From positions 1,041,001-1,105,000 of the forward strand of contig NZ_CP011039.1 of the NCBI RefSeq assembly GCF_000238255.3: a stretch of DNA of 64,000 nucleotides, given 5' to 3'. Made by a program: the position numbers and the translations under genes. The stretch comes from Pseudoalteromonas spongiae UST010723-006 (lineage in GTDB: Bacteria; Pseudomonadota; Gammaproteobacteria; Enterobacterales; Alteromonadaceae). Below, piece by piece: positions 1-64,000 of this stretch. The notes beneath the pieces are model-generated. The model searched no databases. It had not been told where the DNA came from and saw only the letters and a list, made by a program, of their open reading frames with translations. Position 1 is the stretch's first letter. Each line of letters opens with the position of its first letter.

Positions 1-189
1 GATTACTTCTTGCGCGTTAATATCGCCTTCTACACGACCGTCATTGCCGATAGTTAGGCTTTGTACATTCACTTCGCCAATGATGCAGCCTTCTAACTGA
101 ATTGTGCCTGAGTTGTTAATTGTCCCGGAGATTTCAACGTCTGATGAGATAATAGAAGGAAACGAATTTTTTTTCTTATTGGAGAACAT
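1..189 (-). CDS. bactofilin family protein (N-terminal part)
   Basis: Partial gene running off the left edge; 63 residues are visible, starting MFSNKKKNSFPSI. After a short basic, disordered leader comes the start of the bactofilin (DUF583) beta-helix, with the hallmark 'isGtinnsGtiqleG.i.Gev..qsltIG.dGrveGdi.A' spacing of glycines. Bactofilins polymerise without nucleotides into cytoskeletal scaffolds at the inner membrane and often localise peptidoglycan enzymes. The ATG at 187-189 overlaps the end of the upstream M23 peptidase gene by 14 nt, so the two are almost certainly co-translated. That pairing is common for bactofilins and supports the assignment. The C-terminal part is outside the window. 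Confidence 0.88.
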   Translation of the reverse strand, partial: MFSNKKKNSFPSIISSDVEISGTINNSGTIQLEGCIIGEVNVQSLTIGNDGRVEGDINAQEVI

Positions 190-1396
190 TCTCAAATGCC
201 TTAGTTAATTTTAACGGGTTAATATGTTTTTCATTGTGTAAAATTTCATAATGTAAATGGGTGCCTGTACTGCGTCCTGAGTTACCCATTAACCCGATAA
301 CTTGGTCCTTTTGTACTTCTTGTCCACGTTTTACGTTAATTTTAGCTAAATGCCCGTAGCGTGTTACGAATCCATTCTTATGTTCAATTTCGATAAATTT
401 ACCATAGCCGCCATTGCGACCTGCACGTTTTACTGTGCCATGTGCTGGGGCAAAAATTTCAGTTTTGTGCCAGCCAGCTAAATCAACGCCGCGGTGCATT
501 GCTCTGCGCTTGGTAACAGGGTCGGTACGTAGGCCATAGCTACTTGAAACATAAAATGCTTTAGCCGGCAAACTGGTCGGTAGTAATTCAAGATTACCGC
601 TTAGCTGATTAAGTACTACGATTTTATCTAATAGCGCTTGCTGATCTTTACTCAGTACAGACGCATCAACCGCATTAAATGGACCACCTTGAGCTGTTTC
701 ATCTAACTCTTTGTTAATTAAGGTTGTGTGGTCAACTCCAGCTTTTTCCAACGCTTTTAATAGGCTCTCAGTACGGCCATCGACAACTTGAGCAAGGGTA
801 GTAAACTGAGTATCAAGCAGTTGGTTTTCACGCGCGATGTCATTTTCAATGGTTTCTTCGCTAGTGCTGTCATCTTGCGTGTCAGATTCACCTTCACTTT
901 CAGCCTTAGGCTCAGGTTTGCTATCTTGTTTTTTATCTTGCGCTTTTTTTGTAACGTCAGCGTCTTCTGGCTTTGTTTCGGTGTCAGATATTTTCGCTTG
1001 TTGCTCTGGTTGAACAGGAGCATTTTCTTTTTGCGTGGCGTCTTGTTGCGCCTGAAATTCTTCTTGCTGTGCTTCAGGTAATGACTCAAGCATATTGGTC
1101 ATTAGTTGTGATTTTTCATCAATTTGAGAAATGCGACTTGAAAGTTCGCTGTGTTTTTCACGATAGGATAGGTGTAGCGCATCGAGTTCAGATTGTTTTT
1201 GCTCAATGACTTGCTGTTGTTCGGTGATCACGCCATTTAGCTCAACGTATTGATAGCTACCCGCACCAGCAATAACGCACACAGCAAGACCTACGAAAAA
1301 TAGCATTACTTGCAGCCAGCTTGGCAAAGTAAGGTATTTTACGTCACCGTTTTGGCGGATCAGTAACTGTTTATCTGGAAAAAGTGCTTTTAACAT
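176..1396 (-). CDS. membrane-anchored M23 family metallopeptidase
   Basis: 406 aa. One transmembrane segment near residues 28-48 is followed by a coiled coil (about 52-115), a very acidic/Gln/Lys-rich low-complexity linker (about 110-190), a second helical stretch, and a C-terminal LytM/M23 domain (about 280-395). The zinc and catalytic motifs are complete: H301 and D305 (HRGVD), H349 (RYGHL), and H380/H382 (HLHYE). It should therefore be an active periplasmic peptidoglycan endopeptidase rather than a degenerate activator such as EnvC or NlpD. The gene is followed, with overlap, by a bactofilin gene, which suggests a scaffold-directed cell-wall hydrolase affecting cell shape. The substrate bond is inferred from the family only. 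Confidence 0.9.
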   Translation of the reverse strand: MLKALFPDKQLLIRQNGDVKYLTLPSWLQVMLFFVGLAVCVIAGAGSYQYVELNGVITEQQQVIEQKQSELDALHLSYREKHSELSSRISQIDEKSQLMTNMLESLPEAQQEEFQAQQDATQKENAPVQPEQQAKISDTETKPEDADVTKKAQDKKQDSKPEPKAESEGESDTQDDSTSEETIENDIARENQLLDTQFTTLAQVVDGRTESLLKALEKAGVDHTTLINKELDETAQGGPFNAVDASVLSKDQQALLDKIVVLNQLSGNLELLPTSLPAKAFYVSSSYGLRTDPVTKRRAMHRGVDLAGWHKTEIFAPAHGTVKRAGRNGGYGKFIEIEHKNGFVTRYGHLAKINVKRGQEVQKDQVIGLMGNSGRSTGTHLHYEILHNEKHINPLKLTKAFENVLQ

Positions 1397-1527
1397 TATG
1401 AAAACCGACGTAGTTAAATATACTGCCTTTGATTATTATTAATTAGCAGGCAAGTTAACCGGTACAAGATACCAACATACTGCAAAAAATCCAGAAAAAT
1501 TTTTGAAATACGACTTAAGAAGGAGTA

Positions 1528-1554
1528 TTAGGTGGCAATTTGCTTGCCACCTAA
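1528..1554 (-). other. strong hairpin downstream of fahA
   Basis: Perfect 11-bp stem (TTAGGTGGCAA / TTGCCACCTAA) with a 5-nt loop, 14 nt past the fahA stop codon. It sits where a terminator is expected but has no U-tract on the minus strand, so it may act as a 3'-end stabiliser or a Rho-dependent end rather than a classical intrinsic terminator. Confidence 0.45.
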
Positions 1555-1567
1555 AAAGGGCAGGAGG

Positions 1568-2881
1568 TTACTTGGCAGGTAATACCGTGCCTTCAACGCG
1601 GCCAAAGCCAATGCGGTTAAAGCCGTCGGCTTCACACCAACCACGCATAATCACTTTGTCGCCATCTTCCAAGAACTTACGCTCTTCGCCATTGTTAAGT
1701 TTAATGCTTTCTTTACCACCACGAGATAGTTCAAGCATTGAACCTGCTTCTTCATGTTCAGGGCCTGACTGAGTACCTGAACCTAGCATGTCACCTGGAA
1801 TAAAGTTACAGCCATTTACCGTGTGGTGTGTCACCATTTGCGCTACTGTCCAGTAACTGTGTTTGAAGCTCGACTCAGAAAGCTTGCTTGGTGCAGCGCC
1901 GTCAGCACGCATTTTTTCAGATTCAAGTAACACATCCATCTGAATATCGAATGCGCCTGCTTCACGGTTGTGTGAAGACTCTAAGTAGTCAAGCGGCTGT
2001 GGATCGTTTTCATCACGGTGCCACTGTGTACGGTAAGGCGCTAATGCTTCAGTAGTCACAATCCAAGGTGATACAGTCGATGCGAAGTTTTTCGCAAGGA
2101 ATGGTCCTAGCGGCTGATATTCCCACGCTTGTAAGTCACGCGCAGACCAGTCATTAAATAAACAGAAACCAAATACATGATCTTCTGCATCTTGAATGCT
2201 AATTGCATCGCCTAACTCGTTGCCTTTACCAAGGTAGATACCTAGCTCAAGCTCATAGTCCATACGTTTTGCAGGACCAAATGACGGTACGTCTGCATCA
2301 GGCGCTTTTGTTTGGCCTTTTGGACGAGGGAAGCTTTGACCTGATACGCCAATTGATGATGCGCGGCCGTGATAACCGATTGGCACCCATTTGTAGTTAG
2401 GTAAAAGCGGGTTATCAGGGCGGAATAAGCTACCTACCGCTGTTGCGTGGTAAATTGATGTGTAGAAATCGGTGTAGTCGCCAATATGACATGGAAGTGC
2501 ATATTCAACGTCATCTTGCGCTACCAGTGCAGATTCAAGAGCACTTTGCTGCTCAGAGCCTTCACGTAGTGCTTTTGAAAGCGCTAAACGTAGAGCAGAC
2601 CAATATGCCTTACCCATGCCCATAAATTCGTTGAGTGCAGGGGCGTTAGCTGCTTCTACAGCTTCTTGAGCAATGCCTGAGAAAATGCCCGCATCTGCAA
2701 CTACGGCTAAATCTAATACTTGGTCACCGATTGCGACACCACCGCGAAATTCTTCTGACGATCCTTTAAGACGGAAAGAAGCAAATGGCAGGTTTTGAAT
2801 TGGGAAGTCATTGCCAGCAACGTTTGCGCTGCTTACCCAGCTTTTTAAATTAATATCGTGCGTTTCATTGATAAAAGACAT
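1568..2881 (-). CDS. fahA: fumarylacetoacetase
   Basis: 437 aa, the normal length for the family. It hydrolyses 4-fumarylacetoacetate to fumarate and acetoacetate, the last step of tyrosine/homogentisate breakdown in the cytosol. The N-terminal SH3-like domain (1-120) is followed by the FAH fold. Residues aligning with the mammalian active site keep their spacing: D138 and H145 in DYTDFYTSIYHA, E210/E212 in MDYELELG, and D244 in NDWSARDLQAWEYQPLGPF. It lies downstream of hpd on the same strand, 149 bp away, with a terminator-like hairpin between. Homogentisate dioxygenase and maleylacetoacetate isomerase, needed between the two steps, are not in this window. Confidence 0.95.
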   Translation of the reverse strand: MSFINETHDINLKSWVSSANVAGNDFPIQNLPFASFRLKGSSEEFRGGVAIGDQVLDLAVVADAGIFSGIAQEAVEAANAPALNEFMGMGKAYWSALRLALSKALREGSEQQSALESALVAQDDVEYALPCHIGDYTDFYTSIYHATAVGSLFRPDNPLLPNYKWVPIGYHGRASSIGVSGQSFPRPKGQTKAPDADVPSFGPAKRMDYELELGIYLGKGNELGDAISIQDAEDHVFGFCLFNDWSARDLQAWEYQPLGPFLAKNFASTVSPWIVTTEALAPYRTQWHRDENDPQPLDYLESSHNREAGAFDIQMDVLLESEKMRADGAAPSKLSESSFKHSYWTVAQMVTHHTVNGCNFIPGDMLGSGTQSGPEHEEAGSMLELSRGGKESIKLNNGEERKFLEDGDKVIMRGWCEADGFNRIGFGRVEGTVLPAK

Positions 2882-2971
2882 GGTCTTTCCTTTTGCTTTT
2901 ATTGGCTTAGGCTAAATATGGCGATTGAATTAATAAATTCAAGTTTGAAAACATGTTAGCCTTGAAATAGC

Positions 2972-3008
2972 AAAAGCAGCTTGGCCAAAAAAGACGAAAG
3001 CTGCTTTT
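2972..3008 (-). terminator. putative terminator after hpd
   Basis: 11-bp stem AAAAGCAGCTT / AAGCTGCTTTT with a 15-nt loop, 23 nt past the hpd stop. It may only partly separate hpd from fahA, since no strong promoter for fahA is evident. Confidence 0.5.
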
Positions 3009-3030
3009 TATGTTGTTAGCTTATCTTAAC

Positions 3031-4077
3031 TTAGATAACACCACGGCGCTCTTGGTCACGCTCGATTGATTCGAACAATGCTTGGAAGTTACCTTCACCA
3101 AAACCGCCATCGTCAACACGTTGGATCATTTCGATAAAGATTGGGCCAAATAGGTTTTTAGTGAAGATTTGCAGTAAGTAACAGTCTTCGCTTTGGCTAT
3201 CTACCAGAATTTGGTGCTCTCTGATTTTATCTTTGTCTTCTTTAACCCAAGGAACACGGTCAAAAATAGTGTCGTAATAATGATCTACGATATCTAAAGT
3301 TGCAATATTTGTTTGGTCTAGCTTATCTAGAGAGCCCACTAAGTCGTTGGTTAAAAACGCTAAGTGTTGAACACCTGGGCCATTGTATTCATCTAGATAT
3401 TCATCAATTTGGTTGTTGTTATCGTCTTTACCTTCATTGATTGGAATCGAGAATGTGCCACATGGTGACTTAAGTGCGTAAGACAATAGTGCCGTTTTCT
3501 GACCTTTAATGTCGAAGTAACGTACTTCTTCAAAACCAAATACGTCTTTGTAGAAATTCGCCCATGTTTCCATAGTGCCTTTGTAAACATTGTTAGTAAG
3601 GTGGTCGATGCGAAGGAAACCTTTGTCTTCAACAATGTTTTGCTTAGCTAGGTCTTCAAAGTCATTTGCATAGATAGAGCCTTTATCACCAAATACGTCG
3701 ATGAAGTAAATTAGGCTGTCACCAATACCGTAAATTGCTGGGTATGGTAAATCTTTATTAGCCGCATCTGTCGCAGGCTTTGCACCACGCTCAACAGCAA
3801 CATCAAATGCTTTTTGTGCATCAGCTACACGCCAGCCCATTGAACAAATTGCAGGGCCGTGTGATTTAGCAAATTCAGCTGAAAAACCATCACGCTCATT
3901 GTTTAGTAAAAAATGAATATCATGTTGGTTGTAGTAGGTGATGTCTTTACCTTTAAACTTTTTCAGTTTTGAAAAACCAAAGTCTGCAAAGATCTTGTCC
4001 ATATAATCTGCATCTGGTGTCGCATATTCAGTAAATTCGATACCTAATAAACCGAGTGGGTTATTTACTTGAGTCAT
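3031..4077 (-). CDS. hpd: 4-hydroxyphenylpyruvate dioxygenase
   Basis: 348 aa from the ATG at 4075-4077 (MTQVNNPLGLLGIEF). This start has AGGGG 7 nt upstream and fits the family length; an upstream in-frame start would add 21 unrelated residues. The non-haem Fe(II) enzyme converts 4-hydroxyphenylpyruvate to homogentisate. The two vicinal-oxygen-chelate halves are visible, and the 2-His-1-Glu iron facial triad is intact: H159 (RIDHLTNN), H238 (GVQHLAF), E316 (FIEMIQR). With fahA downstream it forms part of the tyrosine degradation route; homogentisate made here is also the precursor of pyomelanin. Candidate TyrR boxes lie upstream. Confidence 0.96.
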   Translation of the reverse strand: MTQVNNPLGLLGIEFTEYATPDADYMDKIFADFGFSKLKKFKGKDITYYNQHDIHFLLNNERDGFSAEFAKSHGPAICSMGWRVADAQKAFDVAVERGAKPATDAANKDLPYPAIYGIGDSLIYFIDVFGDKGSIYANDFEDLAKQNIVEDKGFLRIDHLTNNVYKGTMETWANFYKDVFGFEEVRYFDIKGQKTALLSYALKSPCGTFSIPINEGKDDNNNQIDEYLDEYNGPGVQHLAFLTNDLVGSLDKLDQTNIATLDIVDHYYDTIFDRVPWVKEDKDKIREHQILVDSQSEDCYLLQIFTKNLFGPIFIEMIQRVDDGGFGEGNFQALFESIERDQERRGVI

Positions 4078-4167
4078 TTTTTGTCCCCTAAAGAGTGAGA
4101 GATGGCTTATTACGTTTCGAGTGGCCAACTCTTTAAACACGAATTGGCTAGATAATTATGCAAAAGT

Positions 4168-4185
4168 TGTAAAAGGAAAAGAGCT
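4168..4185 (-). promoter_or_regulatory. weak candidate TyrR box (hpd)
   Basis: TGTAAAAGGAAAAGAGCT keeps the G-N14-C core and one perfect half-site of the TyrR consensus TGTAAA-N6-TTTACA, but the second arm is poor. It lies 45 bp centre-to-centre from the better box at 4213-4230, reminiscent of strong/weak pairs in enterobacterial TyrR promoters. Confidence 0.3.
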
Positions 4186-4212
4186 GAGGTGATTTTGCTA
4201 GGGGTGGCTTTT

Positions 4213-4230
4213 TGTAAACTTTTAAATACA
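4213..4230 (-). promoter_or_regulatory. candidate TyrR/PhhR box upstream of hpd
   Basis: TGTAAACTTTTAAATACA matches TGTAAA-N6-TTTACA with one perfect arm, four of six bases in the other, and the invariant G and C 14 bases apart. It is centred about 145 bp upstream of the hpd ATG, inside the 360-bp gene-free stretch 4078-4437, where I see nothing else of note besides the weaker box. A tyrR gene is present in this window, so regulation of hpd by TyrR is plausible. Confidence 0.5.
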
Positions 4231-4437
4231 AAAAAGGCAATATTTAGCTGTTTCTTTTAATGCGATTTATTGGTGCATAAAAAACAGCCTATTTTGCACG
4301 AGTAAAATTTTGATTTCTGCGGTGTGAATGGTGAGTAGATAAAAACAGGCTAAAATGTAGCACTGTTAATGGCGTGTGATTTTTGCTCATATTTGTGCAG
4401 TTTTATTTACAATTTTGAGTAAGCGACGCGTACGCAC

Positions 4438-4462
4438 AAAAAAAGGGGCGTTGGCCCCTTTT
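4438..4462 (-). terminator. intrinsic terminator of the phosphoesterase lipoprotein gene
   Basis: AAAAGGGGC / GCCCCTTTT stem with GTTG loop, followed on the minus strand by a run of seven T, directly after the stop codon at 4473. Confidence 0.85.
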
Positions 4463-4472
4463 AGAATCATTG

Positions 4473-7190
4473 CTATTTTTTACTGTTAAAGAACTTTTCA
4501 CGTTGTTTTAACCAAGGGTTAATCGCCATTGTGGCAACGCTTTCACTGTGACGTTCCACTTTTTGATTGAGTGCCCGAGTACTTTGATTAAACCGCATCG
4601 TTTTACTTGGGCCGCCAAGGTTGGCTATTTCATCTGCATCGAAGCTACGCCCAGCAAAAAGTAGTGCGTTTAAATAGCCCGGTTCAGTTTCATAAGTGTC
4701 GTCTGTCAGCAGTAACAAGGTATTACTGAGCGCCCAGCGTTCACCAATTTCACCTTCGTCTTTTTCACCGACTAACTCGCCGTTAATAAATACTTTTAAA
4801 ACCCCATTTTCAGGCGCGCTATAAAACACAATCGCAACGCGATACCAGATGTTGGGTTGTAGGTTACCAAAGAAGCCACTATCACGGGTTGTGATACCTA
4901 CGCCATTAGTGTCTCGGTCAACAAATAGATCCGCATCGTCGTTGTTAAGTTGGTCTGTTTGCAGTAGCCCACGGAATTCATTGCTACTGCTTTGCGGCCA
5001 CATAATATCCATTACTAAAGTGTAATCGGCTACTTTATTGCTTTGGTAAAAATCGCCGTTAGCGGGCACATTATGCTTTAATGCCAAGCCTTGCGATGGG
5101 CTATGACGACCAAAGGCCAGTACGCCAGAGCTGCCATCGGGTAGATCTGCAATATTGGCATCGCTGGTACTTACAAATGGGCTGCGTTCCGGCCCCCAAT
5201 CTTTATTGAGTGGATCAAAGTAGCTCAGTTCACTCGGGCCAAAATCAGCTTTAAATGGCGCATCTAAATCATTGAAATTCCAAATTGTGACATAGTTATC
5301 TTCAAGGCAGCTATTTAATGGTTGGTTGGTATCAATATGCACACATTGGCTAGTTCGCTGGCGGGCATATTGATCAAGCGCCCACCAAGATTCTGATAAT
5401 TCTGTAGGCGTAGGTAACGTAACCCCCGAGAAGAACAGGTTGCCGTTATAGGCAGGGCCTTTTTGCAGTGCTACGCGATAGGTTTTGTCATTGCTGATAG
5501 ATTTATCACTTGCCAGTTTAAATACCCATTCTGGCTGCGCTAAACGCATTTGGTTTAGCTCACTGCCCGTAACGGAGACTTCATAAAGCGCGTTAAACCC
5601 AGGAGTGTCAGATGGCTGTCTTTCAACATAGTAGGTCTCGTGAAACTTCTCTTGGGTTAGTTTGCCCGGAGTCCAACGGTTTTGTACTTGAATTGGATCA
5701 AACAAGGCGGCATCGACACTGTGGGTAAAGAATGTTGCATTTGCTAAAATTTCGGCGGTTTGCGCTTCGTTAGGGTAATTTTCAGAAAAGGCAATAGCGG
5801 TATTGGTATCAGGCGCGTAGCGCCCCATAATCTGCTCAATAGTGCCGACCATTTGTTGGTCAACGACATCGATATTACTCGTTAAATATGTTTTGTAGTC
5901 ATAGTTAGTAATGGTGTTTGAATCGGTATTTATCGTCAGGGTTAAGTCCGTTAGGCCTTGCGCAAAAAAGTTTGGCTGAATAACCAGCGCACCGTTATCG
6001 AGTGCCTGAATACTTTCACCGCCGTGGGTATGGCCACCTAATACTAAATTAACGCCAGTGATGTTTTCGGCAATACGGGTGTCGCCACCTATACCCATGT
6101 GGCTAAGCATAACCATAAAATCAACATCTTCACTATAGGTATTAACAATACCTTGCGCAACGGAAGTCCAGTCCCAGTTCATTTTAAAGTCGGGAATAAA
6201 ATCTGGAATAGGGGCGGTTTGTAAGGGTTCATCAAGTTCGTTCCATGGCACTGAAGTCATGCCAAAAAAGCCCACCTTTAAACAACCTACTTGCACCGCG
6301 GCAAAATCAACAGCGGCGAAGCCGTTTTCGTCATTGCCGACATAGCGCGTATTACTGGCGAGCACTATGGCATGGTCGTCATTGGCATAATCTAATAATT
6401 GTGTTGGCCCCCACGCATAATCGTGATTACCGACAACACGGACATCAAACTCCATTGCTTTTATTGCATCGACCGTGGCAAGCCCTTGTGAAATTTGTTC
6501 GGCTACTGTGCCTTTTTCGTAGTCGTCACCACCATTAGTGAATAAGGTATACGGCTGTGCTGATTTGGCATTTTGGTAGTGGCCTTTTATGCGACTGAAA
6601 AGTTGTTCTTTATAACCAAAACGAGAGTGTAAATCGGCCACATGAATAAAGCGCAGCGCTTGCTCATTTGCATTGGCATCACACTCGGGGCCAATCACTT
6701 TACTAATTTCTAATTCGCGCTTTGGCTCAAAAAGCACCGCATATTGACCTAGTTGACTAAGATTCGCTTTAACGCTTGCAGCACCGACACTGCTGGTAAT
6801 CGGATACCAAGTTGTATTTTCTAAACGGGCTAAATACACTTTTCCTTGTTGATATTCAGTTAAATCAACAAACACTTCCATTTCAATTGGGTTGAGCAGT
6901 GTTTTGTCTTCAGGAGAGAGCGTATAGGTATTTGAAATTACCTGTTGCGTTTGCGTTGAAGGCGCGCTTTGTGATGTGCTAACTTTTAGGGTGAAATCAC
7001 TGTCTGAAATGCCTGCGGGTATACGCAGCGTCATTCTGCCATTATCAAAGCTGGCGTTTAAACTCATCGATGGTGTGATTACGCCACCTTGTTCTAGATC
7101 TGGAACATATACTTTTTCAGTTTCGCCACCACCACATGCACTTAGCGCTAAACATATTAGTAATGAACTTAAAAGCTTGTAAGTTTTCAC
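4473..7190 (-). CDS. lipoprotein metallophosphoesterase (5'-nucleotidase-like) with C-terminal LamG-like domain
   Basis: 905 aa starting at GTG 7188-7190 with GGGTGA just upstream. Signal peptide with lipobox LSAC (C19). A beta-rich region (about 35-160) precedes a calcineurin-like phosphoesterase domain with all metal motifs: D186/H188 (ADLHS), D222 (GGDDYEKG), N255/H256 (GNHD), H364 (SHMG), H387/H389 (GGHTHG). A divergent 5'-nucleotidase C-terminal region follows (about 460-620). The last third (about 690-860) looks like a concanavalin/LamG sheet ('WYRVAIVFYS...VFINGELVG') that may bind glycans. Probably a surface or periplasmic nucleotidase or phosphatase scavenging phosphate or nucleosides; the substrate cannot be read from sequence. 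Monocistronic between two terminators. Confidence 0.8.
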   Translation of the reverse strand: MKTYKLLSSLLICLALSACGGGETEKVYVPDLEQGGVITPSMSLNASFDNGRMTLRIPAGISDSDFTLKVSTSQSAPSTQTQQVISNTYTLSPEDKTLLNPIEMEVFVDLTEYQQGKVYLARLENTTWYPITSSVGAASVKANLSQLGQYAVLFEPKRELEISKVIGPECDANANEQALRFIHVADLHSRFGYKEQLFSRIKGHYQNAKSAQPYTLFTNGGDDYEKGTVAEQISQGLATVDAIKAMEFDVRVVGNHDYAWGPTQLLDYANDDHAIVLASNTRYVGNDENGFAAVDFAAVQVGCLKVGFFGMTSVPWNELDEPLQTAPIPDFIPDFKMNWDWTSVAQGIVNTYSEDVDFMVMLSHMGIGGDTRIAENITGVNLVLGGHTHGGESIQALDNGALVIQPNFFAQGLTDLTLTINTDSNTITNYDYKTYLTSNIDVVDQQMVGTIEQIMGRYAPDTNTAIAFSENYPNEAQTAEILANATFFTHSVDAALFDPIQVQNRWTPGKLTQEKFHETYYVERQPSDTPGFNALYEVSVTGSELNQMRLAQPEWVFKLASDKSISNDKTYRVALQKGPAYNGNLFFSGVTLPTPTELSESWWALDQYARQRTSQCVHIDTNQPLNSCLEDNYVTIWNFNDLDAPFKADFGPSELSYFDPLNKDWGPERSPFVSTSDANIADLPDGSSGVLAFGRHSPSQGLALKHNVPANGDFYQSNKVADYTLVMDIMWPQSSSNEFRGLLQTDQLNNDDADLFVDRDTNGVGITTRDSGFFGNLQPNIWYRVAIVFYSAPENGVLKVFINGELVGEKDEGEIGERWALSNTLLLLTDDTYETEPGYLNALLFAGRSFDADEIANLGGPSKTMRFNQSTRALNQKVERHSESVATMAINPWLKQREKFFNSKK

Positions 7191-7267
7191 ATATCACCCA
7201 AAAGAATTAAATTGAGGATGAAAAATACCATATCTGGCGGCTAAGCTTCAATTACACTTAATGACAT

Positions 7268-7302
7268 AAAAAAAGGCCTATAGAAACTATAGGCCTTTTT
7301 TT
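7268..7302. terminator. bidirectional-looking terminator after the POT transporter gene
   Basis: 16-bp stem of A7-GGCCTATAG / CTATAGGCC-T7 with a 3-nt loop, 15 nt past the transporter stop on the minus strand. Confidence 0.88.
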
Positions 7303-7317
7303 GTAATAAGTGCGTTA

Positions 7318-8766
7318 TTAACGAGTCGCTGTTACTTCAAGCTCTTCTTCTAACACTTCTTCTTCAGTGTGGTGGTGATCTTCTGCACCGTGCATCCAAT
7401 CAACAAGTTTATCTGCCATAAAGTACAGTAAAACACCTGAAGCAATCGCAGTAATAAAGATACCGCCAAAGATAGACATTGCATTTGCAAGTTGCTCTTC
7501 TTTAGTCGTGTCGCCGTGGCCAATAAATGAACCAACGATACCACCAACTTTGTTAGCAATTGCAATAAATAGGAACCAAGCACCCATCATTAATGATGCG
7601 ATACGTAGCGGAGCTAGTTTAGTTACCATTGATAAACCAATTGGTGATAAACATAATTCACCCATGGTATGGAAGAAGTATGCACCTACTAACCACCACA
7701 TGCTTGATTTATTTGTTGGGTCACCGTCCATTTCCATAACCGCACCCATCATAAATACAAAACCAATACCTAATAAGATAAGGCCAAGTGCAAATTTAAC
7801 CGGTGAGTTAGGTTCTTTGTTACCAAGACGGATCCAGATAGATGCAATTACCGGAGCAAATACAACGATGAAAATCGCATTTAAAGATTGGAACCACGTA
7901 GTCGGTACTTCGAAGCTACCAATGTTACGGTCTGTGTATTCGTTAGTGAAGATATTCATTAGGCCGCCAGCTTGCTCGAAGCCTGCCCAGAAAACAACAG
8001 TGAAAAGGCCTAATACCATGATTACTTTAATACGGTCGCGCTCAACAGCAGTTAATGGCTCTTTACGTACTTCTGTTTGTTGTTGCTTTTCTAACTTAGC
8101 CGCTGGGATTGTACCTATGTTACCAAGTAGTTTTTGCGCAAATAAGAATTGAATAATAAGTGAGAAGACCATACCAATGCCGGCACAAATGAAGCCTGCT
8201 TGGTAGTTACCATCATAATGTGCAACAACTGAACCTACTACGATACCAGAAAGTGCGGCACCTACGTTGATACCCATATAGAAGATAGTAAATGCGCCAT
8301 CACGACGGTTATCACCTTCTTCATATAAATCACCAACCATGGTTGAAATATTTGGCTTGAATAAACCGTTACCAGCAATTAATAGACCTAAACCTACATA
8401 GAACGCTTCCGTTTCCATGCCAGGTACCCACGCGTGCGGCGTACCTAAGATAAATTGACCTGCAGCCATTAAGAAGCCGCCGATATAAATTGCTTTACGT
8501 TGGCCTAAGTACTGATCCGCTAACCAACCACCGATTAATGGCGTAAGGTAAACAAGACCGGTAAATGTACCATACATTGAAAGTGCATCGGCTTGGGTCC
8601 AACCCATACCGTTACCGCCTTCAGAATATACTTGGTCTACTAAATAAAGTACTAAGATTGCGCGCATTGCGTAGTAGCTAAAGCGCTCCCAAAGTTCTGT
8701 AGTGAATAGCAGGAATAGGCCTTTCGGGTGGCCTAACATTTCACCTGCTTTAGGGACTGAATTCAT
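7318..8766 (-). CDS. POT/PTR2-family proton-dependent oligopeptide transporter
   Basis: 482 aa, about 14 hydrophobic segments, major facilitator fold. Family signatures are clear: the helix-1 motif ExxERFxYY (ELWERFSYY), the PTR2 loop motif with GGWLADQYLGQRKAIYIGG, and the second PTR2 signature around FYMGINVGAALSGIVVG. It imports di- and tripeptides with protons across the inner membrane. The C-terminal tail is His/Glu-rich (DHHHTEEEVLEEELEV), unusual but cytoplasmic. It is transcribed alone. A perfect 17-nt palindrome lies 92 bp upstream and may be its operator. Closest named relatives would be DtpA/YdgR or YjdL-type; the exact subtype is not assigned. Confidence 0.93.
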   Translation of the reverse strand: MNSVPKAGEMLGHPKGLFLLFTTELWERFSYYAMRAILVLYLVDQVYSEGGNGMGWTQADALSMYGTFTGLVYLTPLIGGWLADQYLGQRKAIYIGGFLMAAGQFILGTPHAWVPGMETEAFYVGLGLLIAGNGLFKPNISTMVGDLYEEGDNRRDGAFTIFYMGINVGAALSGIVVGSVVAHYDGNYQAGFICAGIGMVFSLIIQFLFAQKLLGNIGTIPAAKLEKQQQTEVRKEPLTAVERDRIKVIMVLGLFTVVFWAGFEQAGGLMNIFTNEYTDRNIGSFEVPTTWFQSLNAIFIVVFAPVIASIWIRLGNKEPNSPVKFALGLILLGIGFVFMMGAVMEMDGDPTNKSSMWWLVGAYFFHTMGELCLSPIGLSMVTKLAPLRIASLMMGAWFLFIAIANKVGGIVGSFIGHGDTTKEEQLANAMSIFGGIFITAIASGVLLYFMADKLVDWMHGAEDHHHTEEEVLEEELEVTATR

Positions 8767-8857
8767 CGTATGCTTCCTAATTCAAATTATTGTTGTGGCC
8801 AATATTATTATTGTTGTTACTACCTTTCGGTTTGAACGGGCGGCCAATAGTTATGTT

Positions 8858-8874
8858 TGGGTAACAGTTACCCA
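8858..8874. promoter_or_regulatory. perfect 17-nt palindrome, candidate operator of the POT transporter
   Basis: TGGGTAACAGTTACCCA is fully palindromic around a central A. It lies in the 256-bp gene-free region 8767-9022 upstream of the minus-strand peptide transporter. No regulator gene is adjacent, so the cognate protein is unknown. Confidence 0.45.
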
Positions 8875-9022
8875 GAAAGCAGATTTGTGTTAATAAACAT
8901 ACTGAACGAGGGGTAAAATAAGGTTATTAATACAAACTGCATCCGGCCAGTATACCTAGAGAGTTTTTTAAACAAAAGCCCTTATCTAACAGATTTGACC
9001 TGTTTGTATGCACTTTTGCCGT

Positions 9023-9799
9023 TTATTTATGCAGGTCTTGGCATAGGCCTCTTAAAAACGCGATAAAACCGTGTTCCTTTAACCAGCATAGATGTGCTTC
9101 ATTTTTTACTAGAAAATGGCCGCAAAAATTGAGTCCGTTAGCGAATATTGATTCGATATGCGCGGTTTTTCGTGGCACTAACCAGAATAAGTCTTTATGT
9201 ATAATTAGGTTGTAGGCACCGGTCTCAATATCATTGTTATTTAGAGCAAATTGTTGGAGCGCTTGTTGATAATACTTGATACACAGCGCTAAATTTAGAG
9301 GGCCAAATCGCACAAAACTGATGTCCTCTAGTTGTTTGGCAATAGCTGTAACGGTGTCACTGTGTGCTAAGCGAATTAACTGCATATGACGATGCCCTTG
9401 GCTAGCACCGGCTGTAGGGCCTGCATTATAAAAGCCAACATCATAAGGCGAATTTAAATGTTCAAGCCAAGCTGAAAAATCAGATTCCGTTAATGGACTT
9501 TGCTGCGCTACAAATTCTTTACTACACAACAGGGCATGGGGTTTTAATACCGGGAACTTATTTAACAGTAGCTTGTGTGACGGTGGGCAGTCTTTTACAA
9601 ACATCGCCTCTTCATGAGGTAAAAACGGGTTGGTCTTTTGCGTGCTTTGATGAGGTTTGTCGATTTTTTTAGCGACGCGCAAGTGCACCGTGAAGTGAAT
9701 ATTATTATCCAAAAAGGATTGGCTTTGCGTTGTGAGTGGCTGGAGCGTTTTTGTTTTTAATGCGATTTCTATTTGCTGTTCAACTGCTTGCCAATACAT
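9023..9799 (-). CDS. Ap4A phosphorylase-like protein (ATP adenylyltransferase, HIT superfamily)
   Basis: 258 aa. The central region matches the Ap4A phosphorylase family (yeast APA1/APA2 type): 'NPFLPHEEAMFV', then 'HKLLLNKFPVLKPHALL', and the HIT-like catalytic string SQGHRHMQLI with H136, H138 and Q140. These enzymes split diadenosine tetraphosphate with phosphate into ATP and ADP and run in reverse from adenosine 5'-phosphosulfate or ADP. Cytosolic; no signal peptide. It is divergent from the ABC exporter gene, with 40 bp between the start codons, so the promoters must overlap. The fold call is firm; the exact nucleotide substrate is family-level inference. Confidence 0.82.
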   Translation of the reverse strand: MYWQAVEQQIEIALKTKTLQPLTTQSQSFLDNNIHFTVHLRVAKKIDKPHQSTQKTNPFLPHEEAMFVKDCPPSHKLLLNKFPVLKPHALLCSKEFVAQQSPLTESDFSAWLEHLNSPYDVGFYNAGPTAGASQGHRHMQLIRLAHSDTVTAIAKQLEDISFVRFGPLNLALCIKYYQQALQQFALNNNDIETGAYNLIIHKDLFWLVPRKTAHIESIFANGLNFCGHFLVKNEAHLCWLKEHGFIAFLRGLCQDLHK

Positions 9800-9839
9800 A
9801 ATACATCCTATATTTGATCTTAATGAGCACGAGTGAGTT

Positions 9840-11612
9840 ATGCGCCGCGGTTTTTCTGTGCCAAACGAAAATGACAGCTTTAATATACGCGTCTTTAAAC
9901 AAGTTGTACCTTATTTATTAGAATTTCGCACGCGCATTATTATTGCGTTTTGTTGCTTAGTATTTGCTAAGCTTGCCAGTGTTTATTTACCTTTTGTACT
10001 GAAATACACGGTAGACACGTTAGATCAACAAAATAATGTGGTGTTATTAGGCACGGTTGGTTTAATTGCCGCCTATGGTGTGCTGCGACTTGCCAATGTG
10101 GTGTTATCAGAATTACGCGACATGCTGTTTGGCCGTGTTACTGAGCGCGCCATGCGTCGTATTAGCATGAAAGTATTTAGCCATTTACAACACCTCGACC
10201 TTAAATTTCATTTAGATCGCAAAACCGGTGGCCTTGCCCGAGATATTGAACGCGGGGTGTCGGGTATTAGTTTTGTGATGCGCTTCTTTGTTTTCAATAT
10301 TGGCCCAACGTTAATCGAGCTGATGTTGGTAATTGGTATTTTAACTACCAAGTATGGCGCTAAATACGGGCTAGTGATTGTCGCCTCAGTGGTGGTTTAT
10401 ATTACGTTCACTGTGTATGTGACTAATTGGCGATTAAAGTTTATTCGCGAAGCAAATATGGCTGATAATCGCTCAAACACCCGCGCCGTTGATAGCCTGT
10501 TAAATTTTGAAACCGTAAAATACTTTAATAACGAAGAACACGAAATTAAAGAGTACGATGTTGAACTTGCGGCTTGGGAAAAAGCACGCCGTAAAAACCG
10601 ATTATCACTGTTTGCCTTAAATGGCGGTCAGGCCCTTGTAATTGCCACAGCGATGACCTCAATGCTGTTATTTGCTGCGCTTGATGTGGAAGCAAACGCG
10701 ATGACCCTGGGGGATTTTGTATTAGTGAATGCCTTTATGATGCAAATATTTATGCCGCTTAACTTTTTGGGTTTTGTCTATCGCGAAATTAAAGGCTCGC
10801 TCACCAATATTGAAAACATGTTTGATTTACTCAAGGTTGACTCCTCTGTGTCGCGCAATAGCAAAAGTGCGTCACTTGCTGTAAACCAAGGGGCCATTAC
10901 ATTTGAAAATGTCAGCTTTGGTTATGCAAAAGAGCGCACAATTTTAAATAACCTGTCTCTTAATATTAAGGCGGGGAGCAAGGTTGCAATTGTTGGTCCG
11001 AGTGGCTCTGGAAAAAGTACTCTAACCAAGTTGCTCTGCCGGTTTTATGATGTAACCAATGGCAACATTCAAATTGACGGGCAGAATATCGCTCAGGTTA
11101 AATTAGATTCATTGCGCGAAGTCATTGCCGTGGTGCCGCAAGATACCGTGTTATTTAACGCCAGTATTTATGACAATATTCATTACGGCAACTTATCGGC
11201 AACGAAAGAGCAAGTGATTGCAGCAAGTGAAGCAGCGAATCTTAAAACCTTCGTTGAATCGCTTAACGATGGTTTTGAAACTCATGTTGGCGAGCGCGGT
11301 TTAAAGCTCTCGGGAGGTGAAAAACAGCGCGTTGCGATTGCAAGGGCACTATTGAAAGATTCTCCTATTATGGTATTTGATGAAGCAACTTCAGCACTTG
11401 ATAGTCATAACGAAGAAGCCATAATGCGAACCATCAAAAAAGTGGCACGCCATCATACTGCGATTATGATTGCTCATCGCCTCTCAACCGTGACCGATGC
11501 GGATCACATTTTTTATTTAGAGCAAGGGCGGCTGGTGGAAGAGGGTACACACCAACAACTACTTGAAAAAGAAGGGCGTTATGCCGCTCTTTGGCGCAGT
11601 CAAAGTCAGTAA
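9840..11612 (+). CDS. Atm1-type ABC exporter (fused permease/ATPase)
   Basis: 590 aa. An N-terminal six-helix ABC_membrane domain (about 20-320) carries the Atm1/HMT1 hallmark FETVKYFNNEEHE. The nucleotide-binding domain has Walker A GPSGSGKST (about 385), Q-loop VPQDT, signature LSGGEKQR (about 490) and Walker B IMVFDEATSALD (about 510), plus the switch His in IAHRLST. It works as a homodimer in the inner membrane. Mitochondrial and bacterial relatives export glutathione-linked compounds or sulfur/metal-glutathione adducts. The local context (an Ap4A phosphorylase-like gene in divergence) gives no further hint. GAGTGA lies upstream of the ATG. Confidence 0.92.
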   Translation: MRRGFSVPNENDSFNIRVFKQVVPYLLEFRTRIIIAFCCLVFAKLASVYLPFVLKYTVDTLDQQNNVVLLGTVGLIAAYGVLRLANVVLSELRDMLFGRVTERAMRRISMKVFSHLQHLDLKFHLDRKTGGLARDIERGVSGISFVMRFFVFNIGPTLIELMLVIGILTTKYGAKYGLVIVASVVVYITFTVYVTNWRLKFIREANMADNRSNTRAVDSLLNFETVKYFNNEEHEIKEYDVELAAWEKARRKNRLSLFALNGGQALVIATAMTSMLLFAALDVEANAMTLGDFVLVNAFMMQIFMPLNFLGFVYREIKGSLTNIENMFDLLKVDSSVSRNSKSASLAVNQGAITFENVSFGYAKERTILNNLSLNIKAGSKVAIVGPSGSGKSTLTKLLCRFYDVTNGNIQIDGQNIAQVKLDSLREVIAVVPQDTVLFNASIYDNIHYGNLSATKEQVIAASEAANLKTFVESLNDGFETHVGERGLKLSGGEKQRVAIARALLKDSPIMVFDEATSALDSHNEEAIMRTIKKVARHHTAIMIAHRLSTVTDADHIFYLEQGRLVEEGTHQQLLEKEGRYAALWRSQSQ

Positions 11613-11623
11613 TTAACAAATAA

Positions 11624-11648
11624 AAAAAGGGAGCTTTGCTCCCTTTTT
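11624..11648. terminator. shared terminator between converging genes
   Basis: AAAAAGGGAGC / GCTCCCTTTTT stem with a TTT loop; it has T-runs in both directions and serves the ABC exporter gene (plus) and bcsC (minus). Confidence 0.9.
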
Positions 11649-11659
11649 CAATTATGTGA

Positions 11660-14600
11660 TTAATAGTTAGCGTAAGGCACGATTAGCCTTGGTACTAATG
11701 GCAGCTCACCGTAAACAGGGTTAAACAAATACTTCACGTAAATTTGACCATAATTTGGTTCGTAAAAATCAGCGCGGTCGATATTAAAGCTCGCACCAAT
11801 TAACCATTGAGGTTGCACGCGGTATTCAACTAAGCCCTCAATACCCCATGAAAATCCACTGCTTTTGTCAGCAGCAAATATTGGATCAATGCCCGTTTCA
11901 ACTGCTTTGAGCTCTGCAACAGCTTGTAGTTCAGGGTTATTTGGGTAAAGTTCAATGGCATCTGTGGTTGTACGCGAATAACCACCGTTCACTTTGAGGC
12001 GATAAACTAAGTCCTGCTCAAAACGACCATCTACTGTAACAGGCACTGACAGACCAAGGTATTTTTGTGGGCTGTAGTAACCGCCATGGCCGTACGTTTC
12101 TTCTGAAAGGTTGTGCTTATAGCCCCAGTACAACAAGTTAGTGCCGACAGACAGTTCAAAGTCTGGCTGCTGGATAAAGCGATAGTAGGCACCTGTCATC
12201 GCACGTTTTCGGTCGTTATCAAGTACATTTTTGCCTTGATAATACTGATAATCGAGCGTAGCCCAAAAACCCCAATCGAGGCCAAGATCGTGATACAAGC
12301 CAAGGGTAATACCATTGCTGGTAACGCCACCCCAAATCTCATTTTGATTGACGTCTTCAAGGCCTGCATATGACAATACGCTGTTAGTGAGTGCTCTTCG
12401 CTCAATTTCAATGTCGTAGCTGAAGTCACCGAGACTATTTTGATAGAGCACGCCACCTACGATATTTGAAATTAAGAAGCCTTGTGGTGTGGTACCAATA
12501 TCCACACGCCAGTTTTCGTTTTGCCAGCCAACACCGAAGGCAATACCTTGGTCTCGAGGGGTAATGCTAAATAACGAGCAAGTATCATAGCAAAGTGCGC
12601 CAGTGCCGTAGCGACTTGCGGCAAATCGTTCTGAAAAGTTAGTTTGTTGGGCAGAGATACTAACGGCATCCGCTTTAACAAATAACTGACCCTCTAAAAA
12701 TGGAAAATAGCCTTCAAATAACGCTGCACCTAAGCCCAGTTCATGATCATTTTGCGTACTGGTTTGACCGCTAAAGTCGCCAGCAAGCGCAATATGCCCA
12801 TCGGTACGGTTTTTAATTTTTGCAATGCCCGAGCGAGCAGAGCGCATATACCAAGTATCGGTTTCTTGGTCTTGTGCTAAGTCATGCAGCACTTTTTTGT
12901 CGGCAACATCAACACGTTGTTTTGTAAGTACTTGACGATAGTATTCAATTGCAAGTTCGCTTTGGCCAAATTTGTCTGCTACTTGGCCTGCAAGATTGAG
13001 CAATTCGCCATCGCTTGGTGAGAGTGCGAGTAGATCTTTTTGGTATCTGAGCGCATTGTCTTGATCTTTAAAATCGAGTAACAGGGCCATTAATCGGCGC
13101 TGATTATAGTTTTCATCTGCGGGAACGCGATACACTAAGTGTCTAACTACTTTTTCACCCAACGCATATTTATTACTAAATAGGGCTTTTTCGGCAACTT
13201 GATACTCAGTTTCGAATTCTAATTCGCCGTATTTGTGCGCATTTTCATATAAAAAATCAACTTGCTCAAAATCACCTTTATTTAACGCAAATTCAAGCAA
13301 GCGTGCATTTGCAGGAATGCTTGATGGGTTGTTGCTAAGGTAAGATGTTAAGATAATCTCTTCGCGATCAGGCTGTTTTTTTACTTGGTAGCGCACTTTT
13401 AAGTTTTCAATTTCGCGCTTTTCACTTTGGGTTTGCGCCGGCGCCATATGCAAATTGGCAAACCATGAATCGAGATCATCGGCGTCGTCTGCGCTAAGCA
13501 ACCATTCACTGTATAGCTGATACCAGTAGAAATCGAGTTTAGGAGCGCTATTTAGCGCGCTTTTGAGCTGGCTGGTGGCACGGTTATGCATGCCTAATTT
13601 GTACCATTGCGCTGCAATTTGTGCTGTTTGCAGGTTACTTAAATCATTTTGATTTTCGATGTCTTGTAACAGGGCAAGGGCAGAGGCTTTTTGTTCGGTC
13701 TCAATTAACACATCGACTTGTTCAAATTGCTCACCGAGCGCTAACGTTTCTTTTAATTCTTTTATTTGCGGCGTGTAATCTTTCACCCGAATATAAGATA
13801 AGCTTTGTAATCCAGCGCGAAAATCGCCTAGCGAACGCATGTAAAGAGCGTGGGTATAACGAATTTCTGGATTCATTGGAAAACGCCAAAGCGCTTGATT
13901 GTAGACTTTCTTACTGGTGTCAATATCGCCTAACTTGCGCCATTCAAAGGCCAAGTCATAATAAAGCCAGCCATTTGTAGGAGAGGTTTTAATTGCTTTT
14001 TCAAGCAGTGCAATCGCTTCTTTCGGTTCGCCTCGCGCAGACAGTTCTTCAGCTTGTTCACGGTAAATAGCCGTTTTTGCAGCGTTTATTTCCGCACTGA
14101 CTGTTTCGCGTTGTTTTTTAGTTAAACTTGATTCAAATCGCTCTAGTGCATTAATACTTTGTTGCTGTTCTACAATATTTAGCAATAAAGACAGGGCATA
14201 GCCATTATTAGGGTCACTGCGTAATACGGTTTGCAGGTATTTTGTCGCCTGCGCTGTGTCACCTTTGGCCTGTGCTACCTGTGATGAATAAATCAGTACG
14301 GTATTAGTGTCTTCTTTGAGTTTTAATGCACTGGCTAGCAGTTGTTCGGCTCTTGTCAGCTCTAAGGCATCAATTGCAGATCTTGCTTCGCTGATCAGCC
14401 CCCAAAACTTGGCAGTATTTAATAACCCTAACCAAATTGATTTATCGCTACTGTCTGCGAGTTTGGCGGCCTTGCTAAAATATTGTTGGGCATTGGCATG
14501 TTTGCCTTGTGCCATTAAGCTACGGCCAAGGTCGCCCACTATATCAGCGTCTTTTGGTCTGCCAGCGGCTGCTTTGCGTAACAGCTTTTCTGCAAGTGCG

Positions 14601-15472
14601 TAGTTTTCTTTTGCCATATGGCGTTTTGCGCGCTGCCAAGCTTGGTAGTTAGGATCGGCTTCTAGCTTTAGTTGTGCAACCAATTTTTCACTAAATACTT
14701 CGTACTGTAATTTACCTAAATCACTTTGTGGATAGAGGCTAAAAAAGTAACTGTATTGTGAGCGAGTAAAGGTGCTAATTGGCATATCTTCTAACGCATT
14801 TAACCATACGCGCTCAACCTCAATGCGCATTTGCGAATGGGTTGCGTATTTACGCAATATTGCCAGCGATTTTTTGTCAGTGGGTTTTCGTTTTAAGATA
14901 TGGCGCGCATAGGCTACTTCAAACTGTGCAGTATTAGGGTAGCGTTGCGTCAGCTTAGTAAATAACTTTTTTGCTTGTTGCCAACTATCTGGATCGGCAG
15001 AAAGTATGTTGGCATATTCAAATTTTAGTCTTGCCGTTGGTATTTCGCCGCGAAATAGCGCTTTGAATTGCTTTGCAGCTTCTTTTGATTGACCTGCGCG
15101 TGCTAATAAGCGCACAGCTTGCAGTTTTTCTTTACCTTCTGGTGAGTGAATATACGCAATGCTATCTAAGCGTTGAATATACGGATAAAACGGTTCATCT
15201 TTTTTAAATGCTTTGAGCTCTTCAACGGCTTTTTCTGTTTCACCTTGCTCGAAGTAGTAGCGGATCCAGGCAGCGCGAATATCGAGGCTGCCAGGTTCAA
15301 CTTGCTCTAATCGGGCGAGACTATCAATCACCAGTTGTGGTTTTTGTTGTGCCTCGCCGAGTTCAACTTGTTCTAAAAGCCAACTAATAGGCTGAGCATC
15401 AAGGCCTTCACTGGCGTGCAGTTGTGACCCAAGTAAACAGCTTACTAATAATGCTGCCGCTCTTAGTTGCAT
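11660..15472 (-). CDS. bcsC: cellulose synthase outer-membrane export subunit BcsC
   Basis: 1270 aa from the ATG at 15470-15472, chosen because GGAG lies 6 nt upstream and the signal peptide then begins MQLRAAALLVSCLLG; an ATG 12 nt further up is possible. After the signal peptide there are about 850 residues of TPR helical repeats that span the periplasm and bind the glucan or peptidoglycan. A C-terminal beta-barrel of roughly 370 residues follows (BCSC_C), ending VPYANY, through which cellulose leaves. Last gene of the bcsRQABZC operon; it overlaps bcsZ by 10 nt, so expression is coupled. Length matches the family (about 1150-1300 aa). Confidence 0.96.
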   Translation of the reverse strand: MQLRAAALLVSCLLGSQLHASEGLDAQPISWLLEQVELGEAQQKPQLVIDSLARLEQVEPGSLDIRAAWIRYYFEQGETEKAVEELKAFKKDEPFYPYIQRLDSIAYIHSPEGKEKLQAVRLLARAGQSKEAAKQFKALFRGEIPTARLKFEYANILSADPDSWQQAKKLFTKLTQRYPNTAQFEVAYARHILKRKPTDKKSLAILRKYATHSQMRIEVERVWLNALEDMPISTFTRSQYSYFFSLYPQSDLGKLQYEVFSEKLVAQLKLEADPNYQAWQRAKRHMAKENYALAEKLLRKAAAGRPKDADIVGDLGRSLMAQGKHANAQQYFSKAAKLADSSDKSIWLGLLNTAKFWGLISEARSAIDALELTRAEQLLASALKLKEDTNTVLIYSSQVAQAKGDTAQATKYLQTVLRSDPNNGYALSLLLNIVEQQQSINALERFESSLTKKQRETVSAEINAAKTAIYREQAEELSARGEPKEAIALLEKAIKTSPTNGWLYYDLAFEWRKLGDIDTSKKVYNQALWRFPMNPEIRYTHALYMRSLGDFRAGLQSLSYIRVKDYTPQIKELKETLALGEQFEQVDVLIETEQKASALALLQDIENQNDLSNLQTAQIAAQWYKLGMHNRATSQLKSALNSAPKLDFYWYQLYSEWLLSADDADDLDSWFANLHMAPAQTQSEKREIENLKVRYQVKKQPDREEIILTSYLSNNPSSIPANARLLEFALNKGDFEQVDFLYENAHKYGELEFETEYQVAEKALFSNKYALGEKVVRHLVYRVPADENYNQRRLMALLLDFKDQDNALRYQKDLLALSPSDGELLNLAGQVADKFGQSELAIEYYRQVLTKQRVDVADKKVLHDLAQDQETDTWYMRSARSGIAKIKNRTDGHIALAGDFSGQTSTQNDHELGLGAALFEGYFPFLEGQLFVKADAVSISAQQTNFSERFAASRYGTGALCYDTCSLFSITPRDQGIAFGVGWQNENWRVDIGTTPQGFLISNIVGGVLYQNSLGDFSYDIEIERRALTNSVLSYAGLEDVNQNEIWGGVTSNGITLGLYHDLGLDWGFWATLDYQYYQGKNVLDNDRKRAMTGAYYRFIQQPDFELSVGTNLLYWGYKHNLSEETYGHGGYYSPQKYLGLSVPVTVDGRFEQDLVYRLKVNGGYSRTTTDAIELYPNNPELQAVAELKAVETGIDPIFAADKSSGFSWGIEGLVEYRVQPQWLIGASFNIDRADFYEPNYGQIYVKYLFNPVYGELPLVPRLIVPYANY

Positions 15473-16581
15473 TCGGTGCTCCATGCCGGCACTAACGAAC
15501 CGTCATTTAAAAACTCAAAACGTGCATTGGTTGCGGCGGTGCCAAACAATGTGAGTACACTGCTGTAATAATTATTTCGCAGCTCATAGTCTATGTTGGC
15601 GTTGATCTTTTGATTAATCATACTTGCCGTTACGCGATCACCAAATGATTTCATAAAAGGTAGAATCGCTGCTTGAAAGCCCAGAGGGCCAGTTTTTGCA
15701 GTACGTCCTGTTTTAGCATAGGTGTTGAGTGGTACTGCGCGATTGGCACTTACTTTTCGCGCCATTGGGTCAAACTTAAACAACAGCTGCTCTTTGTAAC
15801 TAACATCATCAGCTAACAAACCTACCCATAAATAACTGCGAATAGCATTGAAGTTACCTTCATCATTGTGCCTTTTAGTGAAGTGGAAGCCTTTTTTGGG
15901 ATTGTATAACACCCAGTCAGGGCTAAAGCCTTTTGGCGCACTTTCTGAAAGCACTACCAATGATGAATTTAGTACTTCTTGCCATGGTTGACTTGGATAG
16001 AGCTCAACAAATCGCTGGAAAATAAACGGTGGCAAATAACTTGGGTTTAAACGCCATGTTTGTTCGCCAACTTCAAAGCCATAAGGGGCAGGTAATAGGG
16101 TTAATCCTAGTCCTGGCAAAAACTCGGTTTCTTCTTTTAAAATGCGCTTTGCCATTACCGCAGCAAGTACCGCATAACGACGTTCATTCCATAAACGGCT
16201 CGCCTCTGCAAGCGCGTAGGCTATCCATAAATCAGAATCAGACGCAGGATTAGAATCTAAAATACCATAACTTGATGGCGTTTTACGGCCCCAAAGCCAT
16301 GCAGGTAAACGTGCGCTTAAATCACCTTCAGCAAGGTGACGCTCGGTCCAATTAAGTAACTTATCAAAGGTTTCTTTATCGTTCGCCACGAGTGCGAAGA
16401 ATAAACCATAAGATTGACCTTCACTGGTGGTAATGTTTTTTTCAGAACCAAGATCAATTACGCGACCTTCTTTTGAGATAAAATTGTTTTTAAAGGTCTG
16501 CCATTCAGGCCACACCATACAGTTTTCTGCTTTCAGCAATGTTGGCATTAGAAGCAATAATACAATGAGTAACTTTTTCAT
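15463..16581 (-). CDS. bcsZ: periplasmic endo-1,4-beta-glucanase BcsZ (GH8)
   Basis: 372 aa with an N-terminal signal peptide (MKKLLIVLLLLMPTLLKA). The sequence is collinear with E. coli BcsZ. The acid/base glutamate is present as E54 in TTSEGQSYG (E. coli E55). At the position of the E. coli catalytic base D243 (SYDAIRVY), this protein has N245 (NFNAIRSY), with D240/E241 just before it. GH8 members of another subfamily also have Asn there and place the base elsewhere, so activity may be altered or use a different residue. BcsZ trims glucan strands during cellulose export. It sits 2 nt after bcsB and overlaps bcsC. Confidence 0.94.
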   Translation of the reverse strand: MKKLLIVLLLLMPTLLKAENCMVWPEWQTFKNNFISKEGRVIDLGSEKNITTSEGQSYGLFFALVANDKETFDKLLNWTERHLAEGDLSARLPAWLWGRKTPSSYGILDSNPASDSDLWIAYALAEASRLWNERRYAVLAAVMAKRILKEETEFLPGLGLTLLPAPYGFEVGEQTWRLNPSYLPPFIFQRFVELYPSQPWQEVLNSSLVVLSESAPKGFSPDWVLYNPKKGFHFTKRHNDEGNFNAIRSYLWVGLLADDVSYKEQLLFKFDPMARKVSANRAVPLNTYAKTGRTAKTGPLGFQAAILPFMKSFGDRVTASMINQKINANIDYELRNNYYSSVLTLFGTAATNARFEFLNDGSLVPAWSTECN

Positions 16582-16583
16582 AT

Positions 16584-18896
16584 TTAGTCTTCCTTATTAC
16601 CAACACGTTTGCGCGCTAAAGTATTGAGAACACGCCATAAGATAACAGATAAAATAAGTAATGTAATAATCGTCATAAATGCCAATAACAGTGGATGATC
16701 CGACAAGTGGAACCAAATAAGTGTGTGCAGCGGTAACGAACCAACATAGTAGCGCTCACCTAAATGCGATTGATGCACTTTATAAGGATTGATAATTGTT
16801 GCAGTGCCTTGCACTTCAATTAATTTAGCGCCATCAATTAAGGTGTTGTTGATAAGCCCCAAATCATTACTGGTTGCCGCCATAATTGATACTACACTGC
16901 GTTCGTCGTTAAACGGCGATTGGAATCCTGCAATGGCTGCAAGTGAACCATAACTCTCAAGTGAAACGTGCGTTGAGGCATCTTCATTGCTCTTAGCGTA
17001 CTTGTACGGCTGAGTTTCATAAATTGCTTGCTTTATTTCACGTAGAGAGTGATTAATCAGCACCGACATATGCTCGTTTTGAGCAAAACTATCTGCACCT
17101 GTTTGCGAGCCAATGAGCAAGATATCTTTATCGTCAAAATCAATGTCTGCACCGTTATCGGTGAGGATCGTTGCTTTTAGTGATGGGTAACCCGTTGTTT
17201 GCCCTAAGTGACCTGTTGCAGTAAGCAAGGTTTCGACCTCATCACGGTTAGGTGATTCAGGTAAAACAATTAAGGTTTCGCTTAAATCTGCAAACTTGGT
17301 AAATGGAAAACCACCTTGTGCGTAAGCATGCAAATTAGGCATCGCAATATAATGGTGATAATCAGAGACATCAATTGTTGAGTTTTCATCAATTGCGCCT
17401 ATGGTGCCCTCAGGTGCGGTAGTCTGACAAAACCCTTCTTTTTCTGTTGAGAATAAGAACTCAAAGGCTACATCATTTTTAATATCCACTTTAAAACCGG
17501 GGACGGTAAAGTAACGTTCTTTATCGGTATCATCGGTCGATAGCAGTGGAATACGAATATCTTCATCGACTAACGTTGAGTACTCATTCGGGTCGAGTTT
17601 GTAACCTTGCACATACTCTTGGTTAATCGACATATTAAGACGTGATACACCTTTATCTGTAGGTGGTGTATAGCGGTATTTTAATTCGATTGGTAAACCG
17701 TCGGTGTACCAAGTGAATAAATCGGGCGCAACACGTACATCTAGTTTTACTGGTGGCGCACTGTAGCCAACAGCTTGAAGTTGATTTTTATACTCGACCA
17801 ATTCGCCAAAACGAACCGGGCGATCTGAGCGGATCCAACGCGGTGCGTCGTAAGCTTTACGCGGCTCAATATATTCAACTTTGGTAATCTTTGCACTGCG
17901 GCCAGTCATCATTGGCAAGCCTAATGCTAGGCCTTCGGCGGCAACTTTTAAGTCATCACTATTACGGCCTAAGATCAACAAGAGTTTTTGGTAACGATGC
18001 TCTGGGTTTGCAATTACTTCAACAACGGGGCCATCAACACCTGGGTAATCCGCTAAGAAATCAGGGCGATTATCATTGGTTGCAAAGACAACACTGTGTG
18101 AACTTGGTAGTGCATTGTAGTTAACTGGGAATTTTGCACCACGCCAGTTTGCCTTTGCGCCAAACCATGAGCTTAAAATACTTGCAGCGTGCAAGGTTGT
18201 GTTATCTGGCGTTTCGTTAAATACAAACGGCAGTGTTAACTGAGCATAATCACGTTCATCAAAAAACGGTTCTGGGAACTGAGCAAGTAAGCTCTCAAAT
18301 GGTAATTGCTGCTCGGTATAGGTAATGCGACTGGTACGACTAATATCGGCCCAAATACTGGAATGAAACGGGTCTTCACATTCACGCGTATAGTGGCCAA
18401 TTAACTCGAATCTAAGGGTGTTGAAGTCTTCAACAAATTTAGGCTCAAGCTTAATGCTATGGCGCTGCATGCCTTCGTTAACTTTATCAGGGCTCGCGTC
18501 GGTGACCGGAATTGTCGCCATCACTTCTTCATTTAAATACACCTTTAAATGGGAAAGCTCTTTGATCAATGCAGGTGAACTGGTAAATGCAAAGTCGAGA
18601 CTTAAATCGGTAATAATGTGATCAACACGGTTAGTAAAGTCAACCGTACGACTTGCTTGCACTCCACGCAAACGCATATCAGGTCGGTTTAATTGCTCAA
18701 ATGTATAAGACAAGGTGCTTTGAGGGCCTGCCTCAGGGTAACCTTGTTTGTATATTTCTTTATTTTCAGCAATTTTAGTTGCGTTGCGGGCAAAGTTGCC
18801 TGTTGCATTGTTGCCGCTTGTTGTTGCGTAGCCATTGATACTACACAGCGAACTGAGCGCCAATATGCTTCCTGCTACTTTAGTTAGCACTTTCAT
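16584..18896 (-). CDS. bcsB: cellulose synthase periplasmic subunit BcsB
   Basis: 770 aa. A signal peptide (about 1-25) is followed by alternating carbohydrate-binding-like and flavodoxin-like periplasmic domains typical of BcsB ('VNYNALPSSHSVVFATN', 'LILGRNSDDLKVAAEGLALG'). One C-terminal transmembrane helix (about 733-755) ends in a short basic tail (LARKRVGNKED). That helix is the part that contacts BcsA and is needed for its activity; the rest receives the growing glucan. The gene overlaps the end of bcsA by 17 nt and is followed 2 nt later by bcsZ. Confidence 0.95.
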   Translation of the reverse strand: MKVLTKVAGSILALSSLCSINGYATTSGNNATGNFARNATKIAENKEIYKQGYPEAGPQSTLSYTFEQLNRPDMRLRGVQASRTVDFTNRVDHIITDLSLDFAFTSSPALIKELSHLKVYLNEEVMATIPVTDASPDKVNEGMQRHSIKLEPKFVEDFNTLRFELIGHYTRECEDPFHSSIWADISRTSRITYTEQQLPFESLLAQFPEPFFDERDYAQLTLPFVFNETPDNTTLHAASILSSWFGAKANWRGAKFPVNYNALPSSHSVVFATNDNRPDFLADYPGVDGPVVEVIANPEHRYQKLLLILGRNSDDLKVAAEGLALGLPMMTGRSAKITKVEYIEPRKAYDAPRWIRSDRPVRFGELVEYKNQLQAVGYSAPPVKLDVRVAPDLFTWYTDGLPIELKYRYTPPTDKGVSRLNMSINQEYVQGYKLDPNEYSTLVDEDIRIPLLSTDDTDKERYFTVPGFKVDIKNDVAFEFLFSTEKEGFCQTTAPEGTIGAIDENSTIDVSDYHHYIAMPNLHAYAQGGFPFTKFADLSETLIVLPESPNRDEVETLLTATGHLGQTTGYPSLKATILTDNGADIDFDDKDILLIGSQTGADSFAQNEHMSVLINHSLREIKQAIYETQPYKYAKSNEDASTHVSLESYGSLAAIAGFQSPFNDERSVVSIMAATSNDLGLINNTLIDGAKLIEVQGTATIINPYKVHQSHLGERYYVGSLPLHTLIWFHLSDHPLLLAFMTIITLLILSVILWRVLNTLARKRVGNKED

Positions 18897-21507
18897 AATT
18901 TAAATTTCCCAGTTTTGGCTTTTGCGGCATAAATGAGCCAACCAAAATTAAAATATTACCAATCTTTGTTATGTATTTCTTTGCTTTCGCTGGTGCATGA
19001 AGAATTAAGCTTTTAAAACCACGAATACTGGTTTGTTTTACATGCTTAAAACTTTCAGAGGGAAGATCATGCGTAAAATTTTCTTGCCAACCAAGCCACG
19101 CATCAGCGCGACTAAAGGTTGATTCAATATAGTTTTTCTCTTGTTCTAGTGTCAGATTACTTAAAATCAATCCAACTCGATTTTTACGTGCGTTAATCAC
19201 TTTACACGGAAATGAAAATTGTCGGCGTCCACGTGACATTATCAGGTCAACATCAGTTTCCACATTGATTAAATCATCAGCTGGTAACTGTACGCCTACA
19301 CCAACATCACTAAAATCGGTTACGCGTACTTTGTATGTTCTGCCATTCGCATCGCGCAGCGCAGCGGGGAAGTTCGCCGTAATACGGTGAGAGCGCCTTA
19401 CTTGTTTTGCTTCTGCCGCAACTGCAATCGCCGCACCTAAAATCATAAAGTTGTACAGTGCCCATGCCATACTGATTAACAATACGCCGATTTGAACGGG
19501 GTCGCCAAAAAATATGCGAAAAACACCAACAACTAAGCCAATCAAGTTAATGGTTGCAAGAAAAAGGTATGGTTTTGAGATTTCCCAATCATAGAAATCT
19601 TTATCGGTTAAACCACCTTTTTCGGTTACGTTAAACTTACCTTTGTTGGGCGCAAAAAGTGCCACGGTTGTAGGCTTTAAAATGTACCAAGCAAGCACAG
19701 CTTCATATACTTCACCCCAAAATGAATAACGCCATTTACCTTGGATTCGGGAGTTGGTAATTTTAACCTGCATTAGGGTTGGTACCACGTACAGTAAAAT
19801 TGCTAAAAACGGCGCATAAATAATATAGGCATCAAAATAAATGAGTGCCAAGGGTGCGGTTAAAAACACGATGCGCGGAATACCAGAGAAAAAGTGCATT
19901 GCCGCGTTCAAATAACAAAAACGTTGGCTTAACGAGAGCCCGCGTCCAAGCAAGGGGTTATCCACCCTAAATATCTGCGCCATACCCCGTGCCCAGCGAA
20001 TACGCTGACCCACATGGGTCGACAAACTGTCAGTAGCAAGTCCGGCTGCTTGTGGAATATTAATGTAAGCGGTGCGATAGCCTTTACGTTGCATTTTAAG
20101 TGCTGTGTGAGCATCTTCTGTAACAGTTTCAAACGCGAAGCCGCCAATTTCTTCAATTGCACTGCGACGAATTACGGCACAAGAACCACAGAAAAAAGTC
20201 GCATCCCATAAGTCGTTTCCGTCTTGAATTAGACCGTAAAACAGCATGTTTTCATTAGGCGTTTGGGCAAAATTACCGAGGTTTTTTTCAAACGGGTCGG
20301 CAGAGAAAAAATGGTGTGGTGTTTGCACCAGACACATTTTAGAGTCTTCGACAAATTGACCTATGGTCATCTGTAAGAACGAACGTACAGGTACGTGGTC
20401 ACAGTCGAAAATGGCAATTAACTCACCATCAGTGTAACGCATTGCATGGTTGAGGTTACCTGCTTTAGCGTGAAAGTTGTTTGGACGAACAATATAGCCA
20501 ACACCAATCTCAGCGGCGAATTCTTTGAACTCGTCTCGTTTGCCATCGTCAAGAATATACACATTTAGCTTATCTTCTGGCCAGTCTAGCGCCAAAGCTG
20601 AGATAGTCGTTGGTTTTACAACGCTTAAAGGCTCGTTATAAGTTGGAATGTAAACGTCAACGGTAGGCCAACTACTAGTGTCCTTAGGAAGCTTAACCGG
20701 TTTACGTTTTAACGGACGCATGGTTTGGAAAAAACCCAAAATTAGAATAAACCAGGCATACGCTTCTGCGGCAAGTAAGCCAAATCCTAAAAACAAGGCT
20801 ATAGGGTCACCCCAATTCAGCGTTTCATTTACACGCCACCAAATGTAACGAGTAGAGGTCGTAATTGACAACGTTATCATTACAATAGTCGGTAATGGTC
20901 CTTTTATACCTCGCAATGAGTAGGCGATAAATAAGATCAAACTCATAAAAATCGCTTGTGCTTCAAGGGAAAAAGGAACCGTGATAAATATCGCCAATAA
21001 AAAAAGTACCGCAGCAAGCAGTATTTTAGTGATATGAGGTTTTTCCCAAAAATCGGCGGAGGTTAATTTTTGAAATCCGGTTTGGGTATTTTCATTGATT
21101 TCTTTGTTAAGTGATTGCCGCACGCGCAGGGTAAACCATTTATCGAATCGCATTGCCCAGTCGATAAATAGCGGCAAAATTTTGAAAATGGAATATTTTG
21201 ATTCTTTCTCAACAGCTTGTTTACCATCACGTTTAAACTTTACTAGCGTAAGAAAGGTTAATTGAATCACAAAGCGGATCGGGTCGCCAAGGCGAAAACG
21301 GTTCGGTTTTAACTGTGGAAAGTAACGATAAAAAGCATTATCAAAATCGATACGCTCTAATTTAAAAAAGGCATGCAAAACAAAGTAAGCCACAGTAAGT
21401 AACAGTGACATAAATACACTGTAACTATTTTCTTCAAAAAAGAAGCGATAGCGTGACTTTACTCTACCAATATTGTGCTTTGGGCTTACGAGGCTAGACG
21501 TATTCAT
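18880..21507 (-). CDS. bcsA: cellulose synthase catalytic subunit BcsA
   Basis: 875 aa inner-membrane GT2 glycosyltransferase that polymerises UDP-glucose into beta-1,4-glucan and threads it through the membrane. Motifs are complete: D320/D321 (LDDGK), DCD 368-370, TED 463-465 and QRIRW 501-505. The C-terminal PilZ domain has the c-di-GMP motif RRSHR (704-708) and DFSDVG (731-736), so activity should need c-di-GMP. About eight transmembrane helices flank the catalytic domain. The N-terminal 150 residues correspond to the extended N-terminus of class II (enterobacterial-type) BcsA. Starts 5 nt after bcsQ. Confidence 0.97.
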   Translation of the reverse strand: MNTSSLVSPKHNIGRVKSRYRFFFEENSYSVFMSLLLTVAYFVLHAFFKLERIDFDNAFYRYFPQLKPNRFRLGDPIRFVIQLTFLTLVKFKRDGKQAVEKESKYSIFKILPLFIDWAMRFDKWFTLRVRQSLNKEINENTQTGFQKLTSADFWEKPHITKILLAAVLFLLAIFITVPFSLEAQAIFMSLILFIAYSLRGIKGPLPTIVMITLSITTSTRYIWWRVNETLNWGDPIALFLGFGLLAAEAYAWFILILGFFQTMRPLKRKPVKLPKDTSSWPTVDVYIPTYNEPLSVVKPTTISALALDWPEDKLNVYILDDGKRDEFKEFAAEIGVGYIVRPNNFHAKAGNLNHAMRYTDGELIAIFDCDHVPVRSFLQMTIGQFVEDSKMCLVQTPHHFFSADPFEKNLGNFAQTPNENMLFYGLIQDGNDLWDATFFCGSCAVIRRSAIEEIGGFAFETVTEDAHTALKMQRKGYRTAYINIPQAAGLATDSLSTHVGQRIRWARGMAQIFRVDNPLLGRGLSLSQRFCYLNAAMHFFSGIPRIVFLTAPLALIYFDAYIIYAPFLAILLYVVPTLMQVKITNSRIQGKWRYSFWGEVYEAVLAWYILKPTTVALFAPNKGKFNVTEKGGLTDKDFYDWEISKPYLFLATINLIGLVVGVFRIFFGDPVQIGVLLISMAWALYNFMILGAAIAVAAEAKQVRRSHRITANFPAALRDANGRTYKVRVTDFSDVGVGVQLPADDLINVETDVDLIMSRGRRQFSFPCKVINARKNRVGLILSNLTLEQEKNYIESTFSRADAWLGWQENFTHDLPSESFKHVKQTSIRGFKSLILHAPAKAKKYITKIGNILILVGSFMPQKPKLGNLNYESAN

Positions 21508-21512
21508 ATGTG

Positions 21513-22217
21513 TTACGACAGACTCTTGCGTTTGTTGTTTAACCAGCTTGCGAGTGCGTGAAAATCTTCTTTTACTACACTGAGCGGTGAAGTGTTAATA
21601 AGTACATTTTTAGCTGCAAGTGCCTCAGGTACTGCGCTGTCAAAATGAATAAAAAAGGGTGCTAATTGCTTTAAATTTGAACGCCAAATTTGGTAAACAT
21701 CGAGTTCAAGCGGGTTACTGGCATTAAAGCGATTAATTAAGTAATAAGCCTGATTATGTGTACTGCCTTTTTTAATTTGGCTATAACACGCAGGATCGCA
21801 GGTCACTACATTGATAACGATATCGCTGTCATCAAGGGCTAAGTCATCGAGTGACATATGACTTGGTACGTCAAACAACAGCCAACTGTTGCGGTCGATA
21901 TCCAAACGTTTTGACTGATTTAACAGCGTATTATACGAAAAACTATTAGCAAGTTCAGAGCCATAGGGCACATACTTGACGTTATCTTCATTAATAAATG
22001 CGATATCAGCCCAGCTAGATTCTGCGTCTGCTATTTTATTTGTCCAACCTGATTGGTTTTGCCATTCATGACCAAGGTGCAGACACAGCTCATTTTTAGA
22101 ATCAAGGTCAATACACAACACGTCGTGATGGCTTTGAGATAACAGTGTTGCTATATTGGCAATAATAGATGTACTTCCTGTACCACCTTTCAAGCCTTTA
22201 AAAAATACTCGATTCAT
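21513..22217 (-). CDS. bcsQ: cellulose biosynthesis protein BcsQ (MinD/ParA-like ATPase)
   Basis: 234 aa SIMIBI-class NTPase. The P-loop at residues 10-17 reads KGGTGSTS: the ParA-type 'deviant' lysine K10 is kept, but the lysine before S/T is replaced by S15. The E. coli BcsQ P-loop likewise departs from KGGxGKT. It keeps the switch D (IDLDSKNELCLHLGH) and the DVPS motif. In E. coli, BcsQ forms a cytoplasmic regulatory complex with BcsR and BcsE that is essential for cellulose secretion. Here it follows the bcsR-like gene by 30 nt and precedes bcsA by 5 nt. A PHA/chromosome-partition ParA is unlikely given the context. Confidence 0.9.
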   Translation of the reverse strand: MNRVFFKGLKGGTGSTSIIANIATLLSQSHHDVLCIDLDSKNELCLHLGHEWQNQSGWTNKIADAESSWADIAFINEDNVKYVPYGSELANSFSYNTLLNQSKRLDIDRNSWLLFDVPSHMSLDDLALDDSDIVINVVTCDPACYSQIKKGSTHNQAYYLINRFNASNPLELDVYQIWRSNLKQLAPFFIHFDSAVPEALAAKNVLINTSPLSVVKEDFHALASWLNNKRKSLS

Positions 22218-22247
22218 ACAAATGGACTTTGTTAATACGTATAATTA

Positions 22248-22424
22248 TTAAATTTCTTCGATTTCACTAAAAAGATCATACTTAGCAATGATTTTCGTTT
22301 CTTTTTGCTTTTCTGTAATTTCAACGTAATCGGCGACAGCAATCTTGCTTTTCATTTCTAATTTAGAAATATCGTGCGCATGATATGCATTTTCTATTGT
22401 TTCTGCGTTTTGTTTATTAGTCAC
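22248..22424 (-). CDS. bcsR: BcsR-like small protein, first gene of the cellulose operon
   Basis: 58 codons, GTG start at 22422-22424 with GAGG 8 nt upstream, stop at 22248-22250. The C-terminal half (ADYVEITEKQ ... IIAKYDLFSEIEEI) lines up without gaps with E. coli BcsR (IDYADISQRE ... LLAEF): the DY-x-[DE]-I-[ST] core and the final L-x-E match. E. coli BcsR (62 aa) is a chaperone-like partner of BcsQ and is also the first gene of its operon. The assignment rests on position, length and this short similarity; it is easily missed because of its length and GTG start. Cytoplasmic, mostly helical, acidic C-terminus. Confidence 0.72.
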   Translation of the reverse strand: MTNKQNAETIENAYHAHDISKLEMKSKIAVADYVEITEKQKETKIIAKYDLFSEIEEI

Positions 22425-22743
22425 AATATTAACCTCATAAATTACAACTTTTATATTATTAGTCGGTTAGATTGGGCTAAACTATTACACTCTATTACGT
22501 AGCTCGTGAGACAAAATAAGTGTTTTTTCCTTGTAGGCCTTGATTTTTGCGAGCTTGATTCAACTTGCCATAATTGTTATCGGCTCATGCAAATTTAATT
22601 TTAGCAGTTTCTAGTCAATCGTGCTGGACTTAGCTAAATGATTGTATATAAAATCATATTTTCACCTAAATAGAAAGTATTACTTTTATAGAGCATTGCG
22701 TTATGTATTATCAATGTGTTTATAAAGCAAAAGTGGGTTAAAT
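22425..22743. promoter_or_regulatory. divergent promoter region of the cellulose locus
   Basis: 319-bp AT-rich gene-free region between bcsRQABZC (minus) and bcsEFG (plus). It must contain both promoters. The only clear symmetry is ATGATT-N8-AATCAT at 22638-22657, about 90 bp upstream of bcsE. I could not pick out convincing -35/-10 pairs or a known regulator site. Confidence 0.55.
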
Positions 22744-24336
22744 GTGCATAAATTAAACTTTTTGGGTATTCAGAGCGAGCATGGGCTTATTGTCAAAGCT
22801 GCAACTTATGCGCTTTTCGCCAACAGCGAAGAAGCAGGTATTGAGCTTGCCTTGAGCTCAATAAACGAACAAAGCAAGAGCTTTGTAATATCGCAAGACC
22901 CTGAGCGATTTTCTGCTAAATCAGATAAATGGCCGCAACTTAAAAAAGCGCAACTTTTTGCCTTAGATACATCTTTTTTTATCGAAAACAGCACGCAGTT
23001 TATTTCACAAACAATTGAAGAGCTAAGTTATTATTCTGGCTTTCGCGGTGCGCATTTAATTATTCACTTTTCCGAAGATTTAGCTAACCACTTTGAAGCT
23101 AAATTAGTTAAAAAACTATTGCATAAAACGCAATCTATAGCTGAACGCTACAATATTAGCCTGATTTTTTTGTTTACGGGCAAAACAGCGCAACAAAAGG
23201 CGCCCACTTTTTTAGCTCACAGCAAATTAATTGACGGCGTTGCCCATCTTAATAGCCATTTAATGAACCACAACTTGTACTTTGATTTTTGGCGCAGTGA
23301 AAAAGGGGTGGTAAGCCAGATAAGTTATCAGTTGTTTTTTGAACAACCGGTATCGGCCGAGCTAAACGTTCAAAATGAAGCGAATGTTGAACCTGTTTAT
23401 CAAAATTTAGAACAGGTTTTTATTAGCAAAGAGTTGTTGCCTAGCGATACAAAATTACCGCCACATTATTTAATATGCGACGATAACCAAAGCGTAGCCG
23501 AACATGCTCGCGAAAATAAAGCTGCAACAGTGGTTTTGTGTGCGTCCCATGATGTTAAAAAGACGGAACTTGCTGCACTTAGCTATGAATTACGAGATGT
23601 TTGCGGGCCTTGGCTAAAAATTGTAATTAAAAACAAAGATGGCGTGTTACGTCACCACGATGAGTGTGTATTTTTAACCTTAGGCGTTAATTTAATTTTG
23701 CACACAACCACAGATATTTCACGTTTGATGTCGCAGGTGCAAGCTTTGCAAGGCGTTAAGTTTGTGCGTACGCTGCCAAAAGATTACAAAGCAGTACTGG
23801 CTCATGCTAAAGGGGTGGAAGCAAAAGGGTATTTAACACCAAGTAGCTTTGTTGATGCCGTGAAACTGCAACGTGAAGCCAGCTTATCGACGGGGATTAG
23901 TGGCGTTTTGGTGATCCTGGATTTGATTAAAGGTGTCGAGCCAATTGATGCATTACGTCTTTTTTCTGTAAAACGTAACGGTGATATTTTTACTGCGAAT
24001 CAATCGCAAGTTTTGCTTTATTTGCATGCTTGCCGAGAAAATGATGTGGATAACGCCATTGAGCGATTATTCAGATTAGCAATCAGTGAGTTCTTTGTCG
24101 CTCATAGCATTTATTCGCAAGACTTATACATAGAACAAGTTTGCCGAGAACTTAAACACGCCGACGACAACAAAGAATTAGAAGATTTCTCCGTACAGTT
24201 ACTTGAATCAGCGGTAGAGCAAGTGCCACTTGCAATGAGTACATCTGGACGCACGGCTGTTGTACACGATATAAACCGCTTTCCAAGTCGTAAGCCTTGT
24301 AAAGCACATCCTCTTAAGCTTCTGGAAAATAATTAA
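22744..24336 (+). CDS. bcsE: c-di-GMP-binding protein BcsE
   Basis: 530 aa, start at the GTG of 22744 (reads MHKLNFLGIQ). The N-terminal degenerate RecA-like/receiver region is followed by the C-terminal GIL (GGDEF I-site-like) domain. Both c-di-GMP motifs described for E. coli BcsE are visible: RxxD as RHHD at 303-306 and RxGD as RNGD at 411-414, nearly the same numbering as in E. coli (306 and 415). BcsE is a cytosolic sensor that recruits BcsRQ and boosts cellulose output at high c-di-GMP. It heads the divergent bcsEFG set and its stop overlaps the bcsF start by one base (TAATG). Confidence 0.9.
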   Translation: MHKLNFLGIQSEHGLIVKAATYALFANSEEAGIELALSSINEQSKSFVISQDPERFSAKSDKWPQLKKAQLFALDTSFFIENSTQFISQTIEELSYYSGFRGAHLIIHFSEDLANHFEAKLVKKLLHKTQSIAERYNISLIFLFTGKTAQQKAPTFLAHSKLIDGVAHLNSHLMNHNLYFDFWRSEKGVVSQISYQLFFEQPVSAELNVQNEANVEPVYQNLEQVFISKELLPSDTKLPPHYLICDDNQSVAEHARENKAATVVLCASHDVKKTELAALSYELRDVCGPWLKIVIKNKDGVLRHHDECVFLTLGVNLILHTTTDISRLMSQVQALQGVKFVRTLPKDYKAVLAHAKGVEAKGYLTPSSFVDAVKLQREASLSTGISGVLVILDLIKGVEPIDALRLFSVKRNGDIFTANQSQVLLYLHACRENDVDNAIERLFRLAISEFFVAHSIYSQDLYIEQVCRELKHADDNKELEDFSVQLLESAVEQVPLAMSTSGRTAVVHDINRFPSRKPCKAHPLKLLENN

Positions 24337-24500
24337 TGTACTTAACTTATATTATTTTAGCGTTTATTTTTGGCATTGTGATAGGTATTGCAATAGCGCA
24401 GTTTTCAAAAGAGCTTAAGCATTTTGTTACTAAGCTATACAAAGCGTGGACGTTTAAACATAAAGCGATTCACCCATATAAGCCGCAGGAAAAAGAATAA
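24336..24500 (+). CDS. bcsF: BcsF small membrane protein
   Basis: 54 aa. One transmembrane helix (about residues 3-22, MYLTYIILAFIFGIVIGIAI) is followed by a basic cytoplasmic tail rich in Lys/His. Its start overlaps the bcsE stop (TAATG), and bcsG begins 3 nt after its own stop. Size, topology and position equal E. coli BcsF, which links cytoplasmic BcsE to membrane BcsG. The sequence itself is too short to carry more motifs, so the call depends strongly on synteny. Confidence 0.85.
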   Translation: MYLTYIILAFIFGIVIGIAIAQFSKELKHFVTKLYKAWTFKHKAIHPYKPQEKE

Positions 24501-24503
24501 TCA

Positions 24504-26114
24504 ATGAGCATTGCACACCCAGATAAAGATCCGTTGCGTTATGACGCACTAGGGCTTTGGAATTTATATTTTTTAGTCAAGCTAGGCTTATTTTTCTCAG
24601 ATGTTATCGATTTGCATGTACTGGAAAATATTGCGTTTATTGCGTTTCTTTTACTGCCACTCAAGCATGCCTTGTTGATTAAGGCCAAACATATTATCGG
24701 GGCATTTGTCGCATTATTTTTATTGCATTATGACTCTTATTTGCCACCGCTTAGTCGCTTACTTGAAAGTGGTGATCTGCTTAGAGATTTTAGTTTGCCA
24801 TACCTTATCGAGTTGTTGTCGCGCTTTTTATCGTGGCAGTTCGTCGCCATGGCGCTGGTTTTGGTCATTGTTTATATTTATTTGGTAAATTGGGTTCGTT
24901 TTACCACGGTGAGTATCGCGGGTATTTTGTATATTGGCGCATTACAATTTTTTGCCAGCCAAGAGAGTATGCAACCCGCGCCAACTTATGTACAAAATAG
25001 TGCGCAAGCAACGCAACAAAATGTACAAAGCACCTCCTTAAACCCCGAACAAGCAATGTCGGCGTTTTATCAACAACAAGCGCGCTTAAAAACCGAATTT
25101 CCAGCATCTAACCAAGGTGGTGACTTTGATATTGTGCTACTCAACGTGTGTTCACTTGGCTGGGACGATTTAGAGCGAGTGAACCTTAGTAAGCACCCTT
25201 TGTTTAATCAGTTTGATTTACTGTTTGATAACTTCAGCTCAGCTACGTCGTACAGTGGACCTGCAGGTATTCGTTTATTAAAAGCAAGCTGTGGGCAAAC
25301 ATCTCACCAGGGCTTATATTCAGATGCTAATAAGCAGTGTTACTTGTTTGAGAACTTAAAGTCGCTGGGTTTTGATAACGACTTTGCTATGAACCACAAT
25401 GGTAATTTTGATAATTTCCTTGGTATGGTGGAAAGCCAAGGGCGTGTTGATGCAAAACTGCAGTCGTTACAAGGTGTTAAAATTGCACAGCGCTCGTTTG
25501 ATGGTACACCTATTTTCGATGATGGTCAGGTATTAAATAAGTGGCTTAAATCAAGGCTAACTTCAAACAAGCCACGTGCGGCACTTTACTACAACACCAT
25601 TAGTTTGCACGATGGTAATGTGATTGAAGGACGCAGTAAGTTTGGCAGCAGTTTAAAAAGCTACGGCACGCGTACAGAAATCTTATTTAAGCAATTTAAC
25701 CAATTCTTTACGCGTTTAGGACAAAGCGGTCGTAACTATATGGTGGTTATGGTACCAGAGCATGGTGCATCACTGGCGGGCGATAAAATGCAAATTGCAG
25801 GTATGCGTGATATTCCTAGTCCAGCAATTCTAGATATTCCAGTGGGCGTTAAGTTTATCGGACCAAATGCCAAACCAAATAGTGCACAAAAAGTGATTTC
25901 TGAGCCGTCTAGTTATCTGGCTATTTCAGAGCTAATTGCCCGCGCAACGCGACAAAACATCTTTAGCGGCACCTTAGATCTTGGTATGTTAGCCGCTGAT
26001 TTACCGAAAACACCTATGGTGGGTGAGAACTCGGGTACGCGAATGCAGATGTTTAATGGTAAGCCATATATTCAACTCGATGATGGTGAATGGATGGTTT
26101 ACCCGGGATATTAA
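24504..26114 (+). CDS. bcsG: cellulose phosphoethanolamine transferase BcsG
   Basis: 536 aa. Four to five N-terminal transmembrane helices (to about 150), then a Gln-rich linker and a periplasmic alkaline-phosphatase-fold domain. Active-site elements known from E. coli BcsG are present: C216 (NVCSLGW), nucleophile serine S251 in SYSGPA, H369 (ISLHDG), and E419/H420 (PEHGAS) as zinc ligands. The enzyme moves phosphoethanolamine from phosphatidylethanolamine to glucosyl residues of nascent cellulose. Last gene of bcsEFG, followed by a clear terminator. The product predicted for the whole locus is therefore pEtN-cellulose. Confidence 0.94.
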   Translation: MSIAHPDKDPLRYDALGLWNLYFLVKLGLFFSDVIDLHVLENIAFIAFLLLPLKHALLIKAKHIIGAFVALFLLHYDSYLPPLSRLLESGDLLRDFSLPYLIELLSRFLSWQFVAMALVLVIVYIYLVNWVRFTTVSIAGILYIGALQFFASQESMQPAPTYVQNSAQATQQNVQSTSLNPEQAMSAFYQQQARLKTEFPASNQGGDFDIVLLNVCSLGWDDLERVNLSKHPLFNQFDLLFDNFSSATSYSGPAGIRLLKASCGQTSHQGLYSDANKQCYLFENLKSLGFDNDFAMNHNGNFDNFLGMVESQGRVDAKLQSLQGVKIAQRSFDGTPIFDDGQVLNKWLKSRLTSNKPRAALYYNTISLHDGNVIEGRSKFGSSLKSYGTRTEILFKQFNQFFTRLGQSGRNYMVVMVPEHGASLAGDKMQIAGMRDIPSPAILDIPVGVKFIGPNAKPNSAQKVISEPSSYLAISELIARATRQNIFSGTLDLGMLAADLPKTPMVGENSGTRMQMFNGKPYIQLDDGEWMVYPGY

Positions 26115-26141
26115 ATAACCTGAAATTGGGTTAATCAAAAT

Positions 26142-26164
26142 AGGGAGCGTTTGCTCCCTTTTTT
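26142..26164 (+). terminator. terminator of bcsEFG
   Basis: AGGGAGC / GCTCCCT stem, GTTT loop, run of six T, 27 nt after the bcsG stop. Confidence 0.88.
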
Positions 26165-26198
26165 GATTTGAGTGAATAGTTATGGGTTATAGCTTTTT

Positions 26199-26216
26199 TG
26201 TTCATTTATGTTTACA
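26199..26216 (+). promoter_or_regulatory. candidate TyrR box upstream of tyrR
   Basis: TGTTCATTTATGTTTACA matches TGTAAA-N6-TTTACA with one perfect arm (TTTACA), four of six bases in the other, and the G-N14-C core. Centred about 80 bp upstream of the tyrR start, in position for autoregulation. Confidence 0.5.
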
Positions 26217-26286
26217 AATTTTCTTCCAATCTTTGGTTTTTTCAGTATTATCAAAATATTGTGCTTAAGCTGGTAATGGGGAAATT

Positions 26287-27834
26287 ATGCGCTTAGAGAT
26301 CCATTGTGCGGACCGAATTGGTATCGCGCAGGAAATACTCAATATTTTAGTAAGTTACCAAGTTGACTTAAAAGGTATTGAAGTTGATTCAGTTAACTGT
26401 CGGATGTATGTCTCTTTTCCACCAATTGAGTTTGAACAGTTTCAGAAAATTATGCCTGAAATTCGTTTAATTCAAGGTGTAGAAGATGTAAGAACGACCG
26501 CATTTTTGCCTTCTGAGCGAGAGCATAATGAGCTTGCAACCTTACTAAGCGCACTACCCGATGGGGTTATTTCTATTGATGTTAAAGGTATTGTGCGCCA
26601 ATGTAACGACTCAGCTTGCCGTGATTTAAATACATCAAGCACAGAGGTTATTGGCCAGCATATTAATACCCAACTGAAAGGGTTTAACTTTACACGTTGG
26701 TTAGAAAGTACAGAAGTGCTTGCGCAAACAACGCGTGTTGAAGTGAACGGTGAAGATTTTATTGCCGATATCTTACCAATTTCAGTGCCTGACTCTGAAA
26801 ATGAAACGATTTTTGTCGGTGCGGTAGTTAATATCAAGTCGCAAAGCCGTTTAGGTGAGCAGGTAAGTGCCTTTAGACGACAAGGCAACGAGAGCTTTGC
26901 AACTATTCATACTCATAGCAGCGCCATGCGCAAAGTAGTGCGTGAAGCGCGTAAAATGGCGCAGTTAGAGGCGCCTATTTTAATCACTGGTGAAACGGGC
27001 ACAGGCAAAGAACTGTTAGCGAAAGCGTGTCACTATGCGTCAAATCGCGCAAATAAACCATTTGTTACGTTATCGTGTGCATCCTTGCCTGATGATGTGG
27101 CTGAACCTGAATTGTTTGGCTGTGCATTGCCGAATGCTGAAAGCCGCGGTGTATTAGAACAAGCCGACGGCGGTACTGTATTTCTTGATGAAGTAGGGGA
27201 AATGTCGGCGCAACTGCAAACTAAATTACTGCGATTTTTACAAGACGGCACTTTTAGACGTGTTGGCAGTGAAAATGAAGTCAAAGTTAATGTGCGGATT
27301 TTAGCGGCAACACAAAAAGATATTCCAGGTATGGTACAAGAAGGGCGCTTTAGGGAAGATCTTTATTATCGCATTAATGTACTTAGCCTAGAGCTTGCGC
27401 CATTAAGAGATCGTAAAGCCGATATTGTGCCGTTAACCGAGCATTTTATTAGCCGTTATTCGCATCAATTAGGGCGTAAGTCGCCGGTATTAGATGACAC
27501 TATTACCGCGTTTTTACAACAATATCCGTGGCCGGGTAATGTGCGCCAATTAGAGAATTCTCTATATCGTGCTATTTCACTGCTTGATGATGAGAATTTA
27601 AGTATCGAGCATCTACAGCTACCAAGTTTTACCAATGATTTGGGTTATCTTGAGTCTGATTTTGAAGGTACGCTAGACCAAGCGGTGAAGCGCTTTGAAT
27701 CGACCCTTTTAAGAAAGCTGTATCCAGCTTACCCAAGCTCGCGTCAACTTGCGAAGCGTTTAGGCTTAAGCCATACGGCAATTGCAAACAAGTTACGCGA
27801 GTATGGCATTAACCGTAAAACTATTAAGGTGTAA
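26287..27834 (+). CDS. tyrR: transcriptional regulator TyrR
   Basis: 515 aa, the same architecture as E. coli TyrR: N-terminal ACT domain (1-70), PAS domain (about 78-190), AAA+ domain with Walker A GETGTGKE (235-242) and FLDEVGEMS, and a C-terminal Fis-like helix-turn-helix (SSRQLAKRLGLSHTAIANKLREYG). The sigma-54 contact loop GAFTGA is absent (the region reads ELFGCALPNAESRG), as expected for TyrR, which acts on sigma-70 promoters. It senses aromatic amino acids. Likely targets in this window are hpd upstream and tyrR itself. Monocistronic. Confidence 0.94.
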   Translation: MRLEIHCADRIGIAQEILNILVSYQVDLKGIEVDSVNCRMYVSFPPIEFEQFQKIMPEIRLIQGVEDVRTTAFLPSEREHNELATLLSALPDGVISIDVKGIVRQCNDSACRDLNTSSTEVIGQHINTQLKGFNFTRWLESTEVLAQTTRVEVNGEDFIADILPISVPDSENETIFVGAVVNIKSQSRLGEQVSAFRRQGNESFATIHTHSSAMRKVVREARKMAQLEAPILITGETGTGKELLAKACHYASNRANKPFVTLSCASLPDDVAEPELFGCALPNAESRGVLEQADGGTVFLDEVGEMSAQLQTKLLRFLQDGTFRRVGSENEVKVNVRILAATQKDIPGMVQEGRFREDLYYRINVLSLELAPLRDRKADIVPLTEHFISRYSHQLGRKSPVLDDTITAFLQQYPWPGNVRQLENSLYRAISLLDDENLSIEHLQLPSFTNDLGYLESDFEGTLDQAVKRFESTLLRKLYPAYPSSRQLAKRLGLSHTAIANKLREYGINRKTIKV

Positions 27835-27876
27835 TGGTTGTATGTAGGTGGGCTAGTTTACGTTAAGTGACTAGCC

Positions 27877-28362
27877 CTAACGTCGTCTTCCGTTGTCTTT
27901 GGTAATGCCACTTGGAATAATGTAGTTAATACCGTCTTTATTAAATACGATTTTGACGCTGGGGTTGCCATTTTTTAAAAAATAGTTGTATTGATCAATC
28001 CATAGAATATAGTCGCCACGCACCGGGTACTCTAAACGCTTTTTTTCAAGCTTAATAATATGTGGTCCTAATCGCCATTCAAACTCAGATATATAACCAT
28101 TGGCAAACTCCTGTACAAAAACCGCTTGATCGTCTCCTGCCAGAGTAAGTGCAATCGAATAAGAGTCCGGCATTTGATCCATTGGGTATTCTTGGTTACC
28201 TATGGTAAATAATTTATTTTGTTTGTCCCATTTAAAGCCAAAACTAAACTCTTGCTTTAAACCTGATGGGTAAATAACTGTGCCGCTACCAGGTAAATCA
28301 AAACTTGCCTTAAGCTGAAAGCTAACGCACATAAGTATAAAAATTGAGATATACGACTTCAT
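27877..28362 (-). CDS. small secreted protein of unknown function
   Basis: 161 aa from the ATG at 28360-28362, preceded by AAGGG; the open frame continues 27 codons upstream without a better start. A signal peptide is evident (MKSYISIFILMCVSFQLKA, then SFDLPGSG). The mature part is beta-rich with no cysteines and ends in NGRRR. I do not recognise the family. It lies divergent from a thioesterase gene (86 bp between starts) and converges on tyrR. Probably periplasmic. Confidence 0.6.
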   Translation of the reverse strand: MKSYISIFILMCVSFQLKASFDLPGSGTVIYPSGLKQEFSFGFKWDKQNKLFTIGNQEYPMDQMPDSYSIALTLAGDDQAVFVQEFANGYISEFEWRLGPHIIKLEKKRLEYPVRGDYILWIDQYNYFLKNGNPSVKIVFNKDGINYIIPSGITKDNGRRR

Positions 28363-28448
28363 AAAACCCTTTAAGTATTGTTTTTTGTACTTGAGTTTAT
28401 TATTAAACCTGAGAAAATGAACTTTTCTGGTAAGACCACTCAAGACAA

Positions 28449-28982
28449 ATGAATTTATATTTTAGATTACTGTTACTCTTTTATCGGATAAAGCGTAATA
28501 AACTTTATCAACCTTTGTTAGATGAGGTTGAAATTGATTTTCGAGCACTACCAAGCGACTGCGATATTAACCTTCATCTCACTAATTCGCGTTATCTTGC
28601 CTTTATGGATTTGGCGCGTACTTGGATGACTGAGCGTTTGGGGTTATTTTCAGTGGTAATGAAGCGTCGTTGGTTTCCAATTGTAAATGCCACAGCAATT
28701 ACCTACATTAAAGACATTAAACCTCTGCAAATATTCACTGTGGCAACACAATTAGTTGGCTGGGATCATAAGTATTTTTATATTAAGCAAACGTTCAAAT
28801 CAGAGCGTGGCTTACATGCTGTTGCTTATGTCCGAGGTGTATTTAAGAAAAAAGGTGGTATTGTAAGCGTTGAAGAAATGTTAGACGCAGCAGGTTTTGA
28901 TGGCGAAGCGCCAAAGCTACATGAAGAAATTGTACATTGGAAAGAAATGCTTGAGTGCAAAAAGCAACGTGACCATGTTTAG
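28449..28982 (+). CDS. acyl-CoA thioesterase-like protein (4HBT/THEM6-like hot-dog fold)
   Basis: 177 aa. A hydrophobic N-terminus (MNLYFRLLLLFYRI) leads into a hot-dog domain with the family motif D-x-N-x-H-x-x-N-SRY (DINLHLTNSRYLAFMDLAR). This is the thioesterase_like/THEM6 group rather than YbgC. The substrate is not evident; the N-terminal stretch suggests membrane association. Monocistronic with a terminator 64 nt downstream. Confidence 0.8.
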   Translation: MNLYFRLLLLFYRIKRNKLYQPLLDEVEIDFRALPSDCDINLHLTNSRYLAFMDLARTWMTERLGLFSVVMKRRWFPIVNATAITYIKDIKPLQIFTVATQLVGWDHKYFYIKQTFKSERGLHAVAYVRGVFKKKGGIVSVEEMLDAAGFDGEAPKLHEEIVHWKEMLECKKQRDHV

Positions 28983-29045
28983 TGTTAAATGAAAATTTTT
29001 AGATGTGTGCCCTAGTTAATCTAAAACTTAACTAACCCAAAGAGT

Positions 29046-29071
29046 AAAAAAGCCCCTTTCGGGGCTTTTTT
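29046..29071. terminator. shared terminator (thioesterase / TonB receptor)
   Basis: AAAAAAGCCCC / GGGGCTTTTTT with TTTC loop; symmetrical T-runs serve both converging genes. Confidence 0.9.
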
Positions 29072-29081
29072 GCTTTAGTGC

Positions 29082-31736
29082 TTAGAACTTATAGTTTGCT
29101 TGTAAATACATAAAACGGCCTTGGCCACTGTGCACATTGGTCGCAAAACCCATAAACTCATCATAGGTAAATGGCGGCTCTTCGTTAAATAGGTTAGTAA
29201 TACCTAATGTGAGTGTTGTATTTTCAATACCATGGTAGTTAAAGGTTGCATCAACCGTGATAAATTCATCGACATCAGATAATGTAACCGTTTGATTTTC
29301 GATTTTGTTACCTTGAGCATCTCTTGCTGTTTGCACGCGGACGGAATCATCTTGCTTAAATGAATCAACAAAGTTAAGCGCAAGTGATGTTGTAAAATCA
29401 TTTATCGCGTAATCTGCACTCAAGGTGAAGCGCAGCTCAGGTTGCTCAAAGTCACCAGCTTCAGTATCGACACGCTGACCACCATTTCCATCAGGGCGCT
29501 TATCTTCATATTCCAGCATGTAATTCATCACATAAGAGAATTTAAAGTCGCCGATTTCTGTTGGTAAGTTATATTTTACATCGATATCAAGACCTGACGT
29601 GGTTAAGTCACCAATATTTTGGAAAGTATCGTAAATAACAACGACTTCACCAGGGTCGTTAGGAATGCCAGTTGGTATACGTTCTACAACGTCTGGGTTA
29701 CCGCCTTGTGTACTAAATATAAACTGAGTATCTGAATCGATAATATCTTCAATATCATAGCTATAGTAATCAACTGATACGCTTAAATCATCGGTAATAT
29801 TGTACACTACACCAAGGTTGTAACTTTCAGATTCTTCAGGACCTAAATCCGGGTTACCTTCAAAAACTGCGGTATATTCGAATGGGTCGCAGCCAAGACC
29901 AACCAAGTTACAACGATAGTCATCAACCAAGGTAGGGGATTCATCAGTGCGGCCAAGGCCAAGTTGGTGTAGCGATGGTGCTCTAAATGCCGTACCCCAA
30001 GAGCCGCGCACAAGTAGGTTATCTATCGCGCGCCAAGAAAAAGACAACTTTGGATTAGTGGTATCACCAAAATCACTGTAGTCCTCATAACGGACCGCCA
30101 GTTGCACCTCTAAGTCATCAATAACCGGCACGGCAACTTCTGCAAACAACGAACTATTGTCACGCGTGCCGTTTGCTTGTGTCGCTTCGGTACCAAAAAT
30201 TTGACCACGTAAATATTGATCGTCTGGGTTATCGCTAATCGATTCTTCACGATATTCAGCACCCACAGCCAGCATCAGTTCACCTGCAGGTAATTCTGCT
30301 AATGGACCATTTACTTTAAAGTCGAATGTCTTATTGGTTGATTTACCGATACGTGTGGTAGTGGTTTCAATATAATCTAGCACCTGTTGGCCATTTGATG
30401 ATGGTTCAAATGGGTCGTATGCGCCTGAATCAATCGCTTCTTGTAAGCGCACTTTATTAGGGAAACCGTCTACACCGCGCTCGACCGACTGACTTTTAAT
30501 GTAAGAATAGGCAGCTTCATAGCCCCAATCTCCCCATTCACCCTCAAACCCTAAGATTGCACGGTAATAATCTGCATCAACACGCTTTTCGCGGTTGCCA
30601 ATATCAACCATGCGGCGACGCATCGTTAAATCTTGGCCATGGAATTCATGGTCAGGCATATTGGCAAATGGATGGTTGATGTTGTCACCATCCATAAACA
30701 ATTCATTAAAGCTTGGACTGCCAGCACCACGGATCATGGTTTTTGAATTTTGACCGTTAAGCTCTGTGAATACACGGAAAGTATCATTTACATTGTAACG
30801 ACCTGAGTAATTGAAGCTAAAGCGCTCATTTTGCGGGAACATGGTCATATAAGGTGCATAGTCATAGCCGCATAAATTGCCAATAATATCTTCTGGTGCA
30901 CAAACGTCATTGCCAAAGGTGTCTGGCATACGATTAGTGGGATCAGACTTTAGTGCGATAGTGCCAGGAAAACCTGATGAAGAGCGAAAATCAGTAGCGT
31001 AAACATCGCCCGTGCGTGCTCGTTGATTGGCTGTTGCGCTATAATTACGGTCTGCGTAAAGTACTTCTTCGCGATTAAAATAATCAAGTATAAAGGTGTG
31101 AGAGCTGTTATCTGTGGTGTTACCAAAAACCACTGAAACATTTGTTTCTTCACCACCGCCATCTGCGGTATCGCCATATTTTGCGCTAATTTCTACACCG
31201 TCGATGTCATCCCGTAAGATAACGTTAATTACACCAGCAATCGCATCAGAACCATAAGTAGCAGATGCGCCATCTTTTAGGATATCAACACGTTTGATTG
31301 CGGCGATTGGGATATTGTTAATATCAACAAATGCGGTATCAATGCCTTTTGCAAATGGGCTTACCGACACGCGGCGGCCATTTACTAAAATTAATGTAGA
31401 GTCAGCACCTAAACCCCGTAATGACACACTCGAGCCGCCATTTGCGGTATCGTCACTGCTGTTGGCTTGCGTTGAAAATGTTCCTTGGCCAGAAATTGGT
31501 AGTTTTGCGAATAAGCCAATTAAGTCGGTAACGCCTGTTTTGGCAATATCATCAGCTGATAAACTTGTTACGGGTGAAGGGCCTTCAAGGTCGGTGCGTT
31601 TAATATGAGAGCCAGTGATCTCTATGCGTTCGACTTGCTTTTCTTGTTCAGCATTAACTGTATAGGCTGAAAACAGTAGTGACGCAGAAATAACGGAGGT
31701 TAAGGAGTTAAGCTTAAACTTTGTAGCGCGTTTCAT
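29082..31736 (-). CDS. TonB-dependent outer-membrane receptor
   Basis: 884 aa. A signal peptide (to about residue 29, ...AYTVNA) precedes a TonB-box-like start (VERIEITGSHIKR), a plug domain (about 45-165, with GLGADSTLILVNGRRV and YGSDAIAGVINVILRDD), and a 22-strand barrel ending in the aromatic terminus YKF. The 'GSxIKR..EGPSPV' N-terminus is the type abundant in Alteromonadales, often used for carbohydrate or peptide uptake rather than siderophores. No Fur box is seen upstream and no catabolic genes are adjacent, so the ligand is unknown. Confidence 0.92.
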   Translation of the reverse strand: MKRATKFKLNSLTSVISASLLFSAYTVNAEQEKQVERIEITGSHIKRTDLEGPSPVTSLSADDIAKTGVTDLIGLFAKLPISGQGTFSTQANSSDDTANGGSSVSLRGLGADSTLILVNGRRVSVSPFAKGIDTAFVDINNIPIAAIKRVDILKDGASATYGSDAIAGVINVILRDDIDGVEISAKYGDTADGGGEETNVSVVFGNTTDNSSHTFILDYFNREEVLYADRNYSATANQRARTGDVYATDFRSSSGFPGTIALKSDPTNRMPDTFGNDVCAPEDIIGNLCGYDYAPYMTMFPQNERFSFNYSGRYNVNDTFRVFTELNGQNSKTMIRGAGSPSFNELFMDGDNINHPFANMPDHEFHGQDLTMRRRMVDIGNREKRVDADYYRAILGFEGEWGDWGYEAAYSYIKSQSVERGVDGFPNKVRLQEAIDSGAYDPFEPSSNGQQVLDYIETTTTRIGKSTNKTFDFKVNGPLAELPAGELMLAVGAEYREESISDNPDDQYLRGQIFGTEATQANGTRDNSSLFAEVAVPVIDDLEVQLAVRYEDYSDFGDTTNPKLSFSWRAIDNLLVRGSWGTAFRAPSLHQLGLGRTDESPTLVDDYRCNLVGLGCDPFEYTAVFEGNPDLGPEESESYNLGVVYNITDDLSVSVDYYSYDIEDIIDSDTQFIFSTQGGNPDVVERIPTGIPNDPGEVVVIYDTFQNIGDLTTSGLDIDVKYNLPTEIGDFKFSYVMNYMLEYEDKRPDGNGGQRVDTEAGDFEQPELRFTLSADYAINDFTTSLALNFVDSFKQDDSVRVQTARDAQGNKIENQTVTLSDVDEFITVDATFNYHGIENTTLTLGITNLFNEEPPFTYDEFMGFATNVHSGQGRFMYLQANYKF

Positions 31737-31954
31737 GGACCATTCCTTGTTTGATTATTATAAATTAAACGGTAAATTCATAACGTGAATCAACCTTTTA
31801 AATTAATAACATGTTAATCATAAATTAACAATAAGGTAACTTTTGTCCCTAAAACTAAAGTGTAACTTTGTTTGTAAAAAGATTTAGTTTGACGAGGGAT
31901 CTTATCTAGAGGTGTTTAGGGTGTGAGGCAATATAGGTTGGTTTTAATTGGCAT

Positions 31955-31985
31955 AAAAAAACCACGCAGAGGCGTGGTTTTTTTT
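31955..31985 (-). terminator. terminator of smpB
   Basis: A7-CCACGC / GCGTGG-T8 stem with AGAG loop, 16 nt past the smpB stop. The remainder of the gap 31737-31954 is AT-rich and should carry the TonB receptor promoter; nothing else is seen. Confidence 0.88.
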
Positions 31986-32001
31986 ATAATTTACTGGGAG
32001 C

Positions 32002-32484
32002 TTAACGTGCTGAATGTTTCATCATTCGTTCTTTTTCTCGAGCCCAGTCTTTATCTTTACTGTCGGCACGCTTATCGTGCAGCTTCTTACCTTTAGCAAG
32101 GCAGAATTCAAGTTTAACCCAGCATTTTTTCCAATACATAGCAGTGGCGATTAAAGAAAAACCGTCGCGTTCTACTGCACCCACTAAACGATCGATTTCA
32201 CGTTTATTGAGCAGCAGTTTTCGTGGCCGCATTGGATCGCACACAACATGTGTAGACGCTTGAATTAAAGGCGTAATTTGGCTTGCATGTAAGTAAGCTT
32301 CGCCGTTTTTAACTTGAATAAAGGTTTCGGTAATATTTACTTTGCCGGCGCGAATACTTTTCACTTCCCAGCCTTGTAATTCCATACCAGCTTCAAATTT
32401 ATCTTGCAGCAAATACTCGTGTCGCGCTTTTTTATTTAGCGCGATGGTATTGCTTTGTGCTTTTGGTTTTTTGTGTTTTGCCAT
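32002..32484 (-). CDS. smpB: SsrA-binding protein SmpB
   Basis: 160 aa, normal length. It binds tmRNA and delivers it to stalled ribosomes. Family features: [20 protein letters not shown] near the N-terminus, [14 protein letters not shown], and the basic C-terminal tail [15 protein letters not shown]...RMMKHSAR that enters the mRNA channel. Divergent from ratA, the usual gammaproteobacterial arrangement. A tmRNA gene, sometimes next to smpB, is not seen here. Confidence 0.97.
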
Positions 32485-32602
32485 AATGCCGCCATTATAC
32501 TTATCCGCTATGGTTTTACACTATTTTTTGCCATTCCACGGGTTATTTTTTGTTTCTGCGTCAAACCTTGATAGAATTCGCGTTGTTAAATCTGGAGAGA
32601 AT

Positions 32603-33034
32603 ATGCCGCAAATTAGTCGATCTGCGCTCGTGATGTTTAGTGCGCAGCAAATGTATGATTTAGTTAATGATGTTTCTAAATATCCTGAATTTTTGCCAAA
32701 TTGCTCTGGTGCGAAAGTACATAACCAAAATGAGTTGTGTATGTCTGCATCAGTAGAAATCTCGAAAGCTGGCATGCGTAAATGGTTTTCAACGGAAAAT
32801 ACATTAAAAGCGGGTCAAGCGATTGATATGCGCCTGATTGATGGCCCGTTTAAAACCTTGGCGGGTGGTTGGAAGTTTACAGCGCTTGATGATCATGCTT
32901 GTAAAGTGAGCTTAGAACTCAATTTTGAATTTACCAACAAGCTAGTCGAACTTGCATTTGGCAAAGTATTTAATGAAGTGGCAAATAATATGGTAAAAGC
33001 ATTTACTCAGCGCGCGAAGCAGGTTTACAAATAA
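32603..33034 (+). CDS. ratA: RatA family START-domain protein
   Basis: 143 aa from the ATG at 32603 (MPQISRSALVMFSAQQMYDLVNDVSKYPEF) with GGAGAGA upstream; longer in-frame starts run antisense into smpB and are rejected. Single START/polyketide-cyclase-like fold with the conserved W-FST (KWFSTEN) and DGPFKTL..W.F motifs. Eukaryotic relatives (Coq10) bind ubiquinone; in E. coli it was described as a toxin inhibiting 70S formation, a role that is disputed. The stop is directly followed by the rnfH start. Confidence 0.9.
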   Translation: MPQISRSALVMFSAQQMYDLVNDVSKYPEFLPNCSGAKVHNQNELCMSASVEISKAGMRKWFSTENTLKAGQAIDMRLIDGPFKTLAGGWKFTALDDHACKVSLELNFEFTNKLVELAFGKVFNEVANNMVKAFTQRAKQVYK

Positions 33035-33364
33035 ATGAAATCGATAGAAATAGTTTACGCACTGCCTGACAGCGCAACAGCGGTGACGTTTAATACTGAG
33101 GACGACTTAAGCGTTGAACAGGTTATTGGGCAATGCGGCATTTTAGAGAAATGTCCTGAAATTGATTTAACAAAGCTTGCGGTAGGTATTTGGAATCGTA
33201 CCTGTAAGTTGCATCAAATCGTAAAAGACGGTGACCGAATCGAAATTTATCGTCCATTAATTGCCGATCCGAAAGAAGCGCGCAGACGCCGCGCAGAAAA
33301 AGCGAAAGATGAGGGCAGGGCAAACAAGATTACGGGTGGGCGTTCAGGACGTCGCCAATCATAA
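33035..33364 (+). CDS. rnfH: RnfH family ubiquitin-like protein
   Basis: 109 aa (UPF0125/RatB). Beta-grasp fold: IEIVYALPDSATAVTF, then GQCGILEKCPEIDLTKLAVGIWNR and the diagnostic DGDRIEIYRPLIADPKEARRRRAEKA. It starts at the base after the ratA stop, so it is translationally coupled. The function is not established. The lysine/arginine-rich C-terminus is typical. Confidence 0.93.
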   Translation: MKSIEIVYALPDSATAVTFNTEDDLSVEQVIGQCGILEKCPEIDLTKLAVGIWNRTCKLHQIVKDGDRIEIYRPLIADPKEARRRRAEKAKDEGRANKITGGRSGRRQS

Positions 33365-33368
33365 AAAC

Positions 33369-33398
33369 AAAAAAGTCATGCAATTGCATGACTTTTTT
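33369..33398. terminator. shared terminator (ratA-rnfH / bamE)
   Basis: AAAAAAGTCATGC / GCATGACTTTTTT stem with AATT loop between converging genes. Confidence 0.92.
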
Positions 33399-33430
33399 TA
33401 CGTTAATCTGAAGTCAGATTAAGTGTTAAC

Positions 33431-33778
33431 TTATTGCTCAAGCGGTGTATTAAATGTTTCTGGTGTTTCATAATCACCGCGTAACGCTTTTAGTTTGTCG
33501 CCTTCAAATTCGACCACAAGCTCTTTGCGCACTTCGCTGTCTCTGCCTGGGTTAAATTGATATAAGTAATACCAATTGCTCTCATCAAATGCATCTTTTG
33601 CGATTGGTTGACCCAATACATAGAGTACTTGTTCACGTGTCATTTCAACACGTAGCTTATCAATATCGCTTTGCTCTAAAAAGTTTCCTTGTGGAATTGG
33701 CATTCTATATAGCCAAGATGAGCAACCTGAGGTAAAAACGATCACTGCGCACAGCGAAATATACTTAAACCATTTCAT
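33431..33778 (-). CDS. bamE: outer-membrane assembly lipoprotein BamE
   Basis: 115 aa. Lipobox FTSGC (C19) then the SmpA/OmlA domain: GNFLEQSDIDKLRVEMTREQVLYVLGQP and WYYLYQF. It is a small accessory lipoprotein of the BAM complex at the inner leaflet of the outer membrane. Position beside smpB-ratA-rnfH is conserved in gammaproteobacteria. Confidence 0.95.
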   Translation of the reverse strand: MKWFKYISLCAVIVFTSGCSSWLYRMPIPQGNFLEQSDIDKLRVEMTREQVLYVLGQPIAKDAFDESNWYYLYQFNPGRDSEVRKELVVEFEGDKLKALRGDYETPETFNTPLEQ

Positions 33779-33864
33779 TGAATACTTTAATCCTTACTAC
33801 TAATCGCACCATGATACCTCTTGCTATCAGGTTATAAAAGTGTAAATTTGACCTAAATTTTACA

Positions 33865-34209
33865 ATGAAGTTCCCAAGTGTTTGTTTTATGTCGCAGTTA
33901 GAAAGTCCCACCAAACAAAGTCATGTACAGTCTACTTGGTTTATTTACATAGTTGAAACCCGCTATGGTCATTGGTATACCGGCATTACAACGGATGTTG
34001 CACGACGCTTTTGCCAGCATAGTTCAGGCAAAGGAGCAAAAGCGTTAATTGGTAAGGGGCCGTTAAAATTACTACTTGAGCGGCAAGTGGGCAGCAAAAG
34101 TGACGCCAGTAAGTTAGAGTATCAAGTCAAAAAATTATCAAAAAAGCAAAAGGTCAGCTGGGTTAACGCCTGCTTAGCAACTGATAGTTTGCATCCAATT
34201 GAGAAATGA
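33865..34209 (+). CDS. GIY-YIG domain protein (UPF0213/YhbQ-like)
   Basis: 114 aa from ATG 33865; an alternative ATG at 33889 (MSQLESPTK) fits the family length of about 95-105 aa equally well, and neither has a clear ribosome site. Single GIY-YIG nuclease module: the motif appears as IYIVETRYGHWYTGIT, followed by RRFCQH and LEYQVKKLSKKQK. Relatives are stand-alone putative endonucleases of unknown target. The last 47 bp overlap the 3' end of the converging M28 peptidase gene. Confidence 0.85.
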   Translation: MKFPSVCFMSQLESPTKQSHVQSTWFIYIVETRYGHWYTGITTDVARRFCQHSSGKGAKALIGKGPLKLLLERQVGSKSDASKLEYQVKKLSKKQKVSWVNACLATDSLHPIEK

Positions 34210-35074
34210 CCTTAGCAATATTATGTAAGCTGCCATCAAAAAAAGCATGATCAATATTTTCATAGGTGTCGTGTTGGCTATGATAATTGCTATGCTCACC
34301 TACGCCAAAATACAAAATAGCAATGCGCTTGCGGTGAAATTCGCGGTGATCGCCCGCATCAAGTATGCGTCTGCGTTGATTTTTAATTGTTCGATTATAA
34401 AAGCCATTACCTCTTGTGAATTTTACCTCGCTGTTTTTATGCCAAATGTTTGTGCGAAGTGATTCAATAAACGCCTTAGATGGCGCATTATAAAGGCCAA
34501 GTAGTTTGTTACGCTTGCTCACTCCAAGCATATCTAAGTTAATATTGATTAGTACATTTGACAGCGGGATGGGTGAAGCCTTGATAAATTCGCGGGCGCC
34601 GAATAAGCCAGACTCTTCTGCATCGGTTGCGAGAAAAAGGTAGTTAAGTTTTCTATTGGGTTGTTTGGCGATGAGTGACGCCAATGTAATTAACGCAGCA
34701 ACACCGCTAGCATTGTCGTCGGCGCCATTATAAATGTGCCGTCCTTTGGTACCTAAATGATCAAAGTGCGCGGAGATTACTACCGTTGGCCTGTTGGCAA
34801 TTTGTTCGCTGGCTGCAAGCACATTGTGTGCTTCTTTTTCACCAAAAAAGCCACTGCTGTAGCGAAACGGCACTTTGTAATTGGTAAATACGGGGGAGAG
34901 TCCCGCATTTTGAAATTGTTTTGCAATATAGTCGGCTGCGATGCTGGCGTGCAGCGTGCCTGTTTTTCGCCCCGCAAGTTGGTCATGGCTGAGTATTTGT
35001 AAATGACTATGGGCCTTAAGTGTATCTTGCGTTGTTACACTCAGTGATAAAGCGAAGAAAAGTGCGTGTATCAT
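34163..35074 (-). CDS. M28 family zinc aminopeptidase
   Basis: 303 aa, exported (N-terminal hydrophobic MIHALFFALSLSV). The cocatalytic dizinc site is complete: H103 (AHFDHLG), D119 (NGADDNASG), E153/E154 (DAEESG), D181 (NLDMLG), H268 (SQHDTYENID). Probably a periplasmic aminopeptidase. It starts inside the preceding lipoprotein gene (4-nt overlap) and overlaps the converging GIY-YIG gene at its 3' end, so the locus is very compact. Confidence 0.9.
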   Translation of the reverse strand: MIHALFFALSLSVTTQDTLKAHSHLQILSHDQLAGRKTGTLHASIAADYIAKQFQNAGLSPVFTNYKVPFRYSSGFFGEKEAHNVLAASEQIANRPTVVISAHFDHLGTKGRHIYNGADDNASGVAALITLASLIAKQPNRKLNYLFLATDAEESGLFGAREFIKASPIPLSNVLININLDMLGVSKRNKLLGLYNAPSKAFIESLRTNIWHKNSEVKFTRGNGFYNRTIKNQRRRILDAGDHREFHRKRIAILYFGVGEHSNYHSQHDTYENIDHAFFDGSLHNIAKVISQLDANYQLLSRR

Positions 35075-36234
35075 CTCAATAACTGCGCACTTAACGACAT
35101 TATTTTTCCTCGATAACGGCGTTTTTCGCTGTCAAAATAAGCATGCTTTTCGGCTTGTTGTAACTCGCTGAGCGCTTTGTCGATATCGCCAATCATAAAG
35201 TATGCCTTGGCCAAGCCAAAGTGACTTTCGTGAATTTCGCGGTCGAGTTTAATCGCTCTTTTAAAAAAGCTGATAGCGGTTCGGTAGTCATTTTGATAAA
35301 GCGCTTCGTTGCCTTTAGCAATCGCATAATAGGGGTTTTTGCTGCGTTTTCGTTCAAGTGCAATCCGAATATTTTGGGCCTCAAGGCTACGTCCTGTTAG
35401 TTCATATAAGCGAGCTAAATTACCCTTGGCAGTATTGTTATCATTATCGAGAGAAAGCGCGTGGTTGTAGGCAAGTTCTGCCTTATCAAATTGATTATTA
35501 ATGCGATAAAGCACGCCTAAATTGCCGTAGGTAGAGCCGTAGTTGGGAGCACTTTCGATTGCTGCACTAAAATACGAATAGGCGAGGTGGTGTTCGCCAT
35601 TAATCATCGCGGCAGCCCCTTTATTGTTGTAAAACATCGCTAAGGTTACGTCTTCACTAATAATTTTAGAACGAAATTTGTGACGCAAACTACTAGGGTT
35701 GAAATCGATGATGAGATCACCTGTGGTATCGTAAATGGTTGAGGTAAGCGCAACATCACTGGCACTTGGACGCAAAATACGTAAATTAACGTGCCCAGTT
35801 AGCAAGCTGTAGCCATTTTCGCTTGCCCAGTATTCAGGAATATACACTTGCTGAAAACGCGACGCCAAGCCAAGGTGTTTAGACATGCTGTAGGCCATAA
35901 TCGACAGCGAGAGGCAATTGGCATTATTGTTGTTGAATGTATCTTCTGCAGTAAGGGTTGCACCCGATAGGTAGTCTAAGCTTTGGTTTTGTGGGCTGAA
36001 AATGTATTCAACCAGTGAGCGGGTTACAACACGTTTATCAATATCGCGTGACACGGCTTGTTCGATAAGGGCTTTGGTATTGTCAGATAAACTGAAGACG
36101 TCTTTTTTTGTTTCAACAGGAATACGCGTAAATTGCGTGTCGTTGATAAGTTGATTTGGCGGTGAAATGGCTTTTGGTGTGCTGTTACATGCCGCCAAAA
36201 CTAATACTGAAATTAAGCAAATCAAGATGCGCAT
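35071..36234 (-). CDS. lipoprotein with transglutaminase-like and TPR domains
   Basis: 387 aa. Lipobox LAAC (C16). Residues 50-180 resemble a transglutaminase-like cysteine-protease fold with a plausible triad C107 (NANCLSLS), H148 (TGHVNL) and D177 (IIDFNP). From about 200 to 385 there are four to five TPR units. It is co-translated with the M28 peptidase (4-nt overlap), suggesting the two act together on a periplasmic peptide or protein substrate. Whether the triad is catalytic is inference from spacing only. Confidence 0.78.
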   Translation of the reverse strand: MRILICLISVLVLAACNSTPKAISPPNQLINDTQFTRIPVETKKDVFSLSDNTKALIEQAVSRDIDKRVVTRSLVEYIFSPQNQSLDYLSGATLTAEDTFNNNNANCLSLSIMAYSMSKHLGLASRFQQVYIPEYWASENGYSLLTGHVNLRILRPSASDVALTSTIYDTTGDLIIDFNPSSLRHKFRSKIISEDVTLAMFYNNKGAAAMINGEHHLAYSYFSAAIESAPNYGSTYGNLGVLYRINNQFDKAELAYNHALSLDNDNNTAKGNLARLYELTGRSLEAQNIRIALERKRSKNPYYAIAKGNEALYQNDYRTAISFFKRAIKLDREIHESHFGLAKAYFMIGDIDKALSELQQAEKHAYFDSEKRRYRGKIMSLSAQLLR

Positions 36235-36313
36235 ATTGAACCTCTTTGAACACCATACTTAATGTTAAAGATAGATAAAATATGCGCAATTTGCTTGTTT
36301 AAATTGTTACAGC

Positions 36314-37216
36314 TTATGTCGTCACAATCTGTGTTAATTGTGTTTGTGACGGGGCAAACCAATATGCGCTGTTAACTGCTTTTGAGTAATCGATTAGTTT
36401 GTCATAAATACCATCTTGGGTTAGGCCAAACATGCGTTCGAGTTGAATTTGAAAGCGTTGTTGTTCACAGGCAAAGCCTAAAAAGTAGAGGCCTTTTTCG
36501 TTTGCGTTTCCAAATGGCACACTGCGGCGATAGAGTTTCATGGCCACATTATCTACTTTCACGTCGGTACGCGATACATGCGAATTTTTTGGCATATCAT
36601 CGCCTTCAAGTTCGATGGAATCTGGTTTTGTGCGACCCACTATTTTTTCTTGGACGGTAACGGGCAGTTTTTCAAATTCACTCAGGTCATGCACCCATTT
36701 TTGCGTTAAAACAAAGCTGCCTTGCTGATGAGAATGTGACGTTGGCAGTAGTGCTGCTTCTGCTTTTGCTGCTAAATCTTTTGGATTTGCACTGCCATCG
36801 ACAAAGCCGGTGAGATCACGATTATCTTTGTATCGAAACCCTGGGCACTCAAGCGCTAAGATAGCGACGCCGTTTAACTGTGATTGGCATAATTGCATCG
36901 CGTCAAACACACCATCCAAATCATCACCGTGCAACCAAATTAATAAATCGTGTTGGGTGGCGGGCGCAGTGTGACCAAACGGCCCTGAAAGCGTTGCAAA
37001 ATCAGTAAAGTCAAGCGCTTCAGCTTGGTTGTCTAAATGTTGCCAAAGGCGTCTGCCAAATGCGATAACTGAACTACAGTTGAGGTTGTCGCTAATATTT
37101 TTTAATGCATTTTTTAGTACGTTAATGGTTTCTGCATCTCGGTTGGTAATGACATATTCTAAAAAGTAGCTATGCCTATTATTGTCATCGAAGATACCAG
37201 ATTGTGCATGTTCCAT
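36314..37216 (-). CDS. yfeX: Dyp-type haem peroxidase, YfeX-like
   Basis: 300 aa from the ATG at 37214-37216 (MEHAQSGIFDDN), with AGGGG upstream; the 17-codon longer version lacks support. It has the DyP signature GFVDG (137-141, catalytic D140), proximal haem ligand H213 (NSHVSRTD), and the distal arginine in LYRRSVPFG. Size and the absence of a signal or Tat motif fit the cytoplasmic class of E. coli YfeX (299 aa). These oxidise porphyrinogens or other small substrates with peroxide. Single-gene unit; the ilvC terminator lies just upstream. Confidence 0.9.
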   Translation of the reverse strand: MEHAQSGIFDDNNRHSYFLEYVITNRDAETINVLKNALKNISDNLNCSSVIAFGRRLWQHLDNQAEALDFTDFATLSGPFGHTAPATQHDLLIWLHGDDLDGVFDAMQLCQSQLNGVAILALECPGFRYKDNRDLTGFVDGSANPKDLAAKAEAALLPTSHSHQQGSFVLTQKWVHDLSEFEKLPVTVQEKIVGRTKPDSIELEGDDMPKNSHVSRTDVKVDNVAMKLYRRSVPFGNANEKGLYFLGFACEQQRFQIQLERMFGLTQDGIYDKLIDYSKAVNSAYWFAPSQTQLTQIVTT

Positions 37217-37265
37217 TTGATTGGCCCCTTTATTTGTTTGCGCTACATTAACCCAGAAATAAGGC

Positions 37266-37289
37266 AAAAAAAAGCCCGCTAAAGCGGGC
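37266..37289 (-). terminator. terminator of ilvC
   Basis: GCCCGCT / AGCGGGC stem with a 2-nt loop, followed on the minus strand by eight T; 20 nt past the ilvC stop. Confidence 0.9.
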
Positions 37290-37308
37290 AGTTTACTCAG
37301 GGTTTACC

Positions 37309-38784
37309 TTAAATAATTGGTTTCATTGCTGACATATAACCACGCAGTGTTTCACCAATCACCTCTACTGGGTGTGTGCGAAGCGCTTTGTTTACTTCAA
37401 TCAGACGTGCATTCTCTACGCGATTATCGGTTGGAGATAGTCCTTTACCGATTACGTCTGTGTTAACTGTGGTCATAAAGTCTTTTAATAATGGTAAGCA
37501 GGCATGGTTATATAAGTAACAACCGTATTCTGCTGTGTCTGAAATGGTTGCATTCATTTCATAGAGTTTCTTACGCGCAATTGTATTGGCAATTAACGGT
37601 GTTTCATGCAGTGACTCATAGTATGCTGATTCATCTTTAATGCCTGCAGCTGTCATGGTTTCAAAGGCAAGTTCAACACCTGCTTTCACCATAGCAACCA
37701 TTAGAATGCCTTTATCAAAGAACTCTTGCTCAGTGATTTCATCACTGGTATTTGCTTGCTTTTCAAAGGCCGTTTCGCCAGTTTCTTTGCGCCAGCCTAG
37801 TAATTTAGCGTCATCTTCCGCCCAGTCAGCCATCATACCTGATGAAAATTCACCACTCATAATGTCGTCCATATGCTTGTTATAAAGCGGACGCATAATT
37901 ACTTTTAGCTCTTCAGATAAGTCAAACGCTTTGATTTTTGCAGGGTTTGATAGGCGATCTAACATGTTAGTTACACCACCGTACTTGAGTGCTTCAGTGA
38001 TCACTTCCCAGCCATATTGCAGTAACTTTGAAGCGTATGCCGCATCAATACCTTGCTCAACCATTTTATCGAAACACAGTAGTGAACCTGTTTGCAGCAT
38101 GCCACATAAAATAGTTTGTTCGCCCATAAGATCTGATTTTACTTCCGCAACAAATGACGAAAGTAACACACCTGCACGATGACCACCGGTACCTGCAGCA
38201 TAAGCTTTAGCTTGCGCTAAACCTTTACCTTCTGGATCATTTTCAGGGTGCACTGCGATAAGCGTTGGTACACCAAAGCCACGCTTATATTCTTCGCGTA
38301 CTTCAGTACCTGGACACTTAGGTGCAACCATAATTACGGTAATGTCATCACGTACTTGCATACCTTCTTCAACAATATTGAAGCCATGCGAGTAAGCAAG
38401 TGTTGCACCATGCTTCATTAGTGGCATTACTGCTTCTACTACGCTGGTATGTTGTTTGTCAGGCGTTAAGTTAAGTACTAAGTCAGCATCTGGGATAAGT
38501 TCTTCGTATGTGCCTACAACAAAACCATTATCGGTGGCGTTAAGGTAAGATTGGCGTTTTTCAGCAATCGCTGATTCGCGCAATGCGTAAGATACATCAA
38601 GACCGGAATCGCGTAAGTTTAAGCCTTGGTTAAGTCCTTGTGCGCCACAGCCAACTACAACCAATTTTTTACCGACTAACGCATCCACACCATCGACAAA
38701 TTCAGATGGGTGCATAAACTCACATTGAGCAAGCTGCGCAAGCTGCTCGCGTAACGGTAAACTGTTAAAATAATTCGTTGCCAT
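37309..38784 (-). CDS. ilvC: ketol-acid reductoisomerase (class II)
   Basis: 491 aa, the long class II form of enterobacteria and relatives with duplicated C-terminal knotted domain. N-terminal Rossmann motif [19 protein letters not shown] binds NADPH, followed by [21 protein letters not shown]. It catalyses the isomerisation/reduction of acetolactate and acetohydroxybutyrate in valine/isoleucine synthesis. AGGA lies 8 nt before the ATG. The divergent ilvY gene upstream predicts inducer-dependent control. Confidence 0.97.
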
Positions 38785-38911
38785 GTCTCATTCCTAAATA
38801 AAAAAATCGCTGCCTTTTGCAGCATTGATTTAACCATAAAAGAAATTTTTAATTGCGTAAAATGATATATTTGAACTATTGTATTACAAAAAATGAAATA
38901 TAAGTTTTTCA
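38785..38911. promoter_or_regulatory. ilvC-ilvY divergent control region
   Basis: 127 bp between the start codons. TTGTATTACAA (38879-38889), a perfect 11-nt palindrome, is a candidate IlvY site. In the ilvC leader, GCTGC-N5-GCAGC (38809-38823) is followed two bases later, on the minus strand, by a run of seven T. Confidence 0.5.
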
Positions 38912-39802
38912 ATGGATATCAAACGTCTGCAATTATTTTTGGTGCTGGCAGAGCAATTGCACTTTGCAAAAGCGAGTGAACTGGCGAATGTCAGCGCGCC
39001 AACGCTTAGCCGCAATATAAAACAACTAGAAGACGAAGTTGGAGCTATTCTTTTTAATCGCAATAAGCGCAGTGTGTCGTTAACTAAGCAAGGTGAAGCA
39101 TTTGTCCGTTATGCCAGAGCCACGATTGGCGAATGGCAAATGTTTCGCGCATCGCTCAATGAAGCAGGGGAGGCGCTATCGGGTGAAGTGAAGTTATTCA
39201 GCTCTGTTACCGCAACGTATAGCTTTTTGTATGACTTGCTCAAAAAAGTAAGACTGGCGCATCCACACATTGAAGTAAAATTAAATACAGGTGACCCAGC
39301 ACTAGCCATTGAGCGGGTAATGAAAGGCTTTGAGGATATGGCTATTGCGGCAAGGCCCGATAAGCTGCACGACAGCCTTGCGTTTTTCTCACTTGGCTCG
39401 TCTCCCTTAGTATTTATAGCGCCAAATGATGATGGACCTTTAGGCACCGTAATCAATGATGCAATTAGTGAGCGAGTAGATATACCTTGGCAAAAATTAC
39501 CTTTTATCGTGCCGGACCAAGGGTTAAGTCGTAAGCGCTTGGCAGACTGGTGGCAGAAAAATGGTATTAATCCGTTAATTTACTCCAAAGTAGCAGGTAA
39601 TGAGGCGGCCGTTTCTATGGTGAGTTTAGGTTTTGGTGTGGCACTTATTCCAAAAGTTGTTGTCGATAATAGTCCAATAAAAGACAAGGTACAGATTTTG
39701 TCGATGCCGGATCCGGTACCTGCATTTGATGTTGGCTTGGTCACTAAAAAGGCGCACTTACAGCAACCTATTATGAATGCAATTTGGCAGCTGCTTAAGT
39801 AA
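38912..39802 (+). CDS. ilvY: LysR-type regulator IlvY
   Basis: 296 aa. N-terminal winged helix (MDIKRLQLFLVLAEQLHFAKASELANVSAPTLSR) and C-terminal inducer-binding domain. Divergent position to ilvC, as in E. coli, where IlvY activates ilvC when acetolactate or acetohydroxybutyrate accumulates, makes the name secure. Class-typical length. Confidence 0.93.
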   Translation: MDIKRLQLFLVLAEQLHFAKASELANVSAPTLSRNIKQLEDEVGAILFNRNKRSVSLTKQGEAFVRYARATIGEWQMFRASLNEAGEALSGEVKLFSSVTATYSFLYDLLKKVRLAHPHIEVKLNTGDPALAIERVMKGFEDMAIAARPDKLHDSLAFFSLGSSPLVFIAPNDDGPLGTVINDAISERVDIPWQKLPFIVPDQGLSRKRLADWWQKNGINPLIYSKVAGNEAAVSMVSLGFGVALIPKVVVDNSPIKDKVQILSMPDPVPAFDVGLVTKKAHLQQPIMNAIWQLLK

Positions 39803-39892
39803 CACTAACTAAAGACTAGTGATTTATTTTTAAACAAAACGCTTTTATCTCTAATGAAAATGGGTGAATATTTGTATATTTTTCGGCGAAGC

Positions 39893-39917
39893 TTGTAAGT
39901 AATTGTAATTTTTGTTG
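39893..39917 (+). promoter_or_regulatory. direct repeats upstream of the first MipA/OmpV set
   Basis: TTGTAA at 39893 and again at 39903 (10-bp step), then a degenerate TGTTG at 39913; a further TGTA occurs at 39873, 21 bp before. Tandem half-sites at 10-11 bp are what OmpR-family regulators bind, so this may be the site of the response regulator encoded at 41167. Confidence 0.35.
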
Positions 39918-39971
39918 CAGGATTTGTTCGGATTGGTAAAGTGCGCGTAATTTCTCGGAGAATTTTAAATA

Positions 39972-40781
39972 TTGAAGCATATAGTTTGCATAATTATATT
40001 GTTTTTTAGTTGGGGAAGTTGTGCTCAGCAAAGCGAAAATGCAATTGAGCTAAGTCAATTAAGACTTGGTGTAGCATTAGGTTTTGGCACAATTACAAAT
40101 CCACTCAATGATGGTGATAATTTACCGTTAATTGTGATCCCCGATATTGCATACTATGGTGAACGTGCTTACTTTGATAACGGTCAACTTGGTTTTACCT
40201 TATCTGAACATAACCGGCATGTATTTAATCTTATCTCCGAGTTCAATCCAGAAAATCGCTTTTTTGTGACATGGCACCCCGCCAATGTATTTATTGCTCG
40301 AAACGCATTCACGGAACCTGCAAATTCGGAACGGATCTCTATTTCAGAAATAAATAGCCCTAAGTGGGCATTAGATGGTGGTGTGAATTATCAGTATATT
40401 GCCGATACTTGGCGCTTTTCAGCCAGTGTATTGCACGATATTTCTAATGTACACAAAGGTCAGCGCGTTGCATTAAGCTTAAGTAAAGGCTGGCAAACAC
40501 AATCTGGATTATTGAGTGTGCGTTTGGGGCTTGATTATTTATCTCACAAACTCGCAGATTATTATTATGGTATTCAAGCCGACGATCAGGTTGGCATTAC
40601 GTTTCAGCAAAATGCTGCCTGGTTGCCTCACGTAGAACTAAGTTGGCATAGGCAAATTAATCAACATTTTGGTTTGTTAGCAAAAGTAAAATACCACTAT
40701 TATGGTTCGCTTAGTGATAGTCCTTTATTTTCGAGTAATCAAAGCGTGACAGTATTTACTGGGATGACCCATGTTTTTTAG
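39972..40781 (+). CDS. MipA/OmpV family outer-membrane protein (copy 1)
   Basis: 269 aa, apparently starting at TTG 39972 with GGAG 11 nt upstream; no ATG gives the signal peptide (KHIVCIIILFFSWGSCA). The mature protein is an antiparallel beta-barrel with alternating residues. Family-like strings include LHDISNVHKGQ, YYYGIQADD and a terminal aromatic HVF. MipA in E. coli scaffolds the MltA lytic transglycosylase; OmpV proteins are surface barrels of uncertain role. First gene of a four-gene set (barrel, DUF3019, response regulator, kinase), paralogous to the set at 56446-59709. Overlaps the next gene by 11 nt. Confidence 0.85.
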   Translation: MKHIVCIIILFFSWGSCAQQSENAIELSQLRLGVALGFGTITNPLNDGDNLPLIVIPDIAYYGERAYFDNGQLGFTLSEHNRHVFNLISEFNPENRFFVTWHPANVFIARNAFTEPANSERISISEINSPKWALDGGVNYQYIADTWRFSASVLHDISNVHKGQRVALSLSKGWQTQSGLLSVRLGLDYLSHKLADYYYGIQADDQVGITFQQNAAWLPHVELSWHRQINQHFGLLAKVKYHYYGSLSDSPLFSSNQSVTVFTGMTHVF

Positions 40782-41157
40782 ATGCTGTCTGTTTTTTATA
40801 TTGTGCGTATTTAACAGTGCGGGCGTTGCTGCAGAGCAAAAAGCGCATTTTCAGTTAGCTCCTGCGGTGTGCATGGTGCAAAACAGTGATGATGTGTGTC
40901 AGGTTGATGTTAACTTTGAATGGCAGATAAAAAAAGCAGAGGATGTTTGCATTTTACGCGATCAAACCCCTTTAAAATGTTGGCAAAATGCCACTGAAGG
41001 GCGTTTTAGTTATAAAGCTGACGTTCAGTTTGGCACTGTATACTCCTTGGTCAATCGGAAAACTGGCAAACAAATCGCCAGTGCGAAAATCAAAGTTCAA
41101 AGCAGCAATACCAAGTCGCAGCGTAGGCGATTACGCACCCCTTGGAGCTTTTTCTAG
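40771..41157 (+). CDS. DUF3019 secreted protein (copy 1)
   Basis: 128 aa; signal peptide (MFFRCCLFFILCVFNSAGVAA). The mature part (about 107 aa) has four cysteines in the pattern C-x8-C, C-x9-C (PAVCMV, DDVCQV, EDVCIL, PLKCWQ) that could form two disulfides, and a basic/aromatic C-terminus (QRRRLRTPWSFF). The family has no assigned function. Encoded between an outer-membrane barrel and a two-component system, it could be a periplasmic partner or signal input. Starts within the mipA-like gene. Confidence 0.8.
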   Translation: MFFRCCLFFILCVFNSAGVAAEQKAHFQLAPAVCMVQNSDDVCQVDVNFEWQIKKAEDVCILRDQTPLKCWQNATEGRFSYKADVQFGTVYSLVNRKTGKQIASAKIKVQSSNTKSQRRRLRTPWSFF

Positions 41158-41166
41158 GAGACAAAG

Positions 41167-41853
41167 ATGGCGCATATTTTATTAGTGGAAGACGATATTG
41201 CCTTACAACAACTGACCAAAGATTATTTAGAACACAACGGTATGACGGTTGATGTGTTAAGTGATGGTTCTGAAGTGATGGCGGCACTTGAAGCTAATAT
41301 GCCTGATTTAATGATTTTGGATGTCATGCTGCCAGGTAAAGACGGTTTTAGCGTGTGTCGTGAAGTACGCGATCGCTACCAGTTGCCCATTTTAATGTTG
41401 ACCGCAAAAGGCGAAGATTTTGATCAAGTGATTGGTCTTGAGCTGGGCGCCGACGACTATGTCATTAAACCAGCTGAACCAAGAGTTTTATTAGCACGTA
41501 TCTCTGCGCTACTGCGTCGTGGAGCAGTAGAAAAAAGTAGTGAAGAACTGCGTTTTGGTACGCTTACTATTGATAAAAACAGCCGTATTGTTAAGTTGCT
41601 TGGTGAAGAAGTGAGCTTAACCTCGCACGAATTTGAATTACTGTGGTTACTGTCAAACAGCGCAGGCGAAGTACTTAGCCGTGACTTTGTGCACGAGAAA
41701 ATGATTGGCCGTGAGTACGATGGCTTAGACAGAACCGTAGATGTACGTGTGTCTCGACTACGTAAAAAACTTGGCGATAATAGTGATAAACCCTATCGCA
41801 TTAAAACCGTATGGGGACAAGGCTACTTGTTCGTATCAGATGCTTGGGGATAA
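41167..41853 (+). CDS. OmpR/RstA-type response regulator (copy 1)
   Basis: 228 aa. Receiver domain with acidic pocket E8/D9, phospho-acceptor D52 (LDVMLPGKDG), T79 and K101, followed by a winged-helix trans_reg_C domain (REYDGLDRTVDVRVSRLRKKLGD...YRIKTVWGQGYLFV). AGGAGA precedes the ATG. Its kinase partner follows 22 nt later. It should bind tandem direct repeats; candidates lie upstream of this set. Closely resembles the regulator at 57760-58458. Confidence 0.94.
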   Translation: MAHILLVEDDIALQQLTKDYLEHNGMTVDVLSDGSEVMAALEANMPDLMILDVMLPGKDGFSVCREVRDRYQLPILMLTAKGEDFDQVIGLELGADDYVIKPAEPRVLLARISALLRRGAVEKSSEELRFGTLTIDKNSRIVKLLGEEVSLTSHEFELLWLLSNSAGEVLSRDFVHEKMIGREYDGLDRTVDVRVSRLRKKLGDNSDKPYRIKTVWGQGYLFVSDAWG

Positions 41854-41875
41854 TCACAAGCTGCAAGGAATTTAG

Positions 41876-43117
41876 ATGGGCAAGTTATTTGTTAGCTTAT
41901 ACGCCTATATTATCATCTCTATTTTTATTCTTAGCGGTGCGCTCGAGAAACTATGGCCTGAACCCAATGGCATAGATGCGCTACCGCTTGCGCCGCAAGT
42001 CACAGAATCTCTCTCCCAACTAGCAAAAACCGCTAATGGCATTACTAAACTCAAAGATATTTATCAAAACGAAGTGATTTCGTCTGATCTTGTTGCATTT
42101 TTGCCAGAACAAAGCGCCGATTTAAAGCAAGGGCTAGCAGTACCAGTATTTGACGGTCCGCAGCAAGTAATCTGGTATTTGCGGGTAAATGATAAAGAAT
42201 TACTGAAAATTGGTCCGTATCGTTTTGATGTTAATAGTTACGACTCGGTATGGCCATTTTTCATTATGTTGTTGGTTATTGGTTTACCCGTTGCGGCCTG
42301 GAGTTATTGGCTATGGCGTGATTTTAATCAGTTGGAAAAAGCATGTCACAATATAAGCGCGCCGGAAGATTTACAAATCAGCGGTGACGACAAATCTGCT
42401 TTATTGCCAATAAAACAAACATTAATGGCGATGAAAGCGCGTATAAAACACTTATTGGACAGTCAGCGCGAACTTACCTCGTCTGTATCTCACGAGTTTA
42501 GAACGCCATTAGCACGGCTTAAATTTGCGATTGCGATGCTGGAACAAACACAAGGCGATGATAAAAGTAAGCCGTACTTTGACGGTATGCAGTCCGACAT
42601 TCAAGAGCTAGAGTCGCTAGTGAGTGAAATGCTGGAGTTTGCAAAATTAGAACGAGAAAAACCGCAACTTAATATTGAGTTGTACGATGTAGTCGCGCAA
42701 ACACAACACTTTGTGCAAAAGCTTGGCTTTAACCACTCAACTGCTATCAAAATTGAAGCAAACACAGCCATTCAATTAAACGCCGACCCACACTTCATTG
42801 GCCGCGCAATTCAGAACTTTATTGGTAATGCGCTGAAATACGCAGAGCAGCAAGTAATCGTTACCTTGACGCAAACCTCAAATACTATTTTTATTAAAGT
42901 GGCTGATGATGGTCCTGGCATTGAACAATCCGAGTGGGAAAACGTATTTAAACCATTTACCCGTTTAGATAAAAGCCGCAATAAAAAAATCAAAGGATTT
43001 GGCTTAGGGTTAGCAATCGTGCAAAAAATCATAAACTGGCACGAAGGTGAATGCTATCTTGAAAGTGGCCCGTTAAAAGGCGCATGTTTTGTAATTGCGT
43101 TACCTAAAAAACCTTAA
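41876..43117 (+). CDS. sensor histidine kinase (copy 1)
   Basis: 413 aa. TM1 (about 5-22), a small periplasmic sensor region of about 100 aa, TM2 (about 123-145), a short HAMP-like linker, HisKA with H-box SVSHEFRTPLARLK, and HATPase_c with N (NFIGNALKYA), G1 (DDGPGI) and G2 (GFGLGLAIV) boxes. Pairs with the upstream response regulator. Architecture is RstB-like. The periplasmic domain is not recognisable and may read out the MipA/DUF3019 pair encoded in the same set. Confidence 0.92.
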   Translation: MGKLFVSLYAYIIISIFILSGALEKLWPEPNGIDALPLAPQVTESLSQLAKTANGITKLKDIYQNEVISSDLVAFLPEQSADLKQGLAVPVFDGPQQVIWYLRVNDKELLKIGPYRFDVNSYDSVWPFFIMLLVIGLPVAAWSYWLWRDFNQLEKACHNISAPEDLQISGDDKSALLPIKQTLMAMKARIKHLLDSQRELTSSVSHEFRTPLARLKFAIAMLEQTQGDDKSKPYFDGMQSDIQELESLVSEMLEFAKLEREKPQLNIELYDVVAQTQHFVQKLGFNHSTAIKIEANTAIQLNADPHFIGRAIQNFIGNALKYAEQQVIVTLTQTSNTIFIKVADDGPGIEQSEWENVFKPFTRLDKSRNKKIKGFGLGLAIVQKIINWHEGECYLESGPLKGACFVIALPKKP

Positions 43118-43192
43118 TTTGATCTCTGCTAAACTAATGCAGCATAAACCTGCTATGCTGAATTTTTGTAAACAAAACATTAAAATAAACTA

Positions 43193-43211
43193 AATGAGAT
43201 TGATTCTCATT
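43193..43211 (+). promoter_or_regulatory. Fur box
   Basis: AATGAGATTGATTCTCATT is a 19-bp near-perfect dyad matching the gammaproteobacterial Fur operator pattern. It lies 72 bp upstream of the DUF4856 gene and implies iron repression of the gene set 43283-48627 and perhaps 48680-49696. Confidence 0.75.
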
Positions 43212-43282
43212 GGTTTTGAAGTTTATAATAGCGTTAGTTTATAAATCTTCATTAATAAAAATTATACTTTATAGGTCACATA

Positions 43283-45061
43283 ATGATTAATTTTCGTAAA
43301 TCTGCGTTAGCATCAGCTGTGCTTGCTGTATCTCTTGGCTTAACTGGCTGTGGTGGTAGCGATAGCAAAAAAGATCCTGTAACTCCTGTAAACCAAGCTC
43401 CAACTGATATCCAAATCTCAGCATCTTCAATTGCTGAAGATACACTTGGCGCGGCTATTGGTGCACTAACTGCAACAGATGATGCAACATCAGGTCTAAC
43501 CTTCACTGTATCAGACGAACGTTTTGAAATTGTTGATGGCGAACTTAAAGTTAAAAATCATTTAGCGGTTAACTTTGAACAAGAAACAGAAATTACTGTA
43601 ACTGTAACTGTAACTGATGCAGGCGGTTTAACTTTTACAAAAGACTTAACGCTTAACGTAGCTGATGTTGATGCGGTCGCCGGCGTAAATACCTATGAAT
43701 TTAATTCAAAACTAGGTGAGGGTTCTTCAGTTTCTTACACAGGTCAAACTGCGCGTCATGCACTCTCGGCAGAAATTAAATATTACATGGGTTTAATGAC
43801 AGTTGAGTACATTGAGACTAATGGCATTATGGCTGCTGATGTAAGAGCTAAGTTAGATGCACTTTGGGGCGACTACGCGGCTGTTGCAGATTCTTCTATT
43901 TCTCACCTAGGCTCAGATTTATCAGCTTATAAGCAAAAGTCATTTGCTGAAATTTCAAGCTCAGGCAAAGAATTAAGTGGCAAAATTGCAGGTAATGATG
44001 CAAGCAAAATGTATCAGGATTGGTTAGTAGCTGGCACGTTTAAAGGCTGGAATGATTTTGGTACACGCGCAGCAACGCCTGAAGGTTTAGTTGAGCATTA
44101 CTTTGATTTATTCATTGCTCAAATTGAAAAAGTGAACGCGGGTGAAGCGCTAGTAGATGCAAATGGTGTTGCTATTTCAAAAGCATATATCACACCAGAA
44201 GGCTTGGATTTAGTTCAACTGGTTCAAAAGCATACCTTAGGTGCGCTAATGTTCTCACAAGGTGCTGATGACTACCTTGGTGAAGGTCTTGAGACAGACA
44301 ATAAAGTAGCGCAGAAAGAGTCAGCAAAATACACAGCTCTTGAGCACCAATTTGATGAAGGCTTTGGTTACTTCGGTGCGGCGCGTAACTATCTAGAATA
44401 CTCTGACAGCGAGATTGCTAAAAAAGGCGGTCGCGAAGACTTCCAAGGTAAAAATGATATTAATGGTGATGGTGTAATCGACCTAGCGTCAGAGTTTGTG
44501 TGGGGCAACTCTTCAAATGCAGCAAAACGTGACCTTGGCGCAACAGTTACAACTGACTTAACAACGCAGGCAATGCTTCACTTTATTGCTGGTCGTAAAA
44601 TGATTACCGATAACCATGGTTCGGACCTAAGTGAGTTCTCAGCTGACGATCAAGCAAAATTCCGCGAGCATGTTTTCCAAGCCGTAAATGCGTGGGAAAA
44701 AGCAATTGCTGCGACAGTTGTTCATTACATTAACGATGTAATTGCTGATATTGAAAACATTGAAGACGGCGAATACACATCAGCTGAATTTGCGGATTAC
44801 GCTAAGCATTGGGGTGAAATGAAAGGTTTCGCACTGAACTTCCAATTCAACCCATATTCACCGTTTGCAAATCATGAACTAAACCCGAAAAAAGATACGG
44901 TAGGCGAAGCAAAATTTGTGGAAATGCATGACTTATTCGGCGACATGCCAGTACTTGCTGATGCAGATGCATTTGCACAGTACAAAGCACAATTAATTGC
45001 AGCGCGCGATATTTTAGATGATGCGTTTGATTTTGAAGACGCGAACTCAGAAAACTGGTAA
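43283..45061 (+). CDS. DUF4856 lipoprotein with cadherin-like domain
   Basis: 592 aa. Lipobox LTGC (C23). Residues 35-125 form a cadherin-like Ig fold (NQAPTDIQISASSIAEDTLG). The rest matches DUF4856 (YEFNSKLGEGSSVSYTGQTARHALSAEIKYY), an all-helical family related to imelysins and found next to iron-uptake genes. AGGTCAC precedes the ATG. It sits behind a Fur box and before an imelysin-like lipoprotein and a TonB receptor, so an iron-handling role outside the cell or in the periplasm is likely. No enzymatic motif seen. Confidence 0.85.
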   Translation: MINFRKSALASAVLAVSLGLTGCGGSDSKKDPVTPVNQAPTDIQISASSIAEDTLGAAIGALTATDDATSGLTFTVSDERFEIVDGELKVKNHLAVNFEQETEITVTVTVTDAGGLTFTKDLTLNVADVDAVAGVNTYEFNSKLGEGSSVSYTGQTARHALSAEIKYYMGLMTVEYIETNGIMAADVRAKLDALWGDYAAVADSSISHLGSDLSAYKQKSFAEISSSGKELSGKIAGNDASKMYQDWLVAGTFKGWNDFGTRAATPEGLVEHYFDLFIAQIEKVNAGEALVDANGVAISKAYITPEGLDLVQLVQKHTLGALMFSQGADDYLGEGLETDNKVAQKESAKYTALEHQFDEGFGYFGAARNYLEYSDSEIAKKGGREDFQGKNDINGDGVIDLASEFVWGNSSNAAKRDLGATVTTDLTTQAMLHFIAGRKMITDNHGSDLSEFSADDQAKFREHVFQAVNAWEKAIAATVVHYINDVIADIENIEDGEYTSAEFADYAKHWGEMKGFALNFQFNPYSPFANHELNPKKDTVGEAKFVEMHDLFGDMPVLADADAFAQYKAQLIAARDILDDAFDFEDANSENW

Positions 45062-45086
45062 TTTAAAAAACGTTTTAAATTGATAT

Positions 45087-45118
45087 AAAAGGTTAGTAAT
45101 TTCGGTTACTAACCTTTT
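45087..45118 (+). terminator. hairpin between DUF4856 and imelysin genes
   Basis: 13-bp perfect stem AAAAGGTTAGTAA / TTACTAACCTTTT with a 6-nt loop but only four T after it. Probably a partial terminator lowering expression of the following genes, or a 3' stabiliser. Confidence 0.6.
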
Positions 45119-45153
45119 GCTGTATTTATAATTCGAGATTTTAGGATAATTTT

Positions 45154-46437
45154 ATGTTGATATCCGCAAAACTTAAACCGATAGCATTGGCAACATCATT
45201 AGTATTGACGTTGGCAGCGTGTTCGGAAGATACCTCAAGTACACAGGGACCAAATTTTGGTGGCGGTACAAGCGAGCCAGGGAATGGTGGCGGCACAACG
45301 TTTGATGAAAAAGCGTTAGTGGCAAACTTAGTCGATAATGTGATCACGCCAACATTTACCTCGTTTAATCAACAAGCGAATGCAAACAAACAAAACATTG
45401 AAAGCTATTGTGCAGTTGAAAAAGCAGCGATGGCAGGTGATGCAACTGAACAGCAACGTTTAGCTGCATTAGCATCGGCGCAAACTAGCTGGCGCGATAC
45501 AACGGCACTTTGGCAACATGCAGAGCTGATGCAAATGGGGCCGCTATTAGAAAATGAAGGCGAACTGCGCAATCTAATTTACTCTTGGCCTGCTAAAAGC
45601 TTATGTGGCGTAGATCAAGATACCGTGTATTTTGAAGACGGCGTGATTAATAAAAATGCATCGCGTCCTTACGATATTAAACAGCGTACCGCAACGCGTC
45701 GTGGTCTAGTAAGCCTTGAACATTTACTGTTCACCGAGCAACTAAATCACAGCTGTTCGATTGCGAATGATGCGCTTGCTGATTGGAATAACCGCAGTGA
45801 TAGCGAACGTCGTATCGCGCGCTGTGAGTTCGCTGTTGAAGTCGCCAGCGATTTAGTTGATAACAGCCAAGTGTTACTTGATAAATGGAATGGTGACAAT
45901 GGCTACGCAATGAAGTTAAAAAATGCCGGTGAAGTTGGCAGCAGTTTTGATAGCGTACATGCGGCGGTTAATGTAATTTCCGATGCACTTTTCTATCTTA
46001 CTGAAGAACTAAAAGATCAAAAATTAGCACTACCGCTGGGTTATGAAAGTAACTCGTGTGGTTTAGAAGCATGTCCTCAAGATGTTGAGTCACCGATAGC
46101 GGCGCAATCGCTTGCTAATATCAAAGCAAACCTTGCTGCGTTTGAAAAACTCTTTACTGGCAATGGTATAGTGCAAGATAACACCACTGGTTTTGATGAT
46201 TTTCTTGTAGAAGAAGAGGGCACTGACGTTAAAGACACAATGTTAACTGGCCTTGAGCAATCAAATGCCGCATTAGATGCGATTAATGGTTCGCTGCAAC
46301 AAGCACTGATTGATGAAAAAGACAAAGTAGAAACGTCTCACGCAAAAGTAAAAGATGTGACCGATCAGTTAAAACATGATTTTATTAACAAACTTGCGCT
46401 TGAATTACCTAAATCTTCAGCCGGCGATAATGATTAG
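45154..46437 (+). CDS. imelysin-like (peptidase M75 family) lipoprotein
   Basis: 427 aa. Lipobox LAAC (C23) and a Gly-rich linker, then the imelysin fold: two four-helix bundles with WRDTTALWQHAEL and the variant GxHxxE site as GLVSLEHLLF. Relatives such as IrpA and EfeO bind or shuttle iron at the cell surface or periplasm; true proteolysis is doubtful. AGGA precedes the ATG. Second gene of the Fur-box set, 9 nt before the TonB receptor. Confidence 0.88.
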   Translation: MLISAKLKPIALATSLVLTLAACSEDTSSTQGPNFGGGTSEPGNGGGTTFDEKALVANLVDNVITPTFTSFNQQANANKQNIESYCAVEKAAMAGDATEQQRLAALASAQTSWRDTTALWQHAELMQMGPLLENEGELRNLIYSWPAKSLCGVDQDTVYFEDGVINKNASRPYDIKQRTATRRGLVSLEHLLFTEQLNHSCSIANDALADWNNRSDSERRIARCEFAVEVASDLVDNSQVLLDKWNGDNGYAMKLKNAGEVGSSFDSVHAAVNVISDALFYLTEELKDQKLALPLGYESNSCGLEACPQDVESPIAAQSLANIKANLAAFEKLFTGNGIVQDNTTGFDDFLVEEEGTDVKDTMLTGLEQSNAALDAINGSLQQALIDEKDKVETSHAKVKDVTDQLKHDFINKLALELPKSSAGDND

Positions 46438-46446
46438 AGCTTTATT

Positions 46447-48627
46447 ATGAAAAAAACACTTTTAGCATTAGCAATTGCAAGCTGTGCAACGTCCGTTGTT
46501 GCAAAAGATAACAAAGCAAACGATATCGAGCACATCACCATTATTAGTCACGGTGACAAACTGCGTACAGAGTCTGGTTCAGCAACCCTTGTTTCAGAAG
46601 TAGAACTCGAAAAATATGAATACGATGATATTCACCGTATTTTAGCCAAAGTACCGGGCGTAAATATTCGTGAAGAAGACGGTTATGGCCTGCGTCCAAA
46701 TATTGGCTTTCGTGGTGTTACACCTGAGCGTAGTAAAAAAGTAACTATTTTAGAAGACGGTGTCTTAATTGGCCCGGCGCCATACTCAGCGCCGGCGGCA
46801 TACTATTTTCCAGTCACTACGCGAATGACCGCAGTAGAAGTGTTTAAAGGCCCTGCGGCAATTAAGCACGGCCCGCAAACGGTTGCAGGTACGCTTAATA
46901 TGGTTACGCGCCAAGTACCATTTGAAATGACCGGTGGTTTGGATCTAGCAACGGGCACCGATGGCTATCAAAAAGCGCACGGATATTTTGGTACTGAAGT
47001 AGCCAAAAATTTGGGTGTACTAGTTGAAGGTGTTCGTTTACAAGCGGATGGTTTTAAGGAAATCGATAACGGTGGTGATTCAGGCTTTAAAAAGAATGAT
47101 TTACTCGTTAAAACTAAATATTTGTTAGACGGACAAGCGTTCGACCAAAGTTTTGAACTTAAGCTTTCTTACGCAGATGAAAACTCAGATGAAACTTACC
47201 TAGGGTTAACGGATGCGGACTTTAATGCAAATCCGTATCGTCGCTACGCGGCTTCTCAACCTGCGAATATGGACACTGAGCATACGCAAATTATGTTTAC
47301 CCATAATCTCTCAAACGATGTTTTCTCTGCAACAACGCGTGTTTATCGCAACGACTACGAGCGTGCTTGGCGAAAATTAGGTAGCTTAACAAGTTCAAGT
47401 GCAAGTTTGTCGGCAATTATGACAAACCCAGAATTACATGAACGAGAATATGCTGTTATAACTGGTGAGCAAAACTCAGTGCTAGATGGTGAAACATCAA
47501 TGTTCTTAGTTATGGGTACCAATGACCGCGAATACTATTCACAGGGTATTCAAATTGATGCCGACTACGAATTTTCACTTGGTGGTTTAGATCATAAGTT
47601 AGCATTCGGCGTGCGTTATCATGAAGATGAAATTGAGCGTAAACACTTTAGTGAAAACTATCAGATGCTTGATGGTTACGCTGAAAAAACAGCTGGTGAT
47701 AAAGTATTTACTACAACCAATATCGAAAATACTGAGGCGCTTTCAGTTTATATTGAAGACACGGTAAAACTTGGCAACTTAACGGTGTCTGCGGGTGTTC
47801 GTGGCGAAGATATGGATATGTACTACACCGACCTTGTGGACAAAGACGATTGGCAACGTAAATCAACTCAAATTTGGCTACCTGGCGTGAGCGGTTTTTA
47901 TCAAGTGACAGAAAACGCAGGCGTGTTATTTGGTGTGCATCAAGGTTTTGTGCCAAGCAGTCCGCAACAGGCATCTGATGTTAAAGTTGAGAAAAGCATT
48001 AACTATGAGTTTGGTGGTCGTTTTAACGACGGCGCAACTAACATCGAACTAGTTAGCTTTTTTAATGACTACAGCAACTTAAAAGAAAGCTGCTCACAGT
48101 CAAGTTGTGGTACACAAGGCGACCTTGACCGCGAGTTTAACGGTGGCGAAGTGAATGTGTATGGCTTGGAAGCACAGTTACGTCAAAGCTATCCAATTAG
48201 TACACAATTTGATATGCCATATAGCTTCACTTATACCTATACCAAATCTGAGTTTTTAGAAAGCTTTGAATCAGATTTTGAACAGTGGGGGGATATTTCG
48301 GATGGCGACTCAGTACAGTATTTACCTGAACATCAATTGAACTTTGAAATCGGTTTAGCGGCGAATAATTGGGAAACCAATTTAATCGTTAAATACGTAA
48401 GCGAAATGGATGAAGCCGCAGGTGATAATGTTACGTTATCGGGCTTTAAAACCGAGTCGAGCGTTATTGTAGATGTATCCGCATCGTATGATCTTGGTCA
48501 ATATGGCCGCATTTACGGCAAGGTTGATAACCTAACTGATGAAGCGTACATTATTAGTCGCCGCCCGTATGGCGCAAGACCAAATAAGCCAAGACAGTTT
48601 GTAATTGGTTACAAATACCAGTTTTAA
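46447..48627 (+). CDS. TonB-dependent receptor, FecA-like
   Basis: 726 aa. Signal peptide (MKKTLLALAIASCATSVVA), TonB box region (DIEHITIISHGDKLR), plug (about 40-160, with RPNIGFRGVTPERSKKVTILEDG and GPAAIKHGPQTVAGTLNMVTR) and a barrel ending GYKYQF. The plug is closest to the ferric dicitrate receptor FecA group, but there is no N-terminal signalling extension. Being behind a Fur box with DUF4856 and imelysin partners, it probably imports an iron complex; citrate is only a guess. Confidence 0.92.
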   Translation: MKKTLLALAIASCATSVVAKDNKANDIEHITIISHGDKLRTESGSATLVSEVELEKYEYDDIHRILAKVPGVNIREEDGYGLRPNIGFRGVTPERSKKVTILEDGVLIGPAPYSAPAAYYFPVTTRMTAVEVFKGPAAIKHGPQTVAGTLNMVTRQVPFEMTGGLDLATGTDGYQKAHGYFGTEVAKNLGVLVEGVRLQADGFKEIDNGGDSGFKKNDLLVKTKYLLDGQAFDQSFELKLSYADENSDETYLGLTDADFNANPYRRYAASQPANMDTEHTQIMFTHNLSNDVFSATTRVYRNDYERAWRKLGSLTSSSASLSAIMTNPELHEREYAVITGEQNSVLDGETSMFLVMGTNDREYYSQGIQIDADYEFSLGGLDHKLAFGVRYHEDEIERKHFSENYQMLDGYAEKTAGDKVFTTTNIENTEALSVYIEDTVKLGNLTVSAGVRGEDMDMYYTDLVDKDDWQRKSTQIWLPGVSGFYQVTENAGVLFGVHQGFVPSSPQQASDVKVEKSINYEFGGRFNDGATNIELVSFFNDYSNLKESCSQSSCGTQGDLDREFNGGEVNVYGLEAQLRQSYPISTQFDMPYSFTYTYTKSEFLESFESDFEQWGDISDGDSVQYLPEHQLNFEIGLAANNWETNLIVKYVSEMDEAAGDNVTLSGFKTESSVIVDVSASYDLGQYGRIYGKVDNLTDEAYIISRRPYGARPNKPRQFVIGYKYQF

Positions 48628-48644
48628 GCTTTGGCATTGCGAAT

Positions 48645-48667
48645 AAGGGGCTATCGGCCCCTTTTTT
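48645..48667 (+). terminator. terminator after the TonB receptor gene
   Basis: AAGGGGC / GCCCCTT stem with TATCG loop and six T; the next gene starts only 13 nt further, so it may be read through or have its own promoter upstream. Confidence 0.8.
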
Positions 48668-48679
48668 GTAGGAACTGCT

Positions 48680-49696
48680 GTGTTAGAGATATTTTCAACA
48701 AGTTTAAGCGAACTACCGCGTTATTTTAGCGATGCGAATAAACGTATTTTTTACCTTTATTTGTTAAGTGCGGTGGCGTTAGCGCTGCCGGTGTATTTTG
48801 CTGCAACAAAACAGCGTACAACGTTAGGCTTTTTTAAATTCTTATTCCCAAAATCAGTTTGGTTAGCAAAAAGTGCCAAGCAAGATTATGCTTTGTGGGT
48901 AGTTAATAAACTGATCAAAGCCTTAATGTTCGGCCCTATTGTATTAACAATGGCACCGATAGCAATTGCGCTAAGTGACGCTTTAGAATGGCTGTTCGGT
49001 CGCACAGAGCCGTTGGCATTGGCCAAGTGGCAAGTAATCACTATTTTCACTTTTCTACTTTTTATTATTGATGACTTAACGCGTTTTTTACTGCACTACG
49101 CTCTGCATAAAATACCGTTTTTATGGGAATTTCATAAAGTACATCACAGCGCAAAAGTACTTACGCCATTTACCATTTACCGTTCTCACCCTGTGGAGAG
49201 TTATTTATACGCGTGCCGTATGGCAATCGTACAAGGAACCGCAGTGGGTATAGGCTACTATTTATTTGCCGATGCAATTAGTATGTTTGATGTGTTAGGT
49301 GCCAATGTGTTTGTGTTTTTGTTTAATGTTTTTGGCGCAAATTTACGCCACTCACATATTTGGTTGTCGTGGGGCGATAAGTTGGAAGGCGTTTTTATTA
49401 GCCCTGCACAACATCAAATCCATCACAGTGATAACCCCAAACACTTTGATACGAACTTGGGTTCCGCACTGGCTATTTGGGACCGTATGACAGGTACCCT
49501 CATTAAAGCATCAGAAGTTGGCAAGATTTCCATTGGTGTAGGGCAGTATGATTGCGGCCATGATTCGTTATTTGCGATTTATAGTAAACCGTTTTTAGAG
49601 TCTGCAAAATCATTAAAGCTAAGTGCTAAAAAAGGCATAAATAAAATAGTGCCGAATAAAGACAAGGTCACCAATGACAAAAAACCGAGCATCTAA
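48680..49696 (+). CDS. sterol desaturase / fatty acid hydroxylase family membrane protein
   Basis: 338 aa, GTG start at 48680 with AGGA 7 nt before. Four or so membrane helices and the eight-histidine di-iron pattern of the superfamily: HYALH, HKVHHS, and QHQIHHSDN. These enzymes hydroxylate or desaturate lipids; the bacterial substrate is usually unknown. It follows the iron-regulated set across a terminator. A di-iron enzyme beside iron uptake genes is suggestive but not proof of co-regulation. The terminator stem overlaps its stop codon. Confidence 0.87.
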   Translation: MLEIFSTSLSELPRYFSDANKRIFYLYLLSAVALALPVYFAATKQRTTLGFFKFLFPKSVWLAKSAKQDYALWVVNKLIKALMFGPIVLTMAPIAIALSDALEWLFGRTEPLALAKWQVITIFTFLLFIIDDLTRFLLHYALHKIPFLWEFHKVHHSAKVLTPFTIYRSHPVESYLYACRMAIVQGTAVGIGYYLFADAISMFDVLGANVFVFLFNVFGANLRHSHIWLSWGDKLEGVFISPAQHQIHHSDNPKHFDTNLGSALAIWDRMTGTLIKASEVGKISIGVGQYDCGHDSLFAIYSKPFLESAKSLKLSAKKGINKIVPNKDKVTNDKKPSI

Positions 49697-49709
49697 GGCT
49701 CGGTTTTTT
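49679..49709. terminator. terminator overlapping the desaturase stop codon
   Basis: AAAAAACCGAGC / GCTCGGTTTTTT with the TAA stop inside the loop; shared with converging pepD. Confidence 0.88.
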
Positions 49710-49727
49710 ATAACGCGTAGACGAAAT

Positions 49728-51182
49728 TTAGTTTTTATTCGGAATATTACCTAGTACTTCAACGAGTAGGTTGAAAAACGGCTCAACTGTATCGATTTTC
49801 ACTTTTTCATCTGGCGAATGCGGAAAGCGAATCGTCGGTCCAAACGACACCATATCCCAATGTGGGTAAGCATCCTTAAACAAGCCACATTCAAGTCCAG
49901 CATGGATCACCATAATTTTAGGTAATGTGCCAAACATACCTTGATAGGTTTCACGTAAAATATCTTTAATTTCAGAATCGTCTTTTGGCTCCCAGCCAGG
50001 GTACGCACCTGTGAAAGTAACGCTCGCACCTACAAGGGCAAATGTTGATGCAATCATATTTTGCGTATTAGTGCGGGCAGAATCGATTAGTGAGCGAACC
50101 AGACATTTTACGCTAACAGCGTTTTCGTTTGTTAAAACAACACCTAAATTGGTCGATGTTTCAACGATGCCGTCGATGGTGTCACTCATGCGAATAACGC
50201 CGTTCACACAACCATTTATACTATTGATTACCGCTGACTGCGATACTTTAGCAAGTTGTTTTTCGGGTAATGGCGCATCAGCAACCGATAGCAAAATATT
50301 TGGCTCAACTTTACTTAATTCTGCTAAAAACAGTGAATTGATATTTTTAAGTGCATTAGCTAGTGTGTCTTTATCTTGGTCATCGATTACTAGCGTTACT
50401 TCTGCTTCGCGTGGAATTGCGTTTCTCAGTGAGCCGCCTTGTAAGTTGGCAATGGCAAAGTCGATATCTAATAAACTTAATGCACGCACTAATAGTTTAT
50501 TTGCGTTTGCGCGACCTAAGTGAATATCAACACCCGAATGACCGCCTTTTAAACCGTTAAGTGATACGTTAATAGCTGATTTAGTTGTATCTGTCGCTTC
50601 CCATTCGATTGGCAGCTCAATGTTTACATCAATACCGCCTGCGCAGCCCATGTAAACTTCGCCTTCATCTTCTGAGTCAGTGTTTAGTAAAATATCGCCT
50701 TCTAGCCAACCTGCTTCAAGGCCGAAAGCACCTGTCATACCGGCTTCTTCGTCTATGGTAACTAATACTTCAAGCGGACCATGTTGGATATCTTTGCTGG
50801 CTAAAACAGCAAGGCTTGCCGAAAGGCCAATGCCGTTATCTGCACCTAATGTTGTGCCATTTGCTGTTACCCATTCACCATCTACATAAGCTTCAATTGG
50901 GTCGTTGATAAAGTCGTGCTCTTTATCATTATTTTTTTGCGGCACCATGTCCATATGCGCTTGTAAAATCACACCTTTGCGATTTTCCATACCGATTGTT
51001 GCAGGTTTTTTAATAATTAGGTTGCCTACTTTGTCTTCTTTAACATCAAGACCAAGCTCGGTAGCGAATTGTTGGATCCACGCAGAAATTTTTTGCTCGT
51101 GTTTGCTCGGGTGTGGAATGCTGCATATTTTTTCGAAAATTTGCCACAGTGGCTGTGGTGATAACTGAGAAAGTTGAGTCAC
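49728..51182 (-). CDS. pepD: aminoacyl-histidine dipeptidase (peptidase D)
   Basis: 484 aa M20-family dizinc peptidase, GTG start with AGGA 7 nt upstream. Zinc motifs: QAHMDMVPQ, GADNGIGLSA, DEEAGMTGAFGL, NTDSEDEGE, and the C-terminal HAGLECG. It splits carnosine-like X-His dipeptides and other dipeptides in the cytosol. Family length is matched. Upstream genes on the same strand are small proteins 17 nt or more away. Confidence 0.95.
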   Translation of the reverse strand: MTQLSQLSPQPLWQIFEKICSIPHPSKHEQKISAWIQQFATELGLDVKEDKVGNLIIKKPATIGMENRKGVILQAHMDMVPQKNNDKEHDFINDPIEAYVDGEWVTANGTTLGADNGIGLSASLAVLASKDIQHGPLEVLVTIDEEAGMTGAFGLEAGWLEGDILLNTDSEDEGEVYMGCAGGIDVNIELPIEWEATDTTKSAINVSLNGLKGGHSGVDIHLGRANANKLLVRALSLLDIDFAIANLQGGSLRNAIPREAEVTLVIDDQDKDTLANALKNINSLFLAELSKVEPNILLSVADAPLPEKQLAKVSQSAVINSINGCVNGVIRMSDTIDGIVETSTNLGVVLTNENAVSVKCLVRSLIDSARTNTQNMIASTFALVGASVTFTGAYPGWEPKDDSEIKDILRETYQGMFGTLPKIMVIHAGLECGLFKDAYPHWDMVSFGPTIRFPHSPDEKVKIDTVEPFFNLLVEVLGNIPNKN

Positions 51183-51199
51183 AGTGTGTTCCTTGAATA

Positions 51200-51415
51200 T
51201 TAATTAAGTAATGGCATTAACACTTTTTCAAGGCCATTACGTTTCACTTCATAAATTAACGCAAGTTGCTGTCCAAGCTTTCCCTCAGGGAAGCCTTTTT
51301 GTTTAAACCAAACAAGGTAAGGTTCAGGTAATTTTAGCAGTGGGCAGCCGGCATATTTACCAAACGGCATAGGCTGATTGATTGCTTCCAATAAAGCGTG
51401 TTTATCTGCGAGCAT
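51200..51415 (-). CDS. DUF3820 family small protein
   Basis: 71 aa. Contains the family core PMPFGKYAGCPLLKLPEPYLVWFKQKGFP (18-46). Known as a 'putative quorum-sensing-regulated virulence factor' family; the function is unproven. It lies 17 nt upstream of pepD, likely co-transcribed. Confidence 0.85.
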   Translation of the reverse strand: MLADKHALLEAINQPMPFGKYAGCPLLKLPEPYLVWFKQKGFPEGKLGQQLALIYEVKRNGLEKVLMPLLN

Positions 51416-51453
51416 AAATAAAGTGAGATTGTGAAAGTCTCAGCTAGTATACC

Positions 51454-51705
51454 TTAATGGCAATTAATTTTGACTGGTTTTGAGGGAGTGAACCCTTTTT
51501 CTCGCAATAAATTATCGAGTTGATTTACAGGTAAATGATGTTGCGGGTTATGGCGCAGGGCATGGGTTTTTGGCACCGCGTATTTATCAAGCAGTAAAAA
51601 ATAAAATGTGCGCTTGGCTAAGTCTGAATCAAGGTGTTTAAGTTCATTGCTGATAAAATCACGCATTTCGGGTGATAATGCGGTTTTTTTAGGATGTTGC
51701 TGCAT
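51454..51705 (-). CDS. small conserved-looking protein of unknown function
   Basis: 83 aa from ATG 51703-51705; a GTG two codons earlier is possible. Soluble, His/Lys-rich, mostly helical (PEMRDFISNELKHLDSDLAKRTFYFLLLDKYAVPK). I do not recognise the family. Same strand as DUF3820 and pepD, 38 nt upstream of the former. Confidence 0.6.
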   Translation of the reverse strand: MQQHPKKTALSPEMRDFISNELKHLDSDLAKRTFYFLLLDKYAVPKTHALRHNPQHHLPVNQLDNLLREKGFTPSKPVKINCH

Positions 51706-51806
51706 AGTCACGTCATTCAGAGTAATGGATAGGTAAATATTACTCTGAATAACGTCAAAAGTGTTACAAAAATGTAAATGAACGTAATCGTGCTAAGTGG
51801 TTTATG

Positions 51807-53387
51807 CTAGCTCGCTTTAGAAAACACCTTTTCTTTTACGTGTTCGGCAAAACCGCTACCAGCTTCTAAGTAAAAGTTAAAGGTTGAATGAACACCCATA
51901 TCTTCTAGCTCTTTTTGTTGGTCGCGATAGTTGGCGATTGCGGTAACTTGACCAGAGAAGCCCGACGCTTTTAGCTGCTCAAGGGCGTACAGGTTTTGCG
52001 CGTGTTTTGGCATGGCTAACATTACCATTTCTACGTCTGAGTGGTTAATGCGGTTCCAAAAATCGGGATCGGTGGCATCGGCTAAAATGGCAAATCGATC
52101 GCGCTTGATATGCTTTTCTACTGTGTCAGGGTTAATATCTACACCGGCGACCGATTCAGGGTAGCTTTGCGCAATTGTTTCATAGGCACCAGTGCCAACA
52201 CGGCCCATACCAAAGATCAAGATTTTCGCTTTGTTTAAGTTAACCGGCATTTCTTCGGCTAAGCGTTTGCTCGATTCAAAGCGCAGTAAGAAATTCTCAT
52301 ATTTTACGTAAAGCTCGTTTGATTTGTTATTAAGCGGTGACGCAATAATAAAGGTTATGGATACCGCAATTGCAAGTACCGCGAGCCATTCGCCCGTTAA
52401 CCAGCCACTCGATACGGCTAGCGCACAGACAATCAAGCCAAATTCACTGTAATTTGATAATGAAAATGCACCGAGTAGGGAAGTACGCGCACGCAAGTGG
52501 AAAGCGTTAGTAAATAGGTAATAAAGTAGCACTTTAAGGGGTAACACAATAATTAAAACTGCGGCAACTAAGAGTGCATTGAGCGTGAGCTCGGCATTCA
52601 GGCCAATCGTTAAAAAGAATCCGACTAAGAAGAGATCTTTAAAGCTTAATAGTGCCTTAGAGAGTTCGCTTGCCTTTTTATGTGGCGCTAAGATCATACC
52701 AATAATCAGTGCGCCTAAATCACCTTTTAAGCCCGCAAATTCAAATGCGTGATAGCCAACCACTAACGCAAAGAAGAAACCAAATAGGGGGAGCACTTCA
52801 CCGTGCTTTGAACGCGCAAGCATCCAGTAAAATACGGGTCTAATAAGTGGCAAGGCAAGTACCAATGCGATTGCCCAATAGTTTGGCAGTTTACCTGTAC
52901 TAATCGCTAAGAAAACAACAGCAAAGATGTCTTGCATTACTAAAATACCGATGGCGACTTTACCGTGTAAGCTGGCCATTTCACCGCGTTCTTCAAGTAC
53001 TTTTACCGCGAAAACGGTGGATGAAAAGCTTAGTGCAAACGCCAAAATCGCCGCGGATTGACTCGATAACTCAGAAAATAGAGGCAGTTTTAACCAGCTG
53101 AGCCCCAGTAAAGCCGCCCAAAACAACACGCTACATAATACAATATGTAAGGTTGCAGGCCCCCAAACTTGGGCTTTTATTAGATTGCCAATCTTTAATT
53201 TTAGGCCAATGCTAAATAGCAGTAAGGTGACACCTAGATTAGCCATTGTTTCAAGCAACTCGGTACTTTGATACCCCGCAAGATTAAGCACAAAACCGGC
53301 ACATAAGAAGCCGATCAGCGGTGGTAATTTAAACTGTAAAATAATGAAGCCGCAAATAAAGGCTGTTGCGTAAAACAATAATTCCAT
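51807..53387 (-). CDS. Kef-type cation:proton antiporter with TrkA-N domain
   Basis: 526 aa. About 12 transmembrane helices of the CPA2 Na_H_Exchanger fold (LPPLIGFLCAGFVLN, GLKGDLGALIIGMILAP), then a cytoplasmic RCK/TrkA-N domain with GMGRVG nucleotide motif (about 395). Probably potassium/proton antiport gated by a nucleotide or thiol signal. Closer to the YbaL/RosB-like group than to KefB/C, because the C-terminus stops after TrkA-N. Confidence 0.9.
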   Translation of the reverse strand: MELLFYATAFICGFIILQFKLPPLIGFLCAGFVLNLAGYQSTELLETMANLGVTLLLFSIGLKLKIGNLIKAQVWGPATLHIVLCSVLFWAALLGLSWLKLPLFSELSSQSAAILAFALSFSSTVFAVKVLEERGEMASLHGKVAIGILVMQDIFAVVFLAISTGKLPNYWAIALVLALPLIRPVFYWMLARSKHGEVLPLFGFFFALVVGYHAFEFAGLKGDLGALIIGMILAPHKKASELSKALLSFKDLFLVGFFLTIGLNAELTLNALLVAAVLIIVLPLKVLLYYLFTNAFHLRARTSLLGAFSLSNYSEFGLIVCALAVSSGWLTGEWLAVLAIAVSITFIIASPLNNKSNELYVKYENFLLRFESSKRLAEEMPVNLNKAKILIFGMGRVGTGAYETIAQSYPESVAGVDINPDTVEKHIKRDRFAILADATDPDFWNRINHSDVEMVMLAMPKHAQNLYALEQLKASGFSGQVTAIANYRDQQKELEDMGVHSTFNFYLEAGSGFAEHVKEKVFSKAS

Positions 53388-53600
53388 AGAGTATTTTATA
53401 ATTATCAGTTAAATAGTAAGGCTTTTCTTAGTCTATCTAAAAACACCCTGCTGTGCTACGAAATACGCTCAGCGCAAGCCAATCAAAGATGCAATCTAAA
53501 CTAAAATGTAATCAACTTTTAACAAGTATAACTTTTAACTGACAAATTAATATTTTTATGGTTAATATGCAGTATAAGTATAAAGAACAAGGTGAGTTAT

Positions 53601-54344
53601 ATGTTCAAAAAAGTTCTCGCATCTATCGGTATTGGTGCGGCAAAAGTGGATACCGTGCTACATACTGAGCATTTACTGCCAGGGCAAAAATTTTCAGCAG
53701 AAGTTATCATAACAGCAGGCGATGTAGAGCAAGATATTTCAGGATTAGAGTTAGCCTTAATGACTAAGGTTAAAGTAGAGTCAGACGAAGGCGAGTATTT
53801 TGCAGATCATGTGTTAGATAAATGGTCGATTGTCGATCAACGAACATTGCAGCCAGGTGAAGAATTACGTATTCCATTTGAAGCACGCTTGCACTCAGAA
53901 ACGCCAATTACTGAAATATCACAGGGCATTAATCAAAGCGTAGTTTGGATAGCGACTGGTTTAAATATTGATTTTGCGCTCGACGCAACCGACCGAGATC
54001 CGGTTTATGTATACCCAAATGAAGCGGTAAAAACCTTTATGCTAGCAATGGAAAAATTGGGCTATAAATTGGTTAAAAGTGATGTTGAAAAAGGCTATTT
54101 ACGTACTTCTAATTTCAATTCCACATCAGGGTGTTATCAAGAGCTTGAGTACAAGCCTGCAGGCCTAAAAGTGTTTGGTCCGAAGGAAGTTGAGTTGTCA
54201 TTTGTGCCTGAGGCATTGAAAACTCATGTGTTAATTGAAGTAGATCGAATGTTTGGCTCAGATGGTTACGCTGATTTGACCATTGAGCATGATCAGGTCA
54301 ACCTTAGCCAAATTTGCGATCAGCTAGAACATATTTTCAGCTAA
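53601..54344 (+). CDS. Spo0M family protein
   Basis: 247 aa from the ATG at 53601 (MFKKVLASIGIGAAKVDTVL) with AAGGTGAG just upstream; a GTG three codons before is less likely. It matches the SpoOM arrestin-like family (AKVDTVLHTEHLLPGQKFSAEVIITAGDVEQDISGLEL). Named from Bacillus sporulation control, but widespread in non-sporulating bacteria with unknown role. Cytosolic. Followed by a terminator. Confidence 0.88.
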   Translation: MFKKVLASIGIGAAKVDTVLHTEHLLPGQKFSAEVIITAGDVEQDISGLELALMTKVKVESDEGEYFADHVLDKWSIVDQRTLQPGEELRIPFEARLHSETPITEISQGINQSVVWIATGLNIDFALDATDRDPVYVYPNEAVKTFMLAMEKLGYKLVKSDVEKGYLRTSNFNSTSGCYQELEYKPAGLKVFGPKEVELSFVPEALKTHVLIEVDRMFGSDGYADLTIEHDQVNLSQICDQLEHIFS

Positions 54345-54360
54345 GCGAAGATAATTATCT

Positions 54361-54382
54361 AAGGGGCTTAGGCCCCTTTTTT
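54361..54382 (+). terminator. terminator of the Spo0M gene
   Basis: AAGGGGC / GCCCCTT stem with TTAG loop and six T, 16 nt past the stop; the elaA-like ATG follows 12 nt later. Confidence 0.85.
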
Positions 54383-54394
54383 ATTGGGTGCATA

Positions 54395-54850
54395 ATGACA
54401 AAATTTTATAGTAAAACATTTAATGAACTCACAACGGCAGAACTCTACGCCATTTTAAAGTTGCGCGTTGATGTCTTTGTGGTTGAACAAAACTGCCCGT
54501 ATGAAGAGCTTGATGGGTTAGATTGCGAGCCGCAAACCCAGCATATTATTGGTTATGACGATAATGACGTTGTCGCCTATGCGCGTTGTTTAGCGCCAAA
54601 GATTAACTATGAGAACAGCGCGGCGATTGGTCGAGTGCTCGTTAAAAAAGAGGCGCGAGGTAAAGGGCTTGCACATGCTATTGTGTCGCTTGCCAAAGAT
54701 ATTTGTATTTCACATTGGCCTGAGCAAGGGATTGAAATATCAGCGCAGTGTTATTTAACTGAGTTTTACACTGAACTTGGCTTTCAAGTAGACGGGCAAG
54801 AATACCTCGAAGATGGTATTCCGCATATTCATATGAAAGCGGTTTCGTAA
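54395..54850 (+). CDS. ElaA-type GNAT acetyltransferase
   Basis: 151 aa from ATG 54395 (MTKFYSKTFNELTTAELYAILKLR); longer starts overlap the preceding terminator. GNAT fold with acetyl-CoA loop RVLVKKEARGKGLAHAI (motif A, R/Q-x-x-G-x-G/A) and the ElaA hallmarks LKLRVDVFVVEQNCPYEELDGLD and GIPHIHM. Substrate unknown. Confidence 0.9.
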   Translation: MTKFYSKTFNELTTAELYAILKLRVDVFVVEQNCPYEELDGLDCEPQTQHIIGYDDNDVVAYARCLAPKINYENSAAIGRVLVKKEARGKGLAHAIVSLAKDICISHWPEQGIEISAQCYLTEFYTELGFQVDGQEYLEDGIPHIHMKAVS

Positions 54851-54874
54851 AAAAATTGCTAAGAGCCTAAAACT

Positions 54875-54904
54875 AAAAAGCCGATGAATACACATCGGCT
54901 TTTT
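54875..54904. terminator. shared terminator (GNAT / NSS transporter)
   Basis: AAAAAGCCGATG / CATCGGCTTTT stem with AATACA loop between converging genes. Confidence 0.9.
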
Positions 54905-54930
54905 GTTTATCTGTTTAAGTCTTCAGCTGG

Positions 54931-56280
54931 TTAGGTAAATGAATGAATAAATACCGCCGCAATAGCGAGCGGACACACAAATTTTGTGTACCATGGCCAG
55001 ATTTTCCAGAACACGCCTGATTCAACGTCTTCATTACCTTGTTTAATTTCTTCAACAAGTGAATTTCGTTGCCAAATCCATCCTGCGAAAATACAGCAGA
55101 ACATTGCGATAATTGGTTGACCATATTCTGTCGCCAATGTTGCCACAAAGTCGAGCATCGTACCGATGTTAAAAATAATCACAAAGCTGATTGCTAAAAT
55201 ACCAATACCAGTCCATGTAGTCGCAGTTTTACGCTCAATATTATGGCGCTCAACAAGATAAGATACAGGGCCTTCTAACATTGATATTGACGACGTAAGT
55301 GCGGCAATCGACATCAGGATAAAGAATGCCAAGCCAACAAACACACCCAGTTGGCCCATAGAATCAAATAAACTTGGTAAGACTTGGAATACAAGGGTTG
55401 GGCCTGCGAGCAGTGAGCCATCCTCAGCAAAAATTTGCACGCCTTGTTCCAACGCGACGTACATTGCTGGAATGACTAAAAGGCCTGCTAAAAACGCAAT
55501 CGATACGTCAATAAATGTTACTTGAGCGCCGATGGTAACCATATTTTCTTTTTTCGAAATATATGAACCATAGATCACCATTACACTAGTACCCAATGAT
55601 AGTGAAAAGAAAGCTTGGCCAAGTGCGCTAATTAGTAAGTCAGGATCAAGTACTCTTGAAATATCCGGGTTAAGGTAAGCTTCTAATCCTTTGTCTGCTC
55701 CATCTAAGGTTAATACATAGATGATCAGTAAGATAAGCAGAGCAATCATTGCAGGCATCAAACGCTTAGACCATTTCTCTATGCCATCTTCTACACCATT
55801 ACGAATAATAATCACGGTTAAAAACATAAAAATTGCACAGAAGAAAATATTGCGTGCCACGCTGTCGCTAACGGCCCACTCTGCAACGCTGGTGGCACCG
55901 ACGATGGTTGCACCTGCCTCTATGGCGTAAGATGTCATCCAACCGGCTAAAATACCGTAAAAGCTTAAAATAAGCGCTGCACAGACAATGCCGCCAAAGC
56001 CGACAATAAATGCGAAGCGTTTTTGTGTTTGCGTACGAGAAAGTTTTTCAAGAGAGGTTACGGCATTCGCTTGGCCGTATCGCCCAATTAGAATTTCAGC
56101 CATAAATGCAGGGTATGCTAGGCAAAACGCTAAAATTAAATACATTAATACAAACGCTGCACCACCATTAGTTGCCGTTTGTGTTGGGAAGCCCCAAATA
56201 TTGCCAAGACCAACAGCACTACCTGCTGCTGCCATGATAAATCCTAGTCGAGAGGAAAACTCTCCACGTGAAGCACTCAT
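54931..56280 (-). CDS. neurotransmitter:sodium symporter (NSS/SNF) family transporter
   Basis: 449 aa, 11-12 helices. Signature of the family at TM1: GFIMAAAGSAVGLGNIWGFPTQTATNGG (16-43), including the unwound substrate/Na+ site, and TM6 FFSLSLGTSVMVIYGSY. Imports amino acids with sodium, as in MhsT/LeuT relatives. 11-TM length typical of bacterial members. Substrate undetermined. Confidence 0.93.
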   Translation of the reverse strand: MSASRGEFSSRLGFIMAAAGSAVGLGNIWGFPTQTATNGGAAFVLMYLILAFCLAYPAFMAEILIGRYGQANAVTSLEKLSRTQTQKRFAFIVGFGGIVCAALILSFYGILAGWMTSYAIEAGATIVGATSVAEWAVSDSVARNIFFCAIFMFLTVIIIRNGVEDGIEKWSKRLMPAMIALLILLIIYVLTLDGADKGLEAYLNPDISRVLDPDLLISALGQAFFSLSLGTSVMVIYGSYISKKENMVTIGAQVTFIDVSIAFLAGLLVIPAMYVALEQGVQIFAEDGSLLAGPTLVFQVLPSLFDSMGQLGVFVGLAFFILMSIAALTSSISMLEGPVSYLVERHNIERKTATTWTGIGILAISFVIIFNIGTMLDFVATLATEYGQPIIAMFCCIFAGWIWQRNSLVEEIKQGNEDVESGVFWKIWPWYTKFVCPLAIAAVFIHSFT

Positions 56281-56445
56281 ATATTTTTCTCGTTATTAGT
56301 TTGCCGCCCAATCTACTGTAAATTGAAATAAATTAATAGAGTGAGTTCGCTTGATTTAGATCAATAAGATTAAAAAAATGTAAACAATCAAATTCGCTAA
56401 ATTGTTAAATGTAATAGTTGCGTAATTTGTTAAAGGGCGAGCGGG

Positions 56446-57756
56446 CTACCATGAACTGGTCTTGTTCTTTAAATGGCAGCGATGTGGCAAGCGTAAAGTA
56501 AATTTTGCACCGCCGAGTTCTTTGGAGCGAGATACTTTAATATCGCCGAAATGCCAAGCGATGACTTTTGCGACGATAGCAAGCCCAAGGCCATAGTTTT
56601 TGGCCGCGCGGTTGCGGTGATTTTCTTGCTGGAAGAATGGCTTTAACACGTTATCTAGGTTTGCTTCATCAATGCCCGGGCCATCGTCTTCAATTTCAAT
56701 AAACGTGTCAGCGTGGGTTTGCGTGGTGCTAATCGTAATGGTGGTTTTTGCAAAGTCAGCGGCGTTACTTAGTAAATTAACAATGGCGCGGGCTAACCAG
56801 TGCGGATCCACATAAAGCTGCTGGGTGTCTGATTTTATTTCAAGTTTGATAGATTGCGCGTTGAGTTTAGGTTCAACTTGATAAAAACAGTTATCAAATA
56901 GCTCAGTGCTGGTGATGGCAGTAGGCGATATTTGATACGATTTTTGCTCAAGGGTCGCGTACTCTAAATAGCTATTGAGCATGGATTCCATTTGATCTAA
57001 GTCGTTTTCCATGCGTTCAAGGTAATGCTGAATTTTAGTTGGATCTTTGGTATCTATCGCGGCATCTAAGCCAAACCGTAAACACGCAAGGGGAGTGCGG
57101 ATATCATGCGACATACTGGATGCGAGTAATTGGTTTTCTTCAATCAGCTGCTGAATTTGGTCGGCCATGCGATTGTAACTGGTTTCTAGCTCGCGAATAT
57201 AGCTTAGCCCGGTTAAGTTGATACGCGCATCGAGGTTGCCATTGGCAAATTGTGCGGTGGCCTTATTTAGCAAACTTAATCGTTTGGTAAGCGGCGCGAG
57301 CCACCACCACATAAAAATGCAAATGCCCAGATAAAAACCAACGGTTAAAAAGAGATCGGTACGATTAGTTGGCATTGGCGGCTTTTCAACACGCAACTGA
57401 ATATGGCTATCGGCTAATGCTGCACTTGTTTGAATCAAGTAAAAGCCTAATTCGTCTTCTAGGGTAATACCGCCGGGTACCAGTAATTCTCCGTGCAGTT
57501 CGCGGGGCAATGCAAGCTCGCTATTGCTGTGGTAACTCAAGCTAAATTGACTCGCTTGGGTGAAGCGTTTTAAAAAGGCTTCATGTCCGCTTTTAGGGTG
57601 ATGGCTTATTTCAGCAACCACGCCTGCAAGTATTTGCTTTTCAACTTTAAAATTATCGTGATTACTCGGAGGCGCACTTAATGAATCAATCAACCAACCA
57701 AGAATAAATGATGAAATCAGTGCGCCGGTGATCAGGCTAATATAAAGCTTTTTCAT
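56446..57756 (-). CDS. sensor histidine kinase (copy 2)
   Basis: 436 aa. TM1 (about 8-27), periplasmic sensor (about 28-132, rich in His), TM2 (about 134-154), a clear HAMP domain (LTKRLSLLNKATAQFANGNLDARI), HisKA with SMSHDIRTPLACLR, and HATPase_c with NLLSNAADFA, DDGPGI and YGLGLAIV. RstB-like. Starts 3 nt after its response regulator gene. Last gene of the second MipA/DUF3019 set. The H-box uses DIR rather than EFR, and the sensor region is not similar by eye to copy 1. Confidence 0.92.
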   Translation of the reverse strand: MKKLYISLITGALISSFILGWLIDSLSAPPSNHDNFKVEKQILAGVVAEISHHPKSGHEAFLKRFTQASQFSLSYHSNSELALPRELHGELLVPGGITLEDELGFYLIQTSAALADSHIQLRVEKPPMPTNRTDLFLTVGFYLGICIFMWWWLAPLTKRLSLLNKATAQFANGNLDARINLTGLSYIRELETSYNRMADQIQQLIEENQLLASSMSHDIRTPLACLRFGLDAAIDTKDPTKIQHYLERMENDLDQMESMLNSYLEYATLEQKSYQISPTAITSTELFDNCFYQVEPKLNAQSIKLEIKSDTQQLYVDPHWLARAIVNLLSNAADFAKTTITISTTQTHADTFIEIEDDGPGIDEANLDNVLKPFFQQENHRNRAAKNYGLGLAIVAKVIAWHFGDIKVSRSKELGGAKFTLRLPHRCHLKNKTSSW

Positions 57757-57759
57757 TAA

Positions 57760-58458
57760 CTACCAAGCTTGGCTTACAAACAAATAACCTTTACCCCAAA
57801 TGGTTTTTATTTTATTTGGGCTTTGTGGGTCGTCGCCAATTTTCTTACGAAGTGCAGAAATAAGCACATCAACGCTGCGATCTAAACCGTCGTATTCTCT
57901 GCCTTTGGTCGCTAAAAACACGCTATCGCGGTCGAGAATTTGATCCGCATTTGATGCCAAGTAAAATAATAAGGAATATTCGGCATTTGAAAGGGCGAGT
58001 TTAGTACCATCTAAAAATACGTCGCGTGACAAAGTGTCGATTTGTAAACTGCCAATGCTGATCTCATCAGAATTGGTATCCGAGCTCCCTTGTTTTTCAC
58101 GCATTACTGCATTGATACGCGCAAGCAATACACGTGGACGCACAGGTTTTATGACATAATCACTTGCGCCAACTTCCAAGCCAAGTACTTCATCAATTTC
58201 ATCACCTTTAGCGGTCATCATAATAATTGGTTGATGATAGAAAATACGTAAATCGCGACATACACTCATGCCATCTTTACCTGGCAGCATTAAATCAAGT
58301 AATACTAAATCGGGGTTATGTTTTTTTACTGCCTGCACAGCTTCGTCACCACGATGACACAAAACAACGTCAAAACCTTGCTCAATTAAGTACTCACTTA
58401 CCCATTGTGCAAGAGATGTGTCATCTTCAACTAATAGTATTTTTTTTGCTATATCCAT
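57760..58458 (-). CDS. OmpR/RstA-type response regulator (copy 2)
   Basis: 232 aa from ATG 58456-58458 (MDIAKKILLVEDD), with GGAG 9 nt upstream; the ATG overlaps the DUF3019 stop by one base. A GTG five codons earlier is possible. Phospho-acceptor D55 (LDLMLPGKDG). The winged helix shares long strings with copy 1: GREYDGLDR[ST]VDV and the terminal GYLFVSxAW. Similar DNA-binding helices suggest overlapping target sites. Confidence 0.93.
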   Translation of the reverse strand: MDIAKKILLVEDDTSLAQWVSEYLIEQGFDVVLCHRGDEAVQAVKKHNPDLVLLDLMLPGKDGMSVCRDLRIFYHQPIIMMTAKGDEIDEVLGLEVGASDYVIKPVRPRVLLARINAVMREKQGSSDTNSDEISIGSLQIDTLSRDVFLDGTKLALSNAEYSLLFYLASNADQILDRDSVFLATKGREYDGLDRSVDVLISALRKKIGDDPQSPNKIKTIWGKGYLFVSQAW

Positions 58459-58883
58459 TAAAACAGTCTCCACCGACGTTTCTTTCGCTTATTGGTATAT
58501 ACCCAATTTACTTTCATTTCTACGGGCTCGCTTATTTGCCCTGAGCTAATTTCAACTAATTCGTATTGCATAGCTTCTGGCGAGTTAAACTCACTGTCTA
58601 ATTCACCAAAGGTACTGCTATACCAGCAGCGAATCAGTTTTTTATCACTTACTGTGCGAATACAGTAATCACCTCTGACCGGCGCATGCCACTGGAACTT
58701 TAATTTGGTGTAACAGTGTTTTCCTTGACGCAATGCCACACATTTTTCAGGGAAAATGGCCAGTTCAGGGTGCGATAGTGGCAAATTGACGTTCTTTTCG
58801 GCATTGGCAAAAGACATGCTTGCGAACAAAAATAACGCAATAAGCTTGAGCTTAATAAGGACAAATTTAAGGTTAAAATACAT
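58458..58883 (-). CDS. DUF3019 secreted protein (copy 2)
   Basis: 141 aa from ATG 58881-58883 (MYFNLKFVLIKLKLIALFLFASMSFANA, signal peptide); the longer alternative uses a TTG. This start gives exactly the same 11-nt overlap with the mipA-like gene as in copy 1. Four cysteines correspond to copy 1 (PEKCVA, KHCYTK, GDYCIR, IRCWYS), and the C-terminus is again basic/aromatic (NKRKKRRWRLF). Function unknown. Confidence 0.8.
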   Translation of the reverse strand: MYFNLKFVLIKLKLIALFLFASMSFANAEKNVNLPLSHPELAIFPEKCVALRQGKHCYTKLKFQWHAPVRGDYCIRTVSDKKLIRCWYSSTFGELDSEFNSPEAMQYELVEISSGQISEPVEMKVNWVYTNKRKKRRWRLF

Positions 58884-59709
58884 AGCGTATACCAACCTTA
58901 GCTTTGTGTCGTAAGCTGTTAGAGATTAATGGACTGTTGCTAATTTCCTTTGAATACCAAGAGGATAACCAGCCACCAAGAAACACCCAATCTTCGTTAA
59001 TTGGGTATTCGGCGTGAATTTCAAAGGTCAGGCTGTACGCGGCACTTGGGTTGTACTGTGGTCTAAATCCCGCGATTGCTTCGTTGGCATCTACGCCAAA
59101 ATAATAACCAGTGAAATCCGATGAATAAATATTTAGGCCTGAGCCAACACGAAATTCCCAATTGCGATAATCTTGAATCGTACTAATAAAACCACTTGCC
59201 CAAAGACTTTTATGTGCACCTGAGATGTCGTGGAGAATTTCTAACGATAACTGGTGAGTTTTTTCTTTACGGGTAAGGCGAAGGCCCGCATTAAAATCAT
59301 CTTCGCGTTCTTTCACGCCGCGAAGTTGAGATACTAAATCGTCGTCGTAAAAAGTGCCAGTTTCATCAAAACCTTCATGGGCGTTAATCGCGAATAAATC
59401 GAGACTCCAGTCATACTTATCAACGAGGTTATAACCAATCGTCAAGCCACCTGTAAGCTGCGAGTTATCCACATCAAAATAAAATTTGTCGTAGTTGATG
59501 GCAACATTGATGTTTAATTCAAAACCATCTTGATAGTCCACACCTTGTAAATAGTGTTTATCGACATAGTAGCCAGCACCAAAACTCCAATCCCACGTGA
59601 ATCCATCACTTGCCTCGAGTGTGTTGTCTGCATAAAGCCTATTACTAGCAAGGCAGGGCGTCGCAAGCAAGGTGCTCAAAATAAGAAGTGAAATTGTAAT
59701 TTTGTTCAT
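58873..59709 (-). CDS. MipA/OmpV family outer-membrane protein (copy 2)
   Basis: 278 aa. Signal peptide (MNKITISLLILSTLLATPCLA). Beta-barrel with family strings FTWDWSFGAGYYV, LEILHDISGAHKSL, YYFGVDANEA and terminal IRYVF. Paralogue of the barrel at 39972 (LHDIS-x2-HK and YY[YF]G match). First gene of its four-gene set, preceded by a TATAAT box and TGTA repeats. Likely regulated by the downstream two-component system. Confidence 0.87.
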   Translation of the reverse strand: MNKITISLLILSTLLATPCLASNRLYADNTLEASDGFTWDWSFGAGYYVDKHYLQGVDYQDGFELNINVAINYDKFYFDVDNSQLTGGLTIGYNLVDKYDWSLDLFAINAHEGFDETGTFYDDDLVSQLRGVKEREDDFNAGLRLTRKEKTHQLSLEILHDISGAHKSLWASGFISTIQDYRNWEFRVGSGLNIYSSDFTGYYFGVDANEAIAGFRPQYNPSAAYSLTFEIHAEYPINEDWVFLGGWLSSWYSKEISNSPLISNSLRHKAKVGIRYVF

Positions 59710-59764
59710 TGTAATAATTATAGTTGTACTGATCTGTGGCTAAATGCTGTTTAATAAAATACGT

Positions 59765-59805
59765 ATTATATGTATAAATGTGTAGTTCACATGTAAAAAA
59801 ATGTA
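59765..59805 (-). promoter_or_regulatory. promoter with four TGTA half-sites for the second MipA set
   Basis: On the plus strand TGTA occurs at 59771, 59781, 59792 and 59802 (steps of 10, 11, 10). Immediately beyond, at 59765-59770, the minus strand reads a perfect TATAAT -10 box. The region about 17 bp upstream of it has no good -35 and is covered by the repeats. This is the layout of a promoter activated by an OmpR-family dimer pair. The predicted leader is about 50 nt. Confidence 0.6.
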
Positions 59806-59907
59806 GTTGTTCAGCTTGGACAAACAAAATATTTAAAAGTTTTGCCTGCATCCTTGTTATTGGCTTGTTAAACTATGTGCGTATTTATTCCGAGAATAGC
59901 GATATAT

Positions 59908-61059
59908 ATGCGGTTTTTGTTTTTCTCAACATTTTTGAGTTTTAGTTGTTTTTCAGTTGCGGATAGTCTTGATAACGCAAGCGAACAGGTTGATTTTGAC
60001 CGTTTTGTTAAAGGTTACAAGAACACCATGGTATCTAAATTAAGAAAAAAAGGGATCCCAGGTGCTGCACTGTCAGTTGTAAAAGTAGATGCGGGGGAGT
60101 TTGCCTACGGCTATGGCAAAACCAAACGTATTAGCGGTAAACCTATTACCACCAGTACACGCTTTCGTTTAGCGTCGGTATCAAAAACATTTGCGGGATC
60201 TTTGGCTGCAAAGCTCGCCAGTGAAGGGCAGTTAAAGCTTGACGATACGGTGACTAAATATCTGCCGGATTTTCATTTCCACAGTCGTGATAAAAAGCTG
60301 CGGGTGTCGCATTTATTAAGTCATAGCAGTGGCCTTGTACCCAATGCGTACGACAATCTTATTGAATCACGCATGCCTTATAACAAAATTAAAAACAAGC
60401 TTGCAGAAGTAGAACCGATTTGTTCTCCGGGGCGTTGTTATGGTTATCAGAATGTGATGTTTAGCCTGATTGGTGATGTAATCGAAAAATCCACGCAGAT
60501 AGATTACAGCACTTGGGTTAATGAATTCATGTTTAAACCGTTAAACATGAAAAATGCGAGTCTTGGTATACAAGCCATGATGCAAGATGACAATTACGCT
60601 CATCCGCACGTGAGAGCACGTAAGCGTTGGTACACCACAAAAATAAAACCAAATTACTATAAAGTTGGTCCTGCAGCGGGCGTTAATGCCAGTGCAGATG
60701 ATATGGTGCAGTGGCTCAAAGCGCAGCTTGGCCAATACCCAAGTGTGTTATCAAAAGAATCACTGGCGCTACAAAGTACACCACAAATTAAAACAAAAAA
60801 AGAGTTAAGGCGTCGAGTTTGGCGTAAAAATCTAAATCAAGCTCATTACGGACTGGGCTGGCGCATTTATGACTACAAAGGCGAGAAAATTTATTATCAC
60901 AGTGGCTGGGTGCAAGGCTATCGTGCTGACGTGTTGGTTATTCCAAGGTTAGAGTTAGGCTTTAGTTTGATGATAAATGCCGAAGCCGGTATTTTGAACG
61001 AGCTGACTACGGATTTTCTTGATTTAACGTTAAAGCAATACAATAAAAAACGCGCTTAA
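59908..61059 (+). CDS. serine hydrolase of the class C beta-lactamase/DD-peptidase superfamily
   Basis: 383 aa from ATG 59908 (signal peptide MRFLFFSTFLSFSCFSVA); the open frame extends 11 codons further up. Catalytic motifs: S90-x-x-K93 (SVSK), Y179-Q-N181 and H329-S-G331. HSG in place of KTG points to the esterase/DD-peptidase-like Beta-lactamase (PF00144) group rather than a true AmpC. Periplasmic. Divergent from the second MipA set (198 bp between start codons). Substrate unknown; a peptidoglycan peptide is possible. Confidence 0.88.
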   Translation: MRFLFFSTFLSFSCFSVADSLDNASEQVDFDRFVKGYKNTMVSKLRKKGIPGAALSVVKVDAGEFAYGYGKTKRISGKPITTSTRFRLASVSKTFAGSLAAKLASEGQLKLDDTVTKYLPDFHFHSRDKKLRVSHLLSHSSGLVPNAYDNLIESRMPYNKIKNKLAEVEPICSPGRCYGYQNVMFSLIGDVIEKSTQIDYSTWVNEFMFKPLNMKNASLGIQAMMQDDNYAHPHVRARKRWYTTKIKPNYYKVGPAAGVNASADDMVQWLKAQLGQYPSVLSKESLALQSTPQIKTKKELRRRVWRKNLNQAHYGLGWRIYDYKGEKIYYHSGWVQGYRADVLVIPRLELGFSLMINAEAGILNELTTDFLDLTLKQYNKKRA

Positions 61060-61072
61060 AGCGCGTTTTTTT
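61045..61072 (+). terminator. terminator overlapping the serine hydrolase stop codon
   Basis: A6-CGCGC / GCGCG-T7; the stem's left arm encodes the last residues and the TAA lies in the loop. Also in position for yhbY on the minus strand. Confidence 0.85.
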
Positions 61073-61094
61073 ACAGGTTAAAATATGTTTTCCG

Positions 61095-61391
61095 TTAACC
61101 CTTTGGCAATTGGATTTTCTTATCTTCGCTTTGTTTATAAAGCACAATAATATGACCAATTGTTTGAAGCTTGATAGCACCCGTTTCGCGCACAATGGCT
61201 TCAAAAATAAGCGCTTTAGTTTCACGGTCACTAGTTGGTACTTTCACTTTAATTAGTTCGTGAATGCCAAGTGCGTTTTCAATTTCGAGTAACACACCTT
61301 CTGTTAAACCATTTGCACCTAAAAGAACAACTGGATTTAACGCGTGTGCTTCGCCTTTTAAAAACTGCTTTTGTTTGTTTGATAACTTCAT
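61095..61391 (-). CDS. yhbY: RNA-binding protein YhbY (CRM domain)
   Basis: 98 aa, a single CRS1_YhbY domain with QKQFLKGEAHALNPVVLLGANGLTEGVL and the GxxG loop region (VRETGAI). Associates with pre-50S ribosomes. Divergent from rlmE-ftsH, the conserved gammaproteobacterial arrangement. Confidence 0.95.
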   Translation of the reverse strand: MKLSNKQKQFLKGEAHALNPVVLLGANGLTEGVLLEIENALGIHELIKVKVPTSDRETKALIFEAIVRETGAIKLQTIGHIIVLYKQSEDKKIQLPKG

Positions 61392-61477
61392 ATTTAGTAA
61401 ATTTCGCAGAAATAATCTTGAATTAAGGGTATTCTACCGCCATATATCCAATATTACTAATTCTAGAGTAGAATTTA

Positions 61478-62107
61478 ATGGCTAATAAAAAGCATTCGGC
61501 AAGTTCAAAACGCTGGTTAAAGGAGCATTTTGATGATGTATATGCCAATGAAGCCCGTAAACTCGGGTATCGCTCGCGCGCTTACTTCAAAATTGAAGAG
61601 CTCGACAAAAAAGATAAATTAATTCGCCCGGGACTCACTGTGGTGGATTTAGGTGCCGCACCAGGTGGTTGGTCGCAATATGCGGCTGATAAGGTTGGTG
61701 ATAACGGCACAGTAATATCTTGTGACATTTTACCTATGGATCCCCTACCTGGCGTTGAATTTTTACAAGGTGACTTTCGTGAAGAAGCGGTACTGGATGC
61801 ACTGTTATCACGAATTGATGGTAAGAACGTTGATCTTGTGATGTCGGATATGGCGCCTAATATGAGCGGAAATAACGTGACAGATCAGGCAGGTAGCATG
61901 TACTTGGTCGAACTTGCATTTGATATGTGCCATCAAGTACTAAAACCAAACGGCAATTTTGCTGTCAAAGTGTTCCAAGGAGAGGGATTTGATCAATTTG
62001 TTAAAGACCTACGTAATAGTTTTAAGACCGTTAAAATTCGCAAACCAGATTCGTCGCGTGCGCGCTCTCGTGAAGTTTATATAGTAGCGACAGGTTACAA
62101 ACTGTAG
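61478..62107 (+). CDS. rlmE: 23S rRNA 2'-O-methyltransferase RlmE
   Basis: 209 aa. Rossmann methyltransferase with SAM motif [15 protein letters not shown] and the K-D-K-E tetrad elements ([36 protein letters not shown]). Methylates U2552 of 23S rRNA (FtsJ/RrmJ). 67 nt before ftsH and no terminator between, so they form an operon. Confidence 0.97.
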
Positions 62108-62174
62108 TACAGTATTTAAAGTTAAAGATTTTTTTCAATGTTAGATAAGACAAGAGGTTAATGCCTTGAGTGAT

Positions 62175-64000
62175 ATGGCTAAAAATTTAATTCTCTGGTT
62201 GGTAATCGCCGTAGTTTTAATGTCGGTATTCCAGAGTTTCAATCCAGGCGAAGGCGCTAACCGCCAGCTCGCATATTCGCAGTTTGTAAAGGATGCCCGT
62301 GCACAGCAAGTGCGCGAAGCGAAGTTTGATCGCACAGCAGGCATCGTATATGGCACAAAATTAAATGGTGAACAGTTTAAAACTGTTATCCCTATGCACG
62401 ATCAGTACATTGTTGACGAGCTGATCAAAAGCGGTGCAATTGTTGAAGGTGTAGAACCGGAAGAGCAGTCATTACTGGCAACAATCTTCATTTCTTGGTT
62501 CCCAATGTTACTGCTTATTGGTGTTTGGATATTCTTCATGCGTCAAATGCAAGGCGGTGGCGGCAAAGGTGCCATGTCATTTGGTAAGAGCAAAGCACGC
62601 TTAATGAGCGAAGACCAAGTTAAAACGACATTTGCCGATGTAGCTGGTTGTGATGAAGCAAAAGAAGACGTTACTGAGTTAGTAGATTTCTTACGTGACC
62701 CATCAAAATTCCAAAAGTTGGGTGGTAGCATTCCGAAGGGCGTACTAATGGTAGGTCCTCCAGGTACAGGTAAAACGCTACTTGCAAAAGCGGTTGCAGG
62801 TGAAGCAAAAGTACCATTCTTTACAATTTCAGGTTCTGACTTCGTAGAAATGTTCGTTGGTGTTGGTGCATCGCGTGTGCGTGACATGTTTGAACAAGCT
62901 AAGAAAGCTGCGCCTTGTATCATCTTCATCGATGAAATTGATGCGGTAGGTCGTCAGCGTGGTGCAGGTCTTGGTGGTGGTCATGATGAGCGTGAGCAAA
63001 CACTTAACCAAATGCTTGTTGAAATGGATGGCTTTGAAGGTAACGAAGGTATTATTGTAATTGCTGCAACTAACCGTCCAGATGTACTAGACCCAGCGTT
63101 ACTTCGTCCAGGTCGTTTTGACCGTCAAGTAGTTGTAGGTTTACCTGATATCCGCGGTCGTGAACAAATTCTTAAAGTACACATGCGCAAAGTGCCTCTG
63201 GCAGACAATGTAGAGCCAGCACTAATTGCACGTGGTACACCGGGCTTCTCTGGTGCTGATCTTGCTAACTTAGTGAATGAAGCTGCTCTTTTTGCTGCGC
63301 GCGGTAATAAGCGTGTTGTTAGCATGGCCGAGTTTGACGCTGCAAAAGATAAAATCATGATGGGCGCAGAGCGCAAATCAATGGTTATGAGCGAGCAAGA
63401 AAAAGAAATGACGGCATACCACGAAGCTGGTCACGCTATTGTTGGGCGTTTAGTGCCTGAGCATGATCCTGTTTATAAGGTATCAATTATCCCGCGTGGT
63501 CGTGCACTTGGTGTAACTATGTATTTACCAGAGCAAGACCGTGTAAGTCATTCTAAGCAACATTTAGAGTCGATGATTTCAAGCCTTTACGGTGGCCGTA
63601 TTGCTGAAGAACTCATCTATGGCGCAGATAAAGTGACCACAGGTGCGAGTAACGATATTGAACGTGCAACTGATATTGCACACAAAATGGTTACGCAATG
63701 GGGTTTAAGTGAAAAACTAGGTCCGCTTCTTTATTCAGAAGATCAAGGCGAAGTTTTCATGGGTCGTAGTCAAACGCAGAACAAGAGTATGTCTGGTGAA
63801 ACGGCTAAGCTTATTGATGCGGAAGTACGTGACTTCTCAGATCGCAACTATCAACGCGCTGAAGATATTCTAAAAGAAAATATGGATATCCTTCACGCAA
63901 TGAAAGATGCGCTAATGAAGTATGAAACGATTGATGCTGCGCAAATTGATGACCTAATGGCGCGTCGCGAAGTGCGCCCACCACGAGATGCACATGATCG
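62175..64000 (+). CDS. ftsH: ATP-dependent zinc metalloprotease FtsH (partial)
   Basis: Starts at ATG 62175 ([20 protein letters not shown], nearly identical to E. coli); 608 codons are in the window and the C-terminus is cut off by the right edge. TM1 (4-20), periplasmic domain, TM2 (about 100-120, [15 protein letters not shown]), AAA+ with [19 protein letters not shown] and the second region of homology [17 protein letters not shown], then the zinc protease HEAGH. Hexameric inner-membrane quality-control protease. A TTG three codons upstream is an alternative start. Confidence 0.97.

Follow-up and report, generated by a model that had tools for sequence, protein, structure and literature searches.

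The closest described systems link a MipA-family outer-membrane protein to a two-component system (TCS). In Pseudomonas aeruginosa, MipA binds polymyxins, and deletion of mipBA impairs the output of the ParRS TCS (PMC10936184, in excerpt). In Vibrio cholerae, OmpV, a member of the MipA family, lies in an operon with CarRS, an RstAB-like TCS responsive to antimicrobial peptides (excerpts of PMC13413815 and PMC9178039), and the first of these sources concludes that in V. mimicus OmpV works independently of CarRS. For RstA of enterobacteria, the published box is given in the excerpted source as TACATNTNGTTACA (PMC4117788). Here we compare these systems with two gene sets, A and B, in a 64,000-nucleotide window of Pseudoalteromonas spongiae UST010723-006 (NZ_CP011039.1, positions 1,041,001 to 1,105,000). 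We read each set as an autoregulated envelope-sensing operon with a local regulon, in which MipA and the uncharacterised protein DUF3019 would act as co-sensor (probability roughly 0.6).

All eight open reading frames are present, set A at 39972-43117 (+) and set B at 56446-59709 (-), with 13.3 kb between them (Table 1). Both run in the order MipA, DUF3019, response regulator (RR), histidine kinase (HK). The original prediction of the same four families in the same order, 13 kb apart and inverted, thus agrees with the reading frames and with the Pfam matches, the two MipA and two DUF3019 proteins all exceeding their gathering cut-offs (24.2 bits for PF06629, 25 bits for PF11456). The mipA and DUF3019 genes of set A overlap by 11 nt. 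Set B MipA is predicted to form a 12-stranded barrel, as expected for the MipA/OmpV family. Both regulators carry Response_reg and Trans_reg_C and both kinases HisKA and HATPase_c, all over the Pfam cut-offs, and HAMP exceeded its cut-off in the set B kinase only. From hydrophobicity, the periplasmic part of the kinase spans ~104 residues in set A and ~112 in set B. The 4.75-Mb genome contains no further DUF3019 match.

Table 1. Features of the two gene sets and their promoters, in window coordinates.
Feature	Position	Strand	Basis
RstA-box-like direct repeat TGTA-N6-TGTA before mipA, set A	39894..39907	+	pattern match, putative site
MipA/OmpV outer-membrane barrel, set A	39972..40781	+	PF06629 107.7 bits
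DUF3019 secreted protein, set A	40771..41157	+	PF11456 88.5 bits; predicted fold
12-residue basic tail of DUF3019 A, QRRRLRTPWSFF, net +4	41119..41154	+	codons
OmpR/RstA-type response regulator, set A	41167..41853	+	profile matches
RstB-like sensor histidine kinase, set A	41876..43117	+	profile matches
RstB-like sensor histidine kinase with HAMP, set B	56446..57756	-	profile matches
OmpR/RstA-type response regulator, set B	57760..58473	-	profile matches
DUF3019 secreted protein, set B	58458..58895	-	PF11456 74.8 bits
12-residue basic tail of DUF3019 B, TNKRKKRRWRLF, net +7	58461..58496	-	codons
MipA/OmpV barrel, set B	58873..59709	-	PF06629 118.2 bits
RstA-box-like repeat 1, shared mipA-B / serine hydrolase promoter region	59771..59784	.	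pattern match
RstA-box-like repeat 2, same promoter region	59792..59805	.	pattern match
Secreted serine hydrolase, Beta-lactamase family	59875..61059	+	PF00144 206.6 bits

The same arrangement recurs widely. The order MipA-DUF3019-RR-HK was intact at 128 of the 141 DUF3019 places parsed in a draw of 394 genomes, so the arrangement in the window is more than chance, and both DUF3019 loci found outside the taxonomic order (2/2) also have it. The gap between mipA and the DUF3019 gene was 30 nt or less in 119 of the 128 ordered modules. DUF3019 and the regulator occurred without an adjacent MipA at six of the 141 places, in about four lineages whose genomes encode MipA at other locations, and two MipA-DUF3019 pairs lacked an adjacent TCS. 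The proposed linkage of barrel, DUF3019 and TCS is therefore borne out, and the neighbourhoods gave no sign of DUF3019 genes standing apart from MipA and TCS genes as a rule.

The two sets are only distantly alike. Between the regulators, 226 residues align at 53% identity, and, as had been noted, their DNA-binding domains have identical strings in common (for example REYDGLDR). The kinase sensor regions differ, also as noted: the A/B alignment starts only at about residue 128/136 (33%) and leaves the sensor half unaligned. The DUF3019 proteins are ~27% identical in a two-row alignment, and the MipA proteins match only weakly at the C-terminus (28% over 128 residues). It is plausible that sets A and B are tuned to two different signals. 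Trees of RR+HK and of MipA+DUF3019, built from a hand-picked subset of 49 of 124 modules, gave identical clades of 17 and 15 rows, in which sets A and B each group with members of other taxonomic families. On these trees the four genes of the module have one common history, not the unrelated ones that would have undone the original prediction, and sets A and B belong to two paralogous lineages of old standing, one with sampled members from two families and the other from five. The copies lie 13 kb apart and inverted, as a recent local duplication of a single module would leave them, but constraining A+B as a clade was rejected (delta lnL 186, p-AU 1.2e-64). We give such an event next to no credence; the description of the module as duplicated here, if meant locally, was wrong.

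Repeats resembling the RstA box stand before both mipA genes. TGTA-N6-TGTA occurs three times in the whole window, always within the two mipA promoters, and the two set B repeats are 21 bp apart; three sites is a chance-level number, and it is their placement alone that exceeds chance. A TGTA/TACA-N6 repeat was found in 48 of 135 regions upstream of mipA, compared to 25 of 356 control promoters, and repeats with other spacings in 0-7 of 135. With the modules of the window excluded, the N6 repeat was present in 46 of 133, and TGTA ranked first of 256 words. No box was found, with one mismatch allowed, in 37 of the 135 upstream regions, and in the P. spongiae genome itself box patterns were not commoner than reversed controls (10 vs 15; 13 vs 19). 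Across 12 genomes the exact S8-class box gave 22 sites against 1 for the reversed control, of which 17 are the promoters that supplied the pattern, hence not independent, and 2 precede unlinked subtilases. The module repeats agree with the published TACATNTNGTTACA and, as expected for an RstA-type regulator, form a predicted TACA-N6-TACA-like box upstream of the operon it would control (PMC4117788, in excerpt). We consider it very probable, from these patterns, that the RstA-like regulator acts at TGTA-N6-TGTA boxes.

Boxes before mipA predict joint induction of all four genes, in support of the earlier suggestion that barrel and DUF3019 are regulated outputs. They could be outputs only, with the kinase sensing directly and both proteins protecting the envelope under stress, and the modules without adjacent MipA, the pairs without adjacent TCS and the V. 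mimicus report (PMC13413815, in excerpt) are consistent with this. Such a reading is rather unlikely, however, given that these specific MipA, DUF3019, RR and HK genes are almost always inherited together and that MipA-MipB is published as a co-sensor (PMC10936184, in excerpt). We lean towards MipA and DUF3019 as upstream co-sensors, more than mere outputs. The basis for this is the analogy to the published MipA-MipB/ParRS system and a modest co-variation of tail and MipA, described below.

The promoter region of set B, with its two repeats, is shared with a divergent gene for a 394-residue serine hydrolase, a probable output of set B as judged from this position. It retains SxxK, YxN and HxG motifs (read from the translation). 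In relatives, boxes also lie upstream of genes that recur as partners and encode exported proteins (subtilase, beta-propeller, TonB receptor, serine hydrolase), an S9 peptidase is another partner gene, and one relative (L083) has a PF00144 gene within the operon. A box in a shared promoter together with a lineage-specific partner makes outputs predictable from sequence for part of the modules. These partners would also suit a nutrient- or peptide-scavenging switch that detects peptides or some other polymer and induces exported hydrolases and a TonB receptor, with no stress sensing. We regard this as improbable: the published MipA/OmpV-linked systems considered respond to antimicrobial peptides, as far as the excerpted sources describe them, and among the 45 largest neighbour clusters listed, other transport or catabolic families were mostly restricted to one taxonomic family.

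DUF3019, on which full-text searches of one open-access library found no paper, in line with the earlier statement that no characterised function was known, is predicted to have an Ig-like fold. It has four invariant cysteines and, judged by eye, does not resemble a lipoprotein. In the set A protein, the hairpin register of the predicted fold suggests C34-C43 and C60-C70 as tentative disulfide pairs. Its C-terminus is a basic tail ending in Trp/Phe, predicted to be flexible, that resembles an antimicrobial peptide. A tail of net charge at least +3 with a W..[FLYI] end was present in 106 of 124 DUF3019 proteins, compared to 0 of 788 other flanking ORFs. Tails were weaker in the six modules without adjacent MipA, for which relaxed selection is also a possible cause, and fully retained in the two MipA-DUF3019 pairs without adjacent TCS. 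Tree-corrected, the charges of tail and MipA correlate modestly (r -0.21, p 0.02; -0.32, p 0.0003); sign tests did not reach 0.05 (p 0.11, 0.06), and the regulator, intended as a control, gave a weaker trend in the same direction (-0.14, p 0.12; -0.19, p 0.03). We suggest tentatively, at less than an even chance, that the tail contacts acidic MipA. Its position at the very C-terminus, the final Phe in 107 of 141 rows and the predicted flexibility would also fit a role that has nothing to do with MipA, as a degradation or sorting signal (a ligand of the PDZ-protease or Bam type). The basic run, the weaker tails where MipA is not adjacent, the full tails where the TCS is missing, and the modest charge relation make that unlikely.

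The sequences show the linkage, a shared descent of the four genes, where the boxes lie, the partner genes and a conserved tail; DNA binding, sensing, a ligand, a tail-MipA contact and a direction of signalling are what we infer. The outer-membrane barrel MipA and periplasmic Ig-like DUF3019, whose tail would most likely touch acidic MipA, would report an envelope insult to the RstB-like kinase. The insult would most likely be cationic peptides or the harm that they do to the outer membrane; a cationic peptide as the ligand itself falls just short of even odds. The RstA-like regulator would then bind the TGTA-N6-TGTA repeats and switch on mipA-DUF3019-RR-HK, together with a small dedicated exported set: the divergent serine hydrolase for set B, and a subtilase, beta-propeller, TonB receptor or S9 peptidase in relatives. 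A bolder version, which we think unlikely, is a displacement sensor with a local regulon dedicated to it. At rest, the basic Trp/Phe tail would lodge in the acidic MipA barrel as a mimic of a cationic peptide; real cationic peptides would displace it by competition, and DUF3019, once released, would switch the kinase, whose periplasmic part is acidic (median net -7). The induced exported enzymes, some of them peptidases, would destroy the peptide, and the sensor would have split into several paralogous lineages, of which several are paired with an exported partner of their own.

Taken as a whole, the original prediction is strongly supported for linkage, is supported by the predicted boxes for regulated outputs, and fails for local duplication. 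The DUF3019 tail, the regulator boxes and the serine hydrolase at the set B promoter are additional to it. DUF3019, an uncharacterised domain family, is placed in a defined context with a role that can be tested. Lineage-specific pairing of sensor and partner, with outputs predictable in part of the modules, makes signalling from the outer membrane to an inner-membrane kinase directly testable in harmless marine laboratory strains.

How does the module compare with known systems? Both regulators and both kinases have RstA/RstB as their best family match, with its TACA-N6-TACA box (PMC4117788, in excerpt), but missed the equivalog cut-offs (RstA NF007977, 242.2 and 253.8 vs 330 bits; RstB NF007898, 214.2 and 206.3 vs 478 bits). 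Unlike RstA/RstB, the pairs here are linked to MipA and DUF3019, and the exact box in the relatives searched lies mostly at modules and subtilase genes. CarRS-OmpV-VirK has a different gene order and includes VirK, and DUF3019 is not named in the excerpted sources; the MipA proteins missed the Vibrio OmpV equivalog cut-off (NF045789, 26 and 51.9 bits vs 400). The likeness to NlpE-OmpA-CpxA surface sensing, an outer-membrane protein and a periplasm-facing partner signalling to a kinase (PMC10936184, in excerpt), is one of concept; by eye, DUF3019 is not lipoprotein-like. In ParRS-MipB-MipA, as excerpted, MipA adjoins the TCS, as in both sets here, the regulator activates the mip genes, as the boxes predict here, and both systems have an accessory envelope protein. 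There the partner has a beta-lactamase fold, and here too a partner of this fold, the serine hydrolase, recurs (set B and some relatives). MipB is described as a large lipoprotein with a catalytically dead beta-lactamase fold and two C-terminal domains. No counterpart of it emerged among the eight module proteins, none of which matched PF00144 in the Pfam search; the accessory protein here is the small Ig-like DUF3019 with its basic tail. The serine hydrolase also departs from that description, with 394 residues, SxxK retained and a position divergent from mipA-B. The output of ParRS-MipBA is the MexXY pump, while the predicted outputs here are local exported proteins. Our best reading, by analogy, is that the module is a further variant of the ParRS-MipAB/CarRS-OmpV type, which would widen the idea of MipA/OmpV barrels as outer-membrane co-sensors of TCSs from Pseudomonas and Vibrio to many other Gammaproteobacteria, marine ones included.

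The four-gene arrangement expected from the original prediction, a MipA barrel, a DUF3019 protein, a response regulator and a histidine kinase, occurred twice in the window as set A and set B, with every family above its own Pfam cut-off (see table). The regulators and kinases of both sets had RstA and RstB as their best NCBIfam matches, with scores under the equivalog cut-offs. The genome contains two DUF3019 matches, both inside the window. By eye, two imelysin-like lipoproteins, a TonB-dependent receptor and a fatty-acid-hydroxylase-like membrane protein lie directly 3′ of set A, all in one direction (43283-49696), and look like an iron-uptake cluster. On its 5′ side (36314-38784 and 38912-39802) are a Dyp-type-peroxidase-like gene, a ketol-acid reductoisomerase gene and a LysR regulator gene, the latter two probably ilvC/ilvY, also by eye.

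Genes of the two modules and box sites in the mipA promoters
Feature	Position	Strand	Basis
Set A MipA	39972-40781	+	Pfam
Set A DUF3019	40771-41157	+	Pfam
Set A regulator	41167-41853	+	Pfam; NCBIfam best match RstA
Set A kinase	41876-43117	+	Pfam; NCBIfam best match RstB
Set B MipA	58873-59709	-	Pfam
Set B DUF3019	58458-58895	-	Pfam
Set B regulator	57760-58473	-	Pfam; NCBIfam best match RstA
Set B kinase	56446-57756	-	Pfam; NCBIfam best match RstB
Box, set A mipA promoter	39894-39907		pattern match
Box, set B mipA promoter	59771-59784		pattern match
Box, set B mipA promoter	59792-59805		pattern match

Of the 394 genomes of the order covered by a family search, 87 had DUF3019, at 143 places counting the window's two, and 268 had MipA. 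Flanks of up to 5 kb per side were taken for all 141 non-window places (140 stretches), and 141 of the 143 places were parsed. One omitted locus, L161, has a partial DUF3019 match close to a contig end. The other, L052, was left out as DUF3019 and the regulator share a single open frame of 426 residues (L052:4761-6041), which may reflect a natural fusion, loss of a stop codon or an error in sequencing; it would be unusual for a secreted domain to be joined to a regulator of the cytoplasm.

Linkage of MipA and DUF3019 to a two-component system across the order was borne out, with all four genes in the same order and on the same strand, with gaps <1 kb, at 128 of the 141 parsed places. Most gaps were a few nucleotides, with an extra gene between DUF3019 and the regulator in at least one case (L140). 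Among the 13 deviating places, three had one gene inserted at this position (a serine hydrolase in L083, a gene with weak barrel matches under the cut-off in L145 and a TonB receptor in L154), and one lacked a regulator (MipA-DUF3019-HK, L139:4107-6597). Another was the first copy of a tandem MipA-DUF3019-MipA-DUF3019-RR-HK (L142:2831-7944), which has two sensor pairs, one kinase and a divergent subtilase. Six had no adjacent MipA, one of which (L073) also lacked a same-strand kinase, and two had no adjacent two-component system. L100 and L102, from the window's genus, are MipA-DUF3019 pairs of this latter kind with full basic tails. As loci were selected for the presence of DUF3019, these counts are silent on MipA or kinases elsewhere. 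In a phylum-wide draw, 18 of 398 genomes had DUF3019; two of these lie outside the order, each with this four-gene set and a DUF3019 tail, and one of the two had the box described below.

The four genes also share a history, as the original prediction required. Over 124 complete modules, patristic distances for the four families were correlated with one another (Pearson 0.53 to 0.80). For trees, 49 of these were picked by hand to span the classes. The regulator-kinase tree placed set A within a 17-row set (95, starred; two families) and set B within a 15-row clade (100, starred; five families). The MipA-DUF3019 tree, built from separate columns, recovered the identical two sets (97, starred, and 92, unstarred), which argues that modules were passed on as units. 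Forcing A and B together in this second tree was 186 log-likelihood units worse (p-AU 1.2e-64). Given their separate clades and this cost, set A and set B are, on these sequence trees, old paralogous modules, each inherited as a unit and now 13 kb apart.

The 141 aligned DUF3019 proteins share one invariant Pro and four invariant Cys, and their C-terminus is a basic run with Trp after it (133/141) and a last residue that is mostly Phe (107/141), otherwise Leu or Tyr. Mean net charge was +4.5 for the tail and -0.7 for the core. A net charge of at least +3 in the last 12 residues plus a W..[FLYI] end was found in 106 of 124 DUF3019 proteins and in none of 788 other flanking ORFs. In the model of set A DUF3019, with a mean pLDDT of 75.9, the beta-sandwich core is predicted with confidence and the tail with low confidence; structural matches are generic Ig-like domains.

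What does the tail contact? Set B MipA is predicted to be a 12-stranded barrel, and 119 of 124 modules encode a mature MipA of net acidic charge. Tails were weaker in the six modules without adjacent MipA (mean +2.5 vs +4.3, n = 133; Mann-Whitney p 0.0004, which ignores kinship, the six being about four lineages), and two of the six had lost the aromatic end. A mipA remnant persists upstream in one (L051), and the genomes concerned have MipA genes at other places. The two pairs without an adjacent two-component system had tails of +6 and +7. Tail charge correlated negatively with MipA net charge (rho -0.38), also after tree correction (r -0.21, p 0.02, and -0.32, p 0.0003); when the contrasts were put to sign tests, p was 0.11 and 0.06, above 0.05, and the control, tail against regulator charge, gave -0.14 (p 0.12) and -0.19 (p 0.03). 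Since tails weaken without MipA, persist without the two-component system and covary in charge with MipA, the data suggest, with modest strength, that the tail's partner is MipA and not the kinase.

When word pairs separated by a gap were counted upstream of mipA in 135 regions, the direct repeat TGTA-N6-TGTA ranked first (35 regions vs 1.2 in first-order Markov shuffles), and agrees with the RstA box reported in PMC4117788. Spacing 6 occurred, in either orientation, in 48 of 135 regions, and each of the remaining spacings between 2 and 21 in 0-7; 37 regions had no box even with one mismatch allowed. With the window excluded, 46 of 133 regions had a spacing-6 site and TGTA was first of 256 words. 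Of 356 control promoters taken from these loci, 25 had the pair at spacing 6 and 1-9 at other spacings; seven of the 25 precede genes of the four partner families below, and one an S9 peptidase. The window's three sites are a chance-level number (2.3 expected), and all lie within the two mipA promoters. The narrower pattern TACANNTTNNTACA showed no excess in the window's genome (10 sites, reversed control 15); just two of these sites fall outside mechanical ORFs, both of them set B's. The exact subtilase-class box TACAAAATGMTACA had 22 sites in 12 whole genomes vs 1 for the reversed pattern, 17 of the 22 being the module or adjacent subtilase promoters that yielded it. Two more (L216, L217) lie 115-118 nt 5′ of a second, unlinked subtilase, and three (L198, L201, L202), which have no clear partner and are not close to a module or a peptidase gene, are possible further targets. 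The box TACAAACTGATACA had five sites in seven genomes, all at mipA (L222 assigned by coordinates).

Exported proteins recur beside the modules, in clusters derived from BLAST with one to four members each verified with Pfam: subtilases (PF00082, 22 loci), Beta_propel proteins (PF09826, 19), TonB-dependent receptors (13) and Beta-lactamase-family serine hydrolases (PF00144, nine genes at eight loci). At least one lay within the fetched flanks at 62 of 142 loci, and the gene immediately 5′ of mipA was a partner in 48 of 134 (another gene or a contig end in the remaining 86). All 19 beta-propeller and 20 of 22 subtilase genes were divergent from mipA. A perfect box lay within 250 nt of the start of 16/22 subtilases, 7/19 beta-propellers, 3/13 TonB receptors and 5/8 testable serine hydrolases, one site often being counted for both genes of a divergent pair. 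L096, one of the modules lacking an adjacent MipA, is followed by an S9 peptidase gene with a box of its own. The set B partner is a serine hydrolase (59875-61059) divergent from mipA, with both boxes in between. Set A has no evident partner; a family search found no Beta_propel match in its genome, where weak box sites 5′ of a subtilase and a trypsin-like gene are only suggestive as targets.

Two-component sensing linked to MipA is already known. A full-text search of mainly open-access papers found none naming DUF3019 or PF11456, and no report of the module was among the matches listed in topic searches of titles and abstract beginnings. Within this coverage, no account was found of the DUF3019 component, its tail, the modules' shared ancestry or the exported partners that carry the module's box; prior work may exist. 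In P. aeruginosa, MipA binds polymyxins and co-purifies with MipB, loss of mipBA impairs ParRS-dependent induction, and the authors propose MipA and MipB as co-sensors; a two-component system adjoins mipA in most mipA loci they screened (PMC10936184). In V. cholerae, a human defensin elicits a CarRS response, and ChIP shows enrichment of CarR at the ompV promoter (PMC9178039); for V. mimicus, OmpV is argued to act separately from CarRS (PMC13413815). The polymyxin-responsive BesRS of B. thailandensis has a MipA/OmpV gene in its regulon (PMC9426598), and another V. cholerae system, VC1638-39, responds to polymyxin with a periplasmic protein (PMC5636140). By analogy, the most likely role of the window's modules is as envelope or cationic-peptide sensors feeding a dedicated local regulon, with sensing, ligand and protein contacts all inferred. 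The ParRS-MipBA system of Pseudomonas has MipB in the slot that DUF3019 is proposed to take here.
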